This document shows, piece after piece, positions 1-64,000 of a stretch of 64,000 nt of DNA (position 1 is its first letter; the number at the start of each line of letters is the position of its first letter). The DNA is from Flavobacterium sp. HJ-32-4 (GTDB lineage Bacteria > Bacteroidota > Bacteroidia > Flavobacteriales > Flavobacteriaceae). Below the pieces are notes generated by a model. The model ran no database searches. It saw only the letters and a list, made by a program, of their open reading frames with translations, and had not been told where the DNA came from. The stretch lies in NCBI RefSeq assembly GCF_022532105.1, contig NZ_CP092832.1:372001-436000 (forward strand), read 5' to 3'. The translations under genes and the position numbers were made by a program.

Positions 1-688
1 TCTTGGAGAAACGGTCGGTAATCGACTGCAACCGCAGGATATCCTTTTCAATCTCCGCCACCATCACCGCGTCCATTTGATCGGCTTTCATGATCTCCAA
101 CCAACCCATGAGCGACGACAGCGGTGTGCCAATCTGGTGGGCCGTTTCCTTCGCCATACCCGCCCATAGTTTGTTTTCGATGGCCATTTTGTTGCTTCGG
201 TAGAAGTTATACACGAGTGTCACGAACAACACGATAATCAGCAACAACGCCAACGGATAATACTTTAACTGGTTCAGGCGCGATGAGTTTCCGTAATACA
301 CATAGGTCGTTTTCCCTTCCGCATACGTATTCACGATCGGGGCATTCTCCTGTTTCAGGCGATCGATAAACGCCGCCATCTTCTTGCTGTTTTTACTGAT
401 ATCCTCCGGTACATTGATTTGGCTGATGATCCGTCCGTTTTCCATCTGCACCGCCGGAATGGTGGTATTGCTTTGCAGGACGTCGAGCACCAAGGGATCC
501 AGTTCGTTGTTCGGATCGAGGTTTTGCAAGGAGGTCTGCGCCGAAGCCCACAACTCCATCTTTTGGCGCTCCTCCCCTTTGAAAATTTGGAAAAACGAAT
601 ACGTATTCCATACGATGAGCGAGACGACCACCAATGACGTAATGACGATGACCCATCGGGCGCGGTTCCGGCGTTCGGAGAGATCCAT
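1..688 (-). CDS. Sensor histidine kinase, 5' part (C-terminus beyond window edge)
   Basis: The gene enters from the left edge, so only the first 229 codons are visible and no stop is seen. The start chosen is the ATG at 686-688. Translation gives an N-terminal membrane helix (about residues 12-30), an extracytoplasmic stretch of roughly 110 residues, a second helix (about 141-161), and then a HisKA-type dimerisation segment with the motif KETAHQIGTPLSSLMGW. His184 in AHQIGTPL is the expected phosphorylated residue. The catalytic ATPase domain must lie outside the window. By family knowledge this is a membrane sensor kinase that phosphorylates a response regulator. Neither its signal nor its partner can be read here. 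A near-consensus -7 box (TATCTTTA, minus strand, 706-713) lies 17 nt upstream of the ATG. Confidence 0.9.
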   Translation of the reverse strand, partial: MDLSERRNRARWVIVITSLVVVSLIVWNTYSFFQIFKGEERQKMELWASAQTSLQNLDPNNELDPLVLDVLQSNTTIPAVQMENGRIISQINVPEDISKNSKKMAAFIDRLKQENAPIVNTYAEGKTTYVYYGNSSRLNQLKYYPLALLLIIVLFVTLVYNFYRSNKMAIENKLWAGMAKETAHQIGTPLSSLMGWLEIMKADQMDAVMVAEIEKDILRLQSITDRFSK

Positions 689-784
689 GCAAAGCGTTTG
701 TGTGCTAAAGATACAGTTTTTTGGAATGGCAGCCGGCCTCGCGCACGCTTCGATCGGGACACGCCACACTAGCAACCGAATGCC

Positions 785-792
785 TACCTTTG
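785..792 (+). promoter_or_regulatory. -7 promoter box (TACCTTTG) of the flavin reductase gene
   Basis: This is a perfect match to the Bacteroidota -7 consensus TAnnTTTG, 21 nt before the ATG at 814. It supports that start over the more upstream in-frame ATG at 721, which would lie before the promoter. Confidence 0.6.
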
Positions 793-813
793 CACTTCAA
801 AACGTTTCACAAC

Positions 814-1692
814 ATGATCTCTATAACACCCGACGGGGCGTCTACCGCCCAATTCCAATCGTATTTACAGGGCGCAGTAGGCCCGCGTCCGATTGCCTTT
901 GCCAGCACCATCGACGAGAACGGCAACCGCAACCTCTCGCCTTTCAGTTTCTTCAACGTATTCAGCGCCAATCCGCCCATTTTGGTGTTTTCGCCTTCGC
1001 GACGCGTACGCGACAATACGGTGAAACACACCCTCACGAACGTACAAGCTGTGCCTGAAGTGGTCATCAACGTGGTCAATTATGCCATCGTGCAGCAATC
1101 GTCGCTGTCAAGTACGGAATACCCTGCCGGAGTGGACGAATTCACCAAATCCGGACTTACCCCGATCGCTTCCGATCTCATTCGACCGTTCCGTGTGGCG
1201 GAAAGCCCCGTGCAATTCGAGTGTCGGGTAAACGAGGTCATCAGCCTCGGTGAAAATGGTGGCGCCGGCAATCTGGTGATTTGTGAGGTATTGAAAATCC
1301 ACGTCGACGAAAACATCCTTGACGAAAAAGGCAACATCGACGCGGTGAAGATCGATCTCGTGGCACGTATGGGTGGTAACTGGTATTCGCGCGCCAACCA
1401 GGGGCTTTTCGAGGTAGAGAAGCCACTTTCCACACTAGGCATCGGTGTTGATAAAATTCCGGCATTTATACGGGAAAGCCGTATCTTTGATGGAAATGAT
1501 TTTGGTAAATTGGGCAACGTGGAAGCACTCCCGTCAGAGGCCGAAATCAGGGCATTCGTGTCTGAAACCATCGCCGTAAAAGCGGTGCTCAGCGCTGGCG
1601 ACGAAGAGAAAATCCACAAAAAGGCCAAACAATATCTCGACGAAGGCAATGTGTCTTCTGCATGGAAAACGCTTCTGGCCGAGCGAATTTGA
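814..1692 (+). CDS. Flavin reductase-like (DIM6/NTAB family) FMN-binding protein
   Basis: A 292-residue protein of the flavin reductase-like split-barrel family, seen in GAVGPRPIAFASTID and in NLSPFSFFNVFSANPPILVF, which are typical FMN-contact segments near residues 20-65. Members bind FMN and often act as NAD(P)H:flavin oxidoreductases or as partners of oxygenases. The substrate here is unknown. The barrel occupies about residues 1-200. The remaining ~90 residues are a C-terminal extension usual for the longer Bacteroidota members. I start at ATG 814 because the in-frame ATG 721 would add 31 residues without family character and lies upstream of the promoter. The DUF3127 gene follows after 18 nt, so the two are probably co-transcribed. 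Confidence 0.88.
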   Translation: MISITPDGASTAQFQSYLQGAVGPRPIAFASTIDENGNRNLSPFSFFNVFSANPPILVFSPSRRVRDNTVKHTLTNVQAVPEVVINVVNYAIVQQSSLSSTEYPAGVDEFTKSGLTPIASDLIRPFRVAESPVQFECRVNEVISLGENGGAGNLVICEVLKIHVDENILDEKGNIDAVKIDLVARMGGNWYSRANQGLFEVEKPLSTLGIGVDKIPAFIRESRIFDGNDFGKLGNVEALPSEAEIRAFVSETIAVKAVLSAGDEEKIHKKAKQYLDEGNVSSAWKTLLAERI

Positions 1693-1710
1693 ATTTAAAA
1701 AATACAGACA

Positions 1711-2100
1711 ATGGAAGTTACAGGAAGAATCAAGGTCATCAATCCCGAGCAACAAGTGAGCGCGTCGTTCCGCAAACGGGAACTGGTAGTTACCACCGAA
1801 GAGCAATACCCGCAACATATCATGGTGGAGTTCACGCAAGACAAATGCGATCTGCTCAACAGTTATAAAGTAGGTGAACCGGTGCGCGTATCCATCAACC
1901 TTCGCGGTCGCGAATGGGTGAGCCCGCAAGGTGAAACCCGCTATTTCAATTCGATCCAGGGATGGCGTATCGAGCGCCTTGCCCAGGAAGCGCCTGCCAC
2001 ACCGCAGTACGCCCAACAGCCTGCCGCACCGGCCATGCCGCAACATTTTGAACCGGCTACCGACTTCAATGAAGAGGAACACGACGATCTTCCCTTCTAA
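1711..2100 (+). CDS. DUF3127 protein with SSB-like acidic C-terminal tip
   Basis: A 129-residue protein. Residues 1-90 (MEVTGRIKVINPEQQVS... to FNSIQGWRIERL) match the DUF3127 family, a small OB-fold-like domain common in Bacteroidota and usually discussed as single-strand DNA-binding-like. Residues ~92-115 form an Ala/Pro/Gln-rich flexible linker. The protein ends EEEHDDLPF, which resembles the acidic tip (DDDIPF) that bacterial SSB proteins use to recruit repair and replication enzymes. The SSB-like role is inferred from this architecture, not shown. It follows the flavin reductase gene by 18 nt and is closed by a rho-independent terminator at 2121-2148. Confidence 0.85.
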   Translation: MEVTGRIKVINPEQQVSASFRKRELVVTTEEQYPQHIMVEFTQDKCDLLNSYKVGEPVRVSINLRGREWVSPQGETRYFNSIQGWRIERLAQEAPATPQYAQQPAAPAMPQHFEPATDFNEEEHDDLPF

Positions 2101-2120
2101 TCGCAAAAAGACACTCCTGA

Positions 2121-2148
2121 ACCCGACCGGTAACGCGTCGGGTTTTTT
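2121..2148 (+). terminator. Rho-independent terminator after DUF3127 gene
   Basis: Stem ACCCGAC (2121-2127) pairs with GTCGGGT (2137-2143), followed by a T run to 2148. It ends the flavin reductase-DUF3127 unit. The aat -7 box starts in the T run. Confidence 0.75.
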
Positions 2149-2155
2149 ATTTTTG
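2148..2155 (+). promoter_or_regulatory. -7 promoter box (TATTTTTG) of aat, 4 nt before the ATG
   Basis: Perfect TAnnTTTG only 4 nt upstream of the ATG at 2160. This predicts transcription starting at or next to the start codon, hence a leaderless or nearly leaderless mRNA. Confidence 0.55.
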
Positions 2156-2159
2156 CGCC

Positions 2160-2801
2160 ATGTATTTTTTGCTAAAGGAACTGTATTTCCCTCCGGTGGA
2201 AAAAGCCGATCGCCATGGACTTCTCGCCATTGGCGGCGATTTGTCACCCGAGCGGCTCTTACTGGCCTACCGATCGGGCATCTTTCCCTGGTTCCAGGAA
2301 GGGGAGCCTATTTTATGGTGGGCGCCTCCGAAGCGCATGGTGTTGTTCTTCGACGAACTGAAGGTCAGCAAAAGCATGCGCCTGCTGCTGCAAAAGAATC
2401 CTTTTACCATCACCTTCAACTAGGCGTTTGATCAGGTCATCCACCACTGCCGCCACATGGTCCGAAAAGGTGAGACCGAAACCTGGATTACCCCCGAAAT
2501 GGTGGAAGCCTACCGCGAATTACACCGCCAGGGGCATGCCCGTTCGGTGGAAGTATGGCAGGATGGAGAACTGGTCGGCGGTTTATACGGCATCGACCTC
2601 GGTACGATTTTTTGTGGGGAAAGTATGTTTTCGCTGGTGCCCAACGCGTCAAAGGCGGCCTTTATCTTTTTAGCGCGAAAACTAGAGGTCGACGGCTACC
2701 GCCTTTTGGATGCCCAGCTACATAACCCCCACCTGGCGTCGTTGGGTTGCCGTGAGATTCCCCGGACGCAGTTTATGGACCTCATCCGAACCCCGCGCTA
2801 A
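2160..2801 (+). pseudogene. aat: Leucyl/phenylalanyl-tRNA-protein transferase, interrupted by an in-frame amber codon
   Basis: Aat transfers Leu or Phe from tRNA to N-terminal Arg/Lys of proteins, feeding the ClpS/ClpAP N-degron pathway. The reading frame from 2160 to 2801 would encode 213 residues, normal for the family, but codon 88 (2421-2423) is TAG. Before it come recognisable family segments ([34 protein letters not shown]). After it, in the same frame, come FDQVIHHCR, TWITPEMVEAY, GGLYGIDLGTIFCGESMFS, NASKAAFIFL and LGCREIPR. There is no frameshift, so a single base substitution explains the break. The gene is either freshly inactivated, suppressed by readthrough, or mis-sequenced at one base. 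Restart at ATG 2457 would give only a 114-residue C-terminal half. Confidence 0.9.
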
Positions 2802-2807
2802 GGCACG

Positions 2808-3626
2808 CTATTGCGGCGGATCGGCAAGATTGTTCTCCCTACGGTTCCAGAGCTCTTCATAACTCACCAAAAAGCTACCCAGAACCTTGTGCTTGGGATC
2901 GAAATACTTGAACCGCAACGTCCGGATCCCGTGTACCCCCACGAGCTTGTGTATGGCAGCCAGGTCGCTGTTTCGAATGACCAACCGCTTGATCTCTTGC
3001 ATCACCCCCGGGTTGTCCATCATGGAGGCATAGGGTTCCTTAACCGTGATATGGTACTCCAGTTCCATGTCGGCATTGATATCAATGTCGGTAATGGTAG
3101 TACCTTCTTTCTCATCCACCAACGGAAGTCCACGGCGTACGACATTCACACTCTTCCGAAGTTCGGGAAGGATGACGCGGTTGCCGGGTATAATACCGTT
3201 CGGGTTCACGGGGTTCTCAATTTTCTTCGTTGCCAGCCCCTGGATCAACTTGTCCATCCGCGCCTTATTCAACACAATCCGGGCTATACGCGATTTATCG
3301 AGGGCCATTATATCAAGCTCAAAAACAACCCCCTTATCGACCAACGGTTTGGTATGGCTGTCGTTGGCGAGGTTGTCCGCCAGATAGGGTACGAAGTTCA
3401 TGAAATACTGCTTCTCCATGGCGGTGTTGGGGATGTTGAGATCAATGCGAATGCCGACCCGATTGTCGTCTCTCACCTCCGCCTGGGTCGATAAAACATC
3501 CCCATCTTCGTACAACTGTACGGACGATTGGTTATAATCTTTAACGAAACGCTCTAGCTCCTGTCTTGGATTTTGGCAGGAAACGAAAAAAACACCGAGG
3601 AGTATCACTAAAGAAAAATACTTCAT
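2808..3626 (-). CDS. Conserved lipoprotein of unknown function
   Basis: 272 residues with a lipoprotein signal: hydrophobic residues 4-15 and a lipobox FVSC with the lipid-carrying Cys at residue 17. The mature part is charged, without further membrane helices, and alternates beta-like and helical segments. I recognise no named domain. It is the third gene of a minus-strand unit queT-tag-lipoprotein, 15 nt after the tag stop codon, so it may simply be carried along. It converges on aat with 6 nt between the stops. Confidence 0.75.
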   Translation of the reverse strand: MKYFSLVILLGVFFVSCQNPRQELERFVKDYNQSSVQLYEDGDVLSTQAEVRDDNRVGIRIDLNIPNTAMEKQYFMNFVPYLADNLANDSHTKPLVDKGVVFELDIMALDKSRIARIVLNKARMDKLIQGLATKKIENPVNPNGIIPGNRVILPELRKSVNVVRRGLPLVDEKEGTTITDIDINADMELEYHITVKEPYASMMDNPGVMQEIKRLVIRNSDLAAIHKLVGVHGIRTLRFKYFDPKHKVLGSFLVSYEELWNRRENNLADPPQ

Positions 3627-3641
3627 AAACTATCGATCGTA

Positions 3642-4202
3642 TTAAACGTGGCGCGTCCAACAATCTGCCACATGGTCGTTCACCATTCCCGTTGCCTGCA
3701 TATGGGCGTACACCACGGTGGATCCTACAAACTTAAAGCCCCGCTTCTTCAAATCCTTGCTTATGGCATCGGAAAGCGGCGTGGTGGCTTGCGCCTGCGA
3801 CAGGTCGCGGATCGGATTGTCAATCGGTTGGCCGTTTGTAAAGCCCCAAATATAATCGGAAAAACTTCCGAATTCCCGTTGGACTTCCATAAAAGCACGT
3901 GCGTTGCTGATAGCGGCAAGCACCTTCAGACGGTTCCGTATAATTCCCGTATCCTCCAGCAATTCGGCTACTTTCGTATCATCGTAATCGGCAATCCGGC
4001 GGTAATCGAACTGATCGAACGCCCGTCGAAAGTGCTCGCGTTTCCGCAGGATCGTAATCCAGCTTAAGCCCGCCTGGAAGGTTTCAAGGATCAGGAATTC
4101 AAAAAGTGTGGCGTCGTCTTTCACCGGACGGCCCCATTCCTCATCGTGGTATTTCTCATACAGTGCGTCGCCAACACACCATTTACATCGTGTTTTTTCC
4201 AT
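3642..4202 (-). CDS. tag: DNA-3-methyladenine glycosylase I
   Basis: 186 residues, typical for Tag, which excises 3-methyladenine from alkylated DNA. Visible are the N-terminal zinc-site residues (Cys6 or Cys9, His19 in YEKYHDEEWG), the catalytic Glu40 in ILETFQAGLSW, the helix-hairpin-helix core, and the C-terminal zinc ligands His177 and Cys181 in NDHVADC. The start codon lies 20 nt inside the end of the upstream queT gene in another frame, so translation of the two is probably coupled. Confidence 0.96.
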   Translation of the reverse strand: MEKTRCKWCVGDALYEKYHDEEWGRPVKDDATLFEFLILETFQAGLSWITILRKREHFRRAFDQFDYRRIADYDDTKVAELLEDTGIIRNRLKVLAAISNARAFMEVQREFGSFSDYIWGFTNGQPIDNPIRDLSQAQATTPLSDAISKDLKKRGFKFVGSTVVYAHMQATGMVNDHVADCWTRHV

Positions 4203-4851
4203 GTGCAGGATCGGTTTCTAAATAGCGTTTGATGCTATGGTGTCCTAAATAAATCAACGGCGTCAGCACGACGGCGACCACCAGTTTGAAGGTGTATCCG
4301 GTGAGACCCGAGGAAATATAATTCGGTAAGTCCATCTTCCCCGGAAGGTAAAATCCGATACCCAACACGATGAACGAATCGAAAAGTTGCGATACAATAG
4401 TCGACCCTGTCGTGCGCAACCAAATCATCTTGCCGCCCGTGCGATTTCGGAAGAACCAGAAAATCGATACATCGATGAGTTGCGACACAAGGAAGGCGAC
4501 GATACTTCCGACGATGATCCACATCGACTGGCTGAATACGGGCGTGAACTGGGCGTCCGTTACCGGACTGATCGCCGCCGCCGGCACGTGGATCGCCACA
4601 TACAGGATCAGGAACGCATAGCCGATGAGTCCGGCCGTAATCAACGACAACTTCCGAACACCGCTGTGTCCGTAATACTCATTAATAAGGTCGGTTGTCA
4701 GGAATACGATGGGCCACGGAATGATCCCCATACTCATCACAAATGGCCCGATCTGGATGAGTTTACCGCCTATGAGTTCGGCTGTGACGGCGTTGGTAAT
4801 GAAAATACCGGCCAGTAGGATGAAGATGAGATCGCGTCGCGTCTTGAACAT
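4183..4851 (-). CDS. Queuosine precursor transporter (VUT/YhhQ family)
   Basis: 222 residues with about six membrane helices. It matches the VUT/YhhQ family of inner-membrane transporters that take up queuosine precursors such as preQ0 or preQ1: TNAVTAELIGGKL, WPIVFLTTDLINEYYG, LVSQLIDVSIFWFFR and SQLFDSFIVLGIGFYLPG are family hallmarks. It is first in the unit queT-tag-lipoprotein and overlaps tag by 20 nt. A near-consensus -7 box (TATTTTAG, minus strand, 4869-4876) lies 17 nt upstream of the ATG. I looked for a preQ1 riboswitch in 4852-4943 and could not recognise one. Confidence 0.93.
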   Translation of the reverse strand: MFKTRRDLIFILLAGIFITNAVTAELIGGKLIQIGPFVMSMGIIPWPIVFLTTDLINEYYGHSGVRKLSLITAGLIGYAFLILYVAIHVPAAAISPVTDAQFTPVFSQSMWIIVGSIVAFLVSQLIDVSIFWFFRNRTGGKMIWLRTTGSTIVSQLFDSFIVLGIGFYLPGKMDLPNYISSGLTGYTFKLVVAVVLTPLIYLGHHSIKRYLETDPAHGKNTM

Positions 4852-4943
4852 ATCGAATGGGTAAGCCGCTAAAATACATGAAAAAGCGATACCCGTCGTG
4901 GGGCAATTGCCAAAAGTGCGGGGTCCACCGGAGACGGGTTCCG

Positions 4944-7319
4944 TTAGTTACGCACGATCTCCACCACCCGGTGAATTTCGTTGCCGTCTTCGTCGGTCAC
5001 CGTCACATCGTACCGTCCGGTTTTGGCTTTCAGCGGCATTTCATGGAAGGTCTTAGTCGATCCCACATACCGGTGGTCGATATACCAAAACAGCTGTTTT
5101 TCGCGGTCGGAATGTGCTACTTTGATGATCACAGGCTGCACCTGGCTGTCGAAATTCTTGGTAAGGTAAATTTTGGTATGCGCCTTGGGGTAGATGAAAT
5201 CCATCGTGGCCTGTTGGGGCGACTGGCAACCCGGACGGAACGGCGGCAACGGCTCATAATCGATGTGTTGCCCCCTGTAATACCATTCCATTACCGGAGG
5301 CAGCACGAACCAGGGCCGCGTGACGATGTTGTCAACGGCCTCGCAACTGCTGTTCACCCGAAACCGACCAGACACATCGGTATGGATTTGCTTGTGATAC
5401 GGACAAAGCGATGACGTTTTTCCTTTCAACGGAACAAACTCTTTTCGGGTCGGGCAAAATGTTTGGGGAAGGAATCCGCTTTGGGCGCATACTTCCACTT
5501 CTTCCAAATCGTTCAACGGCGTGGCAAACCATCGCTTGCGCGGAAGCAGGTTGAATACGTCAAACATCACAGGTGCCGCCGATCCGACACCGGTCAGTTC
5601 CGGACGGCCTTCCCCAGTGGCATTTCCTACCCAAACCCCGACGACATAATCCGGACTGGAGCCAATGGCCCATGCATCACGATTGCCAAAGCTGGTGCCG
5701 GTCTTCCAGGCGACCTTCCGCGAACTGTCGTAGAATTTCCAGGCCTCATCGCCTTCCGGCCGGTTCACTTCCTCCATGGCCAGATACGCCAGGTAAATGG
5801 ACCCCGCACCCACGATCGTTTTCTGGAAACTTTCTTCCCCAAAGTCGACCTGCAGGTCGTTGTCAAGGTTCGGTTCGGCAAACTCGCCTTTACGGTACCG
5901 GGCCTGATGTGAGTTGAAATAGGTAACGGTAGAAGACAGGCCCGCATACGTCCGGCATAAGTCCCATAAATTGCTTTCGGCACCACCCAGGATGAGCGAG
6001 AGCCCGTACTGCCCCACCGGACGATTGATGTCGCGCAGCCGGAAGCGGTGTAACTGGTCATAGAACTTCCCGATGCCGTAATCCTGCAGCATGAGAACGG
6101 CGGGAATGTTGAGCGACCGCGATAAGGCGCGACTGGCGGGAACGGCTCCATCGTAGGTTTGGTTGAAGTTTTGCGGCGTGTATCCCGATATCTGGGTCGG
6201 CACATCGGCCACCAGCGTATGGGGAAGGATTTGCCCTTCGTCGAGCATCGACGCATACAACAGCGGTTTCAGGATACTCCCCGTGCTGCGCGGCGCCCCG
6301 ATGATATCAACGTCCTTCTGGTGATCGCTATCCGTAGGCGTATTGCCCACATAGGCGATGACGTTGCGCGTATGCACATCCAACACCAAAACCGCCATGT
6401 TGTAAATCTCGTTTTGGCGGTATTGTCCATAGTAAAACCGCACCAGCTCGTTCGCGCGTTGCTGCAGGTGGATGTCGACCGTCGACCGTACCCATTGTCC
6501 TTCCCGCGTTTTCGCAACACGCTGCAGCAGGTGTGGTGCCGATGTGGGAAGCGGATACGGCTTCTGCGGCAGGGGTTCCGCCACGGATAGCCGATAGGTC
6601 GCTTCGTCGATGACGCCTTCCTTCCATAATTTGGCCAGCAGGCGGTCGCGTTTGGCGCGGAGTTTCTCCTGGTTCTTTCCCGGATAAATCAAGGACGGGG
6701 CATTGGGAAGTACGGCCAATGTGGCACTCTCCGCCCATGAAAGTTGGTGGGGCCGCACACCGAAATACCGCCAGGAAGCCATCTCCAATCCTACTACGTT
6801 ACCGCCAAACGGAGCATGCGCCGCATACAGCCCGATGATCTCGTCTTTGGAATAACGGCATTCGAGCCGCGTGGCCAGTATGATTTCAATGGCTTTCTCA
6901 AAGTAGCTGCGTTTTTTACCGTCCCTCGACAACCGGATAACTTGTTGGGTTAACGTACTGCCCCCTCGCACGACCCGGCCCGCTTTGGCGTTCTGTCGCA
7001 CCGCATTGACCATCGCCACGGGGTTGAACCCCGGATGGGAACGAAAATGTTGGTCTTCGAAATAGATCAGGCATTGCTGGAATTTCACCGGGATACTATC
7101 GCCCTGCGGAAACCGCCATTGGCCATCACGGGCGATTTTGGCGCCCAGTAATTCGCCGTTGCTGCTTTCGAGTACGGTGGAATAAGGCGTTTCGAAAAGC
7201 GGATCGGGCAGGCAGAAATAGTAGCCGACCAGCAACAGCACTGTCAGCGCCGATTTGATAGGATGGCGGCGCACCCAGCCTTTGAGCCGACGCCATCCGT
7301 TTTGGATCCTCTGTTTCAT
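4944..7319 (-). CDS. pbpC: Penicillin-binding protein 1C (bifunctional peptidoglycan synthase)
   Basis: 791 residues. An N-terminal membrane anchor (about 20-38) is followed by a GT51 glycosyltransferase domain with FEDQHFRSHPGFNP and GGSTLTQQVIRL. The transpeptidase domain shows the three penicillin-binding motifs: STGSILKP (SxxK, near residue 345), SRSLNIPA (SxN) and WKTGTSFG (KTG). A C-terminal ~100-residue beta domain (BiPBP_C type) ends the protein. It polymerises glycan strands and may crosslink them on the outer face of the inner membrane. It lies 3 nt downstream of the alpha-2-macroglobulin gene, a pairing known from many Gram-negative bacteria, where macroglobulin and PBP1C are thought to work together in envelope protection and repair. 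Confidence 0.96.
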   Translation of the reverse strand: MKQRIQNGWRRLKGWVRRHPIKSALTVLLLVGYYFCLPDPLFETPYSTVLESSNGELLGAKIARDGQWRFPQGDSIPVKFQQCLIYFEDQHFRSHPGFNPVAMVNAVRQNAKAGRVVRGGSTLTQQVIRLSRDGKKRSYFEKAIEIILATRLECRYSKDEIIGLYAAHAPFGGNVVGLEMASWRYFGVRPHQLSWAESATLAVLPNAPSLIYPGKNQEKLRAKRDRLLAKLWKEGVIDEATYRLSVAEPLPQKPYPLPTSAPHLLQRVAKTREGQWVRSTVDIHLQQRANELVRFYYGQYRQNEIYNMAVLVLDVHTRNVIAYVGNTPTDSDHQKDVDIIGAPRSTGSILKPLLYASMLDEGQILPHTLVADVPTQISGYTPQNFNQTYDGAVPASRALSRSLNIPAVLMLQDYGIGKFYDQLHRFRLRDINRPVGQYGLSLILGGAESNLWDLCRTYAGLSSTVTYFNSHQARYRKGEFAEPNLDNDLQVDFGEESFQKTIVGAGSIYLAYLAMEEVNRPEGDEAWKFYDSSRKVAWKTGTSFGNRDAWAIGSSPDYVVGVWVGNATGEGRPELTGVGSAAPVMFDVFNLLPRKRWFATPLNDLEEVEVCAQSGFLPQTFCPTRKEFVPLKGKTSSLCPYHKQIHTDVSGRFRVNSSCEAVDNIVTRPWFVLPPVMEWYYRGQHIDYEPLPPFRPGCQSPQQATMDFIYPKAHTKIYLTKNFDSQVQPVIIKVAHSDREKQLFWYIDHRYVGSTKTFHEMPLKAKTGRYDVTVTDEDGNEIHRVVEIVRN

Positions 7320-7322
7320 ACC

Positions 7323-10300
7323 TTATCGCACCACCTGCACCCACTGCCCCTTCGTACGGGCTACATACGAATGGTCGTACATCGCTTCACACTGCAAACC
7401 AGGCAGGTAATAAGTGCCCAGATAAGAGGCATTCAGCTTGACCGTCAACACTTTCGTTTCATTGGCCTTCAGCGCAAAGTAGAAGTTCGTCCGGTCATCG
7501 CGGATGTCGATGTAGTCGGCGTAATTCTTCGTTGCTTCGCCGTAATCGGTATACCGCGTATTCACGATTTCAAAACCGGACGGCAGTATCTGCGTCAGCG
7601 CCACGTTCTCTACCCGCTCGTTGGTGATATTCTTTACGGTGATCAAGGCCATAAACTCTGTCCCTTGCCGGATCGCACCTACCTTCACCGGTTGTCCTTT
7701 TCCGTCGAGGTATTTGATGGTTGCGGTCAGGTTGCCCGTTTGTGGTTGCTCCTGGCCCACCGGCATAACGCCCGAGTTCTCAAGTGTTACAAACAAGGTA
7801 TTCCCCTTCCGGTTCTTCAGCGTAACCGAATTCGCGCCGGCACCCACCGGCAACACCCGGGTCACAACGGATTTTCCGGTTTGGATGGTTTCCTGTTTAC
7901 CTCCCACGGTAAGAACAACATCGACGCCTTTGCCTCCATTCTCACGGGCAAAGCGCGACATAGCCAAGAGTCCGTAGGCCGTTGTCTGGGTGCTCATGTA
8001 GCCGTCAGACGACATCGAGGCGGCGAGTTTCTTCGCCATACGGAAGGCCCGCTGTTTGTCGCCCATTAACAACAGGGTTTCGAGCGCCATCGCCCGATTG
8101 CGGTCGGCTGAACCGTAGTAATACCAATAACGACCGCCTGTTTCATCGATGGGTGTATTCGCCAGGAGTGCCTGTCCTGCCGATTTTTGCCCGGCAACGG
8201 CGTAAGCTGCGGCGAGTCGGAGCTTGCTTTCGTTTGAAATGCCTTTCGTTTCGCGCATCCGGTTCATCGAGGCAAGGTCAGGGGAACCGGCCACGGCAAG
8301 GGTATACAGTCGGTACGCCTGTGCGATATCGTTGCCATATTGCGGTTGGAAGCGCCATAACTTGGCCTCTTTTTTCTGGTAGGAAATCCATTTTTGACGG
8401 AAACCGGACGGTATGGCGTAGCCCTTTTTCTCGGCTTCCAGAAGGAAGTGCCCGGCATATGACGTGCCCCAGTCGTCTTCATCACTATTTCCCGGCCAGT
8501 ACGAGAAGCCACCCGATGCCAGTTGGAAGCCGCTTACGCGCTTGATTCCCGCCATGACATTGTATTGGATCTTGCCCCGTCGGTCGGCATCCACATCGGC
8601 AATATCGGTGAGGTACAGTTGCGGGAATACCGACGAGGTGGTCTGTTCGATGCAGCCGTGCGGGTAGGTCACCAAATAGTCGAGACGGCTGTTGAGGTTC
8701 ATGGCCGGAATCGACGAAATCTCCAGCTTTGCCTTATTGCTTCCGGCGACGCCAAACGGCTTCCAGGTCAGCATGCGCGACTGGTTACCGGCCAACACAG
8801 ACGGCGTCGACAGATTCGTAACCGGATTCGGATTGACGAGGTCGAGTTCGACATCATAAGCGGAACGGAAGGCACCGGAGCTTGCTGTAATCTGCACCTT
8901 CGACACGCCGGTAAGGTTACTTGCCGCAATGGTGAAATATACCAGTTTTTCATCCGGTGAGGCAAACGAGACTTTTTGGGTGGCACTTCCTACTACCTTC
9001 AATCCGTTGCTGGCCTTTAGGGTAACGGTCACGTCCTTCACGCGCTTATCCATCGCAAACACCGTCACCGGTACCACGGCTTTTTCCGACGGCGATATCT
9101 TCCGCGGAAGCGAACCTAACACCATGAGCGGGCTCTTCACTGCCACAGTTTTATCCGCCTTACCATACGCACTGGTCTCTGTATTCGCCGCGACCACCAT
9201 CGCCCTGACGGAGCCGATATATTTCGGTAATTTGATGGTATGCGTCGCACTTCCGCCTTTCGCCAATTCAAAAGGCCCGAAGTAGACGACCACCGGCTTG
9301 AAGCGATTGGCTTTCTTGGCTTTACCACCAAGCAAGTCCTGGTCGCCACCGATGCTGAAAATTTGGCTGATCTGGCCGCCATACGCCCCGATGACATCGT
9401 CGTAAATGTCCCAGGTGCGCACGCCGAGGGCCTCACGCACGTAGAAACTCTCCCACGCATCCGGTGTCTTGAAGCGGGTGAGGTCGAGCAGGCCATCGTC
9501 GACAATGGCTACCGTATACGTCATCCGTTTGCCGGTCGCTTCTGAGACACGCAAGTTGAACGATTGTTCCGGCTTCAGCTCATCGGGCATGGAAATGACC
9601 GGCTTGAGGATGGTATTTTTATCGATGACGCTCACCGGCACGATACCGTACATCCGGATAGGCGAGTCGTTCTTCGTATTGGCATGAGGCTGCAGCAGCG
9701 TCACGTTCAGGTACACATTGGGTGCCATTTGCGGCGTCACCGGAATCGAAATACGGGTTTCGCCTTTTTTCGTCTCGGCCCACAAGGTGCTGACCACATG
9801 CGATCCGTTTTCGAGTGACACCAACGCCCGTCCGCCGGCACTTGACGGGAATGATAATTCGATGTTTTCGCCGACGCCATATTCTTTCTTGTCGGTCGAC
9901 AGCATCAGCATGTTGGCATTCGTCGAGAAATCATTGCGGCTGCGCGTCGTCCAGGATGGCCAATCAATCGTTACCGCCGTGGCCGTAGCATGGCCGCCCT
10001 CGGGATCGGACACCCGAACGACATACCGCCCCCATTCGTCATTCGACAGCGAAAATGCCACGCTCGCCTTGCCCGCCGTATTGGTGCTGACTACAAAACT
10101 GCGGACCATCTGCGTCGAACTGGCCGAGCTGTAGTCGGCATTTTCATCCGATTGTTGCCACCACCAATTCCACTCGGTCTTGAAGACCTTCACTTCCAGT
10201 TTGGAAACAGCCTTCGGGCGACCCGCGTCGTCAACCGTCACGATATCAAACTGGTTGGACCGTCCGGTTTCGAGCATGCCGTAGCGATTTGGTTCCGGCG

Positions 10301-12956
10301 CTTTGATGCCGACGTAGGTAGCGAACGGTGAGTAATTGGCGGTAAAAACATCGCTGCTGAAATCGCCCCCTTCCTCATATACTTTGGTTACGAAAGCGGC
10401 GCGCAACATACCCGGCGCCTGCCCCTGTAATTTCGGATTGAGCGGTATGGAAACGCGGCCTTTGTCGTCGAGTTTTCCGTTGAAAATGCTGATCTCCTCG
10501 GTGTTGAACGTGCGCACGAGGTCGTCGAAATGGTACAGCGGATATTGTTTAAAGGTCGTAGCCTGCTGGGTAAATTTCGCCTGTACGTCCACTTTGAGTC
10601 CTTTAGCGATCGCACCGTGCAACCACGCCACTTCCAGGTTCAACCGGTTCGGGCGGGCGAAGCTGAACCGCGGATCGGCCAGTGCATTCCGGATGCGGAG
10701 TCGATTCGGCTTGATTGTTTCAATCTTGATGCTTTTGTAGAAGCGCGCGCCGCCCACCGACACCATCGCTTCCCAATTTCCGGTAGGTGCACTGGCGTCG
10801 GTGTCGACAGGAAAGACGTAATGGTTCCACTTGTTCGACTTGCGGACGGTTTGGTAGACGACCTTACCCTGCGGATCCGACAGGCGGAAACGGATAGGAT
10901 GCCCTTCCGGGATGCGGTTGGCTGCGTCGTCAAGGATGAACGACAACCACAGTCGGTCGCCCGGACGCCAAACACCCCGCTCGCCATACAAATATCCCTT
11001 CAATCCCTTTTGCAGTTCTTCACCGGCGACATCAAAGTTGGAGACGGAAAGCGCCAATCCGTCGTCTAACTTTACATACGTTGTATTCGAACCCTTGGTC
11101 ACGATGGCGAAATAGGCAAACTTCTTCGATGTAAGGGTCGCCACGCCTTCCCCGTTGGTCGTGCCGGTGGCGATTTTCTGCTGTTGGTAGCTGTAGAACT
11201 CGACTTTAGCACCGCCCACCGGCTGCGTCGTCAACAAGTCCGCCACGGCAACCAGGTACGATTTATTCTCGCCCCGTTTGACGATGACGCCCAGGTTGGT
11301 CGCCAGCACATTCGTGGCCACACCGGCGTCGTAGTAGTACGAACTGTTGCACGGATCCTGTCGTTCGCGCCATTCATAGCTGTCGAAATAGCGACCGTAA
11401 TACGAATCGTAGCTGTAGTTCCGCTCGTCTTCATTCTCCTCTTCTTCGTCATCGGATGAATCGTCGCTTTCGTAGGAGTCACCCGAGTCTTCGCGTCCGA
11501 CGCAGTCGTAGAGCGAATACGACTTCCGGAAGGTAAATTCCACCCGATAAATCGCACCCGGATCGGGTTGGATAATCTTGGCAAGGTCAAGGCTGAAGGT
11601 GTTCCATTTCGACATTTTCACCAACGGATTCTCGTCCAGGTTGAGCGTCTTCGTCGCGATGGGTTGCCCGACCCGTGCCAGGTTTTCGTTTCCGTTCAGT
11701 TCGTTGTACTGTAGGAATTGCAGGATGTTGTTCTTATAAATCTTGAAAATCCGCACATCGACCTTCGACAGGTTGACCGCCTCGAAATTGATGCGTAGGT
11801 TTCCGGAAGATGGCAGGATGGTACCGTTTTTCACCAACCGTATGTTCGGCTTGATCTGTTCAAGCGAAATATCGGACGTGCTGTTGCCCAGGAGTTTCTT
11901 ACCGTATTCACTTTCGATTCCGGCAAACACTTCTACGCGGATGGCACCTGAAACGGATACGTCTTCGGAAGCGGAAGGTGACACATACGCAACCAGCGCC
12001 GAATCGGTGCTCACCGCGGTTGAATCCACCACCGCAACAGTGTCGGTAGCAACGGTAGTTGTTTCCTGCGTTGGGATCCGGTTGCTGAAAAACACCTTCA
12101 GTATATTTCCCTGCACGGCAAACCGGAGGTTGTTCGCGTTCCGGATGGAGACGAGTCCGCTGAAATCCTGCATTTTCAACAAAGGCTGTGAGAAATTGAT
12201 GAGCGCCAGTTGGTTGTTAGCCGGATCGAGCCGCACATCCAATATCCGAAACTGTCCTTTAGCCGCTACGGTATGCTCGATGACGTTCTTGCGGTCGATG
12301 TCTAACGGCGCGCCCGTTTCGTCGATATACAATTTACTCTCGGTGGTTTGGAGGGGAATGCTGTCAATCCGAAAACGAAACTCAGTGCCCGGACCCGACT
12401 TCGCAAACACAATTTTCAGGTCTTTGCCCATATGGTGTGCCCTGACCAACTGCATGGCCTCGGCCGGTTGCAGCACGTCGGCCGAACGCAACACCGCATT
12501 GAGGTATTGATAATCCGGACTATACGATTGGAAATCGAGGGTTTCAACCGCAAAATCTTGTTTGACCGTTTTGATGGTAAAGCGGAACTCGCGGAGGTCT
12601 TTCGGCACTTTTGCTACGGCGCCGAGACGAAACTCGACCTGATATTCCGTATCCGCCTCCAGTTTTTTAGACGGTACGAAGGCCACCGTGTTCGTCGACA
12701 GCGCGACTACTTTTCCGGAGACAGAGGGAGAGATGTCGAAGAGATCGTCGTCGAGTTCCTGCCCTTTCTGCCATTGCGGGTGCTCGGTGGCCAGCACCAC
12801 CCGGATGTCAGAGCCCGTCGGAACGATGCCCGCCGTAAAACCCGTTATGTAATCTTTGTAGAATTCAGGGTTGGAATTGAAATCGGCAGCCGGTTTCTTA
12901 CAGGCATGAAAAACCATCAGTGTGAGCAGTACACACCAGATTCCTTTTGTTTTCAT
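7323..12956 (-). CDS. Bacterial alpha-2-macroglobulin, thioester type, lipoprotein
   Basis: 1877 residues. The signal peptide ends in a lipobox with Cys19 (VFHAC). It carries consecutive macroglobulin MG-type beta domains, then the thioester motif CIEQ at residues 1435-1438 (PHGCIEQTTS), a helical thioester-containing domain (about 1400-1700) and a C-terminal receptor-binding-like domain. Bacterial members are periplasmic protease traps that covalently capture proteases through the thioester. Two low-complexity insertions stand out: a Thr/Ser/Val/Ala-rich stretch near residues 295-335, and a strongly acidic Asp/Glu/Ser then Tyr-rich stretch near 480-545. It is followed after 3 nt by pbpC. The promoter is less clear: GAAATTTG is the nearest -7-like sequence upstream. 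Confidence 0.95.
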   Translation of the reverse strand: MKTKGIWCVLLTLMVFHACKKPAADFNSNPEFYKDYITGFTAGIVPTGSDIRVVLATEHPQWQKGQELDDDLFDISPSVSGKVVALSTNTVAFVPSKKLEADTEYQVEFRLGAVAKVPKDLREFRFTIKTVKQDFAVETLDFQSYSPDYQYLNAVLRSADVLQPAEAMQLVRAHHMGKDLKIVFAKSGPGTEFRFRIDSIPLQTTESKLYIDETGAPLDIDRKNVIEHTVAAKGQFRILDVRLDPANNQLALINFSQPLLKMQDFSGLVSIRNANNLRFAVQGNILKVFFSNRIPTQETTTVATDTVAVVDSTAVSTDSALVAYVSPSASEDVSVSGAIRVEVFAGIESEYGKKLLGNSTSDISLEQIKPNIRLVKNGTILPSSGNLRINFEAVNLSKVDVRIFKIYKNNILQFLQYNELNGNENLARVGQPIATKTLNLDENPLVKMSKWNTFSLDLAKIIQPDPGAIYRVEFTFRKSYSLYDCVGREDSGDSYESDDSSDDEEEENEDERNYSYDSYYGRYFDSYEWRERQDPCNSSYYYDAGVATNVLATNLGVIVKRGENKSYLVAVADLLTTQPVGGAKVEFYSYQQQKIATGTTNGEGVATLTSKKFAYFAIVTKGSNTTYVKLDDGLALSVSNFDVAGEELQKGLKGYLYGERGVWRPGDRLWLSFILDDAANRIPEGHPIRFRLSDPQGKVVYQTVRKSNKWNHYVFPVDTDASAPTGNWEAMVSVGGARFYKSIKIETIKPNRLRIRNALADPRFSFARPNRLNLEVAWLHGAIAKGLKVDVQAKFTQQATTFKQYPLYHFDDLVRTFNTEEISIFNGKLDDKGRVSIPLNPKLQGQAPGMLRAAFVTKVYEEGGDFSSDVFTANYSPFATYVGIKAPEPNRYGMLETGRSNQFDIVTVDDAGRPKAVSKLEVKVFKTEWNWWWQQSDENADYSSASSTQMVRSFVVSTNTAGKASVAFSLSNDEWGRYVVRVSDPEGGHATATAVTIDWPSWTTRSRNDFSTNANMLMLSTDKKEYGVGENIELSFPSSAGGRALVSLENGSHVVSTLWAETKKGETRISIPVTPQMAPNVYLNVTLLQPHANTKNDSPIRMYGIVPVSVIDKNTILKPVISMPDELKPEQSFNLRVSEATGKRMTYTVAIVDDGLLDLTRFKTPDAWESFYVREALGVRTWDIYDDVIGAYGGQISQIFSIGGDQDLLGGKAKKANRFKPVVVYFGPFELAKGGSATHTIKLPKYIGSVRAMVVAANTETSAYGKADKTVAVKSPLMVLGSLPRKISPSEKAVVPVTVFAMDKRVKDVTVTLKASNGLKVVGSATQKVSFASPDEKLVYFTIAASNLTGVSKVQITASSGAFRSAYDVELDLVNPNPVTNLSTPSVLAGNQSRMLTWKPFGVAGSNKAKLEISSIPAMNLNSRLDYLVTYPHGCIEQTTSSVFPQLYLTDIADVDADRRGKIQYNVMAGIKRVSGFQLASGGFSYWPGNSDEDDWGTSYAGHFLLEAEKKGYAIPSGFRQKWISYQKKEAKLWRFQPQYGNDIAQAYRLYTLAVAGSPDLASMNRMRETKGISNESKLRLAAAYAVAGQKSAGQALLANTPIDETGGRYWYYYGSADRNRAMALETLLLMGDKQRAFRMAKKLAASMSSDGYMSTQTTAYGLLAMSRFARENGGKGVDVVLTVGGKQETIQTGKSVVTRVLPVGAGANSVTLKNRKGNTLFVTLENSGVMPVGQEQPQTGNLTATIKYLDGKGQPVKVGAIRQGTEFMALITVKNITNERVENVALTQILPSGFEIVNTRYTDYGEATKNYADYIDIRDDRTNFYFALKANETKVLTVKLNASYLGTYYLPGLQCEAMYDHSYVARTKGQWVQVVR

Positions 12957-13138
12957 TGGTTTTGGAGACGTGTTGGTTGAGAAGAGGGTGAACGGTCGGT
13001 AACGAAGTACTTCAAATTTCTGCCATAACTGGGAAAGACTTCCATATATTGCATGAAAGTACTATTATTTTTTTAGGATTTGTTCATGCGCATTTCGCAA
13101 GCCGCAAAATAATTTTCAACAAACGGTAAAACAGGGCA

Positions 13139-13582
13139 TTACTTTCGCCTCGACGCAAAAAAACGCAGCATCAAATCGGCGGCTTCGGCTTCGAGTACAC
13201 CCCACGAAACCTCTGTCTTTGGGTGAAGGGTGGTACCCATGTTGCGATAGCCCCGCTGTGCATCAGGAGAAGCGAAGACAATTCTTGAGATCTGGCTCCA
13301 ATACAGGGCCCCGGCGCACATCTGGCAGGGTTCGACCGTCACATATAACGTACAACCTTTCAGGTATTTACCGCCCAGATAGTTGGCCGCAGCCGTTATT
13401 GCCTGCATTTCGGCGTGGGCTGTTACGTCATTCAATAACTCGGTAAGGTTATGTGACCGGGCGATGACCTGATCGTTGGCAACGATGACCGCCCCGATCG
13501 GAATTTCCCCTTTGTCAAACGCCATTTGCGCTTCCTGCAGCGCTTTTTTCATGAAATAGTCGTCGGTGAAGGGATTTTCCAT
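13139..13582 (-). CDS. tadA: tRNA-specific adenosine deaminase
   Basis: 147 residues, usual size. The enzyme converts A34 of tRNA-Arg(ACG) to inosine. The zinc-deaminase signature is complete: His56-Ala-Glu58 in TAHAEMQ and Cys86/Cys89 in PCQMCAGAL. It is divergent from dxs with 81 bp between the start codons. A perfect -7 box lies only 4 nt from the ATG, so the mRNA is probably leaderless. Alternative members of this fold (guanine or cytosine deaminases) are less likely given the family motifs and the position next to dxs, as commonly seen in Flavobacteriaceae. Confidence 0.93.
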   Translation of the reverse strand: MENPFTDDYFMKKALQEAQMAFDKGEIPIGAVIVANDQVIARSHNLTELLNDVTAHAEMQAITAAANYLGGKYLKGCTLYVTVEPCQMCAGALYWSQISRIVFASPDAQRGYRNMGTTLHPKTEVSWGVLEAEAADLMLRFFASRRK

Positions 13583-13586
13583 ACGG

Positions 13587-13594
13587 CAAAAATA
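13587..13594 (-). promoter_or_regulatory. -7 promoter box (TATTTTTG) of tadA, 4 nt before the ATG
   Basis: Perfect TAnnTTTG on the minus strand, separated from the tadA ATG by CCGT only. It predicts a transcript starting at the start codon. Confidence 0.6.
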
Positions 13595-13649
13595 GCGGTT
13601 TTACCCAGACGTCCCGAGGGTGGATAGCCCCTAAGTCGACGTAAAATCG

Positions 13650-13657
13650 TAATTTTG
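13650..13657 (+). promoter_or_regulatory. -7 promoter box (TAATTTTG) of dxs, 6 nt before the ATG
   Basis: Perfect TAnnTTTG 6 nt before ATG 13664. An in-frame TTG at 13655 lies inside the box and is therefore unlikely to be the start. Confidence 0.6.
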
Positions 13658-13663
13658 CCCGAC

Positions 13664-15424
13664 ATGGCTTCGCTTCTTGACACCCTCGTCTTTCCTTCTG
13701 ATCTACGGAAACTTCCGGAAGACCAACTCCCGAAGTTGGCCGAGGAATTGCGGGCCTTTATCATTGGCGTAGTGGCTACCAAAGAAGGCCACCTGGGCGC
13801 CAGCCTGGGCGTGGTTGAACTCACGATCGCGCTGCATTACGTATTCGACACGCCCGATGACCTGCTTATCTGGGACGTGGGGCACCAGGCTTACGGCCAT
13901 AAAATATTAACTGGCAGACGCGAACAGTTTCCGACCAACCGCCGTTTGGGAGGCATTTCCGGTTTCCCGAAACGGGAGGAGAGCATCTATGACACCTTCG
14001 GCACCGGCCATTCCTCTACGTCGATCTCGGCCGCCTTGGGCATGGCAATTGCCTCGCGGCTCAACGGCCACCCTGACCGCCAACATGTGGCAGTGATCGG
14101 TGATGCATCGATTGCTTCGGGGATGGCATTTGAGGGCCTCAACCACGCCGGTGTTACCGATGCGAATCTATTGGTGGTATTGAACGACAACGCCATTGGG
14201 ATCGACCCCAGTGTCGGTGCGCTCAAAGCCTATCTCACCGCCGTCAAAGAAGGACGGAATCCGCGTACGAACAACATTATCAAAGCCCTTAACTTCAATT
14301 ACTCCGGACCGATTGACGGCCACGATTTGCCGACGCTCGTACGGGAACTACGACGGTTAAAGGCGGTCAAAGGACCTAAATTCCTGCACATCATCACCAC
14401 CAAAGGAAAAGGATTGCGACAGGCCGAGGAAGACCAGGTGCGGTATCATGCGCCCGGACGCTTCGACGCAGTAACAGGCGAAATCCAGGTGAAGAGTGAA
14501 GAAGGCCTTCCTCCCAAATTCCAGGATGTATTCGGTTTGACGTTGTGCGAGCTTGCCCGCCAAAACCGCAAGATCATCGGTATCACGCCCGCCATGCCGA
14601 CGGGCAGTTCGATGAAATTCATGATGGAGGAGTTCCCCGACCGTGCGTTCGACGTGGGCATTGCCGAGCAACATGCCGTTACGCTGGCCGCCGGTATGGC
14701 CACGCAGGGCATGGTGGTTTATTGCAACATTTACTCGTCGTTCCTGCAACGCGCATACGACCAGGTTATACACGATGTAGCCCTGCAGAATCTCCCCGTG
14801 GTATTCTGCCTCGATCGCGCCGGACTCGTGGGTGAAGACGGACCTACCCATCACGGCGTATTTGACCTCGCCTATTTGCGGTGCATTCCCAATATGATGG
14901 TGTTTGCCCCGAAAGACGAAGTCGAGTTACGGAACATCCTATATACCGTTCAATGTGGTTTACCCCACCCGATTGCCATCCGTTATCCGCGTGGACGTGG
15001 CACCGTTACTGACTGGCAGCAGCCGTTCGAGGTCGTTCCGTATGGCAAGGCCGTATCGTTGCGATCGGGTGAACGGGTGGCGCTGCTTTCAACGGGTACG
15101 ATGGCGCACGAAGTAACAGCTGCGCTCGACCAAAGCGGCGTCGAATTTGCCCACTTCCACTTCGGTTTTATCAAGCCATTGGATGAAGACCTATTGCGCC
15201 ACCTATTCACCACCTTCGAGACCGTGGTCACTATAGAAGACGGCTGTGTCAGCGGCGGATTTGGTTCAGCCATCGCCGAACATGCCGCGCAAAATGGGTA
15301 CAAGGGCACCTTGCAACTACTCGGAATTCCAGATGAATTTATCCCGCAGGGAAGCATTGAGGAACTAAAACGTTATAGTAAAATAGATGTTAAAAGTCTG
15401 GCGGAAATTTTCGCGTCGCTCTGA
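13664..15424 (+). CDS. dxs: 1-deoxy-D-xylulose-5-phosphate synthase
   Basis: 586 residues. DXS condenses pyruvate and glyceraldehyde 3-phosphate using thiamine diphosphate, the first step of the MEP isoprenoid pathway. Visible are WDVGHQAYGHKILTGR, GTGHSSTSISAALGMA, the cofactor region IGDASIASGMAFEGLNHAG ending in LNDNAIGI, the catalytic Glu in DVGIAEQHAVTLAAGMA, and LDRAGLVGEDGPTHHGVFDL with the conserved His pair. The usual GDG of the cofactor motif is GDA here. The start is placed at ATG 13664 because the upstream TTG lies in the -7 box. Downstream come the DUF3078 gene and convergent dgt, a neighbourhood common in Flavobacteriaceae. Confidence 0.97.
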   Translation: MASLLDTLVFPSDLRKLPEDQLPKLAEELRAFIIGVVATKEGHLGASLGVVELTIALHYVFDTPDDLLIWDVGHQAYGHKILTGRREQFPTNRRLGGISGFPKREESIYDTFGTGHSSTSISAALGMAIASRLNGHPDRQHVAVIGDASIASGMAFEGLNHAGVTDANLLVVLNDNAIGIDPSVGALKAYLTAVKEGRNPRTNNIIKALNFNYSGPIDGHDLPTLVRELRRLKAVKGPKFLHIITTKGKGLRQAEEDQVRYHAPGRFDAVTGEIQVKSEEGLPPKFQDVFGLTLCELARQNRKIIGITPAMPTGSSMKFMMEEFPDRAFDVGIAEQHAVTLAAGMATQGMVVYCNIYSSFLQRAYDQVIHDVALQNLPVVFCLDRAGLVGEDGPTHHGVFDLAYLRCIPNMMVFAPKDEVELRNILYTVQCGLPHPIAIRYPRGRGTVTDWQQPFEVVPYGKAVSLRSGERVALLSTGTMAHEVTAALDQSGVEFAHFHFGFIKPLDEDLLRHLFTTFETVVTIEDGCVSGGFGSAIAEHAAQNGYKGTLQLLGIPDEFIPQGSIEELKRYSKIDVKSLAEIFASL

Positions 15425-15457
15425 AAAAAGGCATTTTTGTAAAGCGGCAAAGACGAT

Positions 15458-16426
15458 ATGAGAACGTTTCTTTTCTTTCTATTGCTTGGTAGTCCTATCC
15501 TCCTTTTCAGCCAGACAAGGGACACGATCGTTACCGTAGAAAAAAAGGTAAGTGTGAAAGTGCCGGATGTCGTTTCGCCCTGGCAGAAAAAGAACAGTAT
15601 CGGCTTCGATGTAAACGAAATTGCCTTTGTAAACTGGAACGCGGGTGGTGTCAGTTCCATTTCGGGTTTACTCAAAACGAACTTCAGCCGTATTTACACG
15701 AAGCGGAACATCAAGTGGGGCAACGAGTTGATCATGCGCTACGGCCTCAACAAACAGGATGGTATCGAGGTGCGTAAAACCGACGATGCCGTGCAATTGA
15801 ACTCGACCGTGGGGTACCGACGTGACACCCTTTCGAACTGGTTCCACTCGGCCAAGTTCACGTTTTCCACGCAGTTTTCGAACGGATACAACTACCCTGA
15901 TAAAAGCCATCCGATTTCGCGCGCCTTCGCACCGGCTTACACGTTTTTGGGTATTGGTGCCGAGTATTCCAACAAGGAGAAAAAAGTCAATATCTACTTA
16001 TCGCCGCTCACGATGAAAAACACCCTGGTGCTCGACCAACGCCTGGCCGACCTGGGGACGTTTGGCGTTGACAAGGCCGTGTACGACGCCGATGGCAATC
16101 GCATCCGGCGCGGGAAGCGGTCACGGACCGAGTTGGGAACACTGGTCTCTACCCACTTCAAAGCCACTGTCGCGAAGAACATTACCTACGAGAACCGCCT
16201 CAGCCTCTATACGGACTACCTCAACCGGTTCGGCAATATCGACACTGACTGGCAGGGAACCCTTGACCTTGTAGTCAATGAGTATATACGGGCTAATATC
16301 GGTTTCCACGTCATTTATGACGATGATATCAAGGCAAATGAAGAACGGGATGGCAAGCAGGTGCAGGTCGGGCCGAAAATCCAGCTAAAGCAAATGCTCG
16401 GTATCGGCGCTGTTTACAATTTCTGA
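15458..16426 (+). CDS. DUF3078 outer-membrane beta-barrel-like protein
   Basis: 322 residues with a cleavable signal peptide (MRTFLFFLLLGSPILLFSQ). The body matches DUF3078, recognised by WQKKNSIGFDVNEIAFVNW and repeated amphipathic beta-strands with aromatic belts, ending in Phe (GIGAVYNF) as expected of an outer-membrane barrel. The function is unknown. It starts 33 nt after dxs. A partial -7 box (CATTTTTG, 15432-15439) suggests it may also have its own promoter. It converges on dgt with 2 nt between the stops. Confidence 0.85.
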   Translation: MRTFLFFLLLGSPILLFSQTRDTIVTVEKKVSVKVPDVVSPWQKKNSIGFDVNEIAFVNWNAGGVSSISGLLKTNFSRIYTKRNIKWGNELIMRYGLNKQDGIEVRKTDDAVQLNSTVGYRRDTLSNWFHSAKFTFSTQFSNGYNYPDKSHPISRAFAPAYTFLGIGAEYSNKEKKVNIYLSPLTMKNTLVLDQRLADLGTFGVDKAVYDADGNRIRRGKRSRTELGTLVSTHFKATVAKNITYENRLSLYTDYLNRFGNIDTDWQGTLDLVVNEYIRANIGFHVIYDDDIKANEERDGKQVQVGPKIQLKQMLGIGAVYNF

Positions 16427-16428
16427 CT

Positions 16429-17781
16429 TCAACGCACGCTATGGGTACCTTTGATGGTTTCGTAGAGTTCAAGTGCTTTCCCATCCGTCAGTAGCGATAC
16501 GTAATGGCAAACGTGGAGCAACCGGTCGTATAATCCTTCTTTTTCGGTTCGGAACCGTTCGGGCAACAAACGTAAAACCAGTTTATCATAGCCCGTAACA
16601 GCTCCCGCCGCCTGGTTATTCAACGCCCGGATGAACGTATCGAGCAAGGTCTGGATGATCTGGTAACCCACCAACTCTTTTTCGACCACTTCACGGCTTT
16701 GGTAGATGTTGCGAATGGACAGCGCGATGATGTCATCCATCTGTGCTTTAAAGCGGCTTTTATCGGTCAGGGCGGAGTGAAAATTCCCCTGGAGGATGAG
16801 TTCTTCCTGTTCCATAAACACCGAAACGGCATCGTTGATCAGGCTGCCAATGGCGAGCGCCCGCAGGTAACTAAGACGATCTTCCTTTGTAGTCAGCTCA
16901 TTGTATTTCGCCGTATTGATACTGTCTTTTACCAATTTAATGAGGTACTCCAAGGCAAAATCCTCTGACACCAACCCCAGGTTGATTCCATCCTCAAAAT
17001 CGATGATTGTATAACAGATGTCATCGGCTGCCTCTACCAAAAAAGCAAGCGGATGGCGTTGATAGGCAATGTCGTCGCCGCGGTCTTTCCGGATCATCCC
17101 CAATTCGGTCGCCACCTCTGTAACGAAGGCCGCATCCGTTTGGAAAAAACCGTATTTCTTATCCGAAATCGCTGGCGTGGGTTTCTTCGGCAGACTTTCC
17201 TTTGGGTATTTCATAAAAGCCCCCAGTGTGGCATACGAAATCCGAAGCCCCCCCTCAATACCCGGACGACTTGCCGTCAGTAGGTTGAACCCATTGGCAT
17301 TTCCCTCGAAATCGATGAGATCCTGCCATTGTTTGGGCGTAAGTCCGTCTTGGTACTGCCGTCCGTTTCCAATCGAAAAATACTCGCCTATCGCCCGTTC
17401 GCCGGAATGTCCGAACGGCGGATTGCCAATGTCATGCGCGAGTGCAGCTGCGGCCACAATCGCACCAAAATCGTTCGGTTGGTAACCGTGGACTTCCCGC
17501 AAATACGGATACTTCTCAATGATGCGTTTTCCCACCAATCGGCCTAACGAGCGACCGACAACGGATACTTCCAGGCTATGGGTGAGTCGGGTGTGCACGA
17601 AATCGGTTTTCGACAACGGGATGACCTGCGTTTTATCCTGCAGGCTTCGAAAGGCTGAGGAAAATATGATCCGGTCATAGTCGACTTCAAAGCCCAGTCG
17701 TGCGTCGTCTTCCTCCGTCCGGAGGCGCTTGCCTTTATCGCCGTGTTTCCTGAGGGAAAGGAGTTGCTCCCATTGCATCAT
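16429..17781 (-). CDS. dgt: Deoxyguanosinetriphosphate triphosphohydrolase-like HD protein
   Basis: 450 residues. HD-domain dNTPase that splits dGTP (or other dNTPs) into nucleoside and triphosphate, influencing dNTP pools. Metal-binding residues are His68 (TRLTHSLEV), His116-Asp117 (ALAHDIGNPPFGHSG) and a distal Asp in VEAADDICY. FSSAFRSLQDKTQV near residue 40-53 is a family hallmark. The start may be either of two adjacent ATGs (17781 or 17778). A perfect -7 box (TATTTTTG, minus, 17798-17805) lies 16 nt upstream. The ribonucleotide reductase genes are less than 1 kb away, so dNTP synthesis and breakdown genes sit close together. Confidence 0.95.
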   Translation of the reverse strand: MMQWEQLLSLRKHGDKGKRLRTEEDDARLGFEVDYDRIIFSSAFRSLQDKTQVIPLSKTDFVHTRLTHSLEVSVVGRSLGRLVGKRIIEKYPYLREVHGYQPNDFGAIVAAAALAHDIGNPPFGHSGERAIGEYFSIGNGRQYQDGLTPKQWQDLIDFEGNANGFNLLTASRPGIEGGLRISYATLGAFMKYPKESLPKKPTPAISDKKYGFFQTDAAFVTEVATELGMIRKDRGDDIAYQRHPLAFLVEAADDICYTIIDFEDGINLGLVSEDFALEYLIKLVKDSINTAKYNELTTKEDRLSYLRALAIGSLINDAVSVFMEQEELILQGNFHSALTDKSRFKAQMDDIIALSIRNIYQSREVVEKELVGYQIIQTLLDTFIRALNNQAAGAVTGYDKLVLRLLPERFRTEKEGLYDRLLHVCHYVSLLTDGKALELYETIKGTHSVR

Positions 17782-17832
17782 AGATGTGCCGTTTCGCCAA
17801 AAATACGCGAATTATTCGGTCTGGCAGCAGCG

Positions 17833-18126
17833 TCATCCCCAGCTTATCCACCAACAGACAATCTGGGGTTGCTGACCGGGAAACATCGCGAGTACGGCAT
17901 CTAAAAAAGGACCGAGGAATTCCACCACGATCCGGCGCCACATCCGCGAAAGCGTCGCACAGGGCCCGCCGAACGAAAGGAAGTACGTGTGCGGCACACC
18001 CGACACCAGGACGGTCACATTGAGGGTCATCGTACACGTACCGGGCAGAGCAGAAGGCACCCGCTGCGAGGCCTGGCCGAAGGATACGAAAGCAAGTAGT
18101 AAAAAAAGGCAGGTAATTCGATACAT
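17833..18126 (-). CDS. Small secreted protein, unknown function, palindrome-controlled
   Basis: 97 residues. An N-terminal signal peptide (MYRITCLFLLLAFVSFGQA) precedes a short mature part of ~75 residues with Cys residues in GTCTM, GGPCAT and IVCWW, and a Trp-rich end (CWWISWG). I recognise no family. I accept it as a real gene because of the signal peptide, a perfect -7 box 19 nt upstream (18146-18153), and a palindrome of the TACGG-N5-CCGTA type at the position where an activator would bind (18176-18190). Competing frames across the same stretch have no such signals. Confidence 0.65.
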   Translation of the reverse strand: MYRITCLFLLLAFVSFGQASQRVPSALPGTCTMTLNVTVLVSGVPHTYFLSFGGPCATLSRMWRRIVVEFLGPFLDAVLAMFPGQQPQIVCWWISWG

Positions 18127-18145
18127 GGCATATAGTTTATACTGC

Positions 18146-18153
18146 CAAAGATA
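18146..18153 (-). promoter_or_regulatory. -7 promoter box (TATCTTTG) of the small secreted protein gene
   Basis: Perfect TAnnTTTG on the minus strand, 19 nt before ATG 18126 and exactly 22 nt after the palindrome 18176-18190. Confidence 0.65.
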
Positions 18154-18175
18154 CCGACCTCCGTTTCGACGATTT

Positions 18176-18190
18176 TACGGGAAAACCGCA
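18176..18190 (-). promoter_or_regulatory. Palindromic operator-like site 1 (TGCGG-N5-CCGTA)
   Basis: On the minus strand the site reads TGCGGTTTTCCCGTA, one mismatch from perfect dyad symmetry. It ends 22 nt before the -7 box of the small secreted protein gene. Its surroundings (ATTTCATGCGG) are also shared with site 5. Confidence 0.6.
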
Positions 18191-18200
18191 TGAAATGTTA

Positions 18201-18221
18201 AACCCGGCCTTAGACCGGGTT
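18201..18221. terminator. Hairpin at the end of the RDD gene
   Basis: AACCCGG (18201-18207) pairs with CCGGGTT (18215-18221) and spans the RDD stop codon. The T run following it on the minus strand is weak, so termination is plausible but not certain. Confidence 0.45.
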
Positions 18222-18716
18222 TTCTGTTTCTGTTCCGAATGACTCGAAGTCGTCGTGAAGTCGTTTCGCCTCCTGCAGGCGTTTCTTATGCACCACATAG
18301 ACGTCCGGTATGCTGTCATGCATGCCGCGCGCTCCGTTGAAAAACGTGAGGAAATCAAACGGGATAATCCGGCAGAAGGTTCGTTTGATAATGGTGCCTG
18401 TACCCACGCGATCGCCGTTATAGTCTACGACGATTGTACCCGTGATTATCTTGCCCACCGTTTGTCCGCTGATCGACTCAAAGACCGCGTAATAGATCAA
18501 GCTCAGCCCGAGGGTAATCAGCGTATCCGTCAGGGTCGATATTTCCTGCGTCCACGACAGCCAGGAATCATCGCCTGTTACACCCGCTATGAAACCCAGC
18601 ATAAACATCAGAATGAGGATCACCGCATACACCACCAAACGGTCCAACACGGCGTGGGCAAAACGTAGCCAACTGCTCACCAACAAATCTTCTGTAACGA
18701 TATACGGTTGCCGCAT
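18210..18716 (-). CDS. RDD family membrane protein
   Basis: 168 residues with an RDD-type core: LRFAHAVLDRLVVYAVILIL at residues ~17-36 containing the Arg/Asp pair, a second helix, then LIYYAVFESISGQTVGKIITG and the RDD closing segment KRTFCRIIPFDFLTFF. RDD proteins are small integral membrane proteins of mostly unknown transport or scaffold function. The gene begins 12 nt after nrdA, so it may be co-transcribed with nrdB-nrdA. The functional link is not evident. Confidence 0.85.
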   Translation of the reverse strand: MRQPYIVTEDLLVSSWLRFAHAVLDRLVVYAVILILMFMLGFIAGVTGDDSWLSWTQEISTLTDTLITLGLSLIYYAVFESISGQTVGKIITGTIVVDYNGDRVGTGTIIKRTFCRIIPFDFLTFFNGARGMHDSIPDVYVVHKKRLQEAKRLHDDFESFGTETENPV

Positions 18717-18728
18717 ACTTTAATCTCT

Positions 18729-21140
18729 TTACGACCCACACATCTCACAATCTTCCGGGCCGGCGTTCTTCGAACGCTCGAGCATGGCGCGGAATTCCTC
18801 GGCCGACATGGCCTCATTCTCCTCAACGGTAACCGCCACGGCAGCCGGTTCAGCCACGGCTTGTTCTTTTTTGTCGTTGTTGAGGGTAAACTTGATGGCA
18901 TCCACCGCCGATTTCGTACGCAGGTAATACATACCTGTCTTCAGGCCTGACTGCCAGGCGTAGAAGTGCATCGACGTGAGTTTCGCATAGTTCGCGCCCT
19001 CCATGAACAGGTTGAGCGATTGCGACTGATCAATGAAGTACCCGCGCTGACGCGACATGTCAAGAATGTCTTTCATCGACATCTCCCACACGGTCTTATA
19101 AAGGTCTTTGATATCCTGCGGAATCTGGTCAATGCTTTGGATCGACCCGTTGTTCCGCATGATTTCCTGTTTCAGTGTTTCGTTCCAGATACCGGCTTCC
19201 ACCAGGTCTTCGAGCAAGTGTTTGTTGACAACGATGAACTCGCCCGACAGCGTACGACGGGTATAGATGTTCGACGTATACGGTTCAAACGCCTCGTTGT
19301 TCCCTAAAATCTGTGAGGTAGATGCGGTTGGCATCGGCGCCACGAGCAGCGAGTTGCGAACTCCATGCTCCATCACTTCCTTACGAAGCGAGGCCCAGTC
19401 CCACCGACCCGACAAATCCGAATCTTTCAATCCCCACAGGTTGAATTGGAACTCCCCTTTTGAAATCGGTGATCCCTCGAAGGTTGAATACGGTCCTTCC
19501 TCCTTCGCCATTTCCATAGAGGCGGTAACGGCGGCAAAGTAGAGCGTTTCGAAGACCTCCTGGTTCAACTGCTTCGCCTCGTCGCTGGTGAACGGCATAC
19601 GGAGCATGATAAAGGCATCGGCAAGACCCTGCACTCCCAATCCGACCGGACGGTGGCGCATGTTCGAATTCTCGGCCTCGATCAACGGATAATAGTTCCG
19701 GTCGATCACCTTGTTCAGGTTGCGCGTCACACGCTTGGTGACATCATAGAGTTTCTGGTGGTCGAACTTGCCGTTTTCGATAAACATCGGCAGCGAAATC
19801 GACGCGAGGTTACACACGGCAATCTCGTCCTTCGAGGTATACTCGATGATCTCCGTACACAGGTTCGACGAACGGATCGTACCCAGGTTCTTCTGGTTCG
19901 ACTTGCGGTTGGCCGCATCTTTATACAACATATACGGAAGTCCGGTTTCGATCTGTGATTCCAGGATTTTTTCCCAAATCTCACGTGCCTTTACCGTCTT
20001 ACGTCCGCGGTTCTCCGCTTCATATTTCGTATACAACGCATCGAATTCCTCGCTGTGCACGTCGTAGAGACCCGGACACTCGTTCGGGCACATCAACGTC
20101 CACAGGCCATCTTCCTGTACGCGTTTCATGAACAAATCCGGAATCCACATCCCAAGGAACAGGTCACGCGTACGCATCTCTTCCTTTCCGTGGTTTTTAC
20201 GAAGGTCAAGGAAGTCAAAGATGTCGGCGTGCCATGGTTCCACATAAATCGCAAACGATCCTTTCCGCTTACCGCCGCCCTGGTCGACATAACGCGCGGT
20301 GTCATTGAACACGCGCAGCATCGGCACAATTCCGTTTGACGTACCGTTGGTGCCGCGGATATACGATCCGGTAGCGCGGATGTTGTGGATCGAAAGCCCG
20401 ATACCACCCGCCGACTGCGAAATTTTCGCCGTTTGCTTCAATGTATCATAGATGCCGTCGATTGAGTCGTCCTGCATCGCCAGAAGGAAGCAGGAAGACA
20501 TTTGTGGTTTCGGTGTACCGGCATTGAAAAGCGTAGGTGTGGCGTGGGTGAAGAACTTCTTCGACATCAGCTCATATGTTTCGATCGCCGAATCGATGTC
20601 GTCGAGGTGAATTCCCACCGACACCCGCATCAGCATGTGCTGCGGACGTTCTACGATCTTGCCGTTGATTTTCAGCAGGTACGAGCGCTCAAGCGTTTTG
20701 AAGCCGAAGTAATCGTAACCGAAATCACGGGTATAGATGATAGCCGAGTCAAGACGTTCGGCGTTCGCCATGATCACTTCGTAGGCCTCATCCGACACCA
20801 GCGGCGATGCCTTTCCGGTGCGTGGGTTCACGTAGTGGTACATATCCGACATCGTCTCAGAGAACGACTTCTTGGTGTTTTTGTGCAGGTTCGACACGGC
20901 GATACGTGCCGCCAACTGGGCATAATCAGGGTGCGTCACCGTCATGGCCGCCGCGGTTTCAGCTGCCAGGTTATCAAGTTCCGATGTGGTGACGCCGTCA
21001 TACAATCCTTCGATTACGCGCATGGCCACCTTTACCGGATCGACCAATTCGTTGAGCCCGTAGCACAACACTTTAACCCGTTCCGTGATTTTATCGAACA
21101 TCACCGGCTCCCGCTTGCCGTCTCTTTTTACTACATACAT
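18729..21140 (-). CDS. nrdA: Ribonucleoside-diphosphate reductase, large subunit (class I)
   Basis: 803 residues. It reduces ribonucleoside diphosphates to deoxy forms with NrdB. Residues 1-95 form an ATP-cone allosteric domain ([21 protein letters not shown]). The ten-stranded barrel carries one redox Cys in PQMSSCFLL, the finger-loop thiyl-radical Cys in SSNLCTEI, and the second redox Cys further on in [12 protein letters not shown]. The C-terminal shuttle pair is CEMCGS, the last six residues. An acidic, Ala/Val-rich linker (about 765-785) precedes it. The upstream nrdB is in the same direction but separated by 258 bp. A 14-nt sequence shared with the nrdB promoter region (21155-21168) suggests nrdA also has its own start. 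Confidence 0.97.
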
Positions 21141-21154
21141 ACGCTTTTCCCTTT

Positions 21155-21168
21155 AAAGATTGGTAATT
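21155..21168 (-). promoter_or_regulatory. 14-nt element upstream of nrdA shared with nrdB
   Basis: The minus strand reads AATTACCAATCTTT, 13 of 14 bases identical to AATTGCCAATCTTT upstream of nrdB (22436-22449). It includes a weak -7-like AATCTTTA and lies just before the nrdA start codon. Confidence 0.4.
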
Positions 21169-21204
21169 TATTTAGGTGGTTAGTTGTCTTTGTTTTGGCG
21201 CCTT

Positions 21205-21345
21205 TTCCGGCTGTCCGCTTTAGCTTTCTTGCCCCAGCCTGTTTTTGGCAACGGCTTCGCCAGCTTCCTCCGGTCGCGGTCGCCGCCGTGCAAAAACGAG
21301 GCTTTCGCTGCGAAAGGCTACCGCTTCCATCCGGGGCGGAAATAT
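21205..21345 (-). repeat. Structured spacer between nrdB and nrdA, repeat-like
   Basis: This non-coding stretch contains several inverted repeats, for example CTTTCGC-T-GCGAAAG (21302-21316) and a GGC...GCC hairpin around 21247. Read on the minus strand it contains CCCCGGATGGAAGCGG early and AAAGCGGACAGCCGG late. From memory, blocks of this form (a GCCCCGATGGAAGCGG start and an AAAGATACAGCGGA-like end) recur in intergenic regions of Flavobacteriaceae genomes. No second copy is visible in this window. Boundaries are approximate. Confidence 0.35.
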
Positions 21346-21398
21346 TCTTCAATCAAATAATCGGAGACCGGAAACGTGTCCGGCAATCGGCGGATACG

Positions 21399-22376
21399 CT
21401 AGAAATCGGCGTCGAACGTGATTTTTTGTGAGTCGGCATCTTTTGACAACACGCCGGCTTTCTGGTATTCCGATACCCGCTTCTCGAAGAAATTGGTTTT
21501 CCCCTGCAGCGAGATCATGTCCATGAAATCAAACGGATTGGATCCGTTGTATACGCGGTCGCAACCCAGTTCCACTAACAAACGGTCGGCTACGAACTCG
21601 AGGTATTGTGTCATCAGCGCCGCATTCATCCCGATGAGGCTGACCGGCAACGACTCGGTAACGAATTCCCTCTCAATGTTCAATGCATCCACGATAATCT
21701 CCTTGATACGCGCCTTCGGCACTTTGTTCACCAGGTGATGGTTGTGGAGGTGTACGGCGAAATCGCAGTGAACGCCTTCGTCACGCGAGATCAACTCGTT
21801 TGAGAACGTAAGTCCGGGCATAAGTCCGCGTTTCTTCAACCAAAAGATCGAGCAGAAAGCCCCCGAGAAGAAGATGCCTTCTACGGCAGCAAATGCGATG
21901 AGGCGCTCGGCAAACGAATCCGATTGTATCCAGCGAAGGGCCCAATCGGCTTTCTTCTTGATGGCCGGAAACACTTCGATGGCATGGAACAATTTGTCTT
22001 TTTCCACTTCATCCTTTACATACGTATCGATGAGCAGCGAGTAGGTTTCGCTGTGGATGTTCTCCATCATGATCTGGAAACCATAGAAGAACTTCGCTTC
22101 CGGATACTGCACCTCATTCACGAAATTCTCGGCGAGGTTCTCGTTCACGATGCCATCCGATGCTGCGAAAAACGCCAGGATGTGCTTGACGAAATATTTT
22201 TCATCCGCCGTCAGCTTGTTGTTCCAGTCGTTGAGATCCTGGTGCAGGTCGATTTCCTCGGCAGTCCAGAAACTGGCCTCCATTTTCTTGTACCATTCCC
22301 AGATATCGTGGTGTTTGATAGGAAATATTACAAAACGGTTCTTGTTTTCCGTCAATATCGGTTCAATCGCTGCCAT
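21399..22376 (-). CDS. nrdB: Ribonucleoside-diphosphate reductase, small subunit (class I)
   Basis: 325 residues from the ATG at 22376. It is a ferritin-like protein that generates the radical for NrdA. Helices with metal ligands are visible in [33 protein letters not shown] (ligand residues and the putative radical Tyr), [17 protein letters not shown] and [16 protein letters not shown]. The longer in-frame start at 22502 would add 42 residues without family similarity and lies upstream of the -7-like box at 22435-22442, so I reject it. nrdA follows in the same direction. Confidence 0.96.
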
Positions 22377-22435
22377 TTTTCGTGTGTCTTTTGGGGTTGT
22401 TGCGAAGGGTTTCTTCCCTCCGTTTCGACCTTTAC

Positions 22436-22449
22436 AAAGATTGGCAATT
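22436..22449 (-). promoter_or_regulatory. nrdB promoter region element, shared with nrdA
   Basis: The minus strand reads AATTGCCAATCTTT, followed by G, so AATCTTTG matches the -7 consensus except for the first base. It lies about 60 nt upstream of the nrdB ATG. Confidence 0.45.
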
Positions 22450-22531
22450 TTGCACCCGAATGAAAGCCAAACTTTTCCACAATCGGGCGTAGTTTTTAAC
22501 AACGGGGTTTTTTTCCGACGGAAATAAATTA

Positions 22532-22551
22532 ATTTACAAATAACTGTAAAT
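22532..22551. promoter_or_regulatory. Perfect inverted repeat ATTTACA-N6-TGTAAAT
   Basis: A 7+6+7 palindrome between nrdB and the PhoX-like gene, about 155 nt upstream of nrdB. Its size and symmetry fit a dimeric helix-turn-helix regulator, for example of the CRP/FNR type. It is not a recognisable NrdR box. Confidence 0.45.
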
Positions 22552-22818
22552 GAATTATTTGCAAATTGTTACGAAACTGTTTTCGAACCGATTCAACACC
22601 GCCGAACCGCCCAAAAACAAAGCGATTTCGCCCAATTCAGGGGGCCGTTTCCCCATGCCCGAAACCGGCACGTGCGGCAACCAACATCCCTTATTTATAT
22701 CCAGTTTACGCAGTAACAATTTCGTAAAGCGCGCTCGACTTCATTTTCCTTTTAAACAACCTTCCCATAGGATAGCCGTAACATCATGGCAGTAGTTTTA
22801 CACAACAAAAAACTCACC

Positions 22819-24282
22819 ATGAAAAACACTATTTTTCCACTGATCGGCGCAGCTGCCCTGCTCGTCGCAGGATGTAATGACGACAACGGCCCCGGCGTCA
22901 ACAAGAACATCGACTTTACTACCACTTCATCGGTACCGCCTTTGGTGTACCCAATGACCGGATTCGAAGACATGGAGATCACCACCCTGATTTCCAGCGA
23001 AGACATCCTTCCGGAATCACCGAACTTCGTGTATGGTGCACAGCCGGATGGTGCCGGACTTATGAAAGACCCAGACAGCGATGGCTACATCCTGATTTCC
23101 AACCACGAAATCCTGAAATCGGTATCGCGCGTGTACCTTGATAAGGCTTTCAAACCGGTTAAAGGCGAATACATCGTAGACGGTATCGGCGGCATGACCC
23201 GTTTGTGTTCGGCTACGCTCGCAACGCCGAGTATCCATGGCTTTGGCCCCATGTTCCTCACAGCCGGCGAAAGTGGCGAGGAAAGTCTGGTGCACGGCAT
23301 CGATCCGTTTAGCCCGACAAGCGATCGCGCCCGCACAGACCGTGTGCTTCCGGCCCTTGGCAAAGCCTCAATGGAGAACGCCGTTCCGCTTCCGAAAGGC
23401 GTTTATGGCAACAAAACGGTCATCCTCATCGGCGAAGACCAATCCTACTCTTCGGCACACACCAGCGCCGGTCAGCTCATCATGTATGTCAGCAACACCG
23501 TGGGCGACCTTGAAAACGGCAAACTGTATGTCCTGAAGCGCAATGACGGCAACCAGGTCGAAACCGCGATAACAGTAGGTACTGAATATCCGGTCTCATG
23601 GGTCGAAATCCCTAATGCGAAAAACCTCACCGGAGCGGTCATCAATACTACGGCCAACAGCCTGGGCGCAATTCGCTTCTCACGTGTGGAAGATGTCGAC
23701 TACCGCAAAGGAAGCAAGTCGAACAACCGCGAAATCTATTTCACCGCGACAGGTCAGGCAAGCGCCGGCCAGCCGGTTGAAGGTTATACGATGTGGGGAC
23801 GCGTCTACCGTCTGAAAATGGACGCCAACGATCCGTTGAAAGGCGTTATTGATCTTGTAGCCGAAGGTGACAGTACGCCGGGAACAGGCCTTATCAATCC
23901 TGATAACCTTTGTGTGACCGAAAACTTCGTGTACATCCAGGAAGACGGCGACAGCTACTATACGGCCGCACAGCACGATTCTTATATCTGGCAGTACAAC
24001 ATTGCGAGCAAGGCTTTGAAGCCGTGGCTTAACATGAACCACAAACGCAACGATGCCGCTTGGAACAGCCGTTTCAACCAGACCAACGAAATGCGTTATG
24101 GCAGTTGGGAATATGGCGCGATGATCGACATTTCAGATATCATTGGCGTACCCAACACCTTTATGGTTAACATCCACCCGCACACCTGGCAGAAAGATGC
24201 CTTCCTGAATGCTGACGGCAGTGGCACGAACACCAATAAGGAAGGTGGCCAAACCGTTATCATCCGCAACGTAGAACGATAG
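22819..24282 (+). CDS. PhoX/DUF839-like lipoprotein
   Basis: 487 residues with a lipoprotein signal (MKNTIFPLIGAAALLVAGC, Cys19). The mature protein looks like a beta-propeller of the PhoX/DUF839 family: DGYILISNHEILKSVSRVYLD near the N-terminus and LINPDNLCVTENFVYIQEDG near the C-terminus, the latter matching the PDNL...EDG metal-site segment of PhoX-type calcium/iron-dependent alkaline phosphatases. Phosphatase activity is inferred only. The start is at ATG 22819 because the upstream ATG 22786 lies before the partial -7 box and adds residues ahead of the signal peptide. A strong terminator at 24306-24334 separates it from the peroxidase gene. Confidence 0.8.
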   Translation: MKNTIFPLIGAAALLVAGCNDDNGPGVNKNIDFTTTSSVPPLVYPMTGFEDMEITTLISSEDILPESPNFVYGAQPDGAGLMKDPDSDGYILISNHEILKSVSRVYLDKAFKPVKGEYIVDGIGGMTRLCSATLATPSIHGFGPMFLTAGESGEESLVHGIDPFSPTSDRARTDRVLPALGKASMENAVPLPKGVYGNKTVILIGEDQSYSSAHTSAGQLIMYVSNTVGDLENGKLYVLKRNDGNQVETAITVGTEYPVSWVEIPNAKNLTGAVINTTANSLGAIRFSRVEDVDYRKGSKSNNREIYFTATGQASAGQPVEGYTMWGRVYRLKMDANDPLKGVIDLVAEGDSTPGTGLINPDNLCVTENFVYIQEDGDSYYTAAQHDSYIWQYNIASKALKPWLNMNHKRNDAAWNSRFNQTNEMRYGSWEYGAMIDISDIIGVPNTFMVNIHPHTWQKDAFLNADGSGTNTNKEGGQTVIIRNVER

Positions 24283-24305
24283 TACACAAACAACTATTTT
24301 ACCTT

Positions 24306-24334
24306 AAGCAACCCCGGCCCCATGGGGTTGCTTT
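24306..24334 (+). terminator. Rho-independent terminator after the PhoX-like gene
   Basis: AAGCAACCCC (24306-24315) pairs with GGGGTTGCTT (24324-24333) around an 8-nt loop. It ends 11 nt before the start of the next gene. Confidence 0.75.
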
Positions 24335-24344
24335 CGTTTACAAT

Positions 24345-26126
24345 ATGAAATACCTCTCCTTTTTTATCACCCTGCTTCTATGCTGCGGATGCCAAAATGA
24401 ACCCCGCAGCCTGACCGTAAAAGAAAGCCTTCTTCGAAACATCGATTCGCTTGAATCGGAAGTGGTTCATTTCCGCGACCTGGCGAAACAAGGTGCAACG
24501 GAAGCCGAACTCGCCGGCGCGTTCCGCCAATGCAGGCTCCTGTATAAGAAAACCGAATGGGCGGTCGAGTATTTCCAACCTTCGGTGGCCCGTTTTATTA
24601 ATGGTCCGGCGCTGGATGAAACCGAAGCCGAGGAAAACCGTTTTTTCCCTCCGGGCGGCTTCCAGGTGGTGGAAGAGCTGCTCTTTCCTTCGTATGACGG
24701 TGCGAATCGTGACGAACTGGTTCGCGAAATCGGCGTACTGCTTTCGAATATCCGTCAAATCCGCACCCATTTGGACGCTGTAAACCTAAGCGACGACTAT
24801 GTGGTGGACGCCCTGCAACAGGAATTCGCCCGAATCGTGGCGCTGGGCATCACTGGTTTCGATTCGCCGGTTGCGTTATACTCGATTCCCGAAACAGAAG
24901 CGGCCCTCGCTTCCGCCAAGGAACTGTTACCACTACTGCAATCGCACGCAGCGTCCGACCCTCTCGAGAAGGCGTTGGCCTATGCACACGCATTCTGCGC
25001 ATCCCACCGATCTTTCAACTCGTTCAACCGTGCCGATTTCATGACCCGCCATATGATACCGATTGGACGTGAAATGCTGGTCTTTCGCAAACGGAACCAT
25101 ATCCGGGCGGTGAACCGCAATGAAGTCGTGCGCAACGACAAAGCAACGTTCTTTGACGCCGATGCGTTCAATCCGGATGCCTTTATTCCGTCGGGGGAAT
25201 ACGCCTACTCGGCGGAAAAAGCCGCATTGGGTGAAGCGCTCTTCTACGACACCCGCCTGTCGAAAAGCAATGACCGCAGTTGTGCTACCTGCCATCACCC
25301 GGAAAAAGCCTTTACGGATGGCCTGGCGACCAATCACGCGCTTTCTGGGAAAAACCTCGCGCGGAATACCCCCACCCTTACGTATGCAGGCTTCCAAAAT
25401 GCGTTGTTTTGGGACCTGAGACAGCCGGACCTCGAAAAACAGAGCCTGGACGTAATTAACAACAAAGAGGAGATGCACGGAACGCTCGAGGACATGCTGC
25501 CCCTGGTGAACAGCGACAAAAAATACGGGGCCCTGTGGCAAGCCGCCTTTCCTAACGAACGCAACGCAAAGAACTGGCAATTGCAGAACGCCTTGGCTAC
25601 CTATATTCGAAGCCTAAGCCCCTTCGACTCGCGTTTTGACGCCTACATGCGGGGCGATGCCCGTCGACTGACCCGAACGGAAATTGCGGGCCTGAACCTG
25701 TTTATGGGCAAGGCGAAATGTGCTACCTGTCATTTTGTGCCGCTTTTCAACGGAACCGTGCCGCCGCGCTACGCCAAAACCGAACAGGAAGTACTCGGCA
25801 CACCCGAAACGCTCTCAGAAACCGCCATCAGTGATGACCCGGGACGGTATGGCATCACCCAATTACCGCAATTCAGGAACGCCTTCAAAACGCCGACACT
25901 TCGGAACGTGGCCGTTACGGCACCGTACATGCATAATGGCGTTTACCGCACACTGGAACAGGTAGTGGAATTCTATAACAAAGGAGGTGGGCGCGGACTG
26001 GGCTATCCTGTCGACAACCAAACGTTACCGGACGACCCTTTGAATCTCACGAAACACGAGAAAGCGCAGCTTGTGGCATTTCTTAAGACGCTGACCGACT
26101 CGAAATATGCCCAAAAACAGAAGTGA
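24345..26126 (+). CDS. Di-haem cytochrome c peroxidase-like lipoprotein with extra N-terminal domain
   Basis: 593 residues with a lipoprotein signal (LLLCCGC, Cys16 as likely lipid site). The C-terminal ~320 residues are a MauG/CcpA-type di-haem peroxidase, with two haem-binding CxxCH motifs: CATCHHPEKAFTDG (Cys313) and CATCHFVPLFNG (Cys459), plus the ALFYDTRLSKSNDRSC start, PTLTYAGFQNALFWDLR, and the closing PTLRNVAVTAPYMHNGVYRTLEQVVEFYN. Such enzymes reduce peroxide in the periplasm or oxidise other substrates. Residues ~20-250 form an all-helical extra domain faintly reminiscent of imelysin-like proteins. I cannot assign it. The gene lies downstream of the PhoX-like gene but behind a terminator. 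Confidence 0.9.
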   Translation: MKYLSFFITLLLCCGCQNEPRSLTVKESLLRNIDSLESEVVHFRDLAKQGATEAELAGAFRQCRLLYKKTEWAVEYFQPSVARFINGPALDETEAEENRFFPPGGFQVVEELLFPSYDGANRDELVREIGVLLSNIRQIRTHLDAVNLSDDYVVDALQQEFARIVALGITGFDSPVALYSIPETEAALASAKELLPLLQSHAASDPLEKALAYAHAFCASHRSFNSFNRADFMTRHMIPIGREMLVFRKRNHIRAVNRNEVVRNDKATFFDADAFNPDAFIPSGEYAYSAEKAALGEALFYDTRLSKSNDRSCATCHHPEKAFTDGLATNHALSGKNLARNTPTLTYAGFQNALFWDLRQPDLEKQSLDVINNKEEMHGTLEDMLPLVNSDKKYGALWQAAFPNERNAKNWQLQNALATYIRSLSPFDSRFDAYMRGDARRLTRTEIAGLNLFMGKAKCATCHFVPLFNGTVPPRYAKTEQEVLGTPETLSETAISDDPGRYGITQLPQFRNAFKTPTLRNVAVTAPYMHNGVYRTLEQVVEFYNKGGGRGLGYPVDNQTLPDDPLNLTKHEKAQLVAFLKTLTDSKYAQKQK

Positions 26127-26136
26127 AGAAAGAACA

Positions 26137-26709
26137 TTACCGACCCGATTTGAGTTCGAGGGCCACTTTTTCGAGTTCCATGTACCAGTCTTCGCCAAAA
26201 CGCCGGATTAGTGCTTCCTTCACGAATTTATAGACGGGCACTTCGAGTTCGGCACCCAGCGCACAGGCCGGATCGCAGATGTCCCATCGGTCGTAGTTTA
26301 CCGCGGCGAATTCCGAGAAATCCTTGACCCGAACGGGATAGAGGTGGCATGAAACGGGCTTCTTCCAACTGACAAGTCCTTGGTTATAGGCTTGTTCGAT
26401 ACCGCACAGCGCCGTTTTTCCATCGAAGATCACGTATGCACAATCTTTGTTGTCGATTAGTGGCGTTTCGAGTGTGCCGTCGGTGCCCGTCACCCAGGTG
26501 CCTTGTGCTTCGATAGCGGCAATACCCTCTGGGCGTAGGAAGGGCTTCACTTTATCATAGATGTCCTCAAGCACGCGGGTCTCGCTTTCAAGCAGGGGCG
26601 CACCGGCATCGCCATCTACACAACAAGCGCCGTGGCAGGCCGATAAGTTACAGACAAACTCCTTCTCAAGGATGTCTTCGGATATAATGGTTTTGCCAAG
26701 TTGGAACAT
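26137..26709 (-). CDS. DUF3109 family cysteine-rich protein
   Basis: 190 residues matching DUF3109. Eight or so conserved Cys are visible, in FVCNLSACHGACCVDGDAGAP, DCAYVIFDG, LCGIEQAY, VSCHLYPVR and WDICDPACALG, a pattern expected to bind zinc or an iron-sulfur cluster. The function is unknown, though related YkgJ-type proteins share the CxxxxC/CC pattern. A perfect -7 box (26715-26722) lies 5 nt from the ATG. It converges on the peroxidase gene with 10 nt between stops. Confidence 0.9.
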   Translation of the reverse strand: MFQLGKTIISEDILEKEFVCNLSACHGACCVDGDAGAPLLESETRVLEDIYDKVKPFLRPEGIAAIEAQGTWVTGTDGTLETPLIDNKDCAYVIFDGKTALCGIEQAYNQGLVSWKKPVSCHLYPVRVKDFSEFAAVNYDRWDICDPACALGAELEVPVYKFVKEALIRRFGEDWYMELEKVALELKSGR

Positions 26710-26714
26710 GGCGG

Positions 26715-26722
26715 CAAATATA
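26715..26722 (-). promoter_or_regulatory. -7 promoter box (TATATTTG) of the DUF3109 gene, 5 nt before the ATG
   Basis: Perfect TAnnTTTG on the minus strand separated from the ATG by CCGCC. It predicts a leaderless or nearly leaderless mRNA. Confidence 0.6.
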
Positions 26723-26920
26723 CAAGGTAAATAGTCTCAAAACTCCACTTCCTCTTACCTGGGTGACCGTATGCTTTCCTTATATTCCAATATATATTAT
26801 TTACAACTCGAGGGGGTTAAATCGCCGTAGCCAAAATATATGTTATCACAGTGCCTGGAATGCACCTCCTTACATCTTAAAATTAACGCAAATTTGGCTT
26901 AATCCCCACAACAGACGCCG

Positions 26921-26928
26921 TAATTTTG
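26921..26928 (+). promoter_or_regulatory. -7 promoter box (TAATTTTG) of the MarC-family gene
   Basis: Perfect TAnnTTTG 19 nt before ATG 26948. Confidence 0.55.
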
Positions 26929-26947
26929 CAGGCCGAAATTATAGACT

Positions 26948-27523
26948 ATGTCATTCGATTTCAAGGAAATAGTAACCATCAGCATGGTGTTGTTCGCCGT
27001 GATCGACGTCGTAGGCACCATTCCCGTACTGGTTGACCTACGCTCGAAGTTTGGCCATATCGAATCAGAGAAAGCGTCATTGACGGCCGGCGCCATTATG
27101 ATTGTCTTCCTGTTTATCGGCGAGGAATTGCTGAAGCTCATGGGGGTTGATGTCAATTCGTTCGCTGTTGCCGGTTCCTTCGTACTCTTCTTTCTTGCCC
27201 TTGAAATGATCCTTGGCATCCGGATTTATCGCGACGAAGATCCTGGTTCAGCATCTATCGTTCCTATCGCCTTTCCCCTGATTGCGGGAGCGGGCACCAT
27301 GACAACGCTACTGTCGCTCCGCGCCCAATATGCGGCCCCGAATATCCTGGTGGCAATCGTGCTGAATATCATATTGGTTTATGCGGTGCTGAAATCATCC
27401 GGTAAGATTGAGCGGGCACTTGGCAAAAGTGGACTCGGGGTCGTACGGAAGACCTTCGGTGTTGTGCTTCTCGCCATCGCCGTTAAATTATTTGCCGCGA
27501 ATGTTAAAGCATTGTTCGTATAA
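26948..27523 (+). CDS. MarC family integral membrane protein
   Basis: 191 residues with six hydrophobic helices. Family hallmarks are FAVIDVVGTIPVLVDL in the first helix pair, SFVLFFLALEMILGI, and PIAFPLIAGAGTMTTLLSL near residues 100-120. MarC proteins were once linked to multiple antibiotic resistance but their transport substrate is not established. A perfect -7 box lies 19 nt upstream. A short membrane protein gene follows after 39 nt. Confidence 0.92.
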   Translation: MSFDFKEIVTISMVLFAVIDVVGTIPVLVDLRSKFGHIESEKASLTAGAIMIVFLFIGEELLKLMGVDVNSFAVAGSFVLFFLALEMILGIRIYRDEDPGSASIVPIAFPLIAGAGTMTTLLSLRAQYAAPNILVAIVLNIILVYAVLKSSGKIERALGKSGLGVVRKTFGVVLLAIAVKLFAANVKALFV

Positions 27524-27562
27524 CGGCTTTTTTCCTACTTTCACCCTACATTTTTCGTATCC

Positions 27563-27760
27563 ATGAAAATCTTCACCAATATATTGATCGTCATCGCGTT
27601 TGGATTGATTGTTTTCAACTGCACCAAGCTCGATTTCCGAAACCTCTTCGAAGGCGATAGCATGGCGGCCCTTATCGGTATCGTCGCTGCCTTCTGTGCC
27701 GTATGCGTGTTGGTCATCTTTCGCTTGTCGAAAGCGATCGAACAAAAAATGAAGCATTGA
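27563..27760 (+). CDS. Small two-helix membrane protein
   Basis: 65 residues: helix 1 at about 5-20, a short acidic loop with KLDFRNLFEGDS, helix 2 at about 33-54 and a basic end. It is conserved-looking and of unknown function. The stop codon TGA overlaps the ATG of the downstream oxidoreductase (TGATG at 27758-27762), so the two are translationally coupled, which supports that this short gene is real. Partial -7 box TACATTTT lies just upstream. Confidence 0.75.
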   Translation: MKIFTNILIVIAFGLIVFNCTKLDFRNLFEGDSMAALIGIVAAFCAVCVLVIFRLSKAIEQKMKH

Positions 27761-28371
27761 TGTTCGACGTACTGATTGTAGGTGGCGGTGCCGCCGGCAT
27801 GTCATGCGCCCTGGTATTGGGTTCGGCCCACACCAAACCCTACGCTGCCGAACGAAAGATCGGTGTTTTCGTCCACCAAAAGGCATCCGCCTTGCAAGAC
27901 GGCCTCTACAACAATGCCTATGGTATCGCACCCGGAACACTCGGAGCCGACCTTCTTCTCAACAGCCGCTCGCACCTGGCGTCACAGTACCCGCATGTGG
28001 TGCAAATCGAGAATGAAAAGGTCATGGCTGTGAACGGGCAGTATCCAGATTTTGAAGTGGTGACCAACAAAGGTTCGTATCGCACACGAGAAGTGGTAAT
28101 CGCTGTCGGTTCTTCCTCCGCTTTTTTCATTGAAGGATTAACAGAATTCGTCATGCCGCACCAAAAAGCAGCACCTGAGAAAAATCGCATACAGTTGCGG
28201 AATACCGATCATTTGGTGGCGCAGGGTCTTTACGTAGCCGGCACACTTGCTGGATGGAGAAGCCAATTGGCCATCGCTGCCGGCAGTGGTGCAGCCGTAG
28301 CCACTGACATCCTTACAAACTGGAACGACGGCAAACCGTCACAGGTGCACGACAGTACCCGCGCCCACTAG
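27760..28371 (+). CDS. FAD-dependent pyridine nucleotide-disulfide oxidoreductase-like protein
   Basis: 203 residues. It starts with a Rossmann dinucleotide motif (VLIVGGGAAGMSCALVLG) and has a second flavin-binding segment near the C-terminus (GLYVAGTLAGWRSQLAIAAG), as in thioredoxin reductase-like proteins, but it is too short to hold a separate NAD(P) domain or the CxxC pair. It is probably a small FAD-binding oxidoreductase of the type seen in Flavobacteriaceae. The start at ATG 27760 is set by overlap with the preceding stop. Its stop overlaps that of the convergent protease gene (CTAG at 28368-28371). Confidence 0.82.
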   Translation: MFDVLIVGGGAAGMSCALVLGSAHTKPYAAERKIGVFVHQKASALQDGLYNNAYGIAPGTLGADLLLNSRSHLASQYPHVVQIENEKVMAVNGQYPDFEVVTNKGSYRTREVVIAVGSSSAFFIEGLTEFVMPHQKAAPEKNRIQLRNTDHLVAQGLYVAGTLAGWRSQLAIAAGSGAAVATDILTNWNDGKPSQVHDSTRAH

Positions 28372-29951
28372 GATTTCTTTTCCGAAGCTTCTTTTACGGC
28401 TTTGATCATCGGGTCTCCCTGCAGCACTACCTGGTAGTATTTTTCATCCGAAAACAACTGACGCGCAAACTCCGCGGTAAGGTAACGCCTGACGAGTTCG
28501 GGGTCGTGTATCTTGAGGTCATAACCTGCCTGGGCAATGTATTTCCGGAAACCTTCAATATAGCGATCCGTGCTTTTCATACGGGCTACCAACGCATCGA
28601 AAGACAGTGAGTCGAAGGCCAGACGGTCTTTTTCCAATTCTTCGAACACATAGTTTGACGGACTTCCAGACTGCATCAGATATAGGGTCTCTTCGTCGCC
28701 CTGACTTGCCTCGAGCGGTACGAAAATATCGGGTACGATACCACCGCCGCCATATACAATGCGTCCTTTCGGCGTCTTGAACTTAAGGGTATCGGCAATT
28801 TTGATACTGTCTTTATCGTAGAGTTCGCCGTTTTCAAATCGGTGGTCGAAGTCTTTGTAGTAGGCTTCCGTTCCGGATTTATACGACTTCTGGATCGATC
28901 GTCCCGTCGGTGTATAATACCGCGCCACGGTAAGGCGCACGGCCGAACCATCGCCGAAGTCCATTTCGCGCTGCACCAATCCTTTTCCAAACGAACGTCG
29001 ACCGACGATATACCCGCGGTCATTGTCTTGTATCGCGCCCGCCAGGATTTCGCTCGCAGAAGCAGAGTTCTCATTCAATAACACATAGATTTTTCCCGCC
29101 TCAAAGCTGCCGGCATCCGTCGCCAAGGTTTTGTCGACCTTGCCGTGTCGGTCTTTGGTAAAGACGATAGGTTGCTTGTCTTTCAGGAATTCGTCCGCGA
29201 TTTCCACTGCACGTTCCAGGTAGCCGCCGCCGTTATCACGAAGATCAAGCACCAGGCTGCGCATGCCTTTCTTCTTTAGTTTCAGCAAGCCTTCATGGAA
29301 CTCCCGGAACGTCGTTTCCGCAAACCGGTTGACTTTGATATAGCCCGTCGTGCGGTCAATCATCAGTGCCACATCGACACTTTTAATAGGAACGACGCCT
29401 CGTCGCAGCTTTACTTTGAACTTCCTGTTCTCGGTTTTTCGGTAGACGGTAAGCGTCACTTCGGATCCTTCCTGCCCTTTTAACTTAGAGAAAAGCGAGT
29501 CACCCTGTATCTTCTTTCCAAACAAACGATCGCGATCGGCATATAACAGACGGTCACCCGCCTTAATGCCCGCACGCTCCGACGGCCCCCCTTCCACTGG
29601 CTTGACCACCGTCAGCGTGTCGCGAAGCATGAGAAAATTTACACCGATGCCCACAAAATCACCTTTCATGTTTTCGGCTACTTCCTGCATTTCGTTTTCG
29701 GCAATGTACACGGAATGTGGGTCAAGTTTTTCGAGTATGCTGTTGACCGTAATGTCGACGATGGAATCGGTATTCACCTCATCAACGTATTCCGTATCAA
29801 TGAAATCAATGAGTTTATTGAGCTTTTCCTTCTTACTGTTACCTGACAGCAACTGGTCGCGTATGGGAAAGTTCAACAGCGAACCCAGCAGCACCCCAAG
29901 GGCAAGGGTGGTAAAAAGGAGAAGCGGAAGGTAGTTCGTGTTTTTCTTCAT
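28368..29951 (-). CDS. C-terminal processing peptidase (S41 family, PDZ)
   Basis: 527 residues. An N-terminal membrane anchor/signal (about 8-27) precedes an N-terminal helical segment, a PDZ domain (GIGVNFLMLRDTLTVVKPV ... AGIKAGDRLLYAD, about 95-165) and the S41 catalytic domain with LVLDLRDNGGGYLERAVEIA, the nucleophile Ser in NENSASASEILAGAIQD and the Lys in GRRSFGKGLVQ. Such Ser/Lys proteases trim or degrade envelope proteins. The start codon overlaps the stop of the dCMP deaminase gene by 4 nt. It is last of three genes HupE/UreJ - dCMP deaminase - protease. Confidence 0.94.
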   Translation of the reverse strand: MKKNTNYLPLLLFTTLALGVLLGSLLNFPIRDQLLSGNSKKEKLNKLIDFIDTEYVDEVNTDSIVDITVNSILEKLDPHSVYIAENEMQEVAENMKGDFVGIGVNFLMLRDTLTVVKPVEGGPSERAGIKAGDRLLYADRDRLFGKKIQGDSLFSKLKGQEGSEVTLTVYRKTENRKFKVKLRRGVVPIKSVDVALMIDRTTGYIKVNRFAETTFREFHEGLLKLKKKGMRSLVLDLRDNGGGYLERAVEIADEFLKDKQPIVFTKDRHGKVDKTLATDAGSFEAGKIYVLLNENSASASEILAGAIQDNDRGYIVGRRSFGKGLVQREMDFGDGSAVRLTVARYYTPTGRSIQKSYKSGTEAYYKDFDHRFENGELYDKDSIKIADTLKFKTPKGRIVYGGGGIVPDIFVPLEASQGDEETLYLMQSGSPSNYVFEELEKDRLAFDSLSFDALVARMKSTDRYIEGFRKYIAQAGYDLKIHDPELVRRYLTAEFARQLFSDEKYYQVVLQGDPMIKAVKEASEKKS

Positions 29952-30385
29952 GGTTTTTCGTCAGGTAAGGCAATATGTTCGACCTCGACACCCGCCTTGG
30001 CCAGGAACTGCAATCCCGAATCATCTTTATAACGTTCTTGGTACACCACTCGCGTAATACCCGACTGATGGATCAATTTACTGCATTCGCGGCATGGCGA
30101 CATGGTAATATAGAGGGTCGCGCCTTCGCAGGATTGGGTGGAACCCGCTACCTTCAATATGGCATTGGCCTCCGCATGCAGCACATACCAATGGGTCATT
30201 CCGTCATTGTCTTCGCAGCAATTCTCGAATCCGCTGGGCGTGCCGTTGTAGCCATCAGAGATGATCATGCGGTCTTTCACTATGATCGCGCCCACCTTTC
30301 GACGCTCGCAGTACGACAACTGGGCCCATTCCCGCGCGATGCGTAGGTAAGCGGTGTCGTATTTATGTCGTTTTACGGTATCCAT
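29948..30385 (-). CDS. Deoxycytidylate (dCMP) deaminase
   Basis: 145 residues from ATG 30385. The enzyme converts dCMP to dUMP for thymidylate synthesis. The zinc site is His70-Ala-Glu72 (VLHAEANAIL) and Cys98/Cys101 (SPCRECSKL), with CERRKVGAIIVKD and DGYNGTPSGFENCCED as family hallmarks. An in-frame ATG at 30418 would add 11 residues but lies in a hairpin stem (30418-30450) and before a -7-like TACTTTAG, so the later start is preferred. It overlaps the protease gene by 4 nt (ATGA), indicating coupling. Confidence 0.93.
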   Translation of the reverse strand: MDTVKRHKYDTAYLRIAREWAQLSYCERRKVGAIIVKDRMIISDGYNGTPSGFENCCEDNDGMTHWYVLHAEANAILKVAGSTQSCEGATLYITMSPCRECSKLIHQSGITRVVYQERYKDDSGLQFLAKAGVEVEHIALPDEKP

Positions 30386-30417
30386 CTCGTTTGCTAAAGT
30401 AAACAGGATTTTCGGCA

Positions 30418-30450
30418 TTGGGAAAGGGCCTCTGCTATTTTCTTTCCCAA
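30418..30450. terminator. Hairpin between HupE/UreJ and dCMP deaminase genes
   Basis: TTGGGAAAG (30418-30426) pairs with CTTTCCCAA (30442-30450) around a 15-nt loop that includes the HupE/UreJ stop codon. It has no clear U run. It could attenuate transcription between the two genes or stabilise an mRNA end. Confidence 0.35.
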
Positions 30451-31031
30451 AGCGGGCAGTTTAGCAACAGGGGCACCACGACTCCGATGATGAAGGCCGA
30501 AAGCACCAGCGTCCAGTCGCGTCGCGAAAAGCGAAAGAACGTCTGTGCGGCATACGACAGAATCAACACCGACAACACCACCAGCACCTGTGCTGCTTCA
30601 ATACCCAATGCGAACTCTAACGTAGGCAACAACTTGTCAGCTGCTGTCCCGGGCAGCAAGGCGTTGAAGTAATTCGAGAACCCGAGTCCGTGCACAATCC
30701 CAAAAAACAAGGTCACACCCGCTATTATAGAAAGTCCCTCTTTGCGTGATGCTTTTCCGGCGGTAAAAAGATGGAAAAGGGCGGTAAGTGCTATCGTAAC
30801 CGGGATGAGGAACTCGACCAGGTCGGCGCGCACCGACAGCCAGCCGAACACCGCCAACAAGAGCGAGGCCGTATGACCCAGTGTAAAGACACTCACGAGC
30901 AGCAACAACCGTTTCCAGTCGCGGAAGGCATAGGGAACCGTGAGGGCCATGAGGAATAGAACGTGATCGTAGGCGGCTATGTCAAGAACATGTCGCAAGC
31001 CGGTTTCAAAGAAAATCCAAAAGGAATTCAT
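30435..31031 (-). CDS. HupE/UreJ family membrane protein
   Basis: 198 residues with six or seven membrane helices. Matches the HupE/UreJ-2 group: GLRHVLDIAAYDHVLFLMAL at residues ~11-30 and FTLGHTASLLLAVFG near 55, with the conserved His residues of metal (nickel/cobalt) permease-like proteins, and FGIVHGLGFSNYF near 112. Metal transport is inferred from the family. A perfect -7 box (TAAGTTTG, minus, 31054-31061) lies 22 nt upstream of the ATG. Confidence 0.9.
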   Translation of the reverse strand: MNSFWIFFETGLRHVLDIAAYDHVLFLMALTVPYAFRDWKRLLLLVSVFTLGHTASLLLAVFGWLSVRADLVEFLIPVTIALTALFHLFTAGKASRKEGLSIIAGVTLFFGIVHGLGFSNYFNALLPGTAADKLLPTLEFALGIEAAQVLVVLSVLILSYAAQTFFRFSRRDWTLVLSAFIIGVVVPLLLNCPLWERK

Positions 31032-31174
31032 GTAGGGAACGATTGGGTGGTGCCAAACTTAGGGAAAAGTCCGGACGCCTGAAAGCCCACCGACGAGGAA
31101 GTGGAGCCCAGGGTTCCGATTTTCAGTGATGGAGGTTTTCTGTTGTTTTACACAACCGGACATTTGGACTTTCT

Positions 31175-31182
31175 TATATTTG
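31175..31182 (+). promoter_or_regulatory. -7 promoter box (TATATTTG) of the TerB-like gene
   Basis: Perfect TAnnTTTG 23 nt before ATG 31206. It argues against the in-frame upstream ATG at 31101. Confidence 0.6.
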
Positions 31183-31205
31183 CACTGCAATTAAACAACA
31201 TCCTT

Positions 31206-31637
31206 ATGTCTTTTTCAGATTTGTTCGACAGTGGCTTTCAGGAACGTAACAAAGGACACTTTGCTTCAATCGTCCGGGTGGCGATGGAGAACGGGCACCT
31301 GACCCCGGAAGAGCGTCAATTCCTTGATAAGCTGGCGGTACAACTTGAGATTTCTCCGGAAGAATATGCCGAGATTCTCGAAAACCCGATGAAATATCCG
31401 ATTAACCCACCGTATCTGTACACACAGCGCATCGAACGTTTATACGACCTGTCGCGTATGGTGTATGCCGACCACGTGTTGGGTCCAAAACAAAAAGACA
31501 TCCTGACGCGTTTCGCCCTTGCCCTTGGATTTACACCGGGCAACGTACATTACATCGTTGACAAAGCGTTGTCTCTGTTGGTGATGGGTGTAGATTTGGA
31601 TACGTTTGTGTACGAAATCCAACACATGAACAAATAG
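31206..31637 (+). CDS. TerB-like helical protein
   Basis: 143 residues, all-helical. HFASIVRVAMENGHLTPEERQFLDKLA and YDLSRMVYADHVLGPKQKDILTRFA look like the repeated acidic helix pairs of the TerB (tellurite resistance/co-chaperone-like) fold. It is cytoplasmic, with no signal peptide. The role is unknown. The start is at ATG 31206, downstream of the promoter. A clear terminator follows at 31659-31683. The neighbour fbp is convergent. Confidence 0.75.
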   Translation: MSFSDLFDSGFQERNKGHFASIVRVAMENGHLTPEERQFLDKLAVQLEISPEEYAEILENPMKYPINPPYLYTQRIERLYDLSRMVYADHVLGPKQKDILTRFALALGFTPGNVHYIVDKALSLLVMGVDLDTFVYEIQHMNK

Positions 31638-31658
31638 ACCGGATACGGTTTTTGATAT

Positions 31659-31683
31659 AAGGCGCCTTCGGGCGCTTTTTTTA
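31659..31683 (+). terminator. Rho-independent terminator after the TerB-like gene
   Basis: GCGCC (31662-31666), tetraloop TTCG, GGCGC (31671-31675), then eight T. The UUCG-type loop makes it a strong terminator. Confidence 0.8.
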
Positions 31684-31710
31684 TGGATAAGGCTGTCCCT
31701 TAAGGCTTCC

Positions 31711-32718
31711 CTATGCCTTTCCGGCCATAAACTCCTCGGCTTTTGCCACCATATTCTCGCTTCCGCAGAAGAACGGAACGCGCTGGTGGAGTTCGGTAGG
31801 TTGTATTTCCATAATACGTTGGAAGCCGTCCGACGCGCGGCCACCCGCCTGCTCGACGATGAATGCCATCGGATTGCATTCGTATAACAGGCGTAACTTC
31901 CCTTTGGGTGCCTTTGAACTGGTGGGATAGATATAAATTCCGCCCTTGATCATGTTCCGGTGGATGTCCGAAACCAAGCTGCCGATGTAACGTGAGGTAT
32001 ACGGACGGTCGCCTTCCTCCATCTGGCAATACTTGATGTAGTTCTTGACCCCTTGCGGGAAATGGACGTAGTTCCCTTCGTTGATGGAATAAATGTTACC
32101 GTCTTTCCGGAATTGCATATTGGGATGCGACAGGTAAAACGTGCCAATCGCGGGGTTCAGGGTGAAGCCGTTGACACCGTGACCGGTCGTATAAACCAGC
32201 ATGGTAGACGTGCCGTAAATGACATAGCCCGCTGCCACCTGGTTGATACCCGGCTGCAGGAAATCTTCCAGCGTAACGGGTTCGCCAATGGGTGTAATTC
32301 TGCGGAAAACGGAAAAGATGGTTCCTACCGGTACATTCACATCGATATTAGACGAACCGTCAAGCGGATCCATGAGCACTACATACTTATTGTTGTGGCT
32401 GTTGTCGCTGCCGCAGACGGTAATGAACTCGTCACTTTCCTCGGAAGCGATACCGCAGACGATCTCGCGGTTGATCAGGGTCTGGATGAATACCTCATTG
32501 GCATACACGTCGAGCTTCTGTTGGTCTTCGCCCTGCACGTTGACTTCACCCGCAGCCCCGATGATGTCGACGAGTCCGGCTTTGTTTACCTTGTAGTTCA
32601 CTACTTTGGCCGCGAGACGGATCGAGTTGATGAGGCGCGAAAGTTCGCCCGACGAATACCGGAATTCCTCCTGTTTTTCAATGATGAATTCCCCAAGGGT
32701 CTTATTGCGCTCTTCCAT
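31711..32718 (-). CDS. fbp: Fructose-1,6-bisphosphatase class I
   Basis: 335 residues. It hydrolyses fructose 1,6-bisphosphate in gluconeogenesis. Metal and phosphate sites are visible in [10 protein letters not shown] (residues ~88-97) and [19 protein letters not shown] (~113-131), and the sugar-phosphate site in [20 protein letters not shown] and [13 protein letters not shown]. The length fits class I enzymes. A near-consensus -7 box (GATATTTG, minus, 32742-32749) lies 23 nt upstream. Confidence 0.97.
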
Positions 32719-32800
32719 TTTACGAAATCGATATAGTTGTGCAAATATCGCCTTTTTTGTGAAATCCCGGCAGCCGAAAGTGATTCATTTTCGGTATTCG

Positions 32801-32808
32801 TATATTTG
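32801..32808 (+). promoter_or_regulatory. -7 promoter box (TATATTTG) of the GNAT-lysC unit
   Basis: Perfect TAnnTTTG. The first downstream in-frame ATG is at 32816 and the GTG favoured as GNAT start is at 32882. Confidence 0.55.
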
Positions 32809-32881
32809 TTCCGAAATGTCCTGCCAATTCGGAAACGGACACGTCAAAACAACCTTTTCCTTTCTAAAAACAACGATCAGC

Positions 32882-33397
32882 GTGCACATTCGAACCGGTA
32901 CTCCTGATGACATGCCAGCGGTGTTGGAACTCATCCGCGAGCTAGCCGTATTTGAGCGCGAACCCGACGCAGTTGTCGTAACCGTCGATGACCTGGTGCG
33001 GGACGGCTTTTCCGATTCCCCGCTATTCCACACCTTCGTAGCCGAGGAAGACGGCACGATCATCGGGATGGCATTGTATTACTACCGCTATTCAACCTGG
33101 AAAGGCAAAACCCTACACCTGGAAGACCTGATCGTGCGGGAAAGCCAACGCGGCAGCGGAGCCGGATCGGCACTGTATGCTGCCGTCATACAACAAGGAA
33201 AACGAGAGGGTGTTAGGCGGATAGAATGGGCCGTGCTCGACTGGAATGCCCCTGCCATCACGTTTTATGAGAAAAGTGGCGCCCGGGTATTTTCCAACTG
33301 GCGTGTGGCCCAGATGGATGAAGCGGGCATCCGCGCTTTTTGTGAACGAACCGAACGGCTTCGGCATGAAGTCGAGAAAACAAACGATAATCAATGA
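32882..33397 (+). CDS. GNAT family N-acetyltransferase
   Basis: 171 residues from GTG 32882, giving the usual GNAT beginning (HIRTGTPDDMPAVLELIREL). The acetyl-CoA binding segment is VRESQRGSGAGSALYAAVI (residues ~80-98), and the C-terminal core is EWAVLDWNAPAITFYEKSGA. It resembles diamine/thialysine-type acetyltransferases. The acceptor is unknown. An alternative start is ATG 32816, which adds 22 residues and would sit 7 nt after the -7 box. The stop overlaps the ATG of the aspartate kinase gene (ATGA at 33394-33397), so the two genes are coupled. Confidence 0.85.
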   Translation: MHIRTGTPDDMPAVLELIRELAVFEREPDAVVVTVDDLVRDGFSDSPLFHTFVAEEDGTIIGMALYYYRYSTWKGKTLHLEDLIVRESQRGSGAGSALYAAVIQQGKREGVRRIEWAVLDWNAPAITFYEKSGARVFSNWRVAQMDEAGIRAFCERTERLRHEVEKTNDNQ

Positions 33398-34641
33398 AAG
33401 TATACAAGTTCGGCGGCGCCTCGGTGAAGGATGCGGCAGGAGTACGAAACGTCTGGAACGTCTTACAGGTAGCAGGTTATGAAGATGTGCTATTGGTCGT
33501 TTCTGCCATGGGTAAAACAACGAATGCGCTGGAAGTCGTCGTGCGGAATTACTTCGATGCTTCTCCGGCGCTGCAGGCATCTGTGCAGGAGGTCCGAAAA
33601 TACCATAACGAAATCCTGCTCGACTTATTCGACGAATCACACGCCGTTTTCGGAGCGGTCAATGCGCTGTTTGCCGAACTTGACCACTTCCTTTCCCACA
33701 ACAAGTCACCCAATTATAACTACGTCTACGACCAGGTTGTCAGTATGGGGGAGCTCGTATCCACCACCATCATCGCACATTTCATGGCCGCTAACGGCAT
33801 CAAGACCCAGTGGCTCGACGTACGACAATTCGTCAAGACTGACAGCACCTACCGCGATGCCAATGTGGATTGGGACACCACCCAAAAGCTAATTTCCAAA
33901 AACGTCAAAAAGAAAACACTGAACGTTACCCAGGGCTTTCTCGGATCGGATGACAATGGCTTTACCACAACCCTGGGCCGGGAGGGTTCCGACTACACCG
34001 CCGCAATTTTCGCGTACTGCCTCAACGCCGAGAGCGTGACAATCTGGAAAGATGTGCCGGGCGTCATGAACGGCGACCCGAGGTATTTTGACCACGTGCA
34101 GCTCCTGAACCAAATTTCCTATCGGGAAGCCATCGAGTTGGCGTTTTACGGTGCGACCGTCATCCACCCAAAAACACTTCAGCCGTTACAGCGAAAGGAA
34201 ATTCCACTATACGTAAAATCCTTTTTGCACCCTGAATTGCCGGGCACCTCCGTTTCGAAAGGCGCCGACCTCGAACCCAAGCTGCCTTGTTTCATTGTGA
34301 AAAAAGACCAGTTATTGATTTCGCTTTCGTCGATTGATTTTTCGTTCATCGTGGAAGACAACATCAGCGAGATCTTTGCGCTGTTCCATACCTATCGCAT
34401 GAAGGTGCACCTTATCCAAAACTCGGCCATCAGTTTCTCGGTATGCGTCGACGATAAGTTTGGTAACTTCGAAGAATTGCGCGCGCGTCTTTCAAAGAAA
34501 TTCAAGGTGGCCTATAACGAAAAGGTTTCCCTTTACACGATCCGTCATTTTGACGCCGCGGCAGTAGCAGCCGTCGAAGCGGAGAAAACGGTTTTGGTCA
34601 AACAGATCAGCCGCGACACCGTGCAACTGGTCACAAAATAG
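33394..34641 (+). CDS. lysC: Aspartate kinase, monofunctional
   Basis: 415 residues. It phosphorylates aspartate, the first step towards lysine, threonine and methionine. The kinase domain begins KVYKFGGASVKDAAGVRN and contains TLGREGSDYTAAIFAYCL and WKDVPGVMNGDPRYF. The C-terminal ~130 residues form ACT-type regulatory domains, so feedback control by an amino acid is likely. It is not fused to homoserine dehydrogenase. It overlaps the GNAT stop by 4 nt. Confidence 0.94.
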   Translation: MKVYKFGGASVKDAAGVRNVWNVLQVAGYEDVLLVVSAMGKTTNALEVVVRNYFDASPALQASVQEVRKYHNEILLDLFDESHAVFGAVNALFAELDHFLSHNKSPNYNYVYDQVVSMGELVSTTIIAHFMAANGIKTQWLDVRQFVKTDSTYRDANVDWDTTQKLISKNVKKKTLNVTQGFLGSDDNGFTTTLGREGSDYTAAIFAYCLNAESVTIWKDVPGVMNGDPRYFDHVQLLNQISYREAIELAFYGATVIHPKTLQPLQRKEIPLYVKSFLHPELPGTSVSKGADLEPKLPCFIVKKDQLLISLSSIDFSFIVEDNISEIFALFHTYRMKVHLIQNSAISFSVCVDDKFGNFEELRARLSKKFKVAYNEKVSLYTIRHFDAAAVAAVEAEKTVLVKQISRDTVQLVTK

Positions 34642-34650
34642 GGGAAAATC

Positions 34651-34665
34651 TACGGAAAAACCGTA
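34651..34665 (+). promoter_or_regulatory. Palindromic operator-like site 2 (TACGG-N5-CCGTA)
   Basis: TACGGAAAAACCGTA, a perfect dyad with 5-nt spacer. It ends 22 nt before the -7-like box TACATTTA (34688-34695) of the ORF6N gene, whose ATG is at 34712. Confidence 0.65.
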
Positions 34666-34711
34666 ACCACTCTACCAACGGGTGCCTTACATTTAGCGGA
34701 AATTCCGATAG

Positions 34712-35215
34712 ATGGAGCCACACGACTTCCTTTACGAGAAAATCCATTACCTGCGCGGCCATAAAGTGATGCTTGACCGCGACCTGGCCGAACTGTACGG
34801 CGTCGAAACCAAGCGTATCAACGAACAGGTAAAGCGGAACAGCAGCCGGTTTCCAGACGATTTTATGTTCCGTCTCACCCAAGAAGAGTACAGAAATTTG
34901 AGGTCGCAATTTGCGACCACAAAATGGGGCGGTGACCGATATCTTCCCTACGCCTTCACCGAGCACGGCATCCTGATGTTATCGCGTGTCTTGAATAGCG
35001 AACGCGCCATCCAGACCAATATCCTGATTATGCGCATCTTCACCAAAATGCGTACGATGCTGCTGGAACACGCGGACGTACGGCTGGAAATCGAAAAAAT
35101 ACGTTCCCGTGTGGAAAACCAGAGCCGGAACATCGAGCTCCTATTCGAGTATGTCGACGAGTTGACGCGACAACCGCCAGAATCCGACCGTCCCGCCATC
35201 GGCTACCGGAAGTAA
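34712..35215 (+). CDS. ORF6N domain-containing protein
   Basis: 167 residues. Residues ~5-90 are an ORF6N DNA-binding-like domain (IHYLRGHKVMLDRDLAELYGVETKRINEQVKRN, then FMFRLTQEEYRNLRSQ and LPYAFTEHGILMLSRVL). The rest is a helical coiled-coil-like tail. ORF6N domains are related to KilA-N and occur in phage antirepressors, but isolated chromosomal copies like this are frequent in Bacteroidota and their role is unknown. No phage genes surround it. It is the only gene directly downstream of palindrome site 2. Confidence 0.9.
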   Translation: MEPHDFLYEKIHYLRGHKVMLDRDLAELYGVETKRINEQVKRNSSRFPDDFMFRLTQEEYRNLRSQFATTKWGGDRYLPYAFTEHGILMLSRVLNSERAIQTNILIMRIFTKMRTMLLEHADVRLEIEKIRSRVENQSRNIELLFEYVDELTRQPPESDRPAIGYRK

Positions 35216-35242
35216 ATCGGGCTTTTACACCATAAAACACAC

Positions 35243-35250
35243 TACTTTTG
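35243..35250 (+). promoter_or_regulatory. -7 promoter box (TACTTTTG) of the large outer-membrane protein gene
   Basis: Perfect TAnnTTTG 22 nt before ATG 35273. Confidence 0.55.
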
Positions 35251-35272
35251 ACAATTCGAAGTTATAATCCGG

Positions 35273-38200
35273 ATGGTGAAAACGTGGTGGTACGGTTTGA
35301 TTCTGTTGGTGACTGCGGCACAAGCCCAGGAGCTTCGGACGTCCTATGAAAACCGCCGGTTTCGGGCCAGTCGTGACACCATCCAGATCGATACCACCGC
35401 CGTAGTGCAGTCCTTCTTTCGTTTGAGCGACCGCCAGGGTCAGCCGATCGACACGTCTTACTACCACATGGACTTCGAAACCGGACGGTTGGTGCTGCGC
35501 AGTGATGCTCCCTTCCTAGGCGATACGTTGCAGGTTCGTTTTCTGCGACTGCCGAATTACCTCACCCGCGAATATGCACTGTACGATCGAAAAAAAGTGG
35601 TCAACGGCACGATGCCGCTACAAGTGCCGGGTACCGGAATACGGAAGTTTGTTCCTTTTGACGGACTGTCGACCTCTGGTAGCATTACCCGCGGCGTTAC
35701 GGTCGGAAACAACCAAAATGCCGTGGTGAACTCTTCGCTTGACTTACAGATTACAGGACGGCTGTCGGACAAAGTGAGTCTTCGGGCTTCGATACAAGAC
35801 ACGAACATTCCGCTGCAAGAAGGAGGTTATTCGCAGAGACTCGACGAATTTGACCAGATTTTCATTGAATTGTTCGGCGACAACTGGAACATCCGCGCTG
35901 GCGACCTTTTCCTGGAAAACCGCCGGTCGCGCTTCCTGAATTTCAATAAGAAAGTGCAGGGAATTGCAGTGGGACTGACACTGGGGGATGCCGAGCACAA
36001 AACCACACTCTATGCCTCAGCCGCCCTTGTTCGCGGGCAATACGCACGAAGTTCCTTTACCGGACAGGAGGGAAACCAGGGTCCGTATAAGTTGCGCGGT
36101 CCAAATAACGAACTTTACATACTGGTTATTTCCGGCTCAGAACGGGTGTATGTAAACGGCATCCTGTTGAAACGCGGCGAGAGCAACGATTATATAATCG
36201 ATTACAACGCCGGGGAAATCACGTTCACATCGTTGTTCCCCATCACATCCGAGATGCGGATCAATGTCGAATACCAGTACGCCGACCGAAACTACACGCG
36301 TTTCGTGACCTATGGCGGCGCTACCCACGAAACCAAAAAATGGGATATCGGCGGATACGTCTATTCAGAGAACGACGTGAAAAACCAACCCTTGCAGCAA
36401 AGCCTCACATCGGAACAGGTCCAGGCATTGGTTGCTGCCGGTGACGATCCGTCGCTGATGGTGGCATCGTCGGCTTACCAGGATACGTATTCAGAGAACC
36501 GGGTGCTGTATCGAAAAACGTTTGTCGGTGGTGTTGAAGTATATGCGTACTCCAATGACCCCGACGAGACCCTATACAACGTACGGTTTACGGATGTGGG
36601 CCAGGGAAACGGTGACTACGTATTTCTCACGACCACGGCAGCGGGGAAAGTATTCGAATATGTGGCCCCTGTCGACGGCATTTCCCAGGGAAACTACGCT
36701 CCGATTATCCCATTGGTGGCGCCTGTCAAGCTGCAGATGGCAACGATAATGGGTGGGTTCCATCCATCTGAGAAAACGGACGTCAAATTTGAAGCCGCCA
36801 TCAGTAACAATGATAAAAACCTGTTTTCAACCGAAGACGACAGTGATAACCAAGGCATCGCGCTGAAATTCGACGGCCGGCAACGGCTTTACTCGGGCAA
36901 ATGGAATTTGGACGCATTTTCCGGTTATCAGTTAATACAAAGTCGTTTTCGCGCCATCGAGCGCCTTTTCAATATCGAATTCAGCCGCGATTGGAACCTG
37001 ACGGAGACACCAACCGGCACTCAAAGCCTGTTCGTTTCCGGACTCGATTTTTCGCTTCCCGAAAAAAGCACGATCTCGTATCGTTTGGAAAAACTCGACT
37101 TCTCCACCCAGTTCTCGGGCACCCGCCACCTGCTTTCTGCCTATGCTAACCTCGAGAAATGGCGGATACAACACCAGTCGAGCTATTTGAAAAGCGACGG
37201 TACACGGGCCTCTTCGACCTTTTTTCGGCAGCAATCCGATGTCGTACGGCGCCTCGGACGCAATTGGGCCGGCACCAGAAGTCGTGCTGAGGACAACCAG
37301 GAGCGCCTGAAGGAAACCGGATTACTCTCGTCTGTCAGCCAACGTTTCTTTGAGTATGGCGCTTTCGTGGGCCGGGGTGACAGTACGAAGGTCTTTGCCG
37401 AAGTGGGCTACCTTCGTCGGGTGAACGACAGTTTGCAGGACGGACGGCTGATCCGCGTCAACCATTCCGATTCGTATTACCTGAAATCGCGATTGCTCAA
37501 AACCGACAAAAGCGACCTCAGTCTTTTTACCAACTACCGCCTCCTGCATTTTGAAAAGGAAGGGGTAAAAGACGTTCCGTCGTTAACGACCCGCCTGCTA
37601 TACAACGACCGTTTTTTTGCCGATCTGATACAGGTAAGCACGGCCTACGAGACCTTCGCAGGCACCATTGCACAACAGGAATTCAGTTATGTGGAAGTGG
37701 AACCCGGCCGCGGTGTCTACACCTGGAACGACTACAATGGCAACGGCCTTCAAGAATTGCAGGAATTTGAAGTCGCGCCCTACCCCGACCAGGCTAAGTA
37801 CGTACGGGTGTTCCTGCCCAGCCAGGTGTTCATCCGCACACATCAAAACCGCTTTTCGCAGGCTGTGACCCTCAATCCCCTGAAATGGACGAATGCGACG
37901 GGCTTTCGGAAAGTGCTGTCCCATTTCTACGACCAGGCGTCGTTTTCGACCGAACGGAAACGTAAAGCCGAAGCGCGGGAGTTCGATGTCAATCCGTTCG
38001 ACGGCAGTGAAAACGGGTTGCTGGGACTGGCGCTGACCCTACGCAACTCCCTGTATTTCAATCGCGGAAAGCAGCACCACTCCCTCACGTATACCTGGCT
38101 AAAGAGCGAAGCGCGGAGCCTGTTGTCGGTGGGCGCGCAGGAAAACACGAATGGCCTGCACCAACTGCAATACGTACACCTTTTCCAGAAAAGCTGGCTT

Positions 38201-38671
38201 GTCACCCTTACCACCGAAGCCAATACCTCGGCCACCTACTCTGAGAATTACGCCGGACGTAACTTCCGATTGGAGGGGAAGGAAGGCGAATCGAAGGTGT
38301 CGTATCTCTTTTCAAAGAATGCCGCATGGGACGTTTTTGTTCAGTTTAAAGAAGTGTCCAACCGACTCGGCGACCAGGAAAAACTATCGCAAACGCGTTG
38401 GGGGACGTCGTTTTCCTTCACGGGCAGCAAAGATTTTACCGCAAATGGAGAAGTGGCCTTACTTCGGAATGGTTACAGCGGAAATGCGTTGTCACCCGTA
38501 GCCTATACCATGTTGGAGGGACTCCAGCCCGGGCAAAACACGACCTGGCGTCTGCTGGTGCAAAAAACACTCACCCAATACCTGGACTTAAATATCAGTT
38601 ACCAGGGACGAAAAAGCGAAGGGACAAAGGCCATCCATACGGGGAGTATACAACTTAGAGCCTTTTTTTAA
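35273..38671 (+). CDS. Large outer-membrane beta-barrel protein, SprA-like segment, unknown function
   Basis: 1132 residues with a signal peptide (about 1-19, ending AQAQ). The sequence is dominated by alternating amphipathic strands and ends with an aromatic residue (IQLRAFF), as expected of an outer-membrane barrel. Around residues 130-225, SGSITRGVTVGNNQNAVVNS, IQDTNIPLQEGGYSQRLDEF and NWNIRAGDLFLENRRSRFLNF resemble segments I remember from SprA, the T9SS translocon barrel, but the protein is half SprA's size. No TonB plug or OmpA domain is visible. It is monocistronic, with its own promoter and a possible terminator (inverted repeat AAAAATGCC/GGCATTTTT) just downstream. Confidence 0.75.
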   Translation: MVKTWWYGLILLVTAAQAQELRTSYENRRFRASRDTIQIDTTAVVQSFFRLSDRQGQPIDTSYYHMDFETGRLVLRSDAPFLGDTLQVRFLRLPNYLTREYALYDRKKVVNGTMPLQVPGTGIRKFVPFDGLSTSGSITRGVTVGNNQNAVVNSSLDLQITGRLSDKVSLRASIQDTNIPLQEGGYSQRLDEFDQIFIELFGDNWNIRAGDLFLENRRSRFLNFNKKVQGIAVGLTLGDAEHKTTLYASAALVRGQYARSSFTGQEGNQGPYKLRGPNNELYILVISGSERVYVNGILLKRGESNDYIIDYNAGEITFTSLFPITSEMRINVEYQYADRNYTRFVTYGGATHETKKWDIGGYVYSENDVKNQPLQQSLTSEQVQALVAAGDDPSLMVASSAYQDTYSENRVLYRKTFVGGVEVYAYSNDPDETLYNVRFTDVGQGNGDYVFLTTTAAGKVFEYVAPVDGISQGNYAPIIPLVAPVKLQMATIMGGFHPSEKTDVKFEAAISNNDKNLFSTEDDSDNQGIALKFDGRQRLYSGKWNLDAFSGYQLIQSRFRAIERLFNIEFSRDWNLTETPTGTQSLFVSGLDFSLPEKSTISYRLEKLDFSTQFSGTRHLLSAYANLEKWRIQHQSSYLKSDGTRASSTFFRQQSDVVRRLGRNWAGTRSRAEDNQERLKETGLLSSVSQRFFEYGAFVGRGDSTKVFAEVGYLRRVNDSLQDGRLIRVNHSDSYYLKSRLLKTDKSDLSLFTNYRLLHFEKEGVKDVPSLTTRLLYNDRFFADLIQVSTAYETFAGTIAQQEFSYVEVEPGRGVYTWNDYNGNGLQELQEFEVAPYPDQAKYVRVFLPSQVFIRTHQNRFSQAVTLNPLKWTNATGFRKVLSHFYDQASFSTERKRKAEAREFDVNPFDGSENGLLGLALTLRNSLYFNRGKQHHSLTYTWLKSEARSLLSVGAQENTNGLHQLQYVHLFQKSWLVTLTTEANTSATYSENYAGRNFRLEGKEGESKVSYLFSKNAAWDVFVQFKEVSNRLGDQEKLSQTRWGTSFSFTGSKDFTANGEVALLRNGYSGNALSPVAYTMLEGLQPGQNTTWRLLVQKTLTQYLDLNISYQGRKSEGTKAIHTGSIQLRAFF

Positions 38672-38689
38672 GTTAATACGTATATACCA

Positions 38690-38736
38690 AAAATGCCACA
38701 AAACAGACCGGATATACCCGTTTATAGGCATTTTTA
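38690..38736. terminator. Inverted repeat after the large outer-membrane protein gene
   Basis: AAAAATGCC and GGCATTTTT (9-bp stem) are separated by about 27 nt, beginning some 20 nt after the stop codon. It may act as a terminator in either direction. The long loop makes this uncertain. Confidence 0.4.
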
Positions 38737-38835
38737 GGACTTCGTCGGAATTTAAAGTCTTGTTTACATGAAAGTTTGTAATTTGCACGCGTTTGATCGA
38801 ACAAACAATTGTCGGTTTTTGAATGAATTTTTCCC

Positions 38836-38843
38836 TATTTTTG
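38836..38843 (+). promoter_or_regulatory. -7 promoter box (TATTTTTG) of the PID-CTERM-like gene, 6 nt before the ATG
   Basis: Perfect TAnnTTTG separated from ATG 38850 by TGGCCT. It also shows that the in-frame ATG 38823, upstream of the box, is not the start. Confidence 0.6.
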
Positions 38844-38849
38844 TGGCCT

Positions 38850-39080
38850 ATGAAAGTCGTACATAAGAATTTGCCCCTTCTTATTCTATCGGCTGCCATG
38901 TTGATTGCCACGCCAGCCCTCGCGGCAGGCCCAGGGGGAGGTCCACCACCACCTGCAGGTCCGCCACCTCCGCCTGGCTTACCAATCGATCATGGTATCC
39001 TTTATTTGATTGCAGCTGCCATCGCCTACGGTGGGTTTGTGTTGCTCGGTAAGATAACATCCCGAAAAGTCAAGGCGTAA
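38850..39080 (+). CDS. PID-CTERM-like small surface protein
   Basis: 76 residues: signal peptide (LLILSAAMLIATPALA), a short Gly/Pro-rich mature segment (GPGGGPPPPAGPPPPPG), the tripeptide PID in GLPIDHGI, a membrane helix (ILYLIAAAIAYGGFVLLG) and a basic end (KITSRKVKA). This is the layout of PID-CTERM proteins of Flavobacteriia: a tripeptide, a helix and positive charges, analogous to exosortase or sortase sorting tails. The processing enzyme is not in this window. After removal of signal and tail almost only the Pro/Gly linker would remain. The start is at ATG 38850, behind the promoter. Confidence 0.8.
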   Translation: MKVVHKNLPLLILSAAMLIATPALAAGPGGGPPPPAGPPPPPGLPIDHGILYLIAAAIAYGGFVLLGKITSRKVKA

Positions 39081-39104
39081 TAGTTGTTATTCCGCTGAGT
39101 AAAA

Positions 39105-39136
39105 TAAAAAAGGCCGCCCGAAAAGGCGGCCTTTTG
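39105..39136. terminator. Bidirectional terminator between PID-CTERM-like gene and aldehyde dehydrogenase
   Basis: AAGGCCGCC (39110-39118) pairs with GGCGGCCTT (39125-39133), flanked by an A run on the left and a T run on the right, so it can serve both convergent genes. Confidence 0.85.
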
Positions 39137-39152
39137 TTGTGTCAGGTCGATC

Positions 39153-40709
39153 TTACAAATCGAACTTGATACCCTGAGCGAGTGGCAGACTGGTCGAATA
39201 GTTGATGGTGTTGGTTTGTCTTCTCATGTAGACTTTCCATGCATCCGATCCAGACTCGCGGCCACCGCCCGTTTCTTTCTCGCCGCCAAACGCCCCGCCG
39301 ATTTCGGCGCCCGATGTTCCGATATTGACATTGGCAATACCACAGTCGGAACCTGCTGCTGACAGGAAGCGCTCCGCCTCGCGAAGATTGTTGGTCATGA
39401 TGGCAGACGAGAGTCCTTGCGCCACACCATTTTGGATGTCGATGGCATTCTCTACGTCTCCTGAATATTTAAGCAGATACAGTATAGGAGCAAATGTCTC
39501 GTGCTGCACGATGGCGAAATGGTTCTCTGCCTCCGCGATGGCGGGTTTCACATAGCAACCACTTTCATATCCGTCTCCAGACAGTACACCGCCTTCTACC
39601 AGAATGCGTCCGCCCTGGGCGACGACATCCTGCAATGCTTTTTCATACATCGCTACGGCATCTTTGTCAATAAGCGGTCCGACGTGGTTATTCTGGTCGA
39701 GCGGATTGCCGATACGCAACTGCCCGTAGGCTGCGACAATCGCTTCCGTAACCTTATCGTACATGCTTTCGTGGATGATCAGTCGGCGGGTGGTTGTGCA
39801 TCGTTGTCCTGCTGTACCGACGGCACCGAAGACGGCACCGATTACCGTCATTTTGATGTCGGCATCCGGGGTCACAATAATCGCATTGTTTCCGCCCAGT
39901 TCCAGCAGCGAGCGCCCGAGTCGGGCCGCTACTTCCTGCGCTACGATTTTTCCCATACGTGTCGATCCCGTAGCGGAAACAAGCGGAACACGGGTATCTT
40001 TTGACAGCAACTCGCCGATTTTGTAGTCGCCGGTCACCAGACAGGAAATACCTTCCGGAAGGTTATTCTCGCGCAACACTTCTGCGATGATGTTCTGGCA
40101 GGCAATGCCGCAAAGCGGTGTCTTTTCCGAAGGTTTCCAGATGCACACATCGCCGCAAATCCAGGCGAGGGCGGTGTTCCATGACCAAACGGCCACGGGG
40201 AAGTTAAAGGCGGATATAATGCCGATGACACCAAGCGGATGGTATTGTTCATACATGCGATGGCCCGGACGTTCGGAGTGCATGGTGAGTCCGTGCAACT
40301 GACGCGACAAACCAACGGCGAAATCACAGATATCGATCATTTCCTGTACTTCGCCAAGACCTTCCTGATAGGATTTCCCCATTTCGTAGGAGACGAGTTT
40401 TCCCAGCGCTTCTTTATGCTGGCGGAGCTTCTCGCCAAATTGTCTGACGATTTCGCCGCGACGGGGTGCCGGCATAAGGCGGAAAGTTTTGAAAGCCTCA
40501 GTAGCGGCCGCCATCGCTTTCTCATAATCCGCAGCGGTTGACATCTTTACTTTCCCGATAAGTTGTCCGTCCACCGGTGAATAAGATTCAAGGATATCTC
40601 CGGATGCAAAATTATTATTACCGGTTGAAGTTCCCTCATTGATATCCTTGATGCCGAGTTGCAAAAGGGCCGCTTTCATTCCGAATTGTTCGGCTATTGT
40701 GGTAGTCAT
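39153..40709 (-). CDS. Aldehyde dehydrogenase, ALDH7/antiquitin-like
   Basis: 518 residues from ATG 40709. It is an NAD(P)-dependent aldehyde dehydrogenase, with catalytic Cys in GTAGQRCTTTRRL, Glu in LLELGGNNAII and cofactor loop SATGSTRMGKIVAQ. GVIGIISAFNFPVAVWSWN is typical of the ALDH7 group, whose members oxidise 2-aminoadipate semialdehyde in lysine breakdown. That substrate is inferred. The track-length start at 40826 is rejected because it lies upstream of the perfect -7 box TACCTTTG (minus, 40736-40743). Confidence 0.92.
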   Translation of the reverse strand: MTTTIAEQFGMKAALLQLGIKDINEGTSTGNNNFASGDILESYSPVDGQLIGKVKMSTAADYEKAMAAATEAFKTFRLMPAPRRGEIVRQFGEKLRQHKEALGKLVSYEMGKSYQEGLGEVQEMIDICDFAVGLSRQLHGLTMHSERPGHRMYEQYHPLGVIGIISAFNFPVAVWSWNTALAWICGDVCIWKPSEKTPLCGIACQNIIAEVLRENNLPEGISCLVTGDYKIGELLSKDTRVPLVSATGSTRMGKIVAQEVAARLGRSLLELGGNNAIIVTPDADIKMTVIGAVFGAVGTAGQRCTTTRRLIIHESMYDKVTEAIVAAYGQLRIGNPLDQNNHVGPLIDKDAVAMYEKALQDVVAQGGRILVEGGVLSGDGYESGCYVKPAIAEAENHFAIVQHETFAPILYLLKYSGDVENAIDIQNGVAQGLSSAIMTNNLREAERFLSAAGSDCGIANVNIGTSGAEIGGAFGGEKETGGGRESGSDAWKVYMRRQTNTINYSTSLPLAQGIKFDL

Positions 40710-40735
40710 GCGTGTTGTCTTTAAAATTTTCGTGG

Positions 40736-40743
40736 CAAAGGTA
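40736..40743 (-). promoter_or_regulatory. -7 promoter box (TACCTTTG) of the aldehyde dehydrogenase gene
   Basis: Perfect TAnnTTTG on the minus strand, 26 nt before ATG 40709. Confidence 0.6.
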
Positions 40744-40754
40744 CTAAAAAAGGG

Positions 40755-40768
40755 ACGTTCGAAAACGT
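40755..40768. promoter_or_regulatory. Inverted repeat ACGTT-N4-AACGT upstream of aldehyde dehydrogenase
   Basis: A 5+4+5 palindrome starting 11 nt upstream of the dehydrogenase -7 box, between the expected -7 and -33 elements, where a repressor would block RNA polymerase. No regulator gene is adjacent. Confidence 0.4.
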
Positions 40769-41023
40769 TACCGTATGGGCAACGCAAGAACGGAAAAGAC
40801 ATGAACGCCATTTGCAAAAAAAACACATCATATGACCGAATACACCCTCAGCGCTACCGAATTCGGACAATCTAAAAATTTGCCCGGAAGGACGGCCTAC
40901 TTTTGCGCAGCCAAAACCGCACGCACACGCTTTAAGCCGATATAAAAACCTATTTAATAGGCCGTTAACAGGAAAACAGCCTTCGTCAAGCGGTTTGTTT
41001 TTATCGAATCTAACCCTTCTTAT

Positions 41024-44000
41024 ATGCAGCGTACCATCGCACAAATCACGAGTTTACGGGTCCTATCGGCGTTGTTCATGATGACGGTCTTCTCAGGGAA
41101 TGCCCAGTCAATCTCAGGCCCCACTTCAGCCCGGGTGGGACAAACAGCTTTGCTTTCAACCCCCGGCTTCAGCAGTTTCGTGCTGCCCACCGGCGGTACC
41201 ATTACCACTATCGGCAATGACCGCATCCACACCTTTACATCCGCAGATACGTTTGTGACGGCACAGAACCTTTATGGAGCAAGCCTGCTGGTAGTGGGCG
41301 GCGGCGGCGGCGGCGGTTTCAACGGCGGTGGCGGTGGCGGGGCAGGCGGCTACTCCTATAACCCCTCCTTCACCCTCGTTGGCGGCACCTATCCCGTGAC
41401 GGTGGGCAGTGGCGGTCTCGGTTCAACCAGTGCATCGGCTACCGGACTCAATGGCGGCCCCAGCAGTTTTGGCTCGGTTGCCACCATGCCCGGTGGGGGT
41501 GGGGGTGCCACACGAAATCTAGCAACACCCGGCGGGCAGGGCGGGTCAGGGGGCGGCGGCGCCGGTAGTGGCATAGCTACTTCAACAAGTTGTATGTATA
41601 GCGTTGACCTCGGAACATCCGGAGGCGCTTCCTTAACAGTATTCATCGATGGCGTGCCCTACGGCAGCATTTCCGCGCAGTCAGACCCCGAATCTGGGAC
41701 CGCAGGAACGGCCTCGATGAACTTCCCGGTAAAAAGCGGGCAAACCATTACCGCAACACCAGGCGGAGAAGGATTTTGGGTTTTTTATAACGGACCCAAC
41801 GAATCTGGTCAAAGTTTGGGTCTCAACCTCACTACTCCAATTAACCTCTGCACGGCCGGCGGTAGCGACAATGCCGGTAACGGGACGATTAATTCCAAAG
41901 GAGGTAAAGGAACCCCTTTCGACGCAGGTTGCCTTGCAGCGGGCGGAGGAGGTGGCGGTGCAGGTGGTGCAGGAGCAAACGCAACAAACGATATGGCAGG
42001 GGTCGGTGGCGCCGGCCTGCAAAACAATATTACCGGGACATCCCTTTGGTATGCTGCCGGAGGGGGTGGCGGTCTTGCCGGATATTCCGGATGCGGTACT
42101 TCTACGGCGGTCAGTCCGGGCGGTGCGCCTGGTGGCAGCGGGATTGGCGGCAACGGCGAAACTACTGCGGGAGCAGCCAACACCGGATCGGGGGGCGGCG
42201 CCGAAAAAAATGGGGGTTCAGGAGTTGTCGTGGTGCGCTATCCGCTGCCGCAATGGTGGTCAAGCAACCCTTCGATTGCCACCGCCGAAGCACTAACAGG
42301 TGTCGTGACGGGCGTTTCGGCAGGCACCACCACCATTAACTGCAACTATGCTGGAAACCTATTTTCTGTTTCATTTACCGTAACAGCACCGGCACCGGCG
42401 CTGACCATCACGGGCACAACTTCGTTATGCCCGGGCAAAACATCAGATTTAAATAGCGGCCGCCCCGATTACGTTGCTCCTACGGGGGGAATCATTACCA
42501 CTATAGGTAACGAACGCATCCACACTTTTACGGCTTCGGGCTCGTTTAATTCCCCACAACCTATATATGGTGCCCGCATCCTCGCGATTGGAGGCGGTGG
42601 CGGAGGGGCAAGTGACGGAGCCATCGCAACCAGTAGCGGTGGCGGAGGGGCGGGTGCCTACGTATACCTCGCGGACCGCGATATCCCATCAGGGAACCAA
42701 GCCGTCACGGTGGGTGTAGGAGGTGTCGGAGGTGTCCATAATGGCACCGGATCCGGATCCGCCACCACCTTCATATCGGCCTTGGCTGCTGGAGGTGGGT
42801 TCGGCGCCTCCGAAGGGTCTATGTACTTTGCTGCCAACGGTGGCTCTGGCGGCGGCTCTTCGGTCGGGACAGGCGCGAAGGTGAACGGAGGGTTAGGCAC
42901 AGTTGGATATGGTTATCAGGGAGGTAACTCCGTATATTCTAACTCCTGCACCCGCTCCGGCGGAGGTGGCGGTGCGGGAGGACCGGGCCAGAGCGGCACC
43001 GTGACCGGTCCAGGAATGGGAGGTTTGGGCCTACAGAACGATATTTCCGGAACGGCCTTATGGTATGCCGGCGGAGGCGGAGGCTATTCAGATTGCGGCG
43101 GAGGCGCAGCAGGCGGCAGTGGGGTTGGTGGTAATGGCGGTGTATCAGACGGCGCCCCCAATACGGGATCCGGAGGCGGAGGCGGTAAGAACGGAGGATC
43201 GGGCGTTCTGGTCATCCGCTACACCATTCCCGCCTGGACCAGTTCCAATCCGGCCGTGGCCACGGTCGATGCCGTGACGGGTCTTGTCAGTGCGATTTCT
43301 GCCGGAACGACGACCATCAGCTACACTTCCTTTGAAGGCGATACGGTATCCGTACCCGTAACCGTGTCTCCACCTTATATAGTTCCGACCTTTACGCAGC
43401 GACCTCCCGTCTGTAAAGACATGCCCATGGCTGCTTTACCGACTACATCGCTTAACGGCATTACAGGCACGTGGAGTCCGGCGATAAACACATCGCAAAC
43501 CACTACCTATACATTTACACCGACAAACGGCCAATGCGCGTTGCCGACCACGATGACTGTTCCGCTTTCAGACACTACGACTTGGAATGGAACGACTTGG
43601 AGCAACGGCACTCCGGATGGCATAAAAAATGTCACCATTGCCGCCGACCTTGACATCGATTACGATCTCAATGCCTGTGCACTTACCGTTACCAATAACG
43701 CCGATGTCACGGTCGTCACCAACTCCGTTCTCACCGTGCAAAATGAAGTTATAGTTGATCCGGGGGCCATGCTTACGATCGAAAGCGATGCAAACCTTCT
43801 ACAGAAATCAACGGCGACCGTGAATACCAACGTGGGCACTATTCGGTTGAAACGCCAGGCCTTCATGAATCGCCTTGATTATGTGTATTGGGGATCGCCG
43901 GTATCGGGACAGAACCTTCAGGCGTTCTCGCCCGCCACTTTACCGAATCGTTTCTATACCCTGAACGAATCGACCAGCGCGTTTGTTCCGGTCGATCCGG

Positions 44001-45127
44001 CAACGAATAGCTTCACTCCTGGTAAAGGCATTATCATCCGCGCACCAAATAATTATCCGGATTACCCACTCCCCAAACAGTCTTTTATGGGCACTTTCAC
44101 GGGGGTACCTAATAACGGAAACTATTCGGTAACAGTATACAAATCAGGACCTTCGTTCGGCTATAACTTGCTCGCAAACCCCTATCCTTCCACCCTCGAC
44201 GCCTATCCATTTATTGGTAACAACAACAGGGGTACTATTTATTTTTACGTCCATCAGAGCCTGTTGGGCGGGGGCTATAATTATGTATACTATAATCTTT
44301 CGGGATCGATTGGCTCGGCCACCGGTATTGAGTCGCTTGGCTACATACAACCTGGGCAGGGATTCCTGTATCGCCCTAATGCGGCTGTGGTAAATGTCAC
44401 TTTCAGAAACTCTATGCGCATGGCGGTAGCTTATGAATTCTATCGCACTGCAAACCCGGATCGCCATCGCTATTGGCTCAACTTAAATAAAGGCGGTAGT
44501 CGGATGGGACAGCTACTGGTTGGGTACTTCCCTGAAGCTACTGATGACTTCGATGGCGGCTATGACGGATCACTTATTCCTGGCGGTAACTCCATGAGTG
44601 TGGATGTCGGAGAGGAAACATGCGGCATCGTGGCGAAGCCACTGCCTTTTGAAGAGAACAGCACGGTACCGCTTCACCTCCACATTGAAGACGCCGGCAG
44701 TTATTCGATTGCCTACGACCACGCCGACGGCCTTTTTGACCAGGGCCAGCAAATCTACGTCAAGGATACGGCCTTGGGTGTTACACATAATGTAAGTGCT
44801 TCGCCGTATGAATTCCTGTCGGAAGCCGGCGATTTTCCGGACCGACTCCAGATCGTCTACCAGCAAGGCCCGACACTCGGAACGCCGGAGCATCCGTCAA
44901 CTCCATGGGAGGTTGTGGTATATCCCGCCAACGGAAAGCTTCATGTAGAAGGAAGTGCTGAACTGAAATCCGTACGTATATTCGATTTGCGCGGCAGGCT
45001 GCTGTATGAGAAAAACCAAATAGGTGCAACGACGGCTGAACTTGACGGCTTCTTCCCTACGGGCAGCATGGTGCTACTGAAAATTACTGGAAACGAAGGA
45101 GAAACGACGAAGAAAGTGGTCTTCTAA
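41024..45127 (+). CDS. Glycine-rich surface protein with Big-2 domains and T9SS sorting tail
   Basis: 1367 residues with signal peptide (about 1-28). Two homologous modules follow. Module 1 (about 45-455) opens with GGTITTIGNDRIHTFTSADT, has poly-Gly stretches and a Big-2-like Ig domain (SNPSIATAEALTGVVTGVSA). Module 2 (about 485-785) opens with GGIITTIGNERIHTFTASGS and repeats the same order. A Cys-containing linker, a beta-helix-like part (about 850-950), an adhesin-like region and a C-terminal ~75-residue T9SS type A tail (VVVYPANGKLHVEGSAELKS... to TTKKVVF) complete it. Expected to be exported by T9SS and anchored or released at the surface. Own promoter; strong terminator downstream. Confidence 0.85.
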   Translation: MQRTIAQITSLRVLSALFMMTVFSGNAQSISGPTSARVGQTALLSTPGFSSFVLPTGGTITTIGNDRIHTFTSADTFVTAQNLYGASLLVVGGGGGGGFNGGGGGGAGGYSYNPSFTLVGGTYPVTVGSGGLGSTSASATGLNGGPSSFGSVATMPGGGGGATRNLATPGGQGGSGGGGAGSGIATSTSCMYSVDLGTSGGASLTVFIDGVPYGSISAQSDPESGTAGTASMNFPVKSGQTITATPGGEGFWVFYNGPNESGQSLGLNLTTPINLCTAGGSDNAGNGTINSKGGKGTPFDAGCLAAGGGGGGAGGAGANATNDMAGVGGAGLQNNITGTSLWYAAGGGGGLAGYSGCGTSTAVSPGGAPGGSGIGGNGETTAGAANTGSGGGAEKNGGSGVVVVRYPLPQWWSSNPSIATAEALTGVVTGVSAGTTTINCNYAGNLFSVSFTVTAPAPALTITGTTSLCPGKTSDLNSGRPDYVAPTGGIITTIGNERIHTFTASGSFNSPQPIYGARILAIGGGGGGASDGAIATSSGGGGAGAYVYLADRDIPSGNQAVTVGVGGVGGVHNGTGSGSATTFISALAAGGGFGASEGSMYFAANGGSGGGSSVGTGAKVNGGLGTVGYGYQGGNSVYSNSCTRSGGGGGAGGPGQSGTVTGPGMGGLGLQNDISGTALWYAGGGGGYSDCGGGAAGGSGVGGNGGVSDGAPNTGSGGGGGKNGGSGVLVIRYTIPAWTSSNPAVATVDAVTGLVSAISAGTTTISYTSFEGDTVSVPVTVSPPYIVPTFTQRPPVCKDMPMAALPTTSLNGITGTWSPAINTSQTTTYTFTPTNGQCALPTTMTVPLSDTTTWNGTTWSNGTPDGIKNVTIAADLDIDYDLNACALTVTNNADVTVVTNSVLTVQNEVIVDPGAMLTIESDANLLQKSTATVNTNVGTIRLKRQAFMNRLDYVYWGSPVSGQNLQAFSPATLPNRFYTLNESTSAFVPVDPATNSFTPGKGIIIRAPNNYPDYPLPKQSFMGTFTGVPNNGNYSVTVYKSGPSFGYNLLANPYPSTLDAYPFIGNNNRGTIYFYVHQSLLGGGYNYVYYNLSGSIGSATGIESLGYIQPGQGFLYRPNAAVVNVTFRNSMRMAVAYEFYRTANPDRHRYWLNLNKGGSRMGQLLVGYFPEATDDFDGGYDGSLIPGGNSMSVDVGEETCGIVAKPLPFEENSTVPLHLHIEDAGSYSIAYDHADGLFDQGQQIYVKDTALGVTHNVSASPYEFLSEAGDFPDRLQIVYQQGPTLGTPEHPSTPWEVVVYPANGKLHVEGSAELKSVRIFDLRGRLLYEKNQIGATTAELDGFFPTGSMVLLKITGNEGETTKKVVF

Positions 45128-45147
45128 CGAAGAAAAACAGATAAAAA

Positions 45148-45177
45148 AGGGAGTCGCAAACGGACTCCCTTTTTTTT
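45148..45177. terminator. Bidirectional terminator between T9SS protein and 3-HAO genes
   Basis: AGGGAGTC (45148-45155) pairs with GACTCCCT (45163-45170), extended by A and T runs on both sides. The T run reaches the 3-HAO stop codon. Confidence 0.85.
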
Positions 45178-45718
45178 AATTTTCCTTATCGATGAACCGT
45201 GGATCGGTTTCCATTACGCAACCGCATTGGGTGCAGGTTCGCTTTTCCACCGATGCATAAAACTGTCGGAAGTGGGGCAAAAAGTCTTTTTCGATGTCGT
45301 GCAATTCAAAATACACCTCATGCAGTTTGTGGTTGCATCGCTCGCAGAACCACAACAGTCCGTCAGTAAATCCTTTCCCCGCCCGCTTGCGCTCAACGAC
45401 CAAACCAATCGATCCTTCAGAACGTACGGGTGAATGCGGTACTTTGGCAGGGTGGAGATACATATCGCCTGGACCCAGCTGCATTTCAACGCGTTTTCCT
45501 TCTTCCTGTATCGCTACGGCGATGTACCCTTCGAGTTGGTAAAATAACTCTTCCGTTTCATTATAATGGTAGTCCTTGCGCGCATTTGGGCCGGCCACGA
45601 CCATTACGATATAATCATCCGCATCGGTAAATAGGTTTTTGTTCCCAACAGGCGGTTTGAGCAGGTGCCGGTTATCGGCAATCCATTTGGTGAGGTTGAA
45701 AGGTTTGGAGACGGGCAT
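45176..45718 (-). CDS. 3-hydroxyanthranilate 3,4-dioxygenase
   Basis: 180 residues, as in bacterial enzymes (NbaC/HAAO). It opens the ring of 3-hydroxyanthranilate in the kynurenine route of tryptophan breakdown or NAD synthesis. The cupin core has iron ligands in YHYNETEELFYQLEG (His and Glu) and AKVPHSPVRS (His). The bacterial C-terminal rubredoxin-like site is present: WFCERCNHKLHE and RTCTQCGCVME. It starts 6 nt after the OB-fold-like gene, so both are expressed from the palindrome-controlled promoter at 46158-46202. No other kynurenine pathway gene is in the window. Confidence 0.94.
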   Translation of the reverse strand: MPVSKPFNLTKWIADNRHLLKPPVGNKNLFTDADDYIVMVVAGPNARKDYHYNETEELFYQLEGYIAVAIQEEGKRVEMQLGPGDMYLHPAKVPHSPVRSEGSIGLVVERKRAGKGFTDGLLWFCERCNHKLHEVYFELHDIEKDFLPHFRQFYASVEKRTCTQCGCVMETDPRFIDKEN

Positions 45719-45724
45719 GCGCTG

Positions 45725-46138
45725 TTAGGATTTGGCTTTGATCTTCGTCTTAGGGTCGGGTTTTGCTGCAGGTTTGTCCTCTGTCACCACGATCTTCGAC
45801 GGATTGAACATCTGAGGAATGGTACTGCCGCTTTTGGCGTCGACCACGACTTTTCCTTTGACGAGAATTTGCTTACCGTTAAGTGCGTCCAACTTGATCT
45901 TCATCCGTTCTGCGTATTTGGGCGCAATGGCGACGGTAAAGACGTTATTCGGGAATCCTTTGTCGACGTTGATGTAAGCGGGTGCCCGCTCATCGGACGG
46001 CATCTTTACCGAGGCGACTTTTCCCTTCACCCATACATCGCGACCCACATAGTCTTTAATAACGGCGGTGGTGATGGTATCCTGCGAAAACCCGGCGAGG
46101 CCTAACAGCAGGAAACACAGGCAACATAGCTGTTTCAT
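45725..46138 (-). CDS. Secreted OB-fold-like protein, unknown function
   Basis: 137 residues with a signal peptide (MKQLCCLCFLLLGLAGFSQ). The mature ~110 residues look like a single small beta-barrel: AVIKDYVGRDVWVKGKVASVK, APAYINVDKGFPNNVFTVAI and NGKQILVKGKVVV are the strand pattern of extracytoplasmic OB-fold domains near nucleases. It ends in a Lys/Pro-rich tail (KPAAKPDPKTKIKAKS). The function is unknown. It lies directly downstream of the secreted nuclease-like gene, and is expressed from its own promoter preceded by palindrome site 3. Confidence 0.75.
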   Translation of the reverse strand: MKQLCCLCFLLLGLAGFSQDTITTAVIKDYVGRDVWVKGKVASVKMPSDERAPAYINVDKGFPNNVFTVAIAPKYAERMKIKLDALNGKQILVKGKVVVDAKSGSTIPQMFNPSKIVVTEDKPAAKPDPKTKIKAKS

Positions 46139-46157
46139 GTCGATTTGTTTTACCTCG

Positions 46158-46165
46158 CAAAGGTA
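46158..46165 (-). promoter_or_regulatory. -7 promoter box (TACCTTTG) of the OB-fold-like/3-HAO operon
   Basis: Perfect TAnnTTTG on the minus strand, 19 nt before ATG 46138 and exactly 22 nt after palindrome site 3. Confidence 0.65.
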
Positions 46166-46187
46166 CGGGGTTTGCCTTAATCCGTTT

Positions 46188-46202
46188 TACGGAAAAACCG
46201 TA
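46188..46202 (-). promoter_or_regulatory. Palindromic operator-like site 3 (TACGG-N5-CCGTA)
   Basis: On the minus strand TACGGTTTTTCCGTA, a perfect dyad, ending 22 nt before the -7 box. Its upstream edge abuts the T run of the terminator of the preceding gene. Confidence 0.65.
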
Positions 46203-46226
46203 AAAAAGCCGGAACATGTCCGGCTT
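46202..46226 (-). terminator. Rho-independent terminator after the secreted nuclease-like gene
   Basis: On the minus strand AAGCCGGA pairs with TCCGGCTT around a 5-nt loop, followed by six T. It starts 5 nt after the stop codon. Confidence 0.8.
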
Positions 46227-46230
46227 CAAA

Positions 46231-47337
46231 TTACATTTCTTTCAACAGGTAGATGTAAACGGGAAAGTGGTCACTGAACCCAATCTCATTCGCGGAATGT
46301 CGCAGCGGATATCCCTTATACTGGCCCTCCTTCTGAATAAGGAACGGTTTGTTGTAGATGCCCGCCTTCCAATAACGGAACGAGGAACGATCATTGCGAA
46401 TCAACGGCTCCGACACCATAATCTGGTCGAAGATATCGCCGGCGTCACGATAGAACAACGTGGCGTTGCCTTCATAATACATTTGCTCGAACGGGTTGTA
46501 TACGCCTTGTTCTTTGACTTCGTCTTTACGGCGTTTTGCCCCAACTCCCTCTTTGACACTCTTATTATACGAACCATCGTTCAGGTCACCCATCAGGATG
46601 ATCTTGGCATTGGGGTTCACCTTATATAAAGAGTCCATGATTTTTCGATTTAATCTCCCCGCTGCCTCGCGGAACGGACTGCTTTTCTTTTCTCCACCCG
46701 AACGCGAAGGCCAGTGGTTGACCAGGATGTTGATTTCATCACCATCAAGAAGTCCGGTTACCAACAACACGTCACGGGTATACACGCGATAGTCTTTCGA
46801 CACTTCGATTTTGTCGTCCTTGTCGTTATCATCCTCTTTCTTCTTGGAATCGGTTTTGTCGCTTGCCTGGTTATTGTAGATCAACAATGGAATGTTGATG
46901 TAACTCGTAGGCTTGAAGTGTTTTTTCTGATACAGCAACGCCACGTCGATACCCCGTTTGTCGGGCGAGTCGAAATGGACGATGCCATAGTCGTTCTTCG
47001 CCATCAGGGGTTGTTTCACCAGATCCTCGAGTACGCCGCGGTTCTCGATTTCAGCCCCGCCGATGAGAACGGGTGCCTCCTTCTGCTGATCGCCGGTTCC
47101 AATCTGCGACAGCACGAACGCCAGGTTCTGGAGTTTCTTTTTGTATTTGGCCGACGTCCAGTTTTGGGCCCCGTGGGGTAGCCATTCCTCGTCGTTATTC
47201 GCCTGATTGATGGTGTCAAAGAGGTTTTCGAAGTTGTAAAAGGCCACCGTATGGACACGGTATTTTTTCTCCTGGGCCGACACCGTCCCTATCGTGAGCA
47301 TTAACAATACGGACAGGGCCAGGTTTCTGATATTCAT
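46231..47337 (-). CDS. Secreted endonuclease/exonuclease/phosphatase family protein
   Basis: 368 residues from ATG 47337 with a signal peptide (MNIRNLALSVLLMLTIGTVSAQ). The DNase I-like fold is recognised by VAFYNFENLFDTIN at the start, GGAEIENRGVLEDL (catalytic Glu), LVNHWPSRSGG (His), ILMGDLNDGS (Asp/Asn) and GFSDHFPVYIYL (Asp-His). Such proteins cleave nucleic acids or other phosphodiesters outside the cytoplasm. A Lys/Asp/Glu-rich insertion lies near residues 165-190. The start at 47349 is possible but gives a poorer signal peptide. It is transcribed away from the TonB receptor gene, with interleaved promoters. Confidence 0.9.
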   Translation of the reverse strand: MNIRNLALSVLLMLTIGTVSAQEKKYRVHTVAFYNFENLFDTINQANNDEEWLPHGAQNWTSAKYKKKLQNLAFVLSQIGTGDQQKEAPVLIGGAEIENRGVLEDLVKQPLMAKNDYGIVHFDSPDKRGIDVALLYQKKHFKPTSYINIPLLIYNNQASDKTDSKKKEDDNDKDDKIEVSKDYRVYTRDVLLVTGLLDGDEINILVNHWPSRSGGEKKSSPFREAAGRLNRKIMDSLYKVNPNAKIILMGDLNDGSYNKSVKEGVGAKRRKDEVKEQGVYNPFEQMYYEGNATLFYRDAGDIFDQIMVSEPLIRNDRSSFRYWKAGIYNKPFLIQKEGQYKGYPLRHSANEIGFSDHFPVYIYLLKEM

Positions 47338-47384
47338 AACAATGTACATTAAATTAACATCAATATTTAACGCGAAAGCGGAAG

Positions 47385-47392
47385 CAAAAGTA
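47385..47392 (-). promoter_or_regulatory. -7 promoter box (TACTTTTG) of the nuclease-like gene
   Basis: Perfect TAnnTTTG on the minus strand, 47 nt before ATG 47337. Only 20 nt separate it from the opposing -7 box of the TonB receptor gene. Confidence 0.6.
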
Positions 47393-47412
47393 GATAATAT
47401 TAATTAATCGTG

Positions 47413-47420
47413 TACCTTTG
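47413..47420 (+). promoter_or_regulatory. -7 promoter box (TACCTTTG) of the TonB receptor operon
   Basis: Perfect TAnnTTTG 56 nt before ATG 47477. The -33 regions of this and the opposing promoter must overlap each other's -7 boxes. Confidence 0.6.
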
Positions 47421-47476
47421 CCGCCGTTAAGAAAAAGTTTATTCTCAACAAAACACGTTTAATATTCGTAACTTTT

Positions 47477-50317
47477 ATGAAAAAACTAGTATTCAGTATT
47501 TTATTTGCAATGCTGGCGGTTGTGGGATGGGCTCAGGACAAGCCCGCCTCGGCAGTGCTGACCGGAAAGGTGGTCGATGCCAAATCACAGAAGCCGATGC
47601 AGAGCGCCGTCGCGACGATCGAAAATACCTCGTTCATGGGGTTGGCCGACGCGGAAGGCGTTTTTCGGATTGAAGGCGTCACCGGCGGAAAGCAGATGGT
47701 GCGTATCAGCAGCACGGGCTATTCCGATAAATTGCTTCCGATTGACCTGAAAGACGGACAAACACTCGATCTTGGTATCGTGGTGTTGGAGGAAGACCAA
47801 ACTTCGGAGCAGCAACTCGCACTTATCACCCTGACCGAAAACGACCTGGGCGACGACAACAGTGGTTCGGAAAGTACATCCGGACTTCTGCAGGCCACCC
47901 GCGACACCTATCAGCAGGCAGCGGCCTTCAACTGGGGACAAGCCCGTTTCCGGGTTCGCGGCCTTGACAATGAATACGGTACTACTATGATAAACGGCAT
48001 CGTCATGAATAAAATTTATGACGGAAGGCCACAATGGAGCAACTGGGGTGGACTTAACGACGCAACGCGTAACCAGGAATTCACAACAGGATCGGCTCCG
48101 TCTGACTACATTTTTGGCGGCGTTCTGGGCACACAGGAAATCAATACCCGTGCCTCACTTTACCGTCCGGGTACGCGTCTTTCAGCGGCAGGCACCAACA
48201 CCAACTATACCTGGCGCACGATGGCCACCCATGCATCCGGTATGAGTCCGGACGGATGGGCCTACGTCATTTCAGCGGGCTACCGCGGTGCGAAAGAAGG
48301 CTATTTTGAAGGAACCGATTACGATGCCCTTTCGTTGTTCGCCAGCGTGGAAAAACGCCTTTCTGACCGTCACTCATTGAACTTTACCGCAATCTATGCA
48401 CAGAACAGCCGCGGAAAGAACTCTCCAAACACACAGGAAGTTACCGATTTAGCGGGCGTAAAATACAACTCCTACTGGGGTTGGCAGGATGGCAAAAAAC
48501 GGAATTCACGCGATAAAGACGTCGAAGAGCCGATTTTCATCCTGAGCCATTTCTGGAAAATCAACGACCGTAACCGCCTCAACACCAACGTATCGTACCA
48601 AACAGGTAAAATCGGCAACAGCCGTTTCGACCAGCAGAATGCGAACAACCCGGATCCTTCTTACTACCGCAACCTTCCGAGCTATTACCTGAACTACGGT
48701 ACGTTCGATGACCAGTTCAACTTTACACACCTGCCGGATCTGACCGGTGCTGCGGCGGCTAAGGATTTCTTCCTTGCCAACCGTCAAATCAACTGGAATG
48801 CGATCTACGAAGCCAACCAGAACACAGTAAACGGAAACAGCGCGGTCGTGTTGTATGAAGACCGTACCGACGACACACAGTGGTCGGCCAACTCCATCTT
48901 CAGCTCTACCCTTAGCGACAATATCGACCTGAATGCAGGTGTGAACTTCCGTCGCCTGAAATCACATAACTTCCAGAACCTCCTGGACCTGTTGGGCGGA
49001 CAGTATTTCCTCGATATCGACACGTTCAACACCTCGATCTCGGACGACGCGACGCAAAGCGACCTCAATAACCCGAACCGTCAGGTAGGTGTGGGCGACA
49101 CATACGGTTACAACTACAACCTGTTTGCCACTACCATTGATGCCTTCACACAGTTCCGTTTCCGTTACCGGAAAGTCGATTTCTACCTTGCGCAGTCGTT
49201 CTCACGCAACGATTACAAGCGTGAAGGTCTGTACCGCAACGGCCTGTATGCCAACAATTCATTCGGCGACAGCAAAAACGCCGTCTTCGAGACATTTGGT
49301 TTCAAAGGAGGCGCTACCATCAAGATTACCGGGCGTCAATTCATCGACCTGAACGCGGTATATATGACCAAAGCACCTACGATGCGCAGCACATTCGCGA
49401 ATGCACGTCTGAACAACAATATCACACCTGACCTCGCACCTGAGCGCGTTACGGGAGGTGACATCAGCTATGTAATCCGTAATCCGAAATTCAAGGCGCG
49501 TCTTACCGGGTTCTATTCAAAAATGCAGAACACCACTGAACTTTCGTTCTTCTATGCGGAAAGCGTGGGCGACGAAACCAACGCAGAAGCGGATCAGGAT
49601 GCCTTCATCAGCGAAATCCTTACGGGAGCTGACAAGCAAAACATCGGGGCGGAACTTGGTTTGGAATACCAAATCACCTCTACCCTGAAGATAACAGGTG
49701 CCGCCAACTACGGGCAATACATCTACACCAACAACCCACGTCTTCGCGTAAATGATGACGCGTTGGCTACTGCCGACAACCAACAGCCTATCATTGACTT
49801 CGGAAAGGCTTACCTGAAAAATTACCGTGTAGCAGGAACGCCACAACAGGCGTACTCACTCGGATTGGAATACCGCGATCCAAAATTCTGGTGGGTCGGT
49901 GCCAATGTGAACTGGTTGGACGACAACTACCTCGACGTATCGAATATTCTCCGCACTGACAACTTCACCCTTGATTCAGGAGAAGGCGTATCATTCCCTG
50001 GCGCTGACGACGCTAATGTGCGTGCTGCGTTGAAACAAGAGAAATTCGACGGCTTCTCGCTGCTGAACGTAACAGGTGGTAAATCGTGGAAAGTAGGCGG
50101 AACCACTTTCGGGTTTTTCGCTACGATTAACAACGTACTTGATCGCGAATACAAAACAGGTGGCTTTGAGCAGTCACGTAAAGCGACCTATCCAGACTTC
50201 GTTCAGGATAACTCAAGTGTAGCGGCCGGCCTTGCAGGTGGGGCACGCGGATTCGGGCCGAAATATTTCTACGGCTACGGACGCACATTTTTCGTAAATT
50301 TCTATGTTAATTTATAA
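47477..50317 (+). CDS. TonB-dependent receptor with carboxypeptidase-like N-terminal domain
   Basis: 946 residues. Signal peptide (about 1-19), then a CarboxypepD_reg-like beta-sandwich (about 25-105: ASAVLTGKVVDAKSQKPMQS), a plug domain (about 120-240, with FRVRGLDNEYGTTMINGIVMN) and an outer-membrane barrel ending FVNFYVNL with an aromatic residue in the last strands. It imports a large or rare ligand using TonB energy. It lacks an adjacent SusD gene. Downstream come two lipoproteins at 6 and 5 nt spacing, so the three form an operon. It is divergent from a secreted nuclease-like protein, which suggests that products of nucleic acid or phosphodiester breakdown may be the ligand (inference). 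Confidence 0.92.
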   Translation: MKKLVFSILFAMLAVVGWAQDKPASAVLTGKVVDAKSQKPMQSAVATIENTSFMGLADAEGVFRIEGVTGGKQMVRISSTGYSDKLLPIDLKDGQTLDLGIVVLEEDQTSEQQLALITLTENDLGDDNSGSESTSGLLQATRDTYQQAAAFNWGQARFRVRGLDNEYGTTMINGIVMNKIYDGRPQWSNWGGLNDATRNQEFTTGSAPSDYIFGGVLGTQEINTRASLYRPGTRLSAAGTNTNYTWRTMATHASGMSPDGWAYVISAGYRGAKEGYFEGTDYDALSLFASVEKRLSDRHSLNFTAIYAQNSRGKNSPNTQEVTDLAGVKYNSYWGWQDGKKRNSRDKDVEEPIFILSHFWKINDRNRLNTNVSYQTGKIGNSRFDQQNANNPDPSYYRNLPSYYLNYGTFDDQFNFTHLPDLTGAAAAKDFFLANRQINWNAIYEANQNTVNGNSAVVLYEDRTDDTQWSANSIFSSTLSDNIDLNAGVNFRRLKSHNFQNLLDLLGGQYFLDIDTFNTSISDDATQSDLNNPNRQVGVGDTYGYNYNLFATTIDAFTQFRFRYRKVDFYLAQSFSRNDYKREGLYRNGLYANNSFGDSKNAVFETFGFKGGATIKITGRQFIDLNAVYMTKAPTMRSTFANARLNNNITPDLAPERVTGGDISYVIRNPKFKARLTGFYSKMQNTTELSFFYAESVGDETNAEADQDAFISEILTGADKQNIGAELGLEYQITSTLKITGAANYGQYIYTNNPRLRVNDDALATADNQQPIIDFGKAYLKNYRVAGTPQQAYSLGLEYRDPKFWWVGANVNWLDDNYLDVSNILRTDNFTLDSGEGVSFPGADDANVRAALKQEKFDGFSLLNVTGGKSWKVGGTTFGFFATINNVLDREYKTGGFEQSRKATYPDFVQDNSSVAAGLAGGARGFGPKYFYGYGRTFFVNFYVNL

Positions 50318-50323
50318 TTTGCT

Positions 50324-50965
50324 GTGATGAAGAAGATTGTAACAAAAACTATGATCCTGGCGGCCTTTGCTATGGCCTTTACAGGATGTGTCCAGGACGA
50401 CGACACCGCACAGCCAAATGTGCTCGTCCCGTTCTATTCTGAGAATTTTAATACCATCACCCAAGACCAAGACGGCAACGTGTTTGATTTTACGGGATGG
50501 ACGAATTTCGCAGAGAAAGGCACCAAACTCTGGACAAAAGAGTATTATCGTGGTGATGGAACGCCACAGTTTAACCCGTACGGGTCTGGACAGGCGCAGA
50601 ACATTACGTGGCTCATCAGCCCGATGATTGAATTTGGGGCCGACAACCTCAACCCGGGCTTTACGTTCCAGTCGGCCCAGAACTTCGTAAGCGATGTCGT
50701 CAATAACACTATTGAGGTATACGTTTCGTCGGATTATGACGGCACCCACGTATTGGATGCCACTTGGGTAAAAATGGACAATGTAAGGATTGCGACTCCG
50801 GACGACGGAGGCTACAACTTTGTAAATGCCGGTAGTTTTGACCTTTCACAGTTTGTGGATGCCGGACATGTGTACATAGCCTTCCGCGCTATCGGATCGG
50901 GTTCAAACACGTCACTTGACGGACTTTACCAACTCAACAATCTTTACGTTTACAACCAAAAATAA
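50324..50965 (+). CDS. Lipoprotein with choice-of-anchor J domain
   Basis: 213 residues with lipoprotein signal (MILAAFAMAFTGC). The mature part is a single beta-sandwich of the choice-of-anchor J / cleaved-adhesin type: FYSENFNTITQDQ at the start, TWLISPMIEFG in the middle and VYIAFRAIGSGSNTS near the end. These domains bind carbohydrate or protein ligands at the surface in Bacteroidota. It sits 6 nt after the TonB receptor gene and 5 nt before a DUF5689 lipoprotein, so it is probably part of the same outer-membrane complex. Confidence 0.85.
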   Translation: MMKKIVTKTMILAAFAMAFTGCVQDDDTAQPNVLVPFYSENFNTITQDQDGNVFDFTGWTNFAEKGTKLWTKEYYRGDGTPQFNPYGSGQAQNITWLISPMIEFGADNLNPGFTFQSAQNFVSDVVNNTIEVYVSSDYDGTHVLDATWVKMDNVRIATPDDGGYNFVNAGSFDLSQFVDAGHVYIAFRAIGSGSNTSLDGLYQLNNLYVYNQK

Positions 50966-50970
50966 TCGAA

Positions 50971-52377
50971 ATGAAAGTATTCAAGTATACGGCGGCGTTC
51001 GCCATGATGGCTTTGCTGGCCAGTTGTGCGGCTGACGACGATTACAGCGCGCCTACCGAGTCGGCCTGTACGACCCTTACGCCCACCAAAACGGTAGCCG
51101 AGGTAACAACCGGTCTTACAAATGAAGAAGCACAGTATCTGGGCGATGATATCATCGAAGCCTACGTTACATCCAGTGACGAAGGTGGTGTGTTCTACAA
51201 ATCCATCTCAATGGTATCGACAGATGGCGCCATCGGCTTTTCTGTGCCGGTAGACGCCTATAACCTCTATACCAAATATGAGCCAGGACGGAAAGTGTAC
51301 ATCCGTATGAAAGACCTGTATCTGGTAAACAGCGATCAATATGATATCGGTATCCAGATCGGTGGACTTTACAATGGCAACACGCCGACGGACCCGAGCG
51401 ATGATGAAGTGGGCCGTCTGTCAGGTGTAACGTACCAAAACATCCTAATCAAATCTTGCGATAAGGTAAACGAAGATGATTTGGTGAACCATGTGACCAT
51501 CACGCAACTGCTCAATGACAGCTACCTGAACAAACTGGTAGAACTTGACAATGTTCAGTTCAACGATGCGTCGCAGGGTAAGAAATACTACGATCCAAGC
51601 CTGAACGATTTGGGCGGTGCTACCAACCACCTGTTGCAGGACGTGTATAACAACACGGTTATCTTCCGTCTCAGCAGCTTTGCCGTATTCAACCAGAAAC
51701 TCGTCCCGGCCGGAAGTGGAAAGATCCGCGGTGTATTGACAAAATACAACGGCGACTACCAACTGATTCCCCGTACGGAAAACGATATCAAACTCGACCA
51801 ACCGCGTATCGCTGTTGACCTCGCGGCACCTATCGTAGGAACCGACCTGCAGTTCCGCAGTAACTTCGTTGAGAACTTCACCAGCTATCCTACCACACCT
51901 ACCGCTGCAAGCCGCGTTTTTGCGCCGTATATCAACGACCCGTTCGTAGGTAGCCGTTACTGGGAAACGAAGACTTTCAGCGGTAATAAGTACATCCAGA
52001 TGACATCGTTTGGCGGTACACCGGAAGTGAACCGTACGCTGTTTTATGTCCCTGTAGATTTCGGAGGCGCCAACAACCTGTCATTCAAAACAAAAGCCGG
52101 ATTTGACAACGGTGCGAAACTGAAAGTATACTACCTGAAAGCAGAAGATTATACGCCAGGACAGCCTTTGGATGAAAGCAAACTCGTTGAAATTACAACG
52201 TCTTTCACCATTTCAGCCGGACAGACATCGGGTTATCCGACGAACTTTACCAATAGTGGTGTGTATGCGATTCCTGGAACCCTGACTGGAAATGGATACT
52301 TCGTATTCGAATACAGCGGTGATGGCACCAGCGGCCTTACGACTACGATGCAGATTGACGACATTACAGTGAACTAA
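50971..52377 (+). CDS. DUF5689 domain lipoprotein
   Basis: 468 residues with lipoprotein signal (AAFAMMALLASC). Residues ~45-275 match DUF5689 (IIEAYVTSSDEGGVFYKSI, IRMKDLYLVNSDQYDIGIQIG, KIRGVLTKYNGDYQLIPRTENDI), an OB-like extracellular domain. Residues ~285-468 are a second beta-sandwich of the choice-of-anchor J type (FVENFTSYPT, GSRYWETKTFSGNKYIQM, IDDITVN at the end). It is last in the TonB receptor operon, followed by a terminator at 52401-52427. Probably surface-exposed ligand-binding partner of the receptor. Confidence 0.87.
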   Translation: MKVFKYTAAFAMMALLASCAADDDYSAPTESACTTLTPTKTVAEVTTGLTNEEAQYLGDDIIEAYVTSSDEGGVFYKSISMVSTDGAIGFSVPVDAYNLYTKYEPGRKVYIRMKDLYLVNSDQYDIGIQIGGLYNGNTPTDPSDDEVGRLSGVTYQNILIKSCDKVNEDDLVNHVTITQLLNDSYLNKLVELDNVQFNDASQGKKYYDPSLNDLGGATNHLLQDVYNNTVIFRLSSFAVFNQKLVPAGSGKIRGVLTKYNGDYQLIPRTENDIKLDQPRIAVDLAAPIVGTDLQFRSNFVENFTSYPTTPTAASRVFAPYINDPFVGSRYWETKTFSGNKYIQMTSFGGTPEVNRTLFYVPVDFGGANNLSFKTKAGFDNGAKLKVYYLKAEDYTPGQPLDESKLVEITTSFTISAGQTSGYPTNFTNSGVYAIPGTLTGNGYFVFEYSGDGTSGLTTTMQIDDITVN

Positions 52378-52400
52378 TTAGTTCCTGTTTTGATGTATAG

Positions 52401-52427
52401 AAAAGGCCTCCGTTTGGAGGCCTTTTT
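52401..52427. terminator. Bidirectional terminator after the DUF5689 gene
   Basis: AAAAGGCCTCC (52401-52411) pairs with GGAGGCCTTTT (52416-52426) around a 4-nt loop, with A and T runs on either side, serving both convergent operons. Confidence 0.85.
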
Positions 52428-52446
52428 ATTTCTATCGAAAGGTATT

Positions 52447-53247
52447 TTACTGCCCTTCGATCCGTTCTTTAAATGCTGACCACTCCGCTGCCCTAAGCGT
52501 TTGCGTTTTACCTGTTGCCCGTCCTTTGACGCGTTTCAGGATTACCCGGGCCCGTTCCTCCGAATCGGGGTGCGTGGAAATCCAATTCATTGCCTCCGGC
52601 AAATCCCCTTTTGAGGCTAACTGAAAGAAGAAATCTGCGAGGGGTTTCGGATCGATTCGGGCTTCCATCAAATAACTGACACCGGTATAATCGGCTTCCT
52701 CTTCCAAACTGCGGTCGTAAGCGCTTGAAGAAAGCAACCGGATGAGTCCGTGCACCTGTGAAGCCCTGCCTCCACTGACAATCGACAACAACGCTGACAG
52801 GCCGATTTCTTTCGACAATTTCTGCATGACGTGGTTTTTCTGTATATGGGCTACCTCATGCGCCAACACACCTTGTAAGGCTTCCTGGTTGGGACAATCC
52901 GTAATAAGTCCGGAATAGACGGCCAGGTGGCGATCAGGCAGTGCGAAGGCGTTGACCTCGTCATTTCGGATAAGGTGTATTTTTAGCGAATCACGTGGGA
53001 TGCCGGCCTCTTTACAGATCGGATCAAGCAACCGCCCAAGTGTTTCGTTAAGCGAGTCGTCGTAGATGATCTCTTCGGTGGTTTCTACCTGTGTCCATAT
53101 CAGATCGCCTAATTGTTGTTCGGTAGAATTCCGGATGTTCTTTACGTGGAAAAACGAAACGTAATCGAGCTGTGAAAAGCCGTACCACAGCGCCAGGAAC
53201 AGGCCAAGCGTGGCCACTCCCTGCAAAAAGGTTCGTGTTGGGTTCAT
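52447..53247 (-). CDS. M48 family metallopeptidase
   Basis: 266 residues from ATG 53247. One N-terminal membrane helix (about 10-25), then the M48 catalytic domain with zinc motif LAHEVAHIQKNH, the third ligand Glu in RSLEEEADYTGVSYL, and DSLKIHLIRNDEVNAFALP upstream of it. The active site should face the periplasm. Related proteins (BepA/LoiP-like) take part in envelope protein quality control. The start is chosen because ATG 53247 overlaps the previous stop by 4 nt (ATGA). It is last of four coupled genes. Confidence 0.92.
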   Translation of the reverse strand: MNPTRTFLQGVATLGLFLALWYGFSQLDYVSFFHVKNIRNSTEQQLGDLIWTQVETTEEIIYDDSLNETLGRLLDPICKEAGIPRDSLKIHLIRNDEVNAFALPDRHLAVYSGLITDCPNQEALQGVLAHEVAHIQKNHVMQKLSKEIGLSALLSIVSGGRASQVHGLIRLLSSSAYDRSLEEEADYTGVSYLMEARIDPKPLADFFFQLASKGDLPEAMNWISTHPDSEERARVILKRVKGRATGKTQTLRAAEWSAFKERIEGQ

Positions 53248-53675
53248 TTCCGGCACAGGATATGAGCAAGTCCACCCACAAACCAGATCTCAACAGGGTG
53301 CCCTTTACGCACCTGTATGGCTGCATAGATAGTCGTGATGAACTCGGCTACGTTAAACAAAAAGATTGTTGACATATAGGCAAAATAGCGGTTGGTCGCC
53401 TGGTCATCGCCAAATACGATGTGCACCGTCCACCAAAATCCCACACTGTTCATGCAAAACAGCAACAACTGTGAGAGCAGGGCCTGGGTGCAGTGCCAAC
53501 GTACAAAATACGTTCCCCTCCGATTTCCCAGGAAGAAAATGGCCGTCGCCAATAAATTGATAATCGGAAGCGGTAGCCCCATAACGATGGCGATCAGCGA
53601 CATCAGGTAACTGTTCGAGGCTTTCTCCCGTTCATGATCCGACGGAACCGTTTGATGTATACCAATAGTATTCAT
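53244..53675 (-). CDS. DUF4870-like membrane protein
   Basis: 143 residues with about three or four membrane helices (LIAIVMGLPLPIINLLATAIFFLG, ALLSQLLLFCMNSVGF, AYMSTIFLFNVAEFITTIYA). GTYFVRWHCTQALLSQL fits DUF4870-type proteins, in which a conserved segment joins two helices. The function is unknown. Overlaps of 4 nt with both neighbours (53244-53247 and 53672-53675) show tight translational coupling and set the start at ATG 53675 rather than 53702. Confidence 0.8.
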   Translation of the reverse strand: MNTIGIHQTVPSDHEREKASNSYLMSLIAIVMGLPLPIINLLATAIFFLGNRRGTYFVRWHCTQALLSQLLLFCMNSVGFWWTVHIVFGDDQATNRYFAYMSTIFLFNVAEFITTIYAAIQVRKGHPVEIWFVGGLAHILCRK

Positions 53676-54076
53676 AGGTCTTTGTATATATTCCAAATCC
53701 AATTAAGCAGTACCAGCGCGACGAGAAAACTCGCAACGAGCGGTCGCCGCACCGTCTTTTCCATTCGGAGGTAGGCCGCCAGAAATGTCGACTTGCCCGT
53801 CAGCAGGTCTCCTATCACCCACAACGGTATTGTGAGCATCCCGGCGACTGCCAGTATGCCCAGTGGGTTCTTCGCCAATGAAGCCAAAACATGCCCCCTT
53901 AGAAGCAGGAGAGCGGCTCGCGTGGTCCCACAGGATGGGCACGGAACACCTGTTGCGCTATGGAACAGGCAAACCGGCTGCCGCCAATGCCAACCCGCAA
54001 AACCCTTTAGGTATAGGTAAGCAGAAGCAAAAAGGCAGGCTATCAGAACAAAACCGTATAACCTGCCTTTTTTCAT
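53672..54076 (-). CDS. DUF2752 membrane protein
   Basis: 134 residues with three predicted helices. The DUF2752 signature GVPCPSCGTTRAALLLLRG (residues ~43-61) is clear. The two Cys could bind metal or form a disulfide. The function is unknown. It follows the TM2 gene by 1 nt and overlaps the next gene by 4 nt. Confidence 0.9.
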   Translation of the reverse strand: MKKGRLYGFVLIACLFASAYLYLKGFAGWHWRQPVCLFHSATGVPCPSCGTTRAALLLLRGHVLASLAKNPLGILAVAGMLTIPLWVIGDLLTGKSTFLAAYLRMEKTVRRPLVASFLVALVLLNWIWNIYKDL

Positions 54077-54077
54077 T

Positions 54078-54416
54078 TTAGTACATCGCGCTTTGGAACG
54101 CCTGCATATTTTTCTCGCGGGTCGCGCCCATGATCAGAAACCAGTCAACAATACCCCAGATACCGAAACCTCCACACGTAAGAAGCTTTCCGATGCCCAT
54201 TCCGGTATCGCCAATGTAAAAACGGTCAATGCCCAGGTTTCCGATCAGGATGGAGATGATCAACGCTGTTGTAGGGTCTTTGTACTGTACGGTTTGTATC
54301 ATGCCCCATTTAGAGTCATCTGCCTGCAGCAATTGCTCACGAATGGCGTGTAATTGGTAGCTTTCAAAGAACTTTCCGTTCGCCATCATGAACATGTCAA
54401 CTTTTTGTGAATCCAT
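54078..54416 (-). CDS. TM2 domain-containing protein
   Basis: 112 residues. A ~45-residue N-terminal cytoplasmic region precedes two helices of the TM2 domain (TTALIISILIGNLGIDRFYIGDTG, then GIGKLLTCGGFGIWGIVDWFLIMG) with the conserved DRFYIG turn. The function is unknown. First gene of the unit TM2-DUF2752-DUF4870-M48, with a -7-like box (TATTTTAG, minus, 54448-54455) 31 nt upstream. Confidence 0.9.
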   Translation of the reverse strand: MDSQKVDMFMMANGKFFESYQLHAIREQLLQADDSKWGMIQTVQYKDPTTALIISILIGNLGIDRFYIGDTGMGIGKLLTCGGFGIWGIVDWFLIMGATREKNMQAFQSAMY

Positions 54417-54461
54417 TTTGTATGTTTTAATTGGTGTTTTGTGTGGTCTAAAATAGGAAAA

Positions 54462-55811
54462 TTATTGAAAGCCACTGTCAATAGGCTCCCACAATTCGAT
54501 TTTGTTTCCCTCCGGATCCAATATCCAGGCGAACTTCCCATATTCATAGCTCTCCGGCGCGCCTACTAACGTCACGCCTTCTGCACGCAGTTTTTCGAGT
54601 AAACCATCCAGGTCGTGCACCCTGAAGTTTTGCATAAACGGCTTTTCACTGGGCTCAAAATAACGCGTCGAATCCGAAAAAGGCGCCCAATTCGTAAGGC
54701 CGTCGTTACCGTCTTTGTCCTTCCACATAAATGCCCATCCATAATCGCCGGCGTCAATGCCCAGGTGTTGGTTGTACCAGGCTGAAAGCGCCTTCGCGTC
54801 CTTCGCCTTGAAGAAAAACCCACCAATGCCGGTCACCCGAACATCCTTTTGTGTTTCCAGCAGCGGATGAAACAATGCTAGTACCTTATCCGCGATAACC
54901 GTAGCCAGCCGCTCATGGCTTTCGAACGTCCACCCGGCGATATGGGGCGACAACAATACATTATCCGCTTGCGTGAGGTACCTCAGCGGTTCAGGTATAC
55001 CATCCGTAAACAGGGTTTCGAAGGATGATCGCTCATACTCCAATACATCTAGGGCGGCACCCAACACTTTTCCCGACTGTAAGGCCTGTACCAAATCAGC
55101 CGTCACGACGTTCTTACCCCTAGAGGTATTCACCAGCCAAAACGGCTTCGCGAACGACGCGATGAAGTCTGCATCGACCATCTTGTCGGTCTCAGGCGTC
55201 CACGGAATATGCAGCGATAAAACGTCCGCTTTTTGCTGTAGTTCCTCCAATGTCACCTGACGGGCATTGGCATCTGCAAGACCCGAGCGGATATCATGGA
55301 AAAGTACGTCGACTTCAAAACCGCGCAACTTCCGCGCGAAGGCTTTGCCCATGTTCCCATAACCGATGATGCCCACCGTCTTTCCGTCGAGTTCATGCCC
55401 GCGGTTCGATTCGCGGTTCCACTTCCCCTGTCCTACCTCACGATCGGCCCGTTTCAGGTTGTTGAAGAGCGCCAGTAACATCCCCAGTGCCTGCTCGGCG
55501 ACCGCATTCCGGTTCCCTTCCGGTGCGGCAATCAGTTGGATGCCTTTCGATGCGGCGTATTCGGTATCGATGCTTTCGAGTCCGGCGCCAACGCGGGCTA
55601 TGAATTTCAAATTCGGCGCCGCGTTCAGGAATGCCCGGTCAATGGGGAAGCGACTGCGGATGACGATGCCGTCATAAGCACCGATTTTCGATTCGATGAC
55701 GTCTTTTGACGAGGTATAATCCGTGTCGTTCTGGATGCCGCCAGCCTCTAATTTCGCTATGAGAGCGGCATGATTCGAGTCTAGGTGCAACACCTTTATT
55801 GTTTGTTCCAT
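54462..55811 (-). CDS. D-2-hydroxyacid dehydrogenase fused to a VOC (glyoxalase-like) domain
   Basis: 449 residues. Residues 1-~320 are a phosphoglycerate dehydrogenase-like enzyme: substrate-domain start IKVLHLDSNH, NAVAEQALGMLLAL, NAD loop TVGIIGYGNMGKAFARKL, catalytic Arg in LVNTSRGKNVV, Glu in ALDVLEYE and His in LLSPHIAGWT. Residues ~326-449 form a complete VOC domain (VTGIGGFFFKAKDAKALSAW, then GKFAWILDPEGNKIELWEP), with almost no linker. Standalone relatives of both halves are common, so the fusion is unusual. The start at ATG 55811 is preferred over 55853, which lies upstream of the -7-like box 55837-55844. Two palindrome sites precede it. Confidence 0.88.
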   Translation of the reverse strand: MEQTIKVLHLDSNHAALIAKLEAGGIQNDTDYTSSKDVIESKIGAYDGIVIRSRFPIDRAFLNAAPNLKFIARVGAGLESIDTEYAASKGIQLIAAPEGNRNAVAEQALGMLLALFNNLKRADREVGQGKWNRESNRGHELDGKTVGIIGYGNMGKAFARKLRGFEVDVLFHDIRSGLADANARQVTLEELQQKADVLSLHIPWTPETDKMVDADFIASFAKPFWLVNTSRGKNVVTADLVQALQSGKVLGAALDVLEYERSSFETLFTDGIPEPLRYLTQADNVLLSPHIAGWTFESHERLATVIADKVLALFHPLLETQKDVRVTGIGGFFFKAKDAKALSAWYNQHLGIDAGDYGWAFMWKDKDGNDGLTNWAPFSDSTRYFEPSEKPFMQNFRVHDLDGLLEKLRAEGVTLVGAPESYEYGKFAWILDPEGNKIELWEPIDSGFQ

Positions 55812-55836
55812 ACATGTACCTATAGGTTGAATGCCG

Positions 55837-55844
55837 CAAAATGA
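55837..55844 (-). promoter_or_regulatory. -7-like box (TCATTTTG) of the dehydrogenase-VOC gene
   Basis: Matches TAnnTTTG except for one base, 25 nt before ATG 55811 and 23 nt after palindrome site 4. Confidence 0.5.
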
Positions 55845-55867
55845 GACACGCAAATTTTAACAAAAAG

Positions 55868-55882
55868 TACGGGTTTCCCGTA
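55868..55882 (-). promoter_or_regulatory. Palindromic operator-like site 4 (TACGG-N5-CCGTA)
   Basis: TACGGGAAACCCGTA on the minus strand, a perfect dyad whose symmetry extends into the spacer. It ends 23 nt before the -7-like box. Confidence 0.6.
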
Positions 55883-55962
55883 TCCAACAGTCCGCGCCAC
55901 TTCGTAAGGGACGCATCCGCCCCTCCCCTAACGCAATCTAAAGAATCCCGCCAACACCCTTT

Positions 55963-55977
55963 TACGGGGAAACCGCA
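55963..55977 (-). promoter_or_regulatory. Palindromic operator-like site 5 (TGCGG-N5-CCGTA)
   Basis: On the minus strand TGCGGTTTCCCCGTA, one base from perfect symmetry. A weak box TAGATTGC (55933-55940) follows after exactly 22 nt. Site and flank closely resemble site 1. Confidence 0.5.
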
Positions 55978-56047
55978 TGAATTGTTAAAGTTGACATCAC
56001 GCGACGTTTTCCTTCGAACGAACCTAACCTGGCGCTTAGCAAACAGC

Positions 56048-56821
56048 TTACCCCTTTATTTTCTTCAGCGAAGCCTTGATACCCGTAATCAACGACGAAC
56101 TGAACCCCTGGTGTTCCATCTCATTCAAACCGACAATCGTACAACCCTGTGGGGTCGTAACCTTGTCAATGAGTTGCTCGGGGTGCAGGTTTTCCTCGAG
56201 CAGCATCTCGGCTGCACCTTTTACCGTCTGTGCCGCGATGGCGAGGGCCGTCTGCGAATCAAACCCAATCTCGATGCCAGCCTGCATTGACGCCCTGACA
56301 TACCGCAGCGCGTAGGCCGTTCCGCAGGCACCGAGCACCGTCGCCGCATCCATCAATTTATCATCGATGACGGGCACCGTGCCGAGCGCTGAAAAGACTT
56401 CAATGACCTTTCCGGCAGCCTCTTTCGTTCCGCTTCCGTGGGAAATACAAGTGGCAGAAGCGCCGAACTGCGCTGCAATGTTGGGCATGATCCGCACGCA
56501 GGGATTCGCCGGAGCCTTAGCCTCAAGCACGTCGAGTGTAAGTCCGGATACCGCCGATGCCACGATTTTTCCGGGAGCCGCAGGCAGGATTTCATCCAAA
56601 ACGGCATCCACCTGATAGGGTTTTACCGTCAGGATGATGATGTCCGCCGCTGCGATACCGTCGGTGTTATCCGAGGTAATCCGGATGCCTTTTTCGGGCA
56701 GCGCCGCAATCGCGGAAAGGTTGCGACGGGTGACGGTCACCTCATGCTGGGGTGCAAACCGAACAAGGCCGAGGGCGATGGAAACCCCCAGGTTGCCACC
56801 ACCAATGATGTGTATCTTCAT
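56048..56821 (-). CDS. proC: Pyrroline-5-carboxylate reductase
   Basis: 257 residues. It reduces 1-pyrroline-5-carboxylate to proline. The NADP-binding start KIHIIGGGNLGVSIALGLV and the C-terminal signature region (LGACGTAYALRYVRASMQAG, then TPQGCTIVGLNEMEHQGF) are clear. The length is normal. It lies 12 nt after mgtE in the same direction, so it is the last gene of the rsmA-mgtE-proC unit. Confidence 0.95.
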   Translation of the reverse strand: MKIHIIGGGNLGVSIALGLVRFAPQHEVTVTRRNLSAIAALPEKGIRITSDNTDGIAAADIIILTVKPYQVDAVLDEILPAAPGKIVASAVSGLTLDVLEAKAPANPCVRIMPNIAAQFGASATCISHGSGTKEAAGKVIEVFSALGTVPVIDDKLMDAATVLGACGTAYALRYVRASMQAGIEIGFDSQTALAIAAQTVKGAAEMLLEENLHPEQLIDKVTTPQGCTIVGLNEMEHQGFSSSLITGIKASLKKIKG

Positions 56822-56833
56822 GTTTCAATCGTA

Positions 56834-58183
56834 TCAGAACCCGAGAATCAACCGCGCGATCCAGAAGTAAATCAGGATACCGAACACGTCATTCGTCGTC
56901 GTGACGAAGGGACCGGTGGCGATGGCCGGGTCGATTTTATTTTTGTGCAGAAGCAACGGTACAAGAGTGCCGAGCGCCGCCGCAAAGATGATGACGACGA
57001 TGATCGAAATGGAAATGGCAAAACCTACATAAACCTGGCCATAGACGGTCGCGTGATAAATCAATAGAAACAACGAGATGGTCGTTCCCGATAAGGCCGA
57101 TACGGCCAGTTCCTTCTTGAAATACGCCTTATTGAACTCACGCAGCGAGCCGTTGGCCAGTCCCTGCACCACGATTGCCGATGCCTGCACCCCAATATTT
57201 CCGGCCGTAGCCGACAAAAGGGGCACAAAGATGATTAAGGTTTTATAGGTGTCCTGTATGGCGTGGTTGGCATCCAACACCAGCGAGGCCAGTAGTTCGA
57301 TGGCCATCCCCATCAACAGCCACGGCAACCGCGCCTTGATGATGTCGAAGAAACGGTCGGTCGCCTCTACGTCGTTGGTGATACCCGCCGCCAACTGGTA
57401 GTCTTTGTCGGCTTCTTCCTTGATGACGTCTACGATATCGTCGATGGTGATGCGCCCCGCCAGGCGTCCGAGCTCGTCGACCACCGGAATGGCTTCGAGG
57501 TCGTACTTCTGCATGATGCGCGCCACTTCGGTATTCGGGTCGTCTACTTTGACGAAATTCAGTTTCCGGATGTACACCTCACTGATGGGGGTCTTGGTCG
57601 ACGTGGTCAAAAGATCCTTAAGTGAAAGCCGTCCTTTCAGGCGGTCTTCTTCATCGACCACGTAGATGGAATGCACGCGCGACACGTGTTCGGCCTGTGC
57701 CCGCATTTCTTTCACACAAGTCAGCACGTTCCAGTTCTCGTTCACTTTCACGAGTTCTTTGTGCATGATACCACCGGCTGTGTTTTCGTTGTATCGGAGG
57801 AGGTCGACAATGTCTTTCGCGTGCTCGACATCTTCCATTTCGGAGATGACCTCCTGCTTCATCGAGGCCGGAAGCTCGGCGATGATGTCGGCCGCGTCGT
57901 TGGTGTCGAGTTCGTCGAGCTCTTCTGCGATCTCTTTCGGTGAGAGTCCGGCCAGGATGCGTTCACGAAGGTGATCGTCGAGTTCGAGCAGTACTTCCGA
58001 ACTCTTCTCGCTGTCTAAGATCCGGAACGCGTAGGTAGCGTCGTTGAAGTCGAGCTCGTCAAGGATTTCAGCGATATCGGCAAAGTGCAGCTCGTTAAGC
58101 AGGACTTCCAACTGACCGTCGTTCCTGCTTTCGATCAGTTGCTCTACCTCGGCAATGATTTCCTTACTGACGTTGAACTGCAT
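56834..58183 (-). CDS. mgtE: Magnesium transporter MgtE
   Basis: 449 residues. An N-terminal MgtE_N helical domain (about 1-130, rich in Asp/Glu, [15 protein letters not shown]), a pair of CBS domains (about 135-255, [17 protein letters not shown] and [21 protein letters not shown]), a connecting helix and five C-terminal membrane helices with [23 protein letters not shown]. It is a Mg2+-gated channel of the inner membrane. Its start overlaps the end of rsmA by 20 nt. Confidence 0.96.
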
Positions 58184-58952
58184 CGGCTGCTATTTTTTGG
58201 GTAATGCTGATGAACTGCGCGAAATCAAGCTGTTCCGGACGCAGGTCAAAGATACTATCTTCCCTTAAAATATCAGACAGCCCGAAGGTTTTTAAACTGT
58301 TACGAAGTGTTTTGCGGCGCTGGTTGAACGCGGTCTTTACCACATGGAAAAACAGCTTCTCGTCGCAAGGCAACGTAAAGTCGGCCTTACGCCGCAACCG
58401 CAGCACGCCCGATTTGACTTTCGGTGGCGGGTTGAAGACGTGCTCATCCACCGTAAAAAGGTACTCCGCCTCGTAAAAGGCCTGCACGAGTACTGACAAA
58501 ATACCGTATGTTTTGCTTCCCTTCTTCTCGCAGATCCGCTCGGCTACCTCTTTCTGGAACATACCTGAGAATTCGGGAATGCGGTGCCGCAACTCAAGCG
58601 CCCGAAACACAATCTGGGAAGAAATGTTATAGGGAAAATTGCCAATGATGGCGAACGGCCGGTCACCAAACGTGCGGCTCAGGTCATACCGAAGGAAATC
58701 CTCCGATACGATGTGCCCGTGCAACGCCGGATAGTGTGCCTCCAGATACGTAACCGACTCGGTGTCGATCTCGATTACGTAGGTGGTAATAGGCTTCTCA
58801 AGGAGGTATTTCGTCAAAACGCCCATTCCAGGGCCGATTTCCAGCACATCGTCATAGCCCTCGAAACCCAGGGTATCGGCAATGCGTCGCGCCACACTTT
58901 CGTCTTTCAGGAAGTGTTGCCCGAGGTGTTTTTTAGCCTGTACTTTCTCCAT
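58164..58952 (-). CDS. rsmA: 16S rRNA (adenine1518/1519-N6)-dimethyltransferase
   Basis: 262 residues from ATG 58952 (also called ksgA). It dimethylates two adjacent adenines in helix 45 of 16S rRNA. Visible are [20 protein letters not shown], the SAM site [15 protein letters not shown], and the catalytic motif [14 protein letters not shown]. The long in-frame extension to 59147 overlaps the DUF4286 gene and has no family character, so it is rejected. It overlaps mgtE by 20 nt and follows DUF4286 by 40 nt. Confidence 0.96.
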
Positions 58953-58992
58953 GAGCGGGGTATTAAAGGTGAATGTGGAATAGGGTTCCGTC

Positions 58993-59310
58993 TTACGCCG
59001 TGTGTTCCGACACCAATTCGAGTTCGGTGCGGAATGCCAGCATTTTGTCGCCGAACAGCCGAAGGCCGTCCTCACGCAAACGAGGGGCGTCTTCAGCGTA
59101 ATAGCGTTCGAGTGTCGCGCGGTCAGGTGCGGTATATTGTACAGCATACGTCTGCCCGCCCATTTCCTCTTCCACTACGACCTTTACCAGCCGGGCAGAC
59201 GAAAACTTGCCGGTCGCCAGTACGTCGGGGATGTGGATATCACGCATCCAGTCGAGCCACTGTTGGTGAATCGACTCATCGATGTTGAGGGTGACGTTGT
59301 AGAGGATCAT
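58993..59310 (-). CDS. DUF4286 family protein
   Basis: 105 residues, ferredoxin-like alpha/beta fold of the DUF4286 family: [22 protein letters not shown] at the start and [23 protein letters not shown] in the middle. It is cytoplasmic, with unknown function. In Flavobacteriaceae it regularly precedes rsmA, as here, with the TPR gene upstream in the same direction (68 nt). Confidence 0.9.
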
Positions 59311-59324
59311 GAGGAGAGAAATTA

Positions 59325-59352
59325 GGAGTTAGGGGTGAGGAGTCAGGAGTTA
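59325..59352. repeat. Short tandem heptamer repeat
   Basis: Four consecutive heptamers of the form GGRGTNA (GGAGTTA, GGGGTGA, GGAGTCA, GGAGTTA) between the TPR and DUF4286 genes. The 10-mer AGGAGTTAGG occurs twice, 21 nt apart. Similar CTAACTCC-type runs are, from memory, frequent in intergenic DNA of Flavobacteriaceae. Confidence 0.6.
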
Positions 59353-59378
59353 GGATTACATCCCAAACCAACATCCTA

Positions 59379-61157
59379 CTAGGTATTGCCATCGCCGCGT
59401 AACTGACGGAACTTCTTGCGGGCTTCGACGAAGAAGATGCTGTCCTGGTGGTTGAACAGGATTTTCTCATAGAGCGCCTTCGCCTTTTCAATGTCCTTCA
59501 GTTGGGTATAATAGATTTCCGCCGCATAGAACAGTGCTTCGTCTATATAAATGCTTTCCGGATACTTGTCGACAATCGTCTGGTAATGCGCCAGGGCGTC
59601 CTGGTAATTGCCAAGTCTCTCATCGATGCGGCCGATACGCAGGTGTGACACATCTTCAATCTCGGTGATGGTGTGTTTTTTCAGGATGTCTTCAAATTCC
59701 GCCGATGCGTCGCGCAACTGGTTTTTATAGAGCGTAAAGTCGGCATGCGCGAACCGCTTGAGGTCGGTGCGGGTCGAATCGGATACGGTATGGTCGCTGA
59801 TCAACAGGAAGTACTCCATCGCATCGTTCGCGATCAGTTGGGTCGAGGCCGATTTCAGTTCCTTGAACTGCTTCTGGGCCCAGTCAAAATCGCCTTGGAA
59901 ATAGCTGGTGCGGGCGGCTTTGAAACTGGCTTCGTGGCCTAATTCCGAATTCTTGACATCGTCCTGTATCTGGGCGTAATAGAGTGAGGCCTGGTTGAAC
60001 TTCCCTTCAAACAACAGGATATCCGCCAGTTCCATCTTGACATCGGCCATCTGGAAGGTATTCAGGTTCAGGTCGAGGGCCGCTTTAAGGATCGCCCGGC
60101 CTTTTTCAGGATTATTGAGTTGGAAGGTTACGAAACGGGCCTGCAATTCCTGTAACGGAAGGGAAACCGGGTTGATGCCGAATTCGGCGAGTCGGGCGTC
60201 CAATTCGGCCTGTATCGCCGGATAGTCTTTCTCGGTGGCCCGCTGGATACTGAGATCGATCAGGAACTCGTGTGCATCGACCCGCAATTGCAGGTCCGCT
60301 GTATTCTCGAGGATGAACGCATACATCTCCCGTGCCGCCTCGTCGTCGCCTTCCTGCGCGGCCAGACCGGCCAGGTTGACAATATTGGCAAAACTCTCGG
60401 GTTGCCGACGGTAGATGGCTTTCTCCTGCGCAAAGGCTTTTGCATAGTCTTTCGACTGTACGAAAAACCAACTCAGGAACTGGTTCCAGAAGAGATCCTG
60501 GGTTTTCTGTGCCCGCACCAACAATGCTTTACGCAATTGGTCGTTGAACGATGCCTCGGCATCCTCGGTCATGAACCGCATCAACTGGGTCTGGATCATG
60601 ATGTAGCTCTGCTGGTTGCGGAAGGCCTCGTCGAGGAACTTGTCGATCATCTTGGCCGTATCGCCCAATTGACCGTAAAGTACCGCGATCTGTATGTTGA
60701 AATTGATCTTCGGATCAAGCGTTGATGCTTTTTCATACGCCCGGAGCGCATACTCCAACAACACTTTTTTCTCGAAAACCGGCGCAACGGCATAGGCATT
60801 CGCCGGATTATCCTCAATTTTCGAAAGCGCCTCTTCGTAGTATTTCTTCGCCTTGGTCTCGTCTTTCTTCAACTGGTAATTATAGCCGATTTCGACGAGC
60901 AGGGCCGGCTGTTTGTATTTCGACTGCCGTTCCGACAGCGCACTCTCAGCCTTGTCATACTGCTGCAATTGCTGGTAGCATTCGATAAGCCGCTGGAAGA
61001 ACATGAAATTGGCCGGCTGCACCTTTAGCAGGTCTTCATAGCTGACCAGGGCCTTCTCGAAATCGCCCTTATCGAAATAATGCTGCGCGAGCTGGTCGTT
61101 CTGAGCCGAGACGGCGAACGGCAGCAAGCAGGCAAGCAGGAAAAAGAGTCGTTTCAT
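59379..61157 (-). CDS. Tetratricopeptide repeat protein, secreted
   Basis: 592 residues with signal peptide (MKRLFFLLACLLPFAVSAQ). The rest is helical repeats: clear TPR-like units at about residues 22-125 (AQHYFDKGDFEKALVSYEDLL, ECYQQLQQYDKAESAL) and 490-580 (RLGNYQDALAHYQTIVDKYP, EIYYTQLKDIEKAKALYEKIL), with more diverged repeats between. It is probably periplasmic or lipid-bilayer-associated through partners. The function is unknown. The flavobacterial position between serS and DUF4286/rsmA is conserved as far as I recall. Confidence 0.87.
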   Translation of the reverse strand: MKRLFFLLACLLPFAVSAQNDQLAQHYFDKGDFEKALVSYEDLLKVQPANFMFFQRLIECYQQLQQYDKAESALSERQSKYKQPALLVEIGYNYQLKKDETKAKKYYEEALSKIEDNPANAYAVAPVFEKKVLLEYALRAYEKASTLDPKINFNIQIAVLYGQLGDTAKMIDKFLDEAFRNQQSYIMIQTQLMRFMTEDAEASFNDQLRKALLVRAQKTQDLFWNQFLSWFFVQSKDYAKAFAQEKAIYRRQPESFANIVNLAGLAAQEGDDEAAREMYAFILENTADLQLRVDAHEFLIDLSIQRATEKDYPAIQAELDARLAEFGINPVSLPLQELQARFVTFQLNNPEKGRAILKAALDLNLNTFQMADVKMELADILLFEGKFNQASLYYAQIQDDVKNSELGHEASFKAARTSYFQGDFDWAQKQFKELKSASTQLIANDAMEYFLLISDHTVSDSTRTDLKRFAHADFTLYKNQLRDASAEFEDILKKHTITEIEDVSHLRIGRIDERLGNYQDALAHYQTIVDKYPESIYIDEALFYAAEIYYTQLKDIEKAKALYEKILFNHQDSIFFVEARKKFRQLRGDGNT

Positions 61158-61219
61158 GATGTTCCGGATAACCTTCCCAATATAACAATAACTTTCCGGA
61201 ATTCGTATGTGCCGGCGGC

Positions 61220-62491
61220 TTAATCGATGATGTCGAAACCGGTATACGGACGCAATACTTCCGGGATGACGATACCTTCCGGTGTTTGGTAGTTCTCCAG
61301 GATACCCGCCAACACCCGTGGCAAGGCCAATGAACTTCCGTTTAGGGTGTGCGCGAGGTGGTTCTTCCCTTCTTTATCGCGGAAACGCAGTTTGAGACGG
61401 TTCGACTGGAAGGTCTCGAAGTTCGATACCGAACTGATCTCAAGCCAACGGTCCTGTGCGGTTGAAAACACTTCGAAATCGTAGGTCAACGCAGACGCAA
61501 ATCCCATGTCGCCACCGCACAGACGCAAGACGCGGTACGGTAGTTTCAGTTCGTCGAGGATGCCTTTTACGTGTTCCACCATCCCGTCAAGGGCCTCGTA
61601 GGAGCGATCAGGGTGCTCGATGCGCACGATTTCCACTTTGTCGAATTGGTGCAGGCGGTTGAGTCCACGCACATGCGCGCCATACGAGCCCGCCTCACGA
61701 CGGAAACACGGTGTATAGCCTGTTGCCAAAACCGGCAATTCGCTTTCCGGCAGGATGACGTCGCGCCAGAGGTTCGTAACCGGCACTTCAGCAGTCGGGA
61801 TTAGGTAAAGGTCGTCCGCCGTCACATGGTACATCTGGCCTTCCTTATCCGGAAGTTGTCCGGTTCCGTAACCCGACGCTTCGTTGACCAAATGCGGCAC
61901 CTGGAACTCTTCATATCCGGCGGCGGTATTTTTATCGAGGAAATAGGTGATTAGCGCGCGTTGTAGTTTCGCACCCTTCCCTTTGTAAACCGGAAAACCG
62001 GCACCTGAAATCTTGACTCCGAGCTCAAAATCGATGATATCGTATTTTTTGGCCAGGTCCCAGTGCGGAAGCGCCCCTTCGTGCAGCGTAGGGATGTCGC
62101 CCGTTTGGAACACGGTGATGTTGTCGTCGGCACTTTTCCCTTCCGGTACGATAGCCGCAGGAGTATTGGGCAGGGTGTAAAGCTTTTGTTGGAGGTCATG
62201 GGTGAACCCGTCGAGTTTCTCCGACAGTTCTTTGCTGCGCTCTTTAAGGGATACGGTTTTTTCCTTTAGGATGGCCGCCTTCGCCTTTTCGCCGTTACGC
62301 ATCAGTTCGCCGATGTCACGCGAGAGTTTGTTCGACTCCGCCAGGATGGTATCGAGTTCCACCTGGGTGGCACGGCGCTGTTCGTCGAGCCGGATGGCGG
62401 CATCTACGTCGGCAGCGGCATCGATGTTGCGTTTGGCGAGGGCTTTCACGACCTGGTCGCGGTTCTCACGGATGTGGGCGATCTGTAACAT
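61220..62491 (-). CDS. serS: Seryl-tRNA synthetase
   Basis: 423 residues, class II synthetase. The N-terminal ~110 residues form the tRNA-binding coiled coil (LDTILAESNKLSRDIGELM ... KELSEKLDGF). The catalytic domain has motif 2 CFRREAGSYGAHVRGLNRLHQF and motif 3 LNGSSLALPRVLAGILEN. A perfect -7 box (TAAATTTG, minus, 62529-62536) lies 37 nt upstream. It is divergent from the M1 peptidase gene. Confidence 0.97.
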   Translation of the reverse strand: MLQIAHIRENRDQVVKALAKRNIDAAADVDAAIRLDEQRRATQVELDTILAESNKLSRDIGELMRNGEKAKAAILKEKTVSLKERSKELSEKLDGFTHDLQQKLYTLPNTPAAIVPEGKSADDNITVFQTGDIPTLHEGALPHWDLAKKYDIIDFELGVKISGAGFPVYKGKGAKLQRALITYFLDKNTAAGYEEFQVPHLVNEASGYGTGQLPDKEGQMYHVTADDLYLIPTAEVPVTNLWRDVILPESELPVLATGYTPCFRREAGSYGAHVRGLNRLHQFDKVEIVRIEHPDRSYEALDGMVEHVKGILDELKLPYRVLRLCGGDMGFASALTYDFEVFSTAQDRWLEISSVSNFETFQSNRLKLRFRDKEGKNHLAHTLNGSSLALPRVLAGILENYQTPEGIVIPEVLRPYTGFDIID

Positions 62492-62528
62492 GTTTCTTGT
62501 TTTTGTCCGTTTGTGCGGATTGCGGCTG

Positions 62529-62536
62529 CAAATTTA
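62529..62536 (-). promoter_or_regulatory. -7 promoter box (TAAATTTG) of serS
   Basis: Perfect TAnnTTTG on the minus strand, 37 nt before ATG 62491. Confidence 0.6.
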
Positions 62537-62602
62537 ACCAAATCCGTGAAAAAACCGCTGACAGCGCACAAAACAGCCGCGATCTTTTCAATGTGTTTTT
62601 CC

Positions 62603-62610
62603 TATATTTG
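62603..62610 (+). promoter_or_regulatory. -7 promoter box (TATATTTG) of the M1 peptidase gene
   Basis: Perfect TAnnTTTG 19 nt before ATG 62630. Confidence 0.6.
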
Positions 62611-62618
62611 AGGTCGCA

Positions 62619-62633
62619 ATGAAAAAGCCATGA
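62619..62633 (+). other. Four-codon leader ORF (MKKP) overlapping the M1 peptidase start
   Basis: ATG AAA AAG CCA TGA: its stop codon overlaps the ATG of the M1 peptidase gene (ATGA at 62630-62633). The main gene also begins Met-Lys-Lys, so this may be a chance duplication of the start region or a coupling leader. Confidence 0.35.
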
Positions 62634-64000
62634 AAAAGTACTGCCTACCCCTGCTTTTGGCGTTCGTGCTTCCGCTTTCCGCCCAACATGCCAGGGATGA
62701 AAAACAATCCCTCATCGAATCGGAAAGGAAGTCAGCCGCCTCACTGATGAACGTACAGGTCAACCCGAACACGCTGAACTACGACATCACCTACCACAAA
62801 CTCGAATTTACCGTCGACCCCGCGGTGTTTTTCATCACCGGAAAAGTGACCACGACCTTTACGGCACTTTCCACTATGTCGACCGTGACCTTCGACCTGA
62901 CAAGCGAACTGACGGTATCGTCGGTCAAAACAACCTCGAACACCAACCTGGCCTTTACACAGAACAACAACGATGAGCTCATCATCACGTTGCCCGTTAC
63001 CTTGACGGCCGGCAACAGTTACTCGGTGGTCATCAGCTATTCGGGCCAGCCTTCTACAGGTGAAAATGCCTTCAGCACTTCCACCCACAGCGGGACGCCG
63101 GTTCTATGGACATTGTCAGAGCCGTTTGGTGCCCGCGACTGGTGGCCGTGCAAGCAAGACCTCAACGACAAGATCGACAGCGTTGATATTTACCTTACGA
63201 CACCTGCCAACTACACGGCCGCTACCAATGGCCTTGAAGTAACGTCGGTAACCAACGGCGGGAACAAGACGACCCATTTCCATCATGGCTATCCTATTCC
63301 GGCCTACCTGATCGCCATCGCCGTGACCAATTACAGTGTCTACACCCAAACCGCGGGAACGGCACCCAACACCTTCCCGATCGTAAACTACCTCTATCCG
63401 GAAAGCCTGGCGTCGAATACCAACAATTTAGGCGTTACGCCGCCGATCATGACGTTTTTTGAAAACACGTTCGGAACCTATCCTTTTGCGTCTGAAAAAT
63501 ACGGGCATGCGCAATTTGGCTGGGGCGGAGGTATGGAACATACGACCGTCTCGTTTATGGGTAACTTCAGCCGCGGACTCATCGCACACGAACTGGGCCA
63601 CCACTGGTTCGGCGATAAAGTGACCTGCGGCACCTGGAAAGACATCTGGCTGAACGAAGGTTTTGCCACCTACATGGCTTCGATGGTCATTGAGCAATTT
63701 GATGGCGAAGCGGCATTCACCGCCGATAAAGGCGATATGATTTCGTATATCACCTCACAGCCGGGCGGTGCCGTATACCTGACGGATACCGAAGCCCTCA
63801 ACGTCAACCGCATTTTTAGCAGCCGCCTTTCGTATGACAAAGGCGCGATGGTGCTTAACATGCTGCGTTTCAAGATGGGCGACACGGCCTTTTTCCAGGC
63901 GCTACAGAACTACCTCAACGACCCGGCACTTGCCTACAAATATGCGGTAACGGCTGACCTGAAGGCACACCTCGAGGCCGTCTATGGCGCAAGCCTGACC
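62630..64000 (+). CDS. M1 family metallopeptidase, 5' part (continues beyond window)
   Basis: 457 codons are visible with no stop before the right edge. A signal peptide (KKYCLPLLLAFVLPLSAQ) is followed by an N-terminal beta domain and the M1 catalytic domain: substrate-recognition motif WGGGMEHTT, zinc motif HELGHHWFGD with the distant Glu in WLNEGFATYM, and SYDKGAMVLNML after it. It is an exported aminopeptidase. The C-terminus, where a T9SS sorting tail would be, is not visible. The start is at ATG 62630. An earlier ATG at 62619 stops after four codons. Confidence 0.93.
   Translation, partial: MKKYCLPLLLAFVLPLSAQHARDEKQSLIESERKSAASLMNVQVNPNTLNYDITYHKLEFTVDPAVFFITGKVTTTFTALSTMSTVTFDLTSELTVSSVKTTSNTNLAFTQNNNDELIITLPVTLTAGNSYSVVISYSGQPSTGENAFSTSTHSGTPVLWTLSEPFGARDWWPCKQDLNDKIDSVDIYLTTPANYTAATNGLEVTSVTNGGNKTTHFHHGYPIPAYLIAIAVTNYSVYTQTAGTAPNTFPIVNYLYPESLASNTNNLGVTPPIMTFFENTFGTYPFASEKYGHAQFGWGGGMEHTTVSFMGNFSRGLIAHELGHHWFGDKVTCGTWKDIWLNEGFATYMASMVIEQFDGEAAFTADKGDMISYITSQPGGAVYLTDTEALNVNRIFSSRLSYDKGAMVLNMLRFKMGDTAFFQALQNYLNDPALAYKYAVTADLKAHLEAVYGASLT

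Follow-up and report, generated by a model that had tools for sequence, protein, structure and literature searches.

ComA of Bacillus subtilis, a NarL/LuxR-type regulator linked to competence, recognizes the CGG-type dyad TTGCGG-N4-CCGCAA and acts indirectly, through comS. The system described here for Flavobacterium sp. HJ-32-4 resembles it in having a NarL/LuxR-type candidate regulator, a CGG-type dyad and a proposed link to competence, but its sites lie directly on the promoters of comEC, comF, comM, recA and ssb, and it belongs to another phylum. With regulators of the NarL/RcsB/VraR type it shares a receiver domain, a putative C-terminal helix-turn-helix (HTH) that aligns with NarL, a HisKA_3 kinase in the operon and a short dyad as putative operator, whereas it differs from them in its diverged HTH (S-x-x-I/V-E-K-R-K), which is missed by the Pfam HTH model, in the 15-bp length and N5 spacer of the dyad, in a TPR sensor part (periplasmic by eye) and in the presence of sites at both ends of the operon.

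Two other kinds of system in the literature have features in common with this one. The LexA-like SOS regulators of Bacteroidetes also use N5 dyads and have DNA repair targets, although they are S24-family repressors with other arms (PMC8565304). REPINs and their RAYT transposases likewise comprise repeats with a palindrome at both ends and a Y1 gene with a site in its promoter region (PMC3116915, PMC3733652), whereas the repeats of HJ-32-4 have no such tag and no complementarity between arms, and one of their arms is promoter-like with a predicted RNA hairpin behind it. With respect to function, natural transformation of Riemerella anatipestifer requires ComEC, ComF and RecA, and among its other essential genes are two of the DUF5689 and CarboxypepD_reg domain types; the screen lists machinery proteins, and neither its abstract nor its section 19 names a regulator (PMC8459023). 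The portions of the literature on competence, regulators and REPINs in Bacteroidetes that were consulted contained no report of the present regulon or of a trigger for natural transformation in Bacteroidota, for which a candidate regulator, operator, promoter rule and gene list are offered here.

The window analysed was a stretch of 64,000 nucleotides of the HJ-32-4 genome, in which a first-pass annotation had described five TACGG-N5-CCGTA dyads at a fixed distance from -7 boxes as a candidate regulon. The five were re-located with the coordinates and arms that had been claimed, and recomputed distances to the boxes were again 22, 22, 22, 23 and 22 nt, with matches to TAnnTTTG of 6/6, 5/6, 6/6, 5/6 and 4/6. 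The first dyad found by the site scan, TGCGGTTTTCCCGTA (18176..18190, minus strand), is preceded by TTTAACATTTCA and followed at 22 nt by the 6/6 box TATCTTTG (18146..18153); the first gene of this promoter encodes a small protein of 97 aa (17833..18126), secreted judging by its N-terminus and without a Pfam match. On the plus strand, TACGGAAAAACCGTA (34651..34665) lies 22 nt from the 5/6 box TACATTTA (34688..34695), and the ATG of an ORF6N-domain protein (PF10543, 34712..35215) is found 24 nt past the start of the box. The third dyad, TACGGTTTTTCCGTA (46188..46202, minus strand), with the 6/6 box TACCTTTG at 22 nt (46158..46165), precedes a 137-aa protein that also appears secreted from its N-terminus (45725..46138), followed on the same strand by a 3-hydroxyanthranilate dioxygenase gene (PF06052, 45176..45718). 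The 137-aa protein has weak OB-fold-type matches, to tRNA_anti_2 and DUF4131, both below the Pfam cut-off; DUF4131 is also present in ComEC of HJ-32-4.

The remaining two dyads had been taken as ordinary promoters and turned out instead to belong to a 110-bp repeat, a single copy of which they delimit. With its TTAACA-type flanks, this copy occupies 55857..55988 on the minus strand and consists of the palindrome at 55868-55882, a core that includes TAAGGGACGCATCCGCCCCTCCCC and the palindrome at 55963-55977. Its -7-like box TAGATTGC (55933..55940, 4/6) is placed 22 nt inward of the palindrome at 55963, and the box TCATTTTG (55837..55844, 5/6), 23 nt outward of the palindrome at 55868, may be fortuitous. 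Downstream of the repeat is a gene for a 2-hydroxyacid dehydrogenase-glyoxalase fusion (54462..55853, minus strand), called from a TTG, with a provisional start. A sixth perfect palindrome, absent from the earlier annotation, was detected within a called ORF (1469..1483, plus strand), with the box TAAATTGG (5/6) at 22 nt and a DUF3127 protein downstream (1711..2100, plus strand).

When the whole genome (3.53 Mb) was scanned, perfect TACGG-N5-CCGTA was found 49 times vs. 2 for the reversed control, well beyond what chance would give; the proposal of a real regulon is supported. Another 44 sites (20 + 24 by strand) had the form TGCGG-N5-CCGTA, vs. 18 (8 + 10) for its reversed control, the arms being TRCGG-N5-CCGTA overall. 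As many as 37 of the 49 perfect sites were located outside called ORFs or at most 60 nt from an ORF start; by the same rough ORF rule, the coding share was from about 86% (fetched loci) to 94% (window). Within the window by itself, allowing up to two mismatches, the excess was mild (39 vs. 26 ± 5), and 1 of 100 shuffles was as high.

The spacing to the -7 box was analysed on 95 sites of the form T[AG]CGG-N5-CCG[TC]A, taken from stretches fetched around sites and read in both orientations. TA was found at exactly 22 nt in 68 of 190 site-orientations, compared to 2-20 at each of the other offsets (10 to 44), and matches to TAnnTTTG of at least 5/6 numbered 30 at 22 nt and 0-4 elsewhere. For the 58 sites outside full repeats, such boxes numbered 28 at a spacing of 22, compared to 0-3 at any one of the remaining offsets (14 to 31). 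The spacing is fixed, and the activator-like position that had been attributed to the palindrome is supported. A set of 29 single promoters, hand-picked from sites followed by both a box and a gene, was used to define the architecture: the spacing was 22 nt in 25 of them, 23 in three and 21 in one; an ORF began with ATG 11-72 nt past the start of the box in 24; the promoter-distal arm was TGCGG in 10, and the proximal CCGTA was nearly invariant (28/29). The -33 TTTG element described for Bacteroides and Flavobacterium (PMC2483708) occupied its slot in a single promoter of the 29. As this element is nearly always missing, the palindrome sits where a class II activator would, and the marks of a class II site, a fixed position next to the -7 box and a missing -33, characterize the chosen set.

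The genes behind these promoters were identified by Pfam. Directly downstream of sites are those for ComEC, RecA, ComM, SSB, RadC, RecG, RecJ, RmuC and UPF0102/YraN, a PIF1-HTH_40 helicase, GIY-YIG and PDDEXK_3 nucleases, a Y1 transposase, three 23S_rRNA_IVP proteins, an M23 peptidase and the ORF6N protein of the window. ComF was assigned from sub-threshold matches to a zinc ribbon and a phosphoribosyltransferase and from its likeness (44% identity) to a protein behind the same promoter in the relative G342. The RecJ and RmuC sites have one base changed in the distal arm, and the ComF and RadC boxes match at 4/6. In a hand count over 31 promoters (the 29 chosen plus RecJ and RmuC), 14 precede uptake, recombination, nuclease or transposase genes, and many precede genes without a known tie to DNA uptake. 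The rough enrichment of recombination genes (13/34, P from 5e-14 to 4e-9 at a base rate of 2-5%) is a guide and not a result, because both the base rate and the set size were assumed and the set was assembled by hand.

As regards a competence regulon, comEC, comF, comM, recA, ssb and radC carry the site, whereas dprA and the DUF5689 gene do not: no qualifying site was found near dprA in the two genomes checked, HJ-32-4 and G342, or near the DUF5689 genes of the same two strains. The site is present on comEC, comF and recA, whose products are essential in Riemerella, and the window encodes a DUF5689 protein (50971-52377), preceded by a CarboxypepD_reg protein (47477-50317), which resemble by domain two other essential transformation genes of that organism.

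The regulator had been stated to lie outside the window, and a candidate was found 494 kb away, at locus L016: a NarL-type response regulator of 220 aa (G000:C1:930245-930907, minus strand) in a gene row with three TPR-membrane-HisKA_3 kinases. Palindromes are located before kinase 1, before kinase 3 and just past the regulator, and two of the HJ-32-4 promoters precede TPR proteins with a histidine-kinase end. Kinase 1, in the same gene row as the regulator, matches HisKA_3 (PF07730) and HATPase_c in Pfam; the kinases are presumably cognate to the regulator, and their topology, judged by eye, would place the TPR sensor part in the periplasm. The same arrangement is found in G342, where the phosphatase and LytTR-type genes that adjoin it (both identified by eye) are likewise those of HJ-32-4. 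The receiver domain of the regulator was recognized by Pfam (PF00072, E 1.2e-9); no Pfam LuxR-type HTH matched at E ≤ 0.1, and a profile of the regulator family aligned with NarL (1a04) at E 1e-11, across the receiver and into the recognition helix of the HTH. In a profile search over 36 genomes, the top four were exactly the four genomes with 20-49 palindromes, although this ranking is not independent, since the profile was built with sequences from two of them and the remaining pair is closely related to G342. Matches to the regulator were obtained in 35/36 and 261/298 genomes.

Sites accompany the regulator in other genomes as well, and this evidence does not depend on the ranking. A palindrome with a box at 21-23 nt was detected just past the regulator in G207, G110, G348, G178, G325, G102 and G085, and one upstream of the kinase in G207, G110, G178, G001, G217 and G050; L260, L262, L263, L264 and L294, for which the script returned no regulator, were left out. 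Counted by one rule, 50 sites were found in 298 kb of regulator loci, which take in HJ-32-4 and the G342 group, vs. 5 in 433 kb of comM loci.

A further link between regulator and palindrome came from the recognition helix. Examined were 47 loci, taken from the better-scoring regulator matches and supplemented by loci that lack palindromes. Among the 47, L238, L259, L261, L302 and, at a contig end, L270 have little or no sequence upstream of the kinase. A site qualified if it had C/T, G/A and G/C at half-site positions 3-5 and a box of at least 5/6, a TTAA flank being also required when one arm pair failed, and each locus was assigned to a half-site class by the distal half of its first site. 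No qualifying site was present in 18 of the 47 loci, and in all of the 29 scorable ones the helix residue and the half-site agreed: E with CGG (18 loci), D with CAG/TAG (9), N with CAC (1) and K with CAC (1). Sites outside the rule were not counted, namely TACGT...CCGTA of G234 (E), the second site of G182, TACAT...CTGTA (D), and perfect CGG palindromes with weaker boxes in G251, G394 and G248 (all E). Two of the five G178 sites have CGC in one half, and the upstream site of G124 reads CAC/GAC. In the profile alignment, the covarying residue faces the lysine of the NarL ESTVK motif, which by count we take to be Lys188, a base-contacting residue.

In a midpoint-rooted tree of the regulators, all site-bearing loci fell on one side of a branch, in a group of 36 rows with support 100/98, and the remaining 11 rows had no sites. 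As judged from the tree by eye, each change of the residue (E to D, D to N and E to K) is accompanied by a change of the half-site. G124, which has the sole K regulator, and HJ-32-4 are long branches. The D group forms a single clade that also contains the N regulator, so that few independent changes underlie the covariation; it also provides a natural series for studying how NarL-type specificity changes. The earlier suggestion of a LuxR/NarL-type dimer as the binder gains support, at the level of sequence, from both the regulator operon with its sites and this covariation. The NarL-type response regulator is the likely binder of the palindrome, which very probably serves an autoregulated two-component system of the NarL type as its operator.

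Class II activation by this system, with control of competence, is the best reading of the sequences. Phosphorylated dimers of the regulator would occupy the dyad, some 22 bp ahead of the TAnnTTTG -7 box, and stand in for the missing -33 element, as in class II activation, so that the two-component system would activate its own operon and a neighbouring small secreted gene. In HJ-32-4 its action would extend to some 30 promoters, many of them for DNA uptake, recombination and nucleases, and also to a repeat resembling a small RNA gene, present in at least 34 copies. Taken as a whole, with NarL-type operator, class II activation, expanded regulon and repeats, we hold this explanation to be a probable one.

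The repeat has a length of 109-111 bp and at least 34 copies (34 in the fetched DNA), each with a palindrome at both ends, TTAACA-type flanks and a conserved core, and some copies lie close together, as do, for instance, three each in L036 and L060. A -7-like box is present in one arm (4/6 or better in 32/34 copies), and the other has a TAAGGGAC-type sequence in the place of the box (2/6 in 32/34 copies). In the printed examples, the transcript predicted from the first arm begins with a 5' hairpin, GGGGCG-GAUG-CGUCCC, and a second predicted hairpin is mostly formed by the far palindrome; against simple shuffles, the mean folding z was -2.1 over the 34 copies vs. -0.9 in the opposite direction. 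It is conceivable that the palindromes are in essence REPIN/MITE-type repeats spread by a Y1 (RAYT-like) transposase, their placement at promoters being secondary. Full repeats of this constant length do hold 37 of the 95 sites, the sole Y1 transposase gene in the genome by Pfam (PF01797) has a palindrome a short way ahead of its start, within the promoter region, and the G342 group has inverted-pair elements of its own. On the other hand, 32 of the 58 other sites are followed at 21-23 nt by a box that matches at 5/6 or better (three of these 32 in more diverged element copies and one inside a gene), and the regulator operon is flanked by a site even in genomes with background numbers of palindromes. 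The elements also depart in structure from a pair of inverted REPs bearing a conserved tag and arms that form a hairpin: the flank is of the TTAACA type instead of the GTAG or CGTC tag named in the title of PMC3733652, and the arms are no more alike within an element (8.6/22) than between elements (8.9/22; permutation P 0.90), so no long hairpin has been kept. The paired sites, 95 bp apart, were rejected as REPINs, with arms non-complementary within elements and a -7-like box in one arm only, and a primary origin of the palindromes as such repeats is unlikely. For these same two reasons the 110-bp repeat is read as a putative small RNA gene, predicted to be driven by the same promoter type.

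Two other proteins could be proposed to read the dyad. That it is the SOS operator of a non-canonical, LexA-like (S24) repressor would agree with the presence of recA, ssb, recG and recJ among the targets and with the N5 spacing of the Bacteroidetes motifs GGA-N5-TCC and CTAA-N5-TTAG (PMC8565304). However, the arms TRCGG-N5-CCGTA differ from both motifs, and a position about 22 bp upstream of a -7 box that lacks a -33 fits activation better than repression; on arms and position this candidate was set aside. The copies at the response-regulator operon, moreover, covary with the helix of that regulator, and comEC, comF and comM are not known from the usual lists of SOS genes; the repressor is very unlikely. 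The palindrome might alternatively belong to another regulator that also controls the two-component operon, the assignment to a NarL-type protein being itself deduced and a LytTR-type gene (by eye) adjoining the operon in both HJ-32-4 and G342. LytTR sites, though, are generally direct repeats, and the half-site tracks a single position of the NarL-type helix at every scorable locus, so that we regard such a regulator as highly improbable.

The palindrome is unevenly distributed in the genus. Among 398 Flavobacterium genomes, 20-49 perfect palindromes were found in four: HJ-32-4 with 49 (control 2), G342 with 44 (0), G144 with 35 (1) and G389, whose genome is 76% complete, with 20 (1). Intermediate counts were obtained for G207 (11, control 2), G204 (9, control 0) and G178 (8, control 0), and the other 391 genomes had 0-8, near background. 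Seven promoters are common to HJ-32-4 and G342/G144, those of comEC, comF, comM, recG, recJ, the M23 peptidase (also in G389) and the kinase operon, and Y1-like genes (named by eye) are also behind the promoter in G342/G144. In 80 other loci, the best of 559, the 100-bp stretch preceding comM contained no TACGG-type dyad. Conservation upstream of orthologues, which had been proposed as a check, thus held for the regulator's own operon and for the seven targets in G342/G144 and failed in most of the relatives examined. The seven promoters are shared even though ComM of G144 is only 75% identical to that of HJ-32-4 over 325 residues, compared to 84-88% for named relatives. The HJ-32-4 and G342 regulators are only 35% identical; therefore, the regulon common to both could be convergent. 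Genomes with few sites and with about fifty place a small autoregulatory circuit beside an expanded one. More tentatively, and in our view less likely than not, the system may in most Flavobacterium be confined to its own operon and to small neighbouring genes or RNAs, and in two or more lineages have turned into a global switch of DNA uptake and recombination, the operator being multiplied by regulator-driven small RNA repeats and a single helix residue setting the half-site.

Rfam was searched on 16 sources, scored by E-value on 6 and by gathering score on 10, and no gathering-score match fell on palindrome elements or tandem arrays in them. Sub-threshold matches to Phe_leader, of 30 and 33 bits with a cut-off of 55, were obtained within the arrays of L272 and L229 or close to them, and the Flavo-1 RNA matches in L045, L223 and L022 do not overlap palindrome sites. 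In G178, G325 and G204, tandem units were observed, each composed of a palindrome promoter, a predicted short transcript and, as judged by eye, a terminator-like hairpin with a T-run; those of G178 and G325 are located at the regulator operon. These units suggest that small RNAs are old partners of the two-component system.

Short palindrome-bearing units were arranged in tandem in three of the fetched stretches (L272:5330-6120; L274:5150-5330 and 8040-8420; and L229, coordinates counting within each stretch). Each unit carried a palindrome promoter and a terminator-like hairpin, the latter judged by eye, and GGGGTTGT was common to the units of L272 and L274. These tandem units look like arrays of small RNA genes.

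An inverted repeat around AGACCTCAAAGGTTTT overlapped the -7 box, or came directly behind it, at several palindrome promoters (L022:2500-2590; also L004, L008, L010, L015, L023, L024, L034 and L096), and an Rfam search with this repeat gave no match reaching the gathering score. Copies of Flavo-1 RNA (RF01705) were located close to palindrome sites without overlapping them (L045:796-878, L223:1705-1782 and L022:1600-1684).

Genes for small proteins that appeared RAYT-like by eye were preceded by palindrome promoters both in the source genome and in another Flavobacterium genome, G342 (L004:2567-3016, L217 and L187); the L004 protein had no Pfam match at E 0.001. Two identical palindromes within called ORFs of the source contig (2905554, L053, and 2923508, L054), 18 kb apart, also had identical flanks and mark a duplicated stretch.

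In the window, genes for a CarboxypepD_reg protein and a DUF5689 protein (47477-52377) had no qualifying palindrome upstream. By domain, the two proteins match a pair of genes that Riemerella anatipestifer is reported to need for transformation (PMC8459023).

Many palindromes had a TTTAACA-type sequence ahead of them at a distance of about 5 nt, one example in the window being at 18191-18202. TTAAC preceded the palindrome in 13 of the 32 promoter-type sites of the source genome, and the TTTAACA-type sequence was also present in other species and beside other half-sites.
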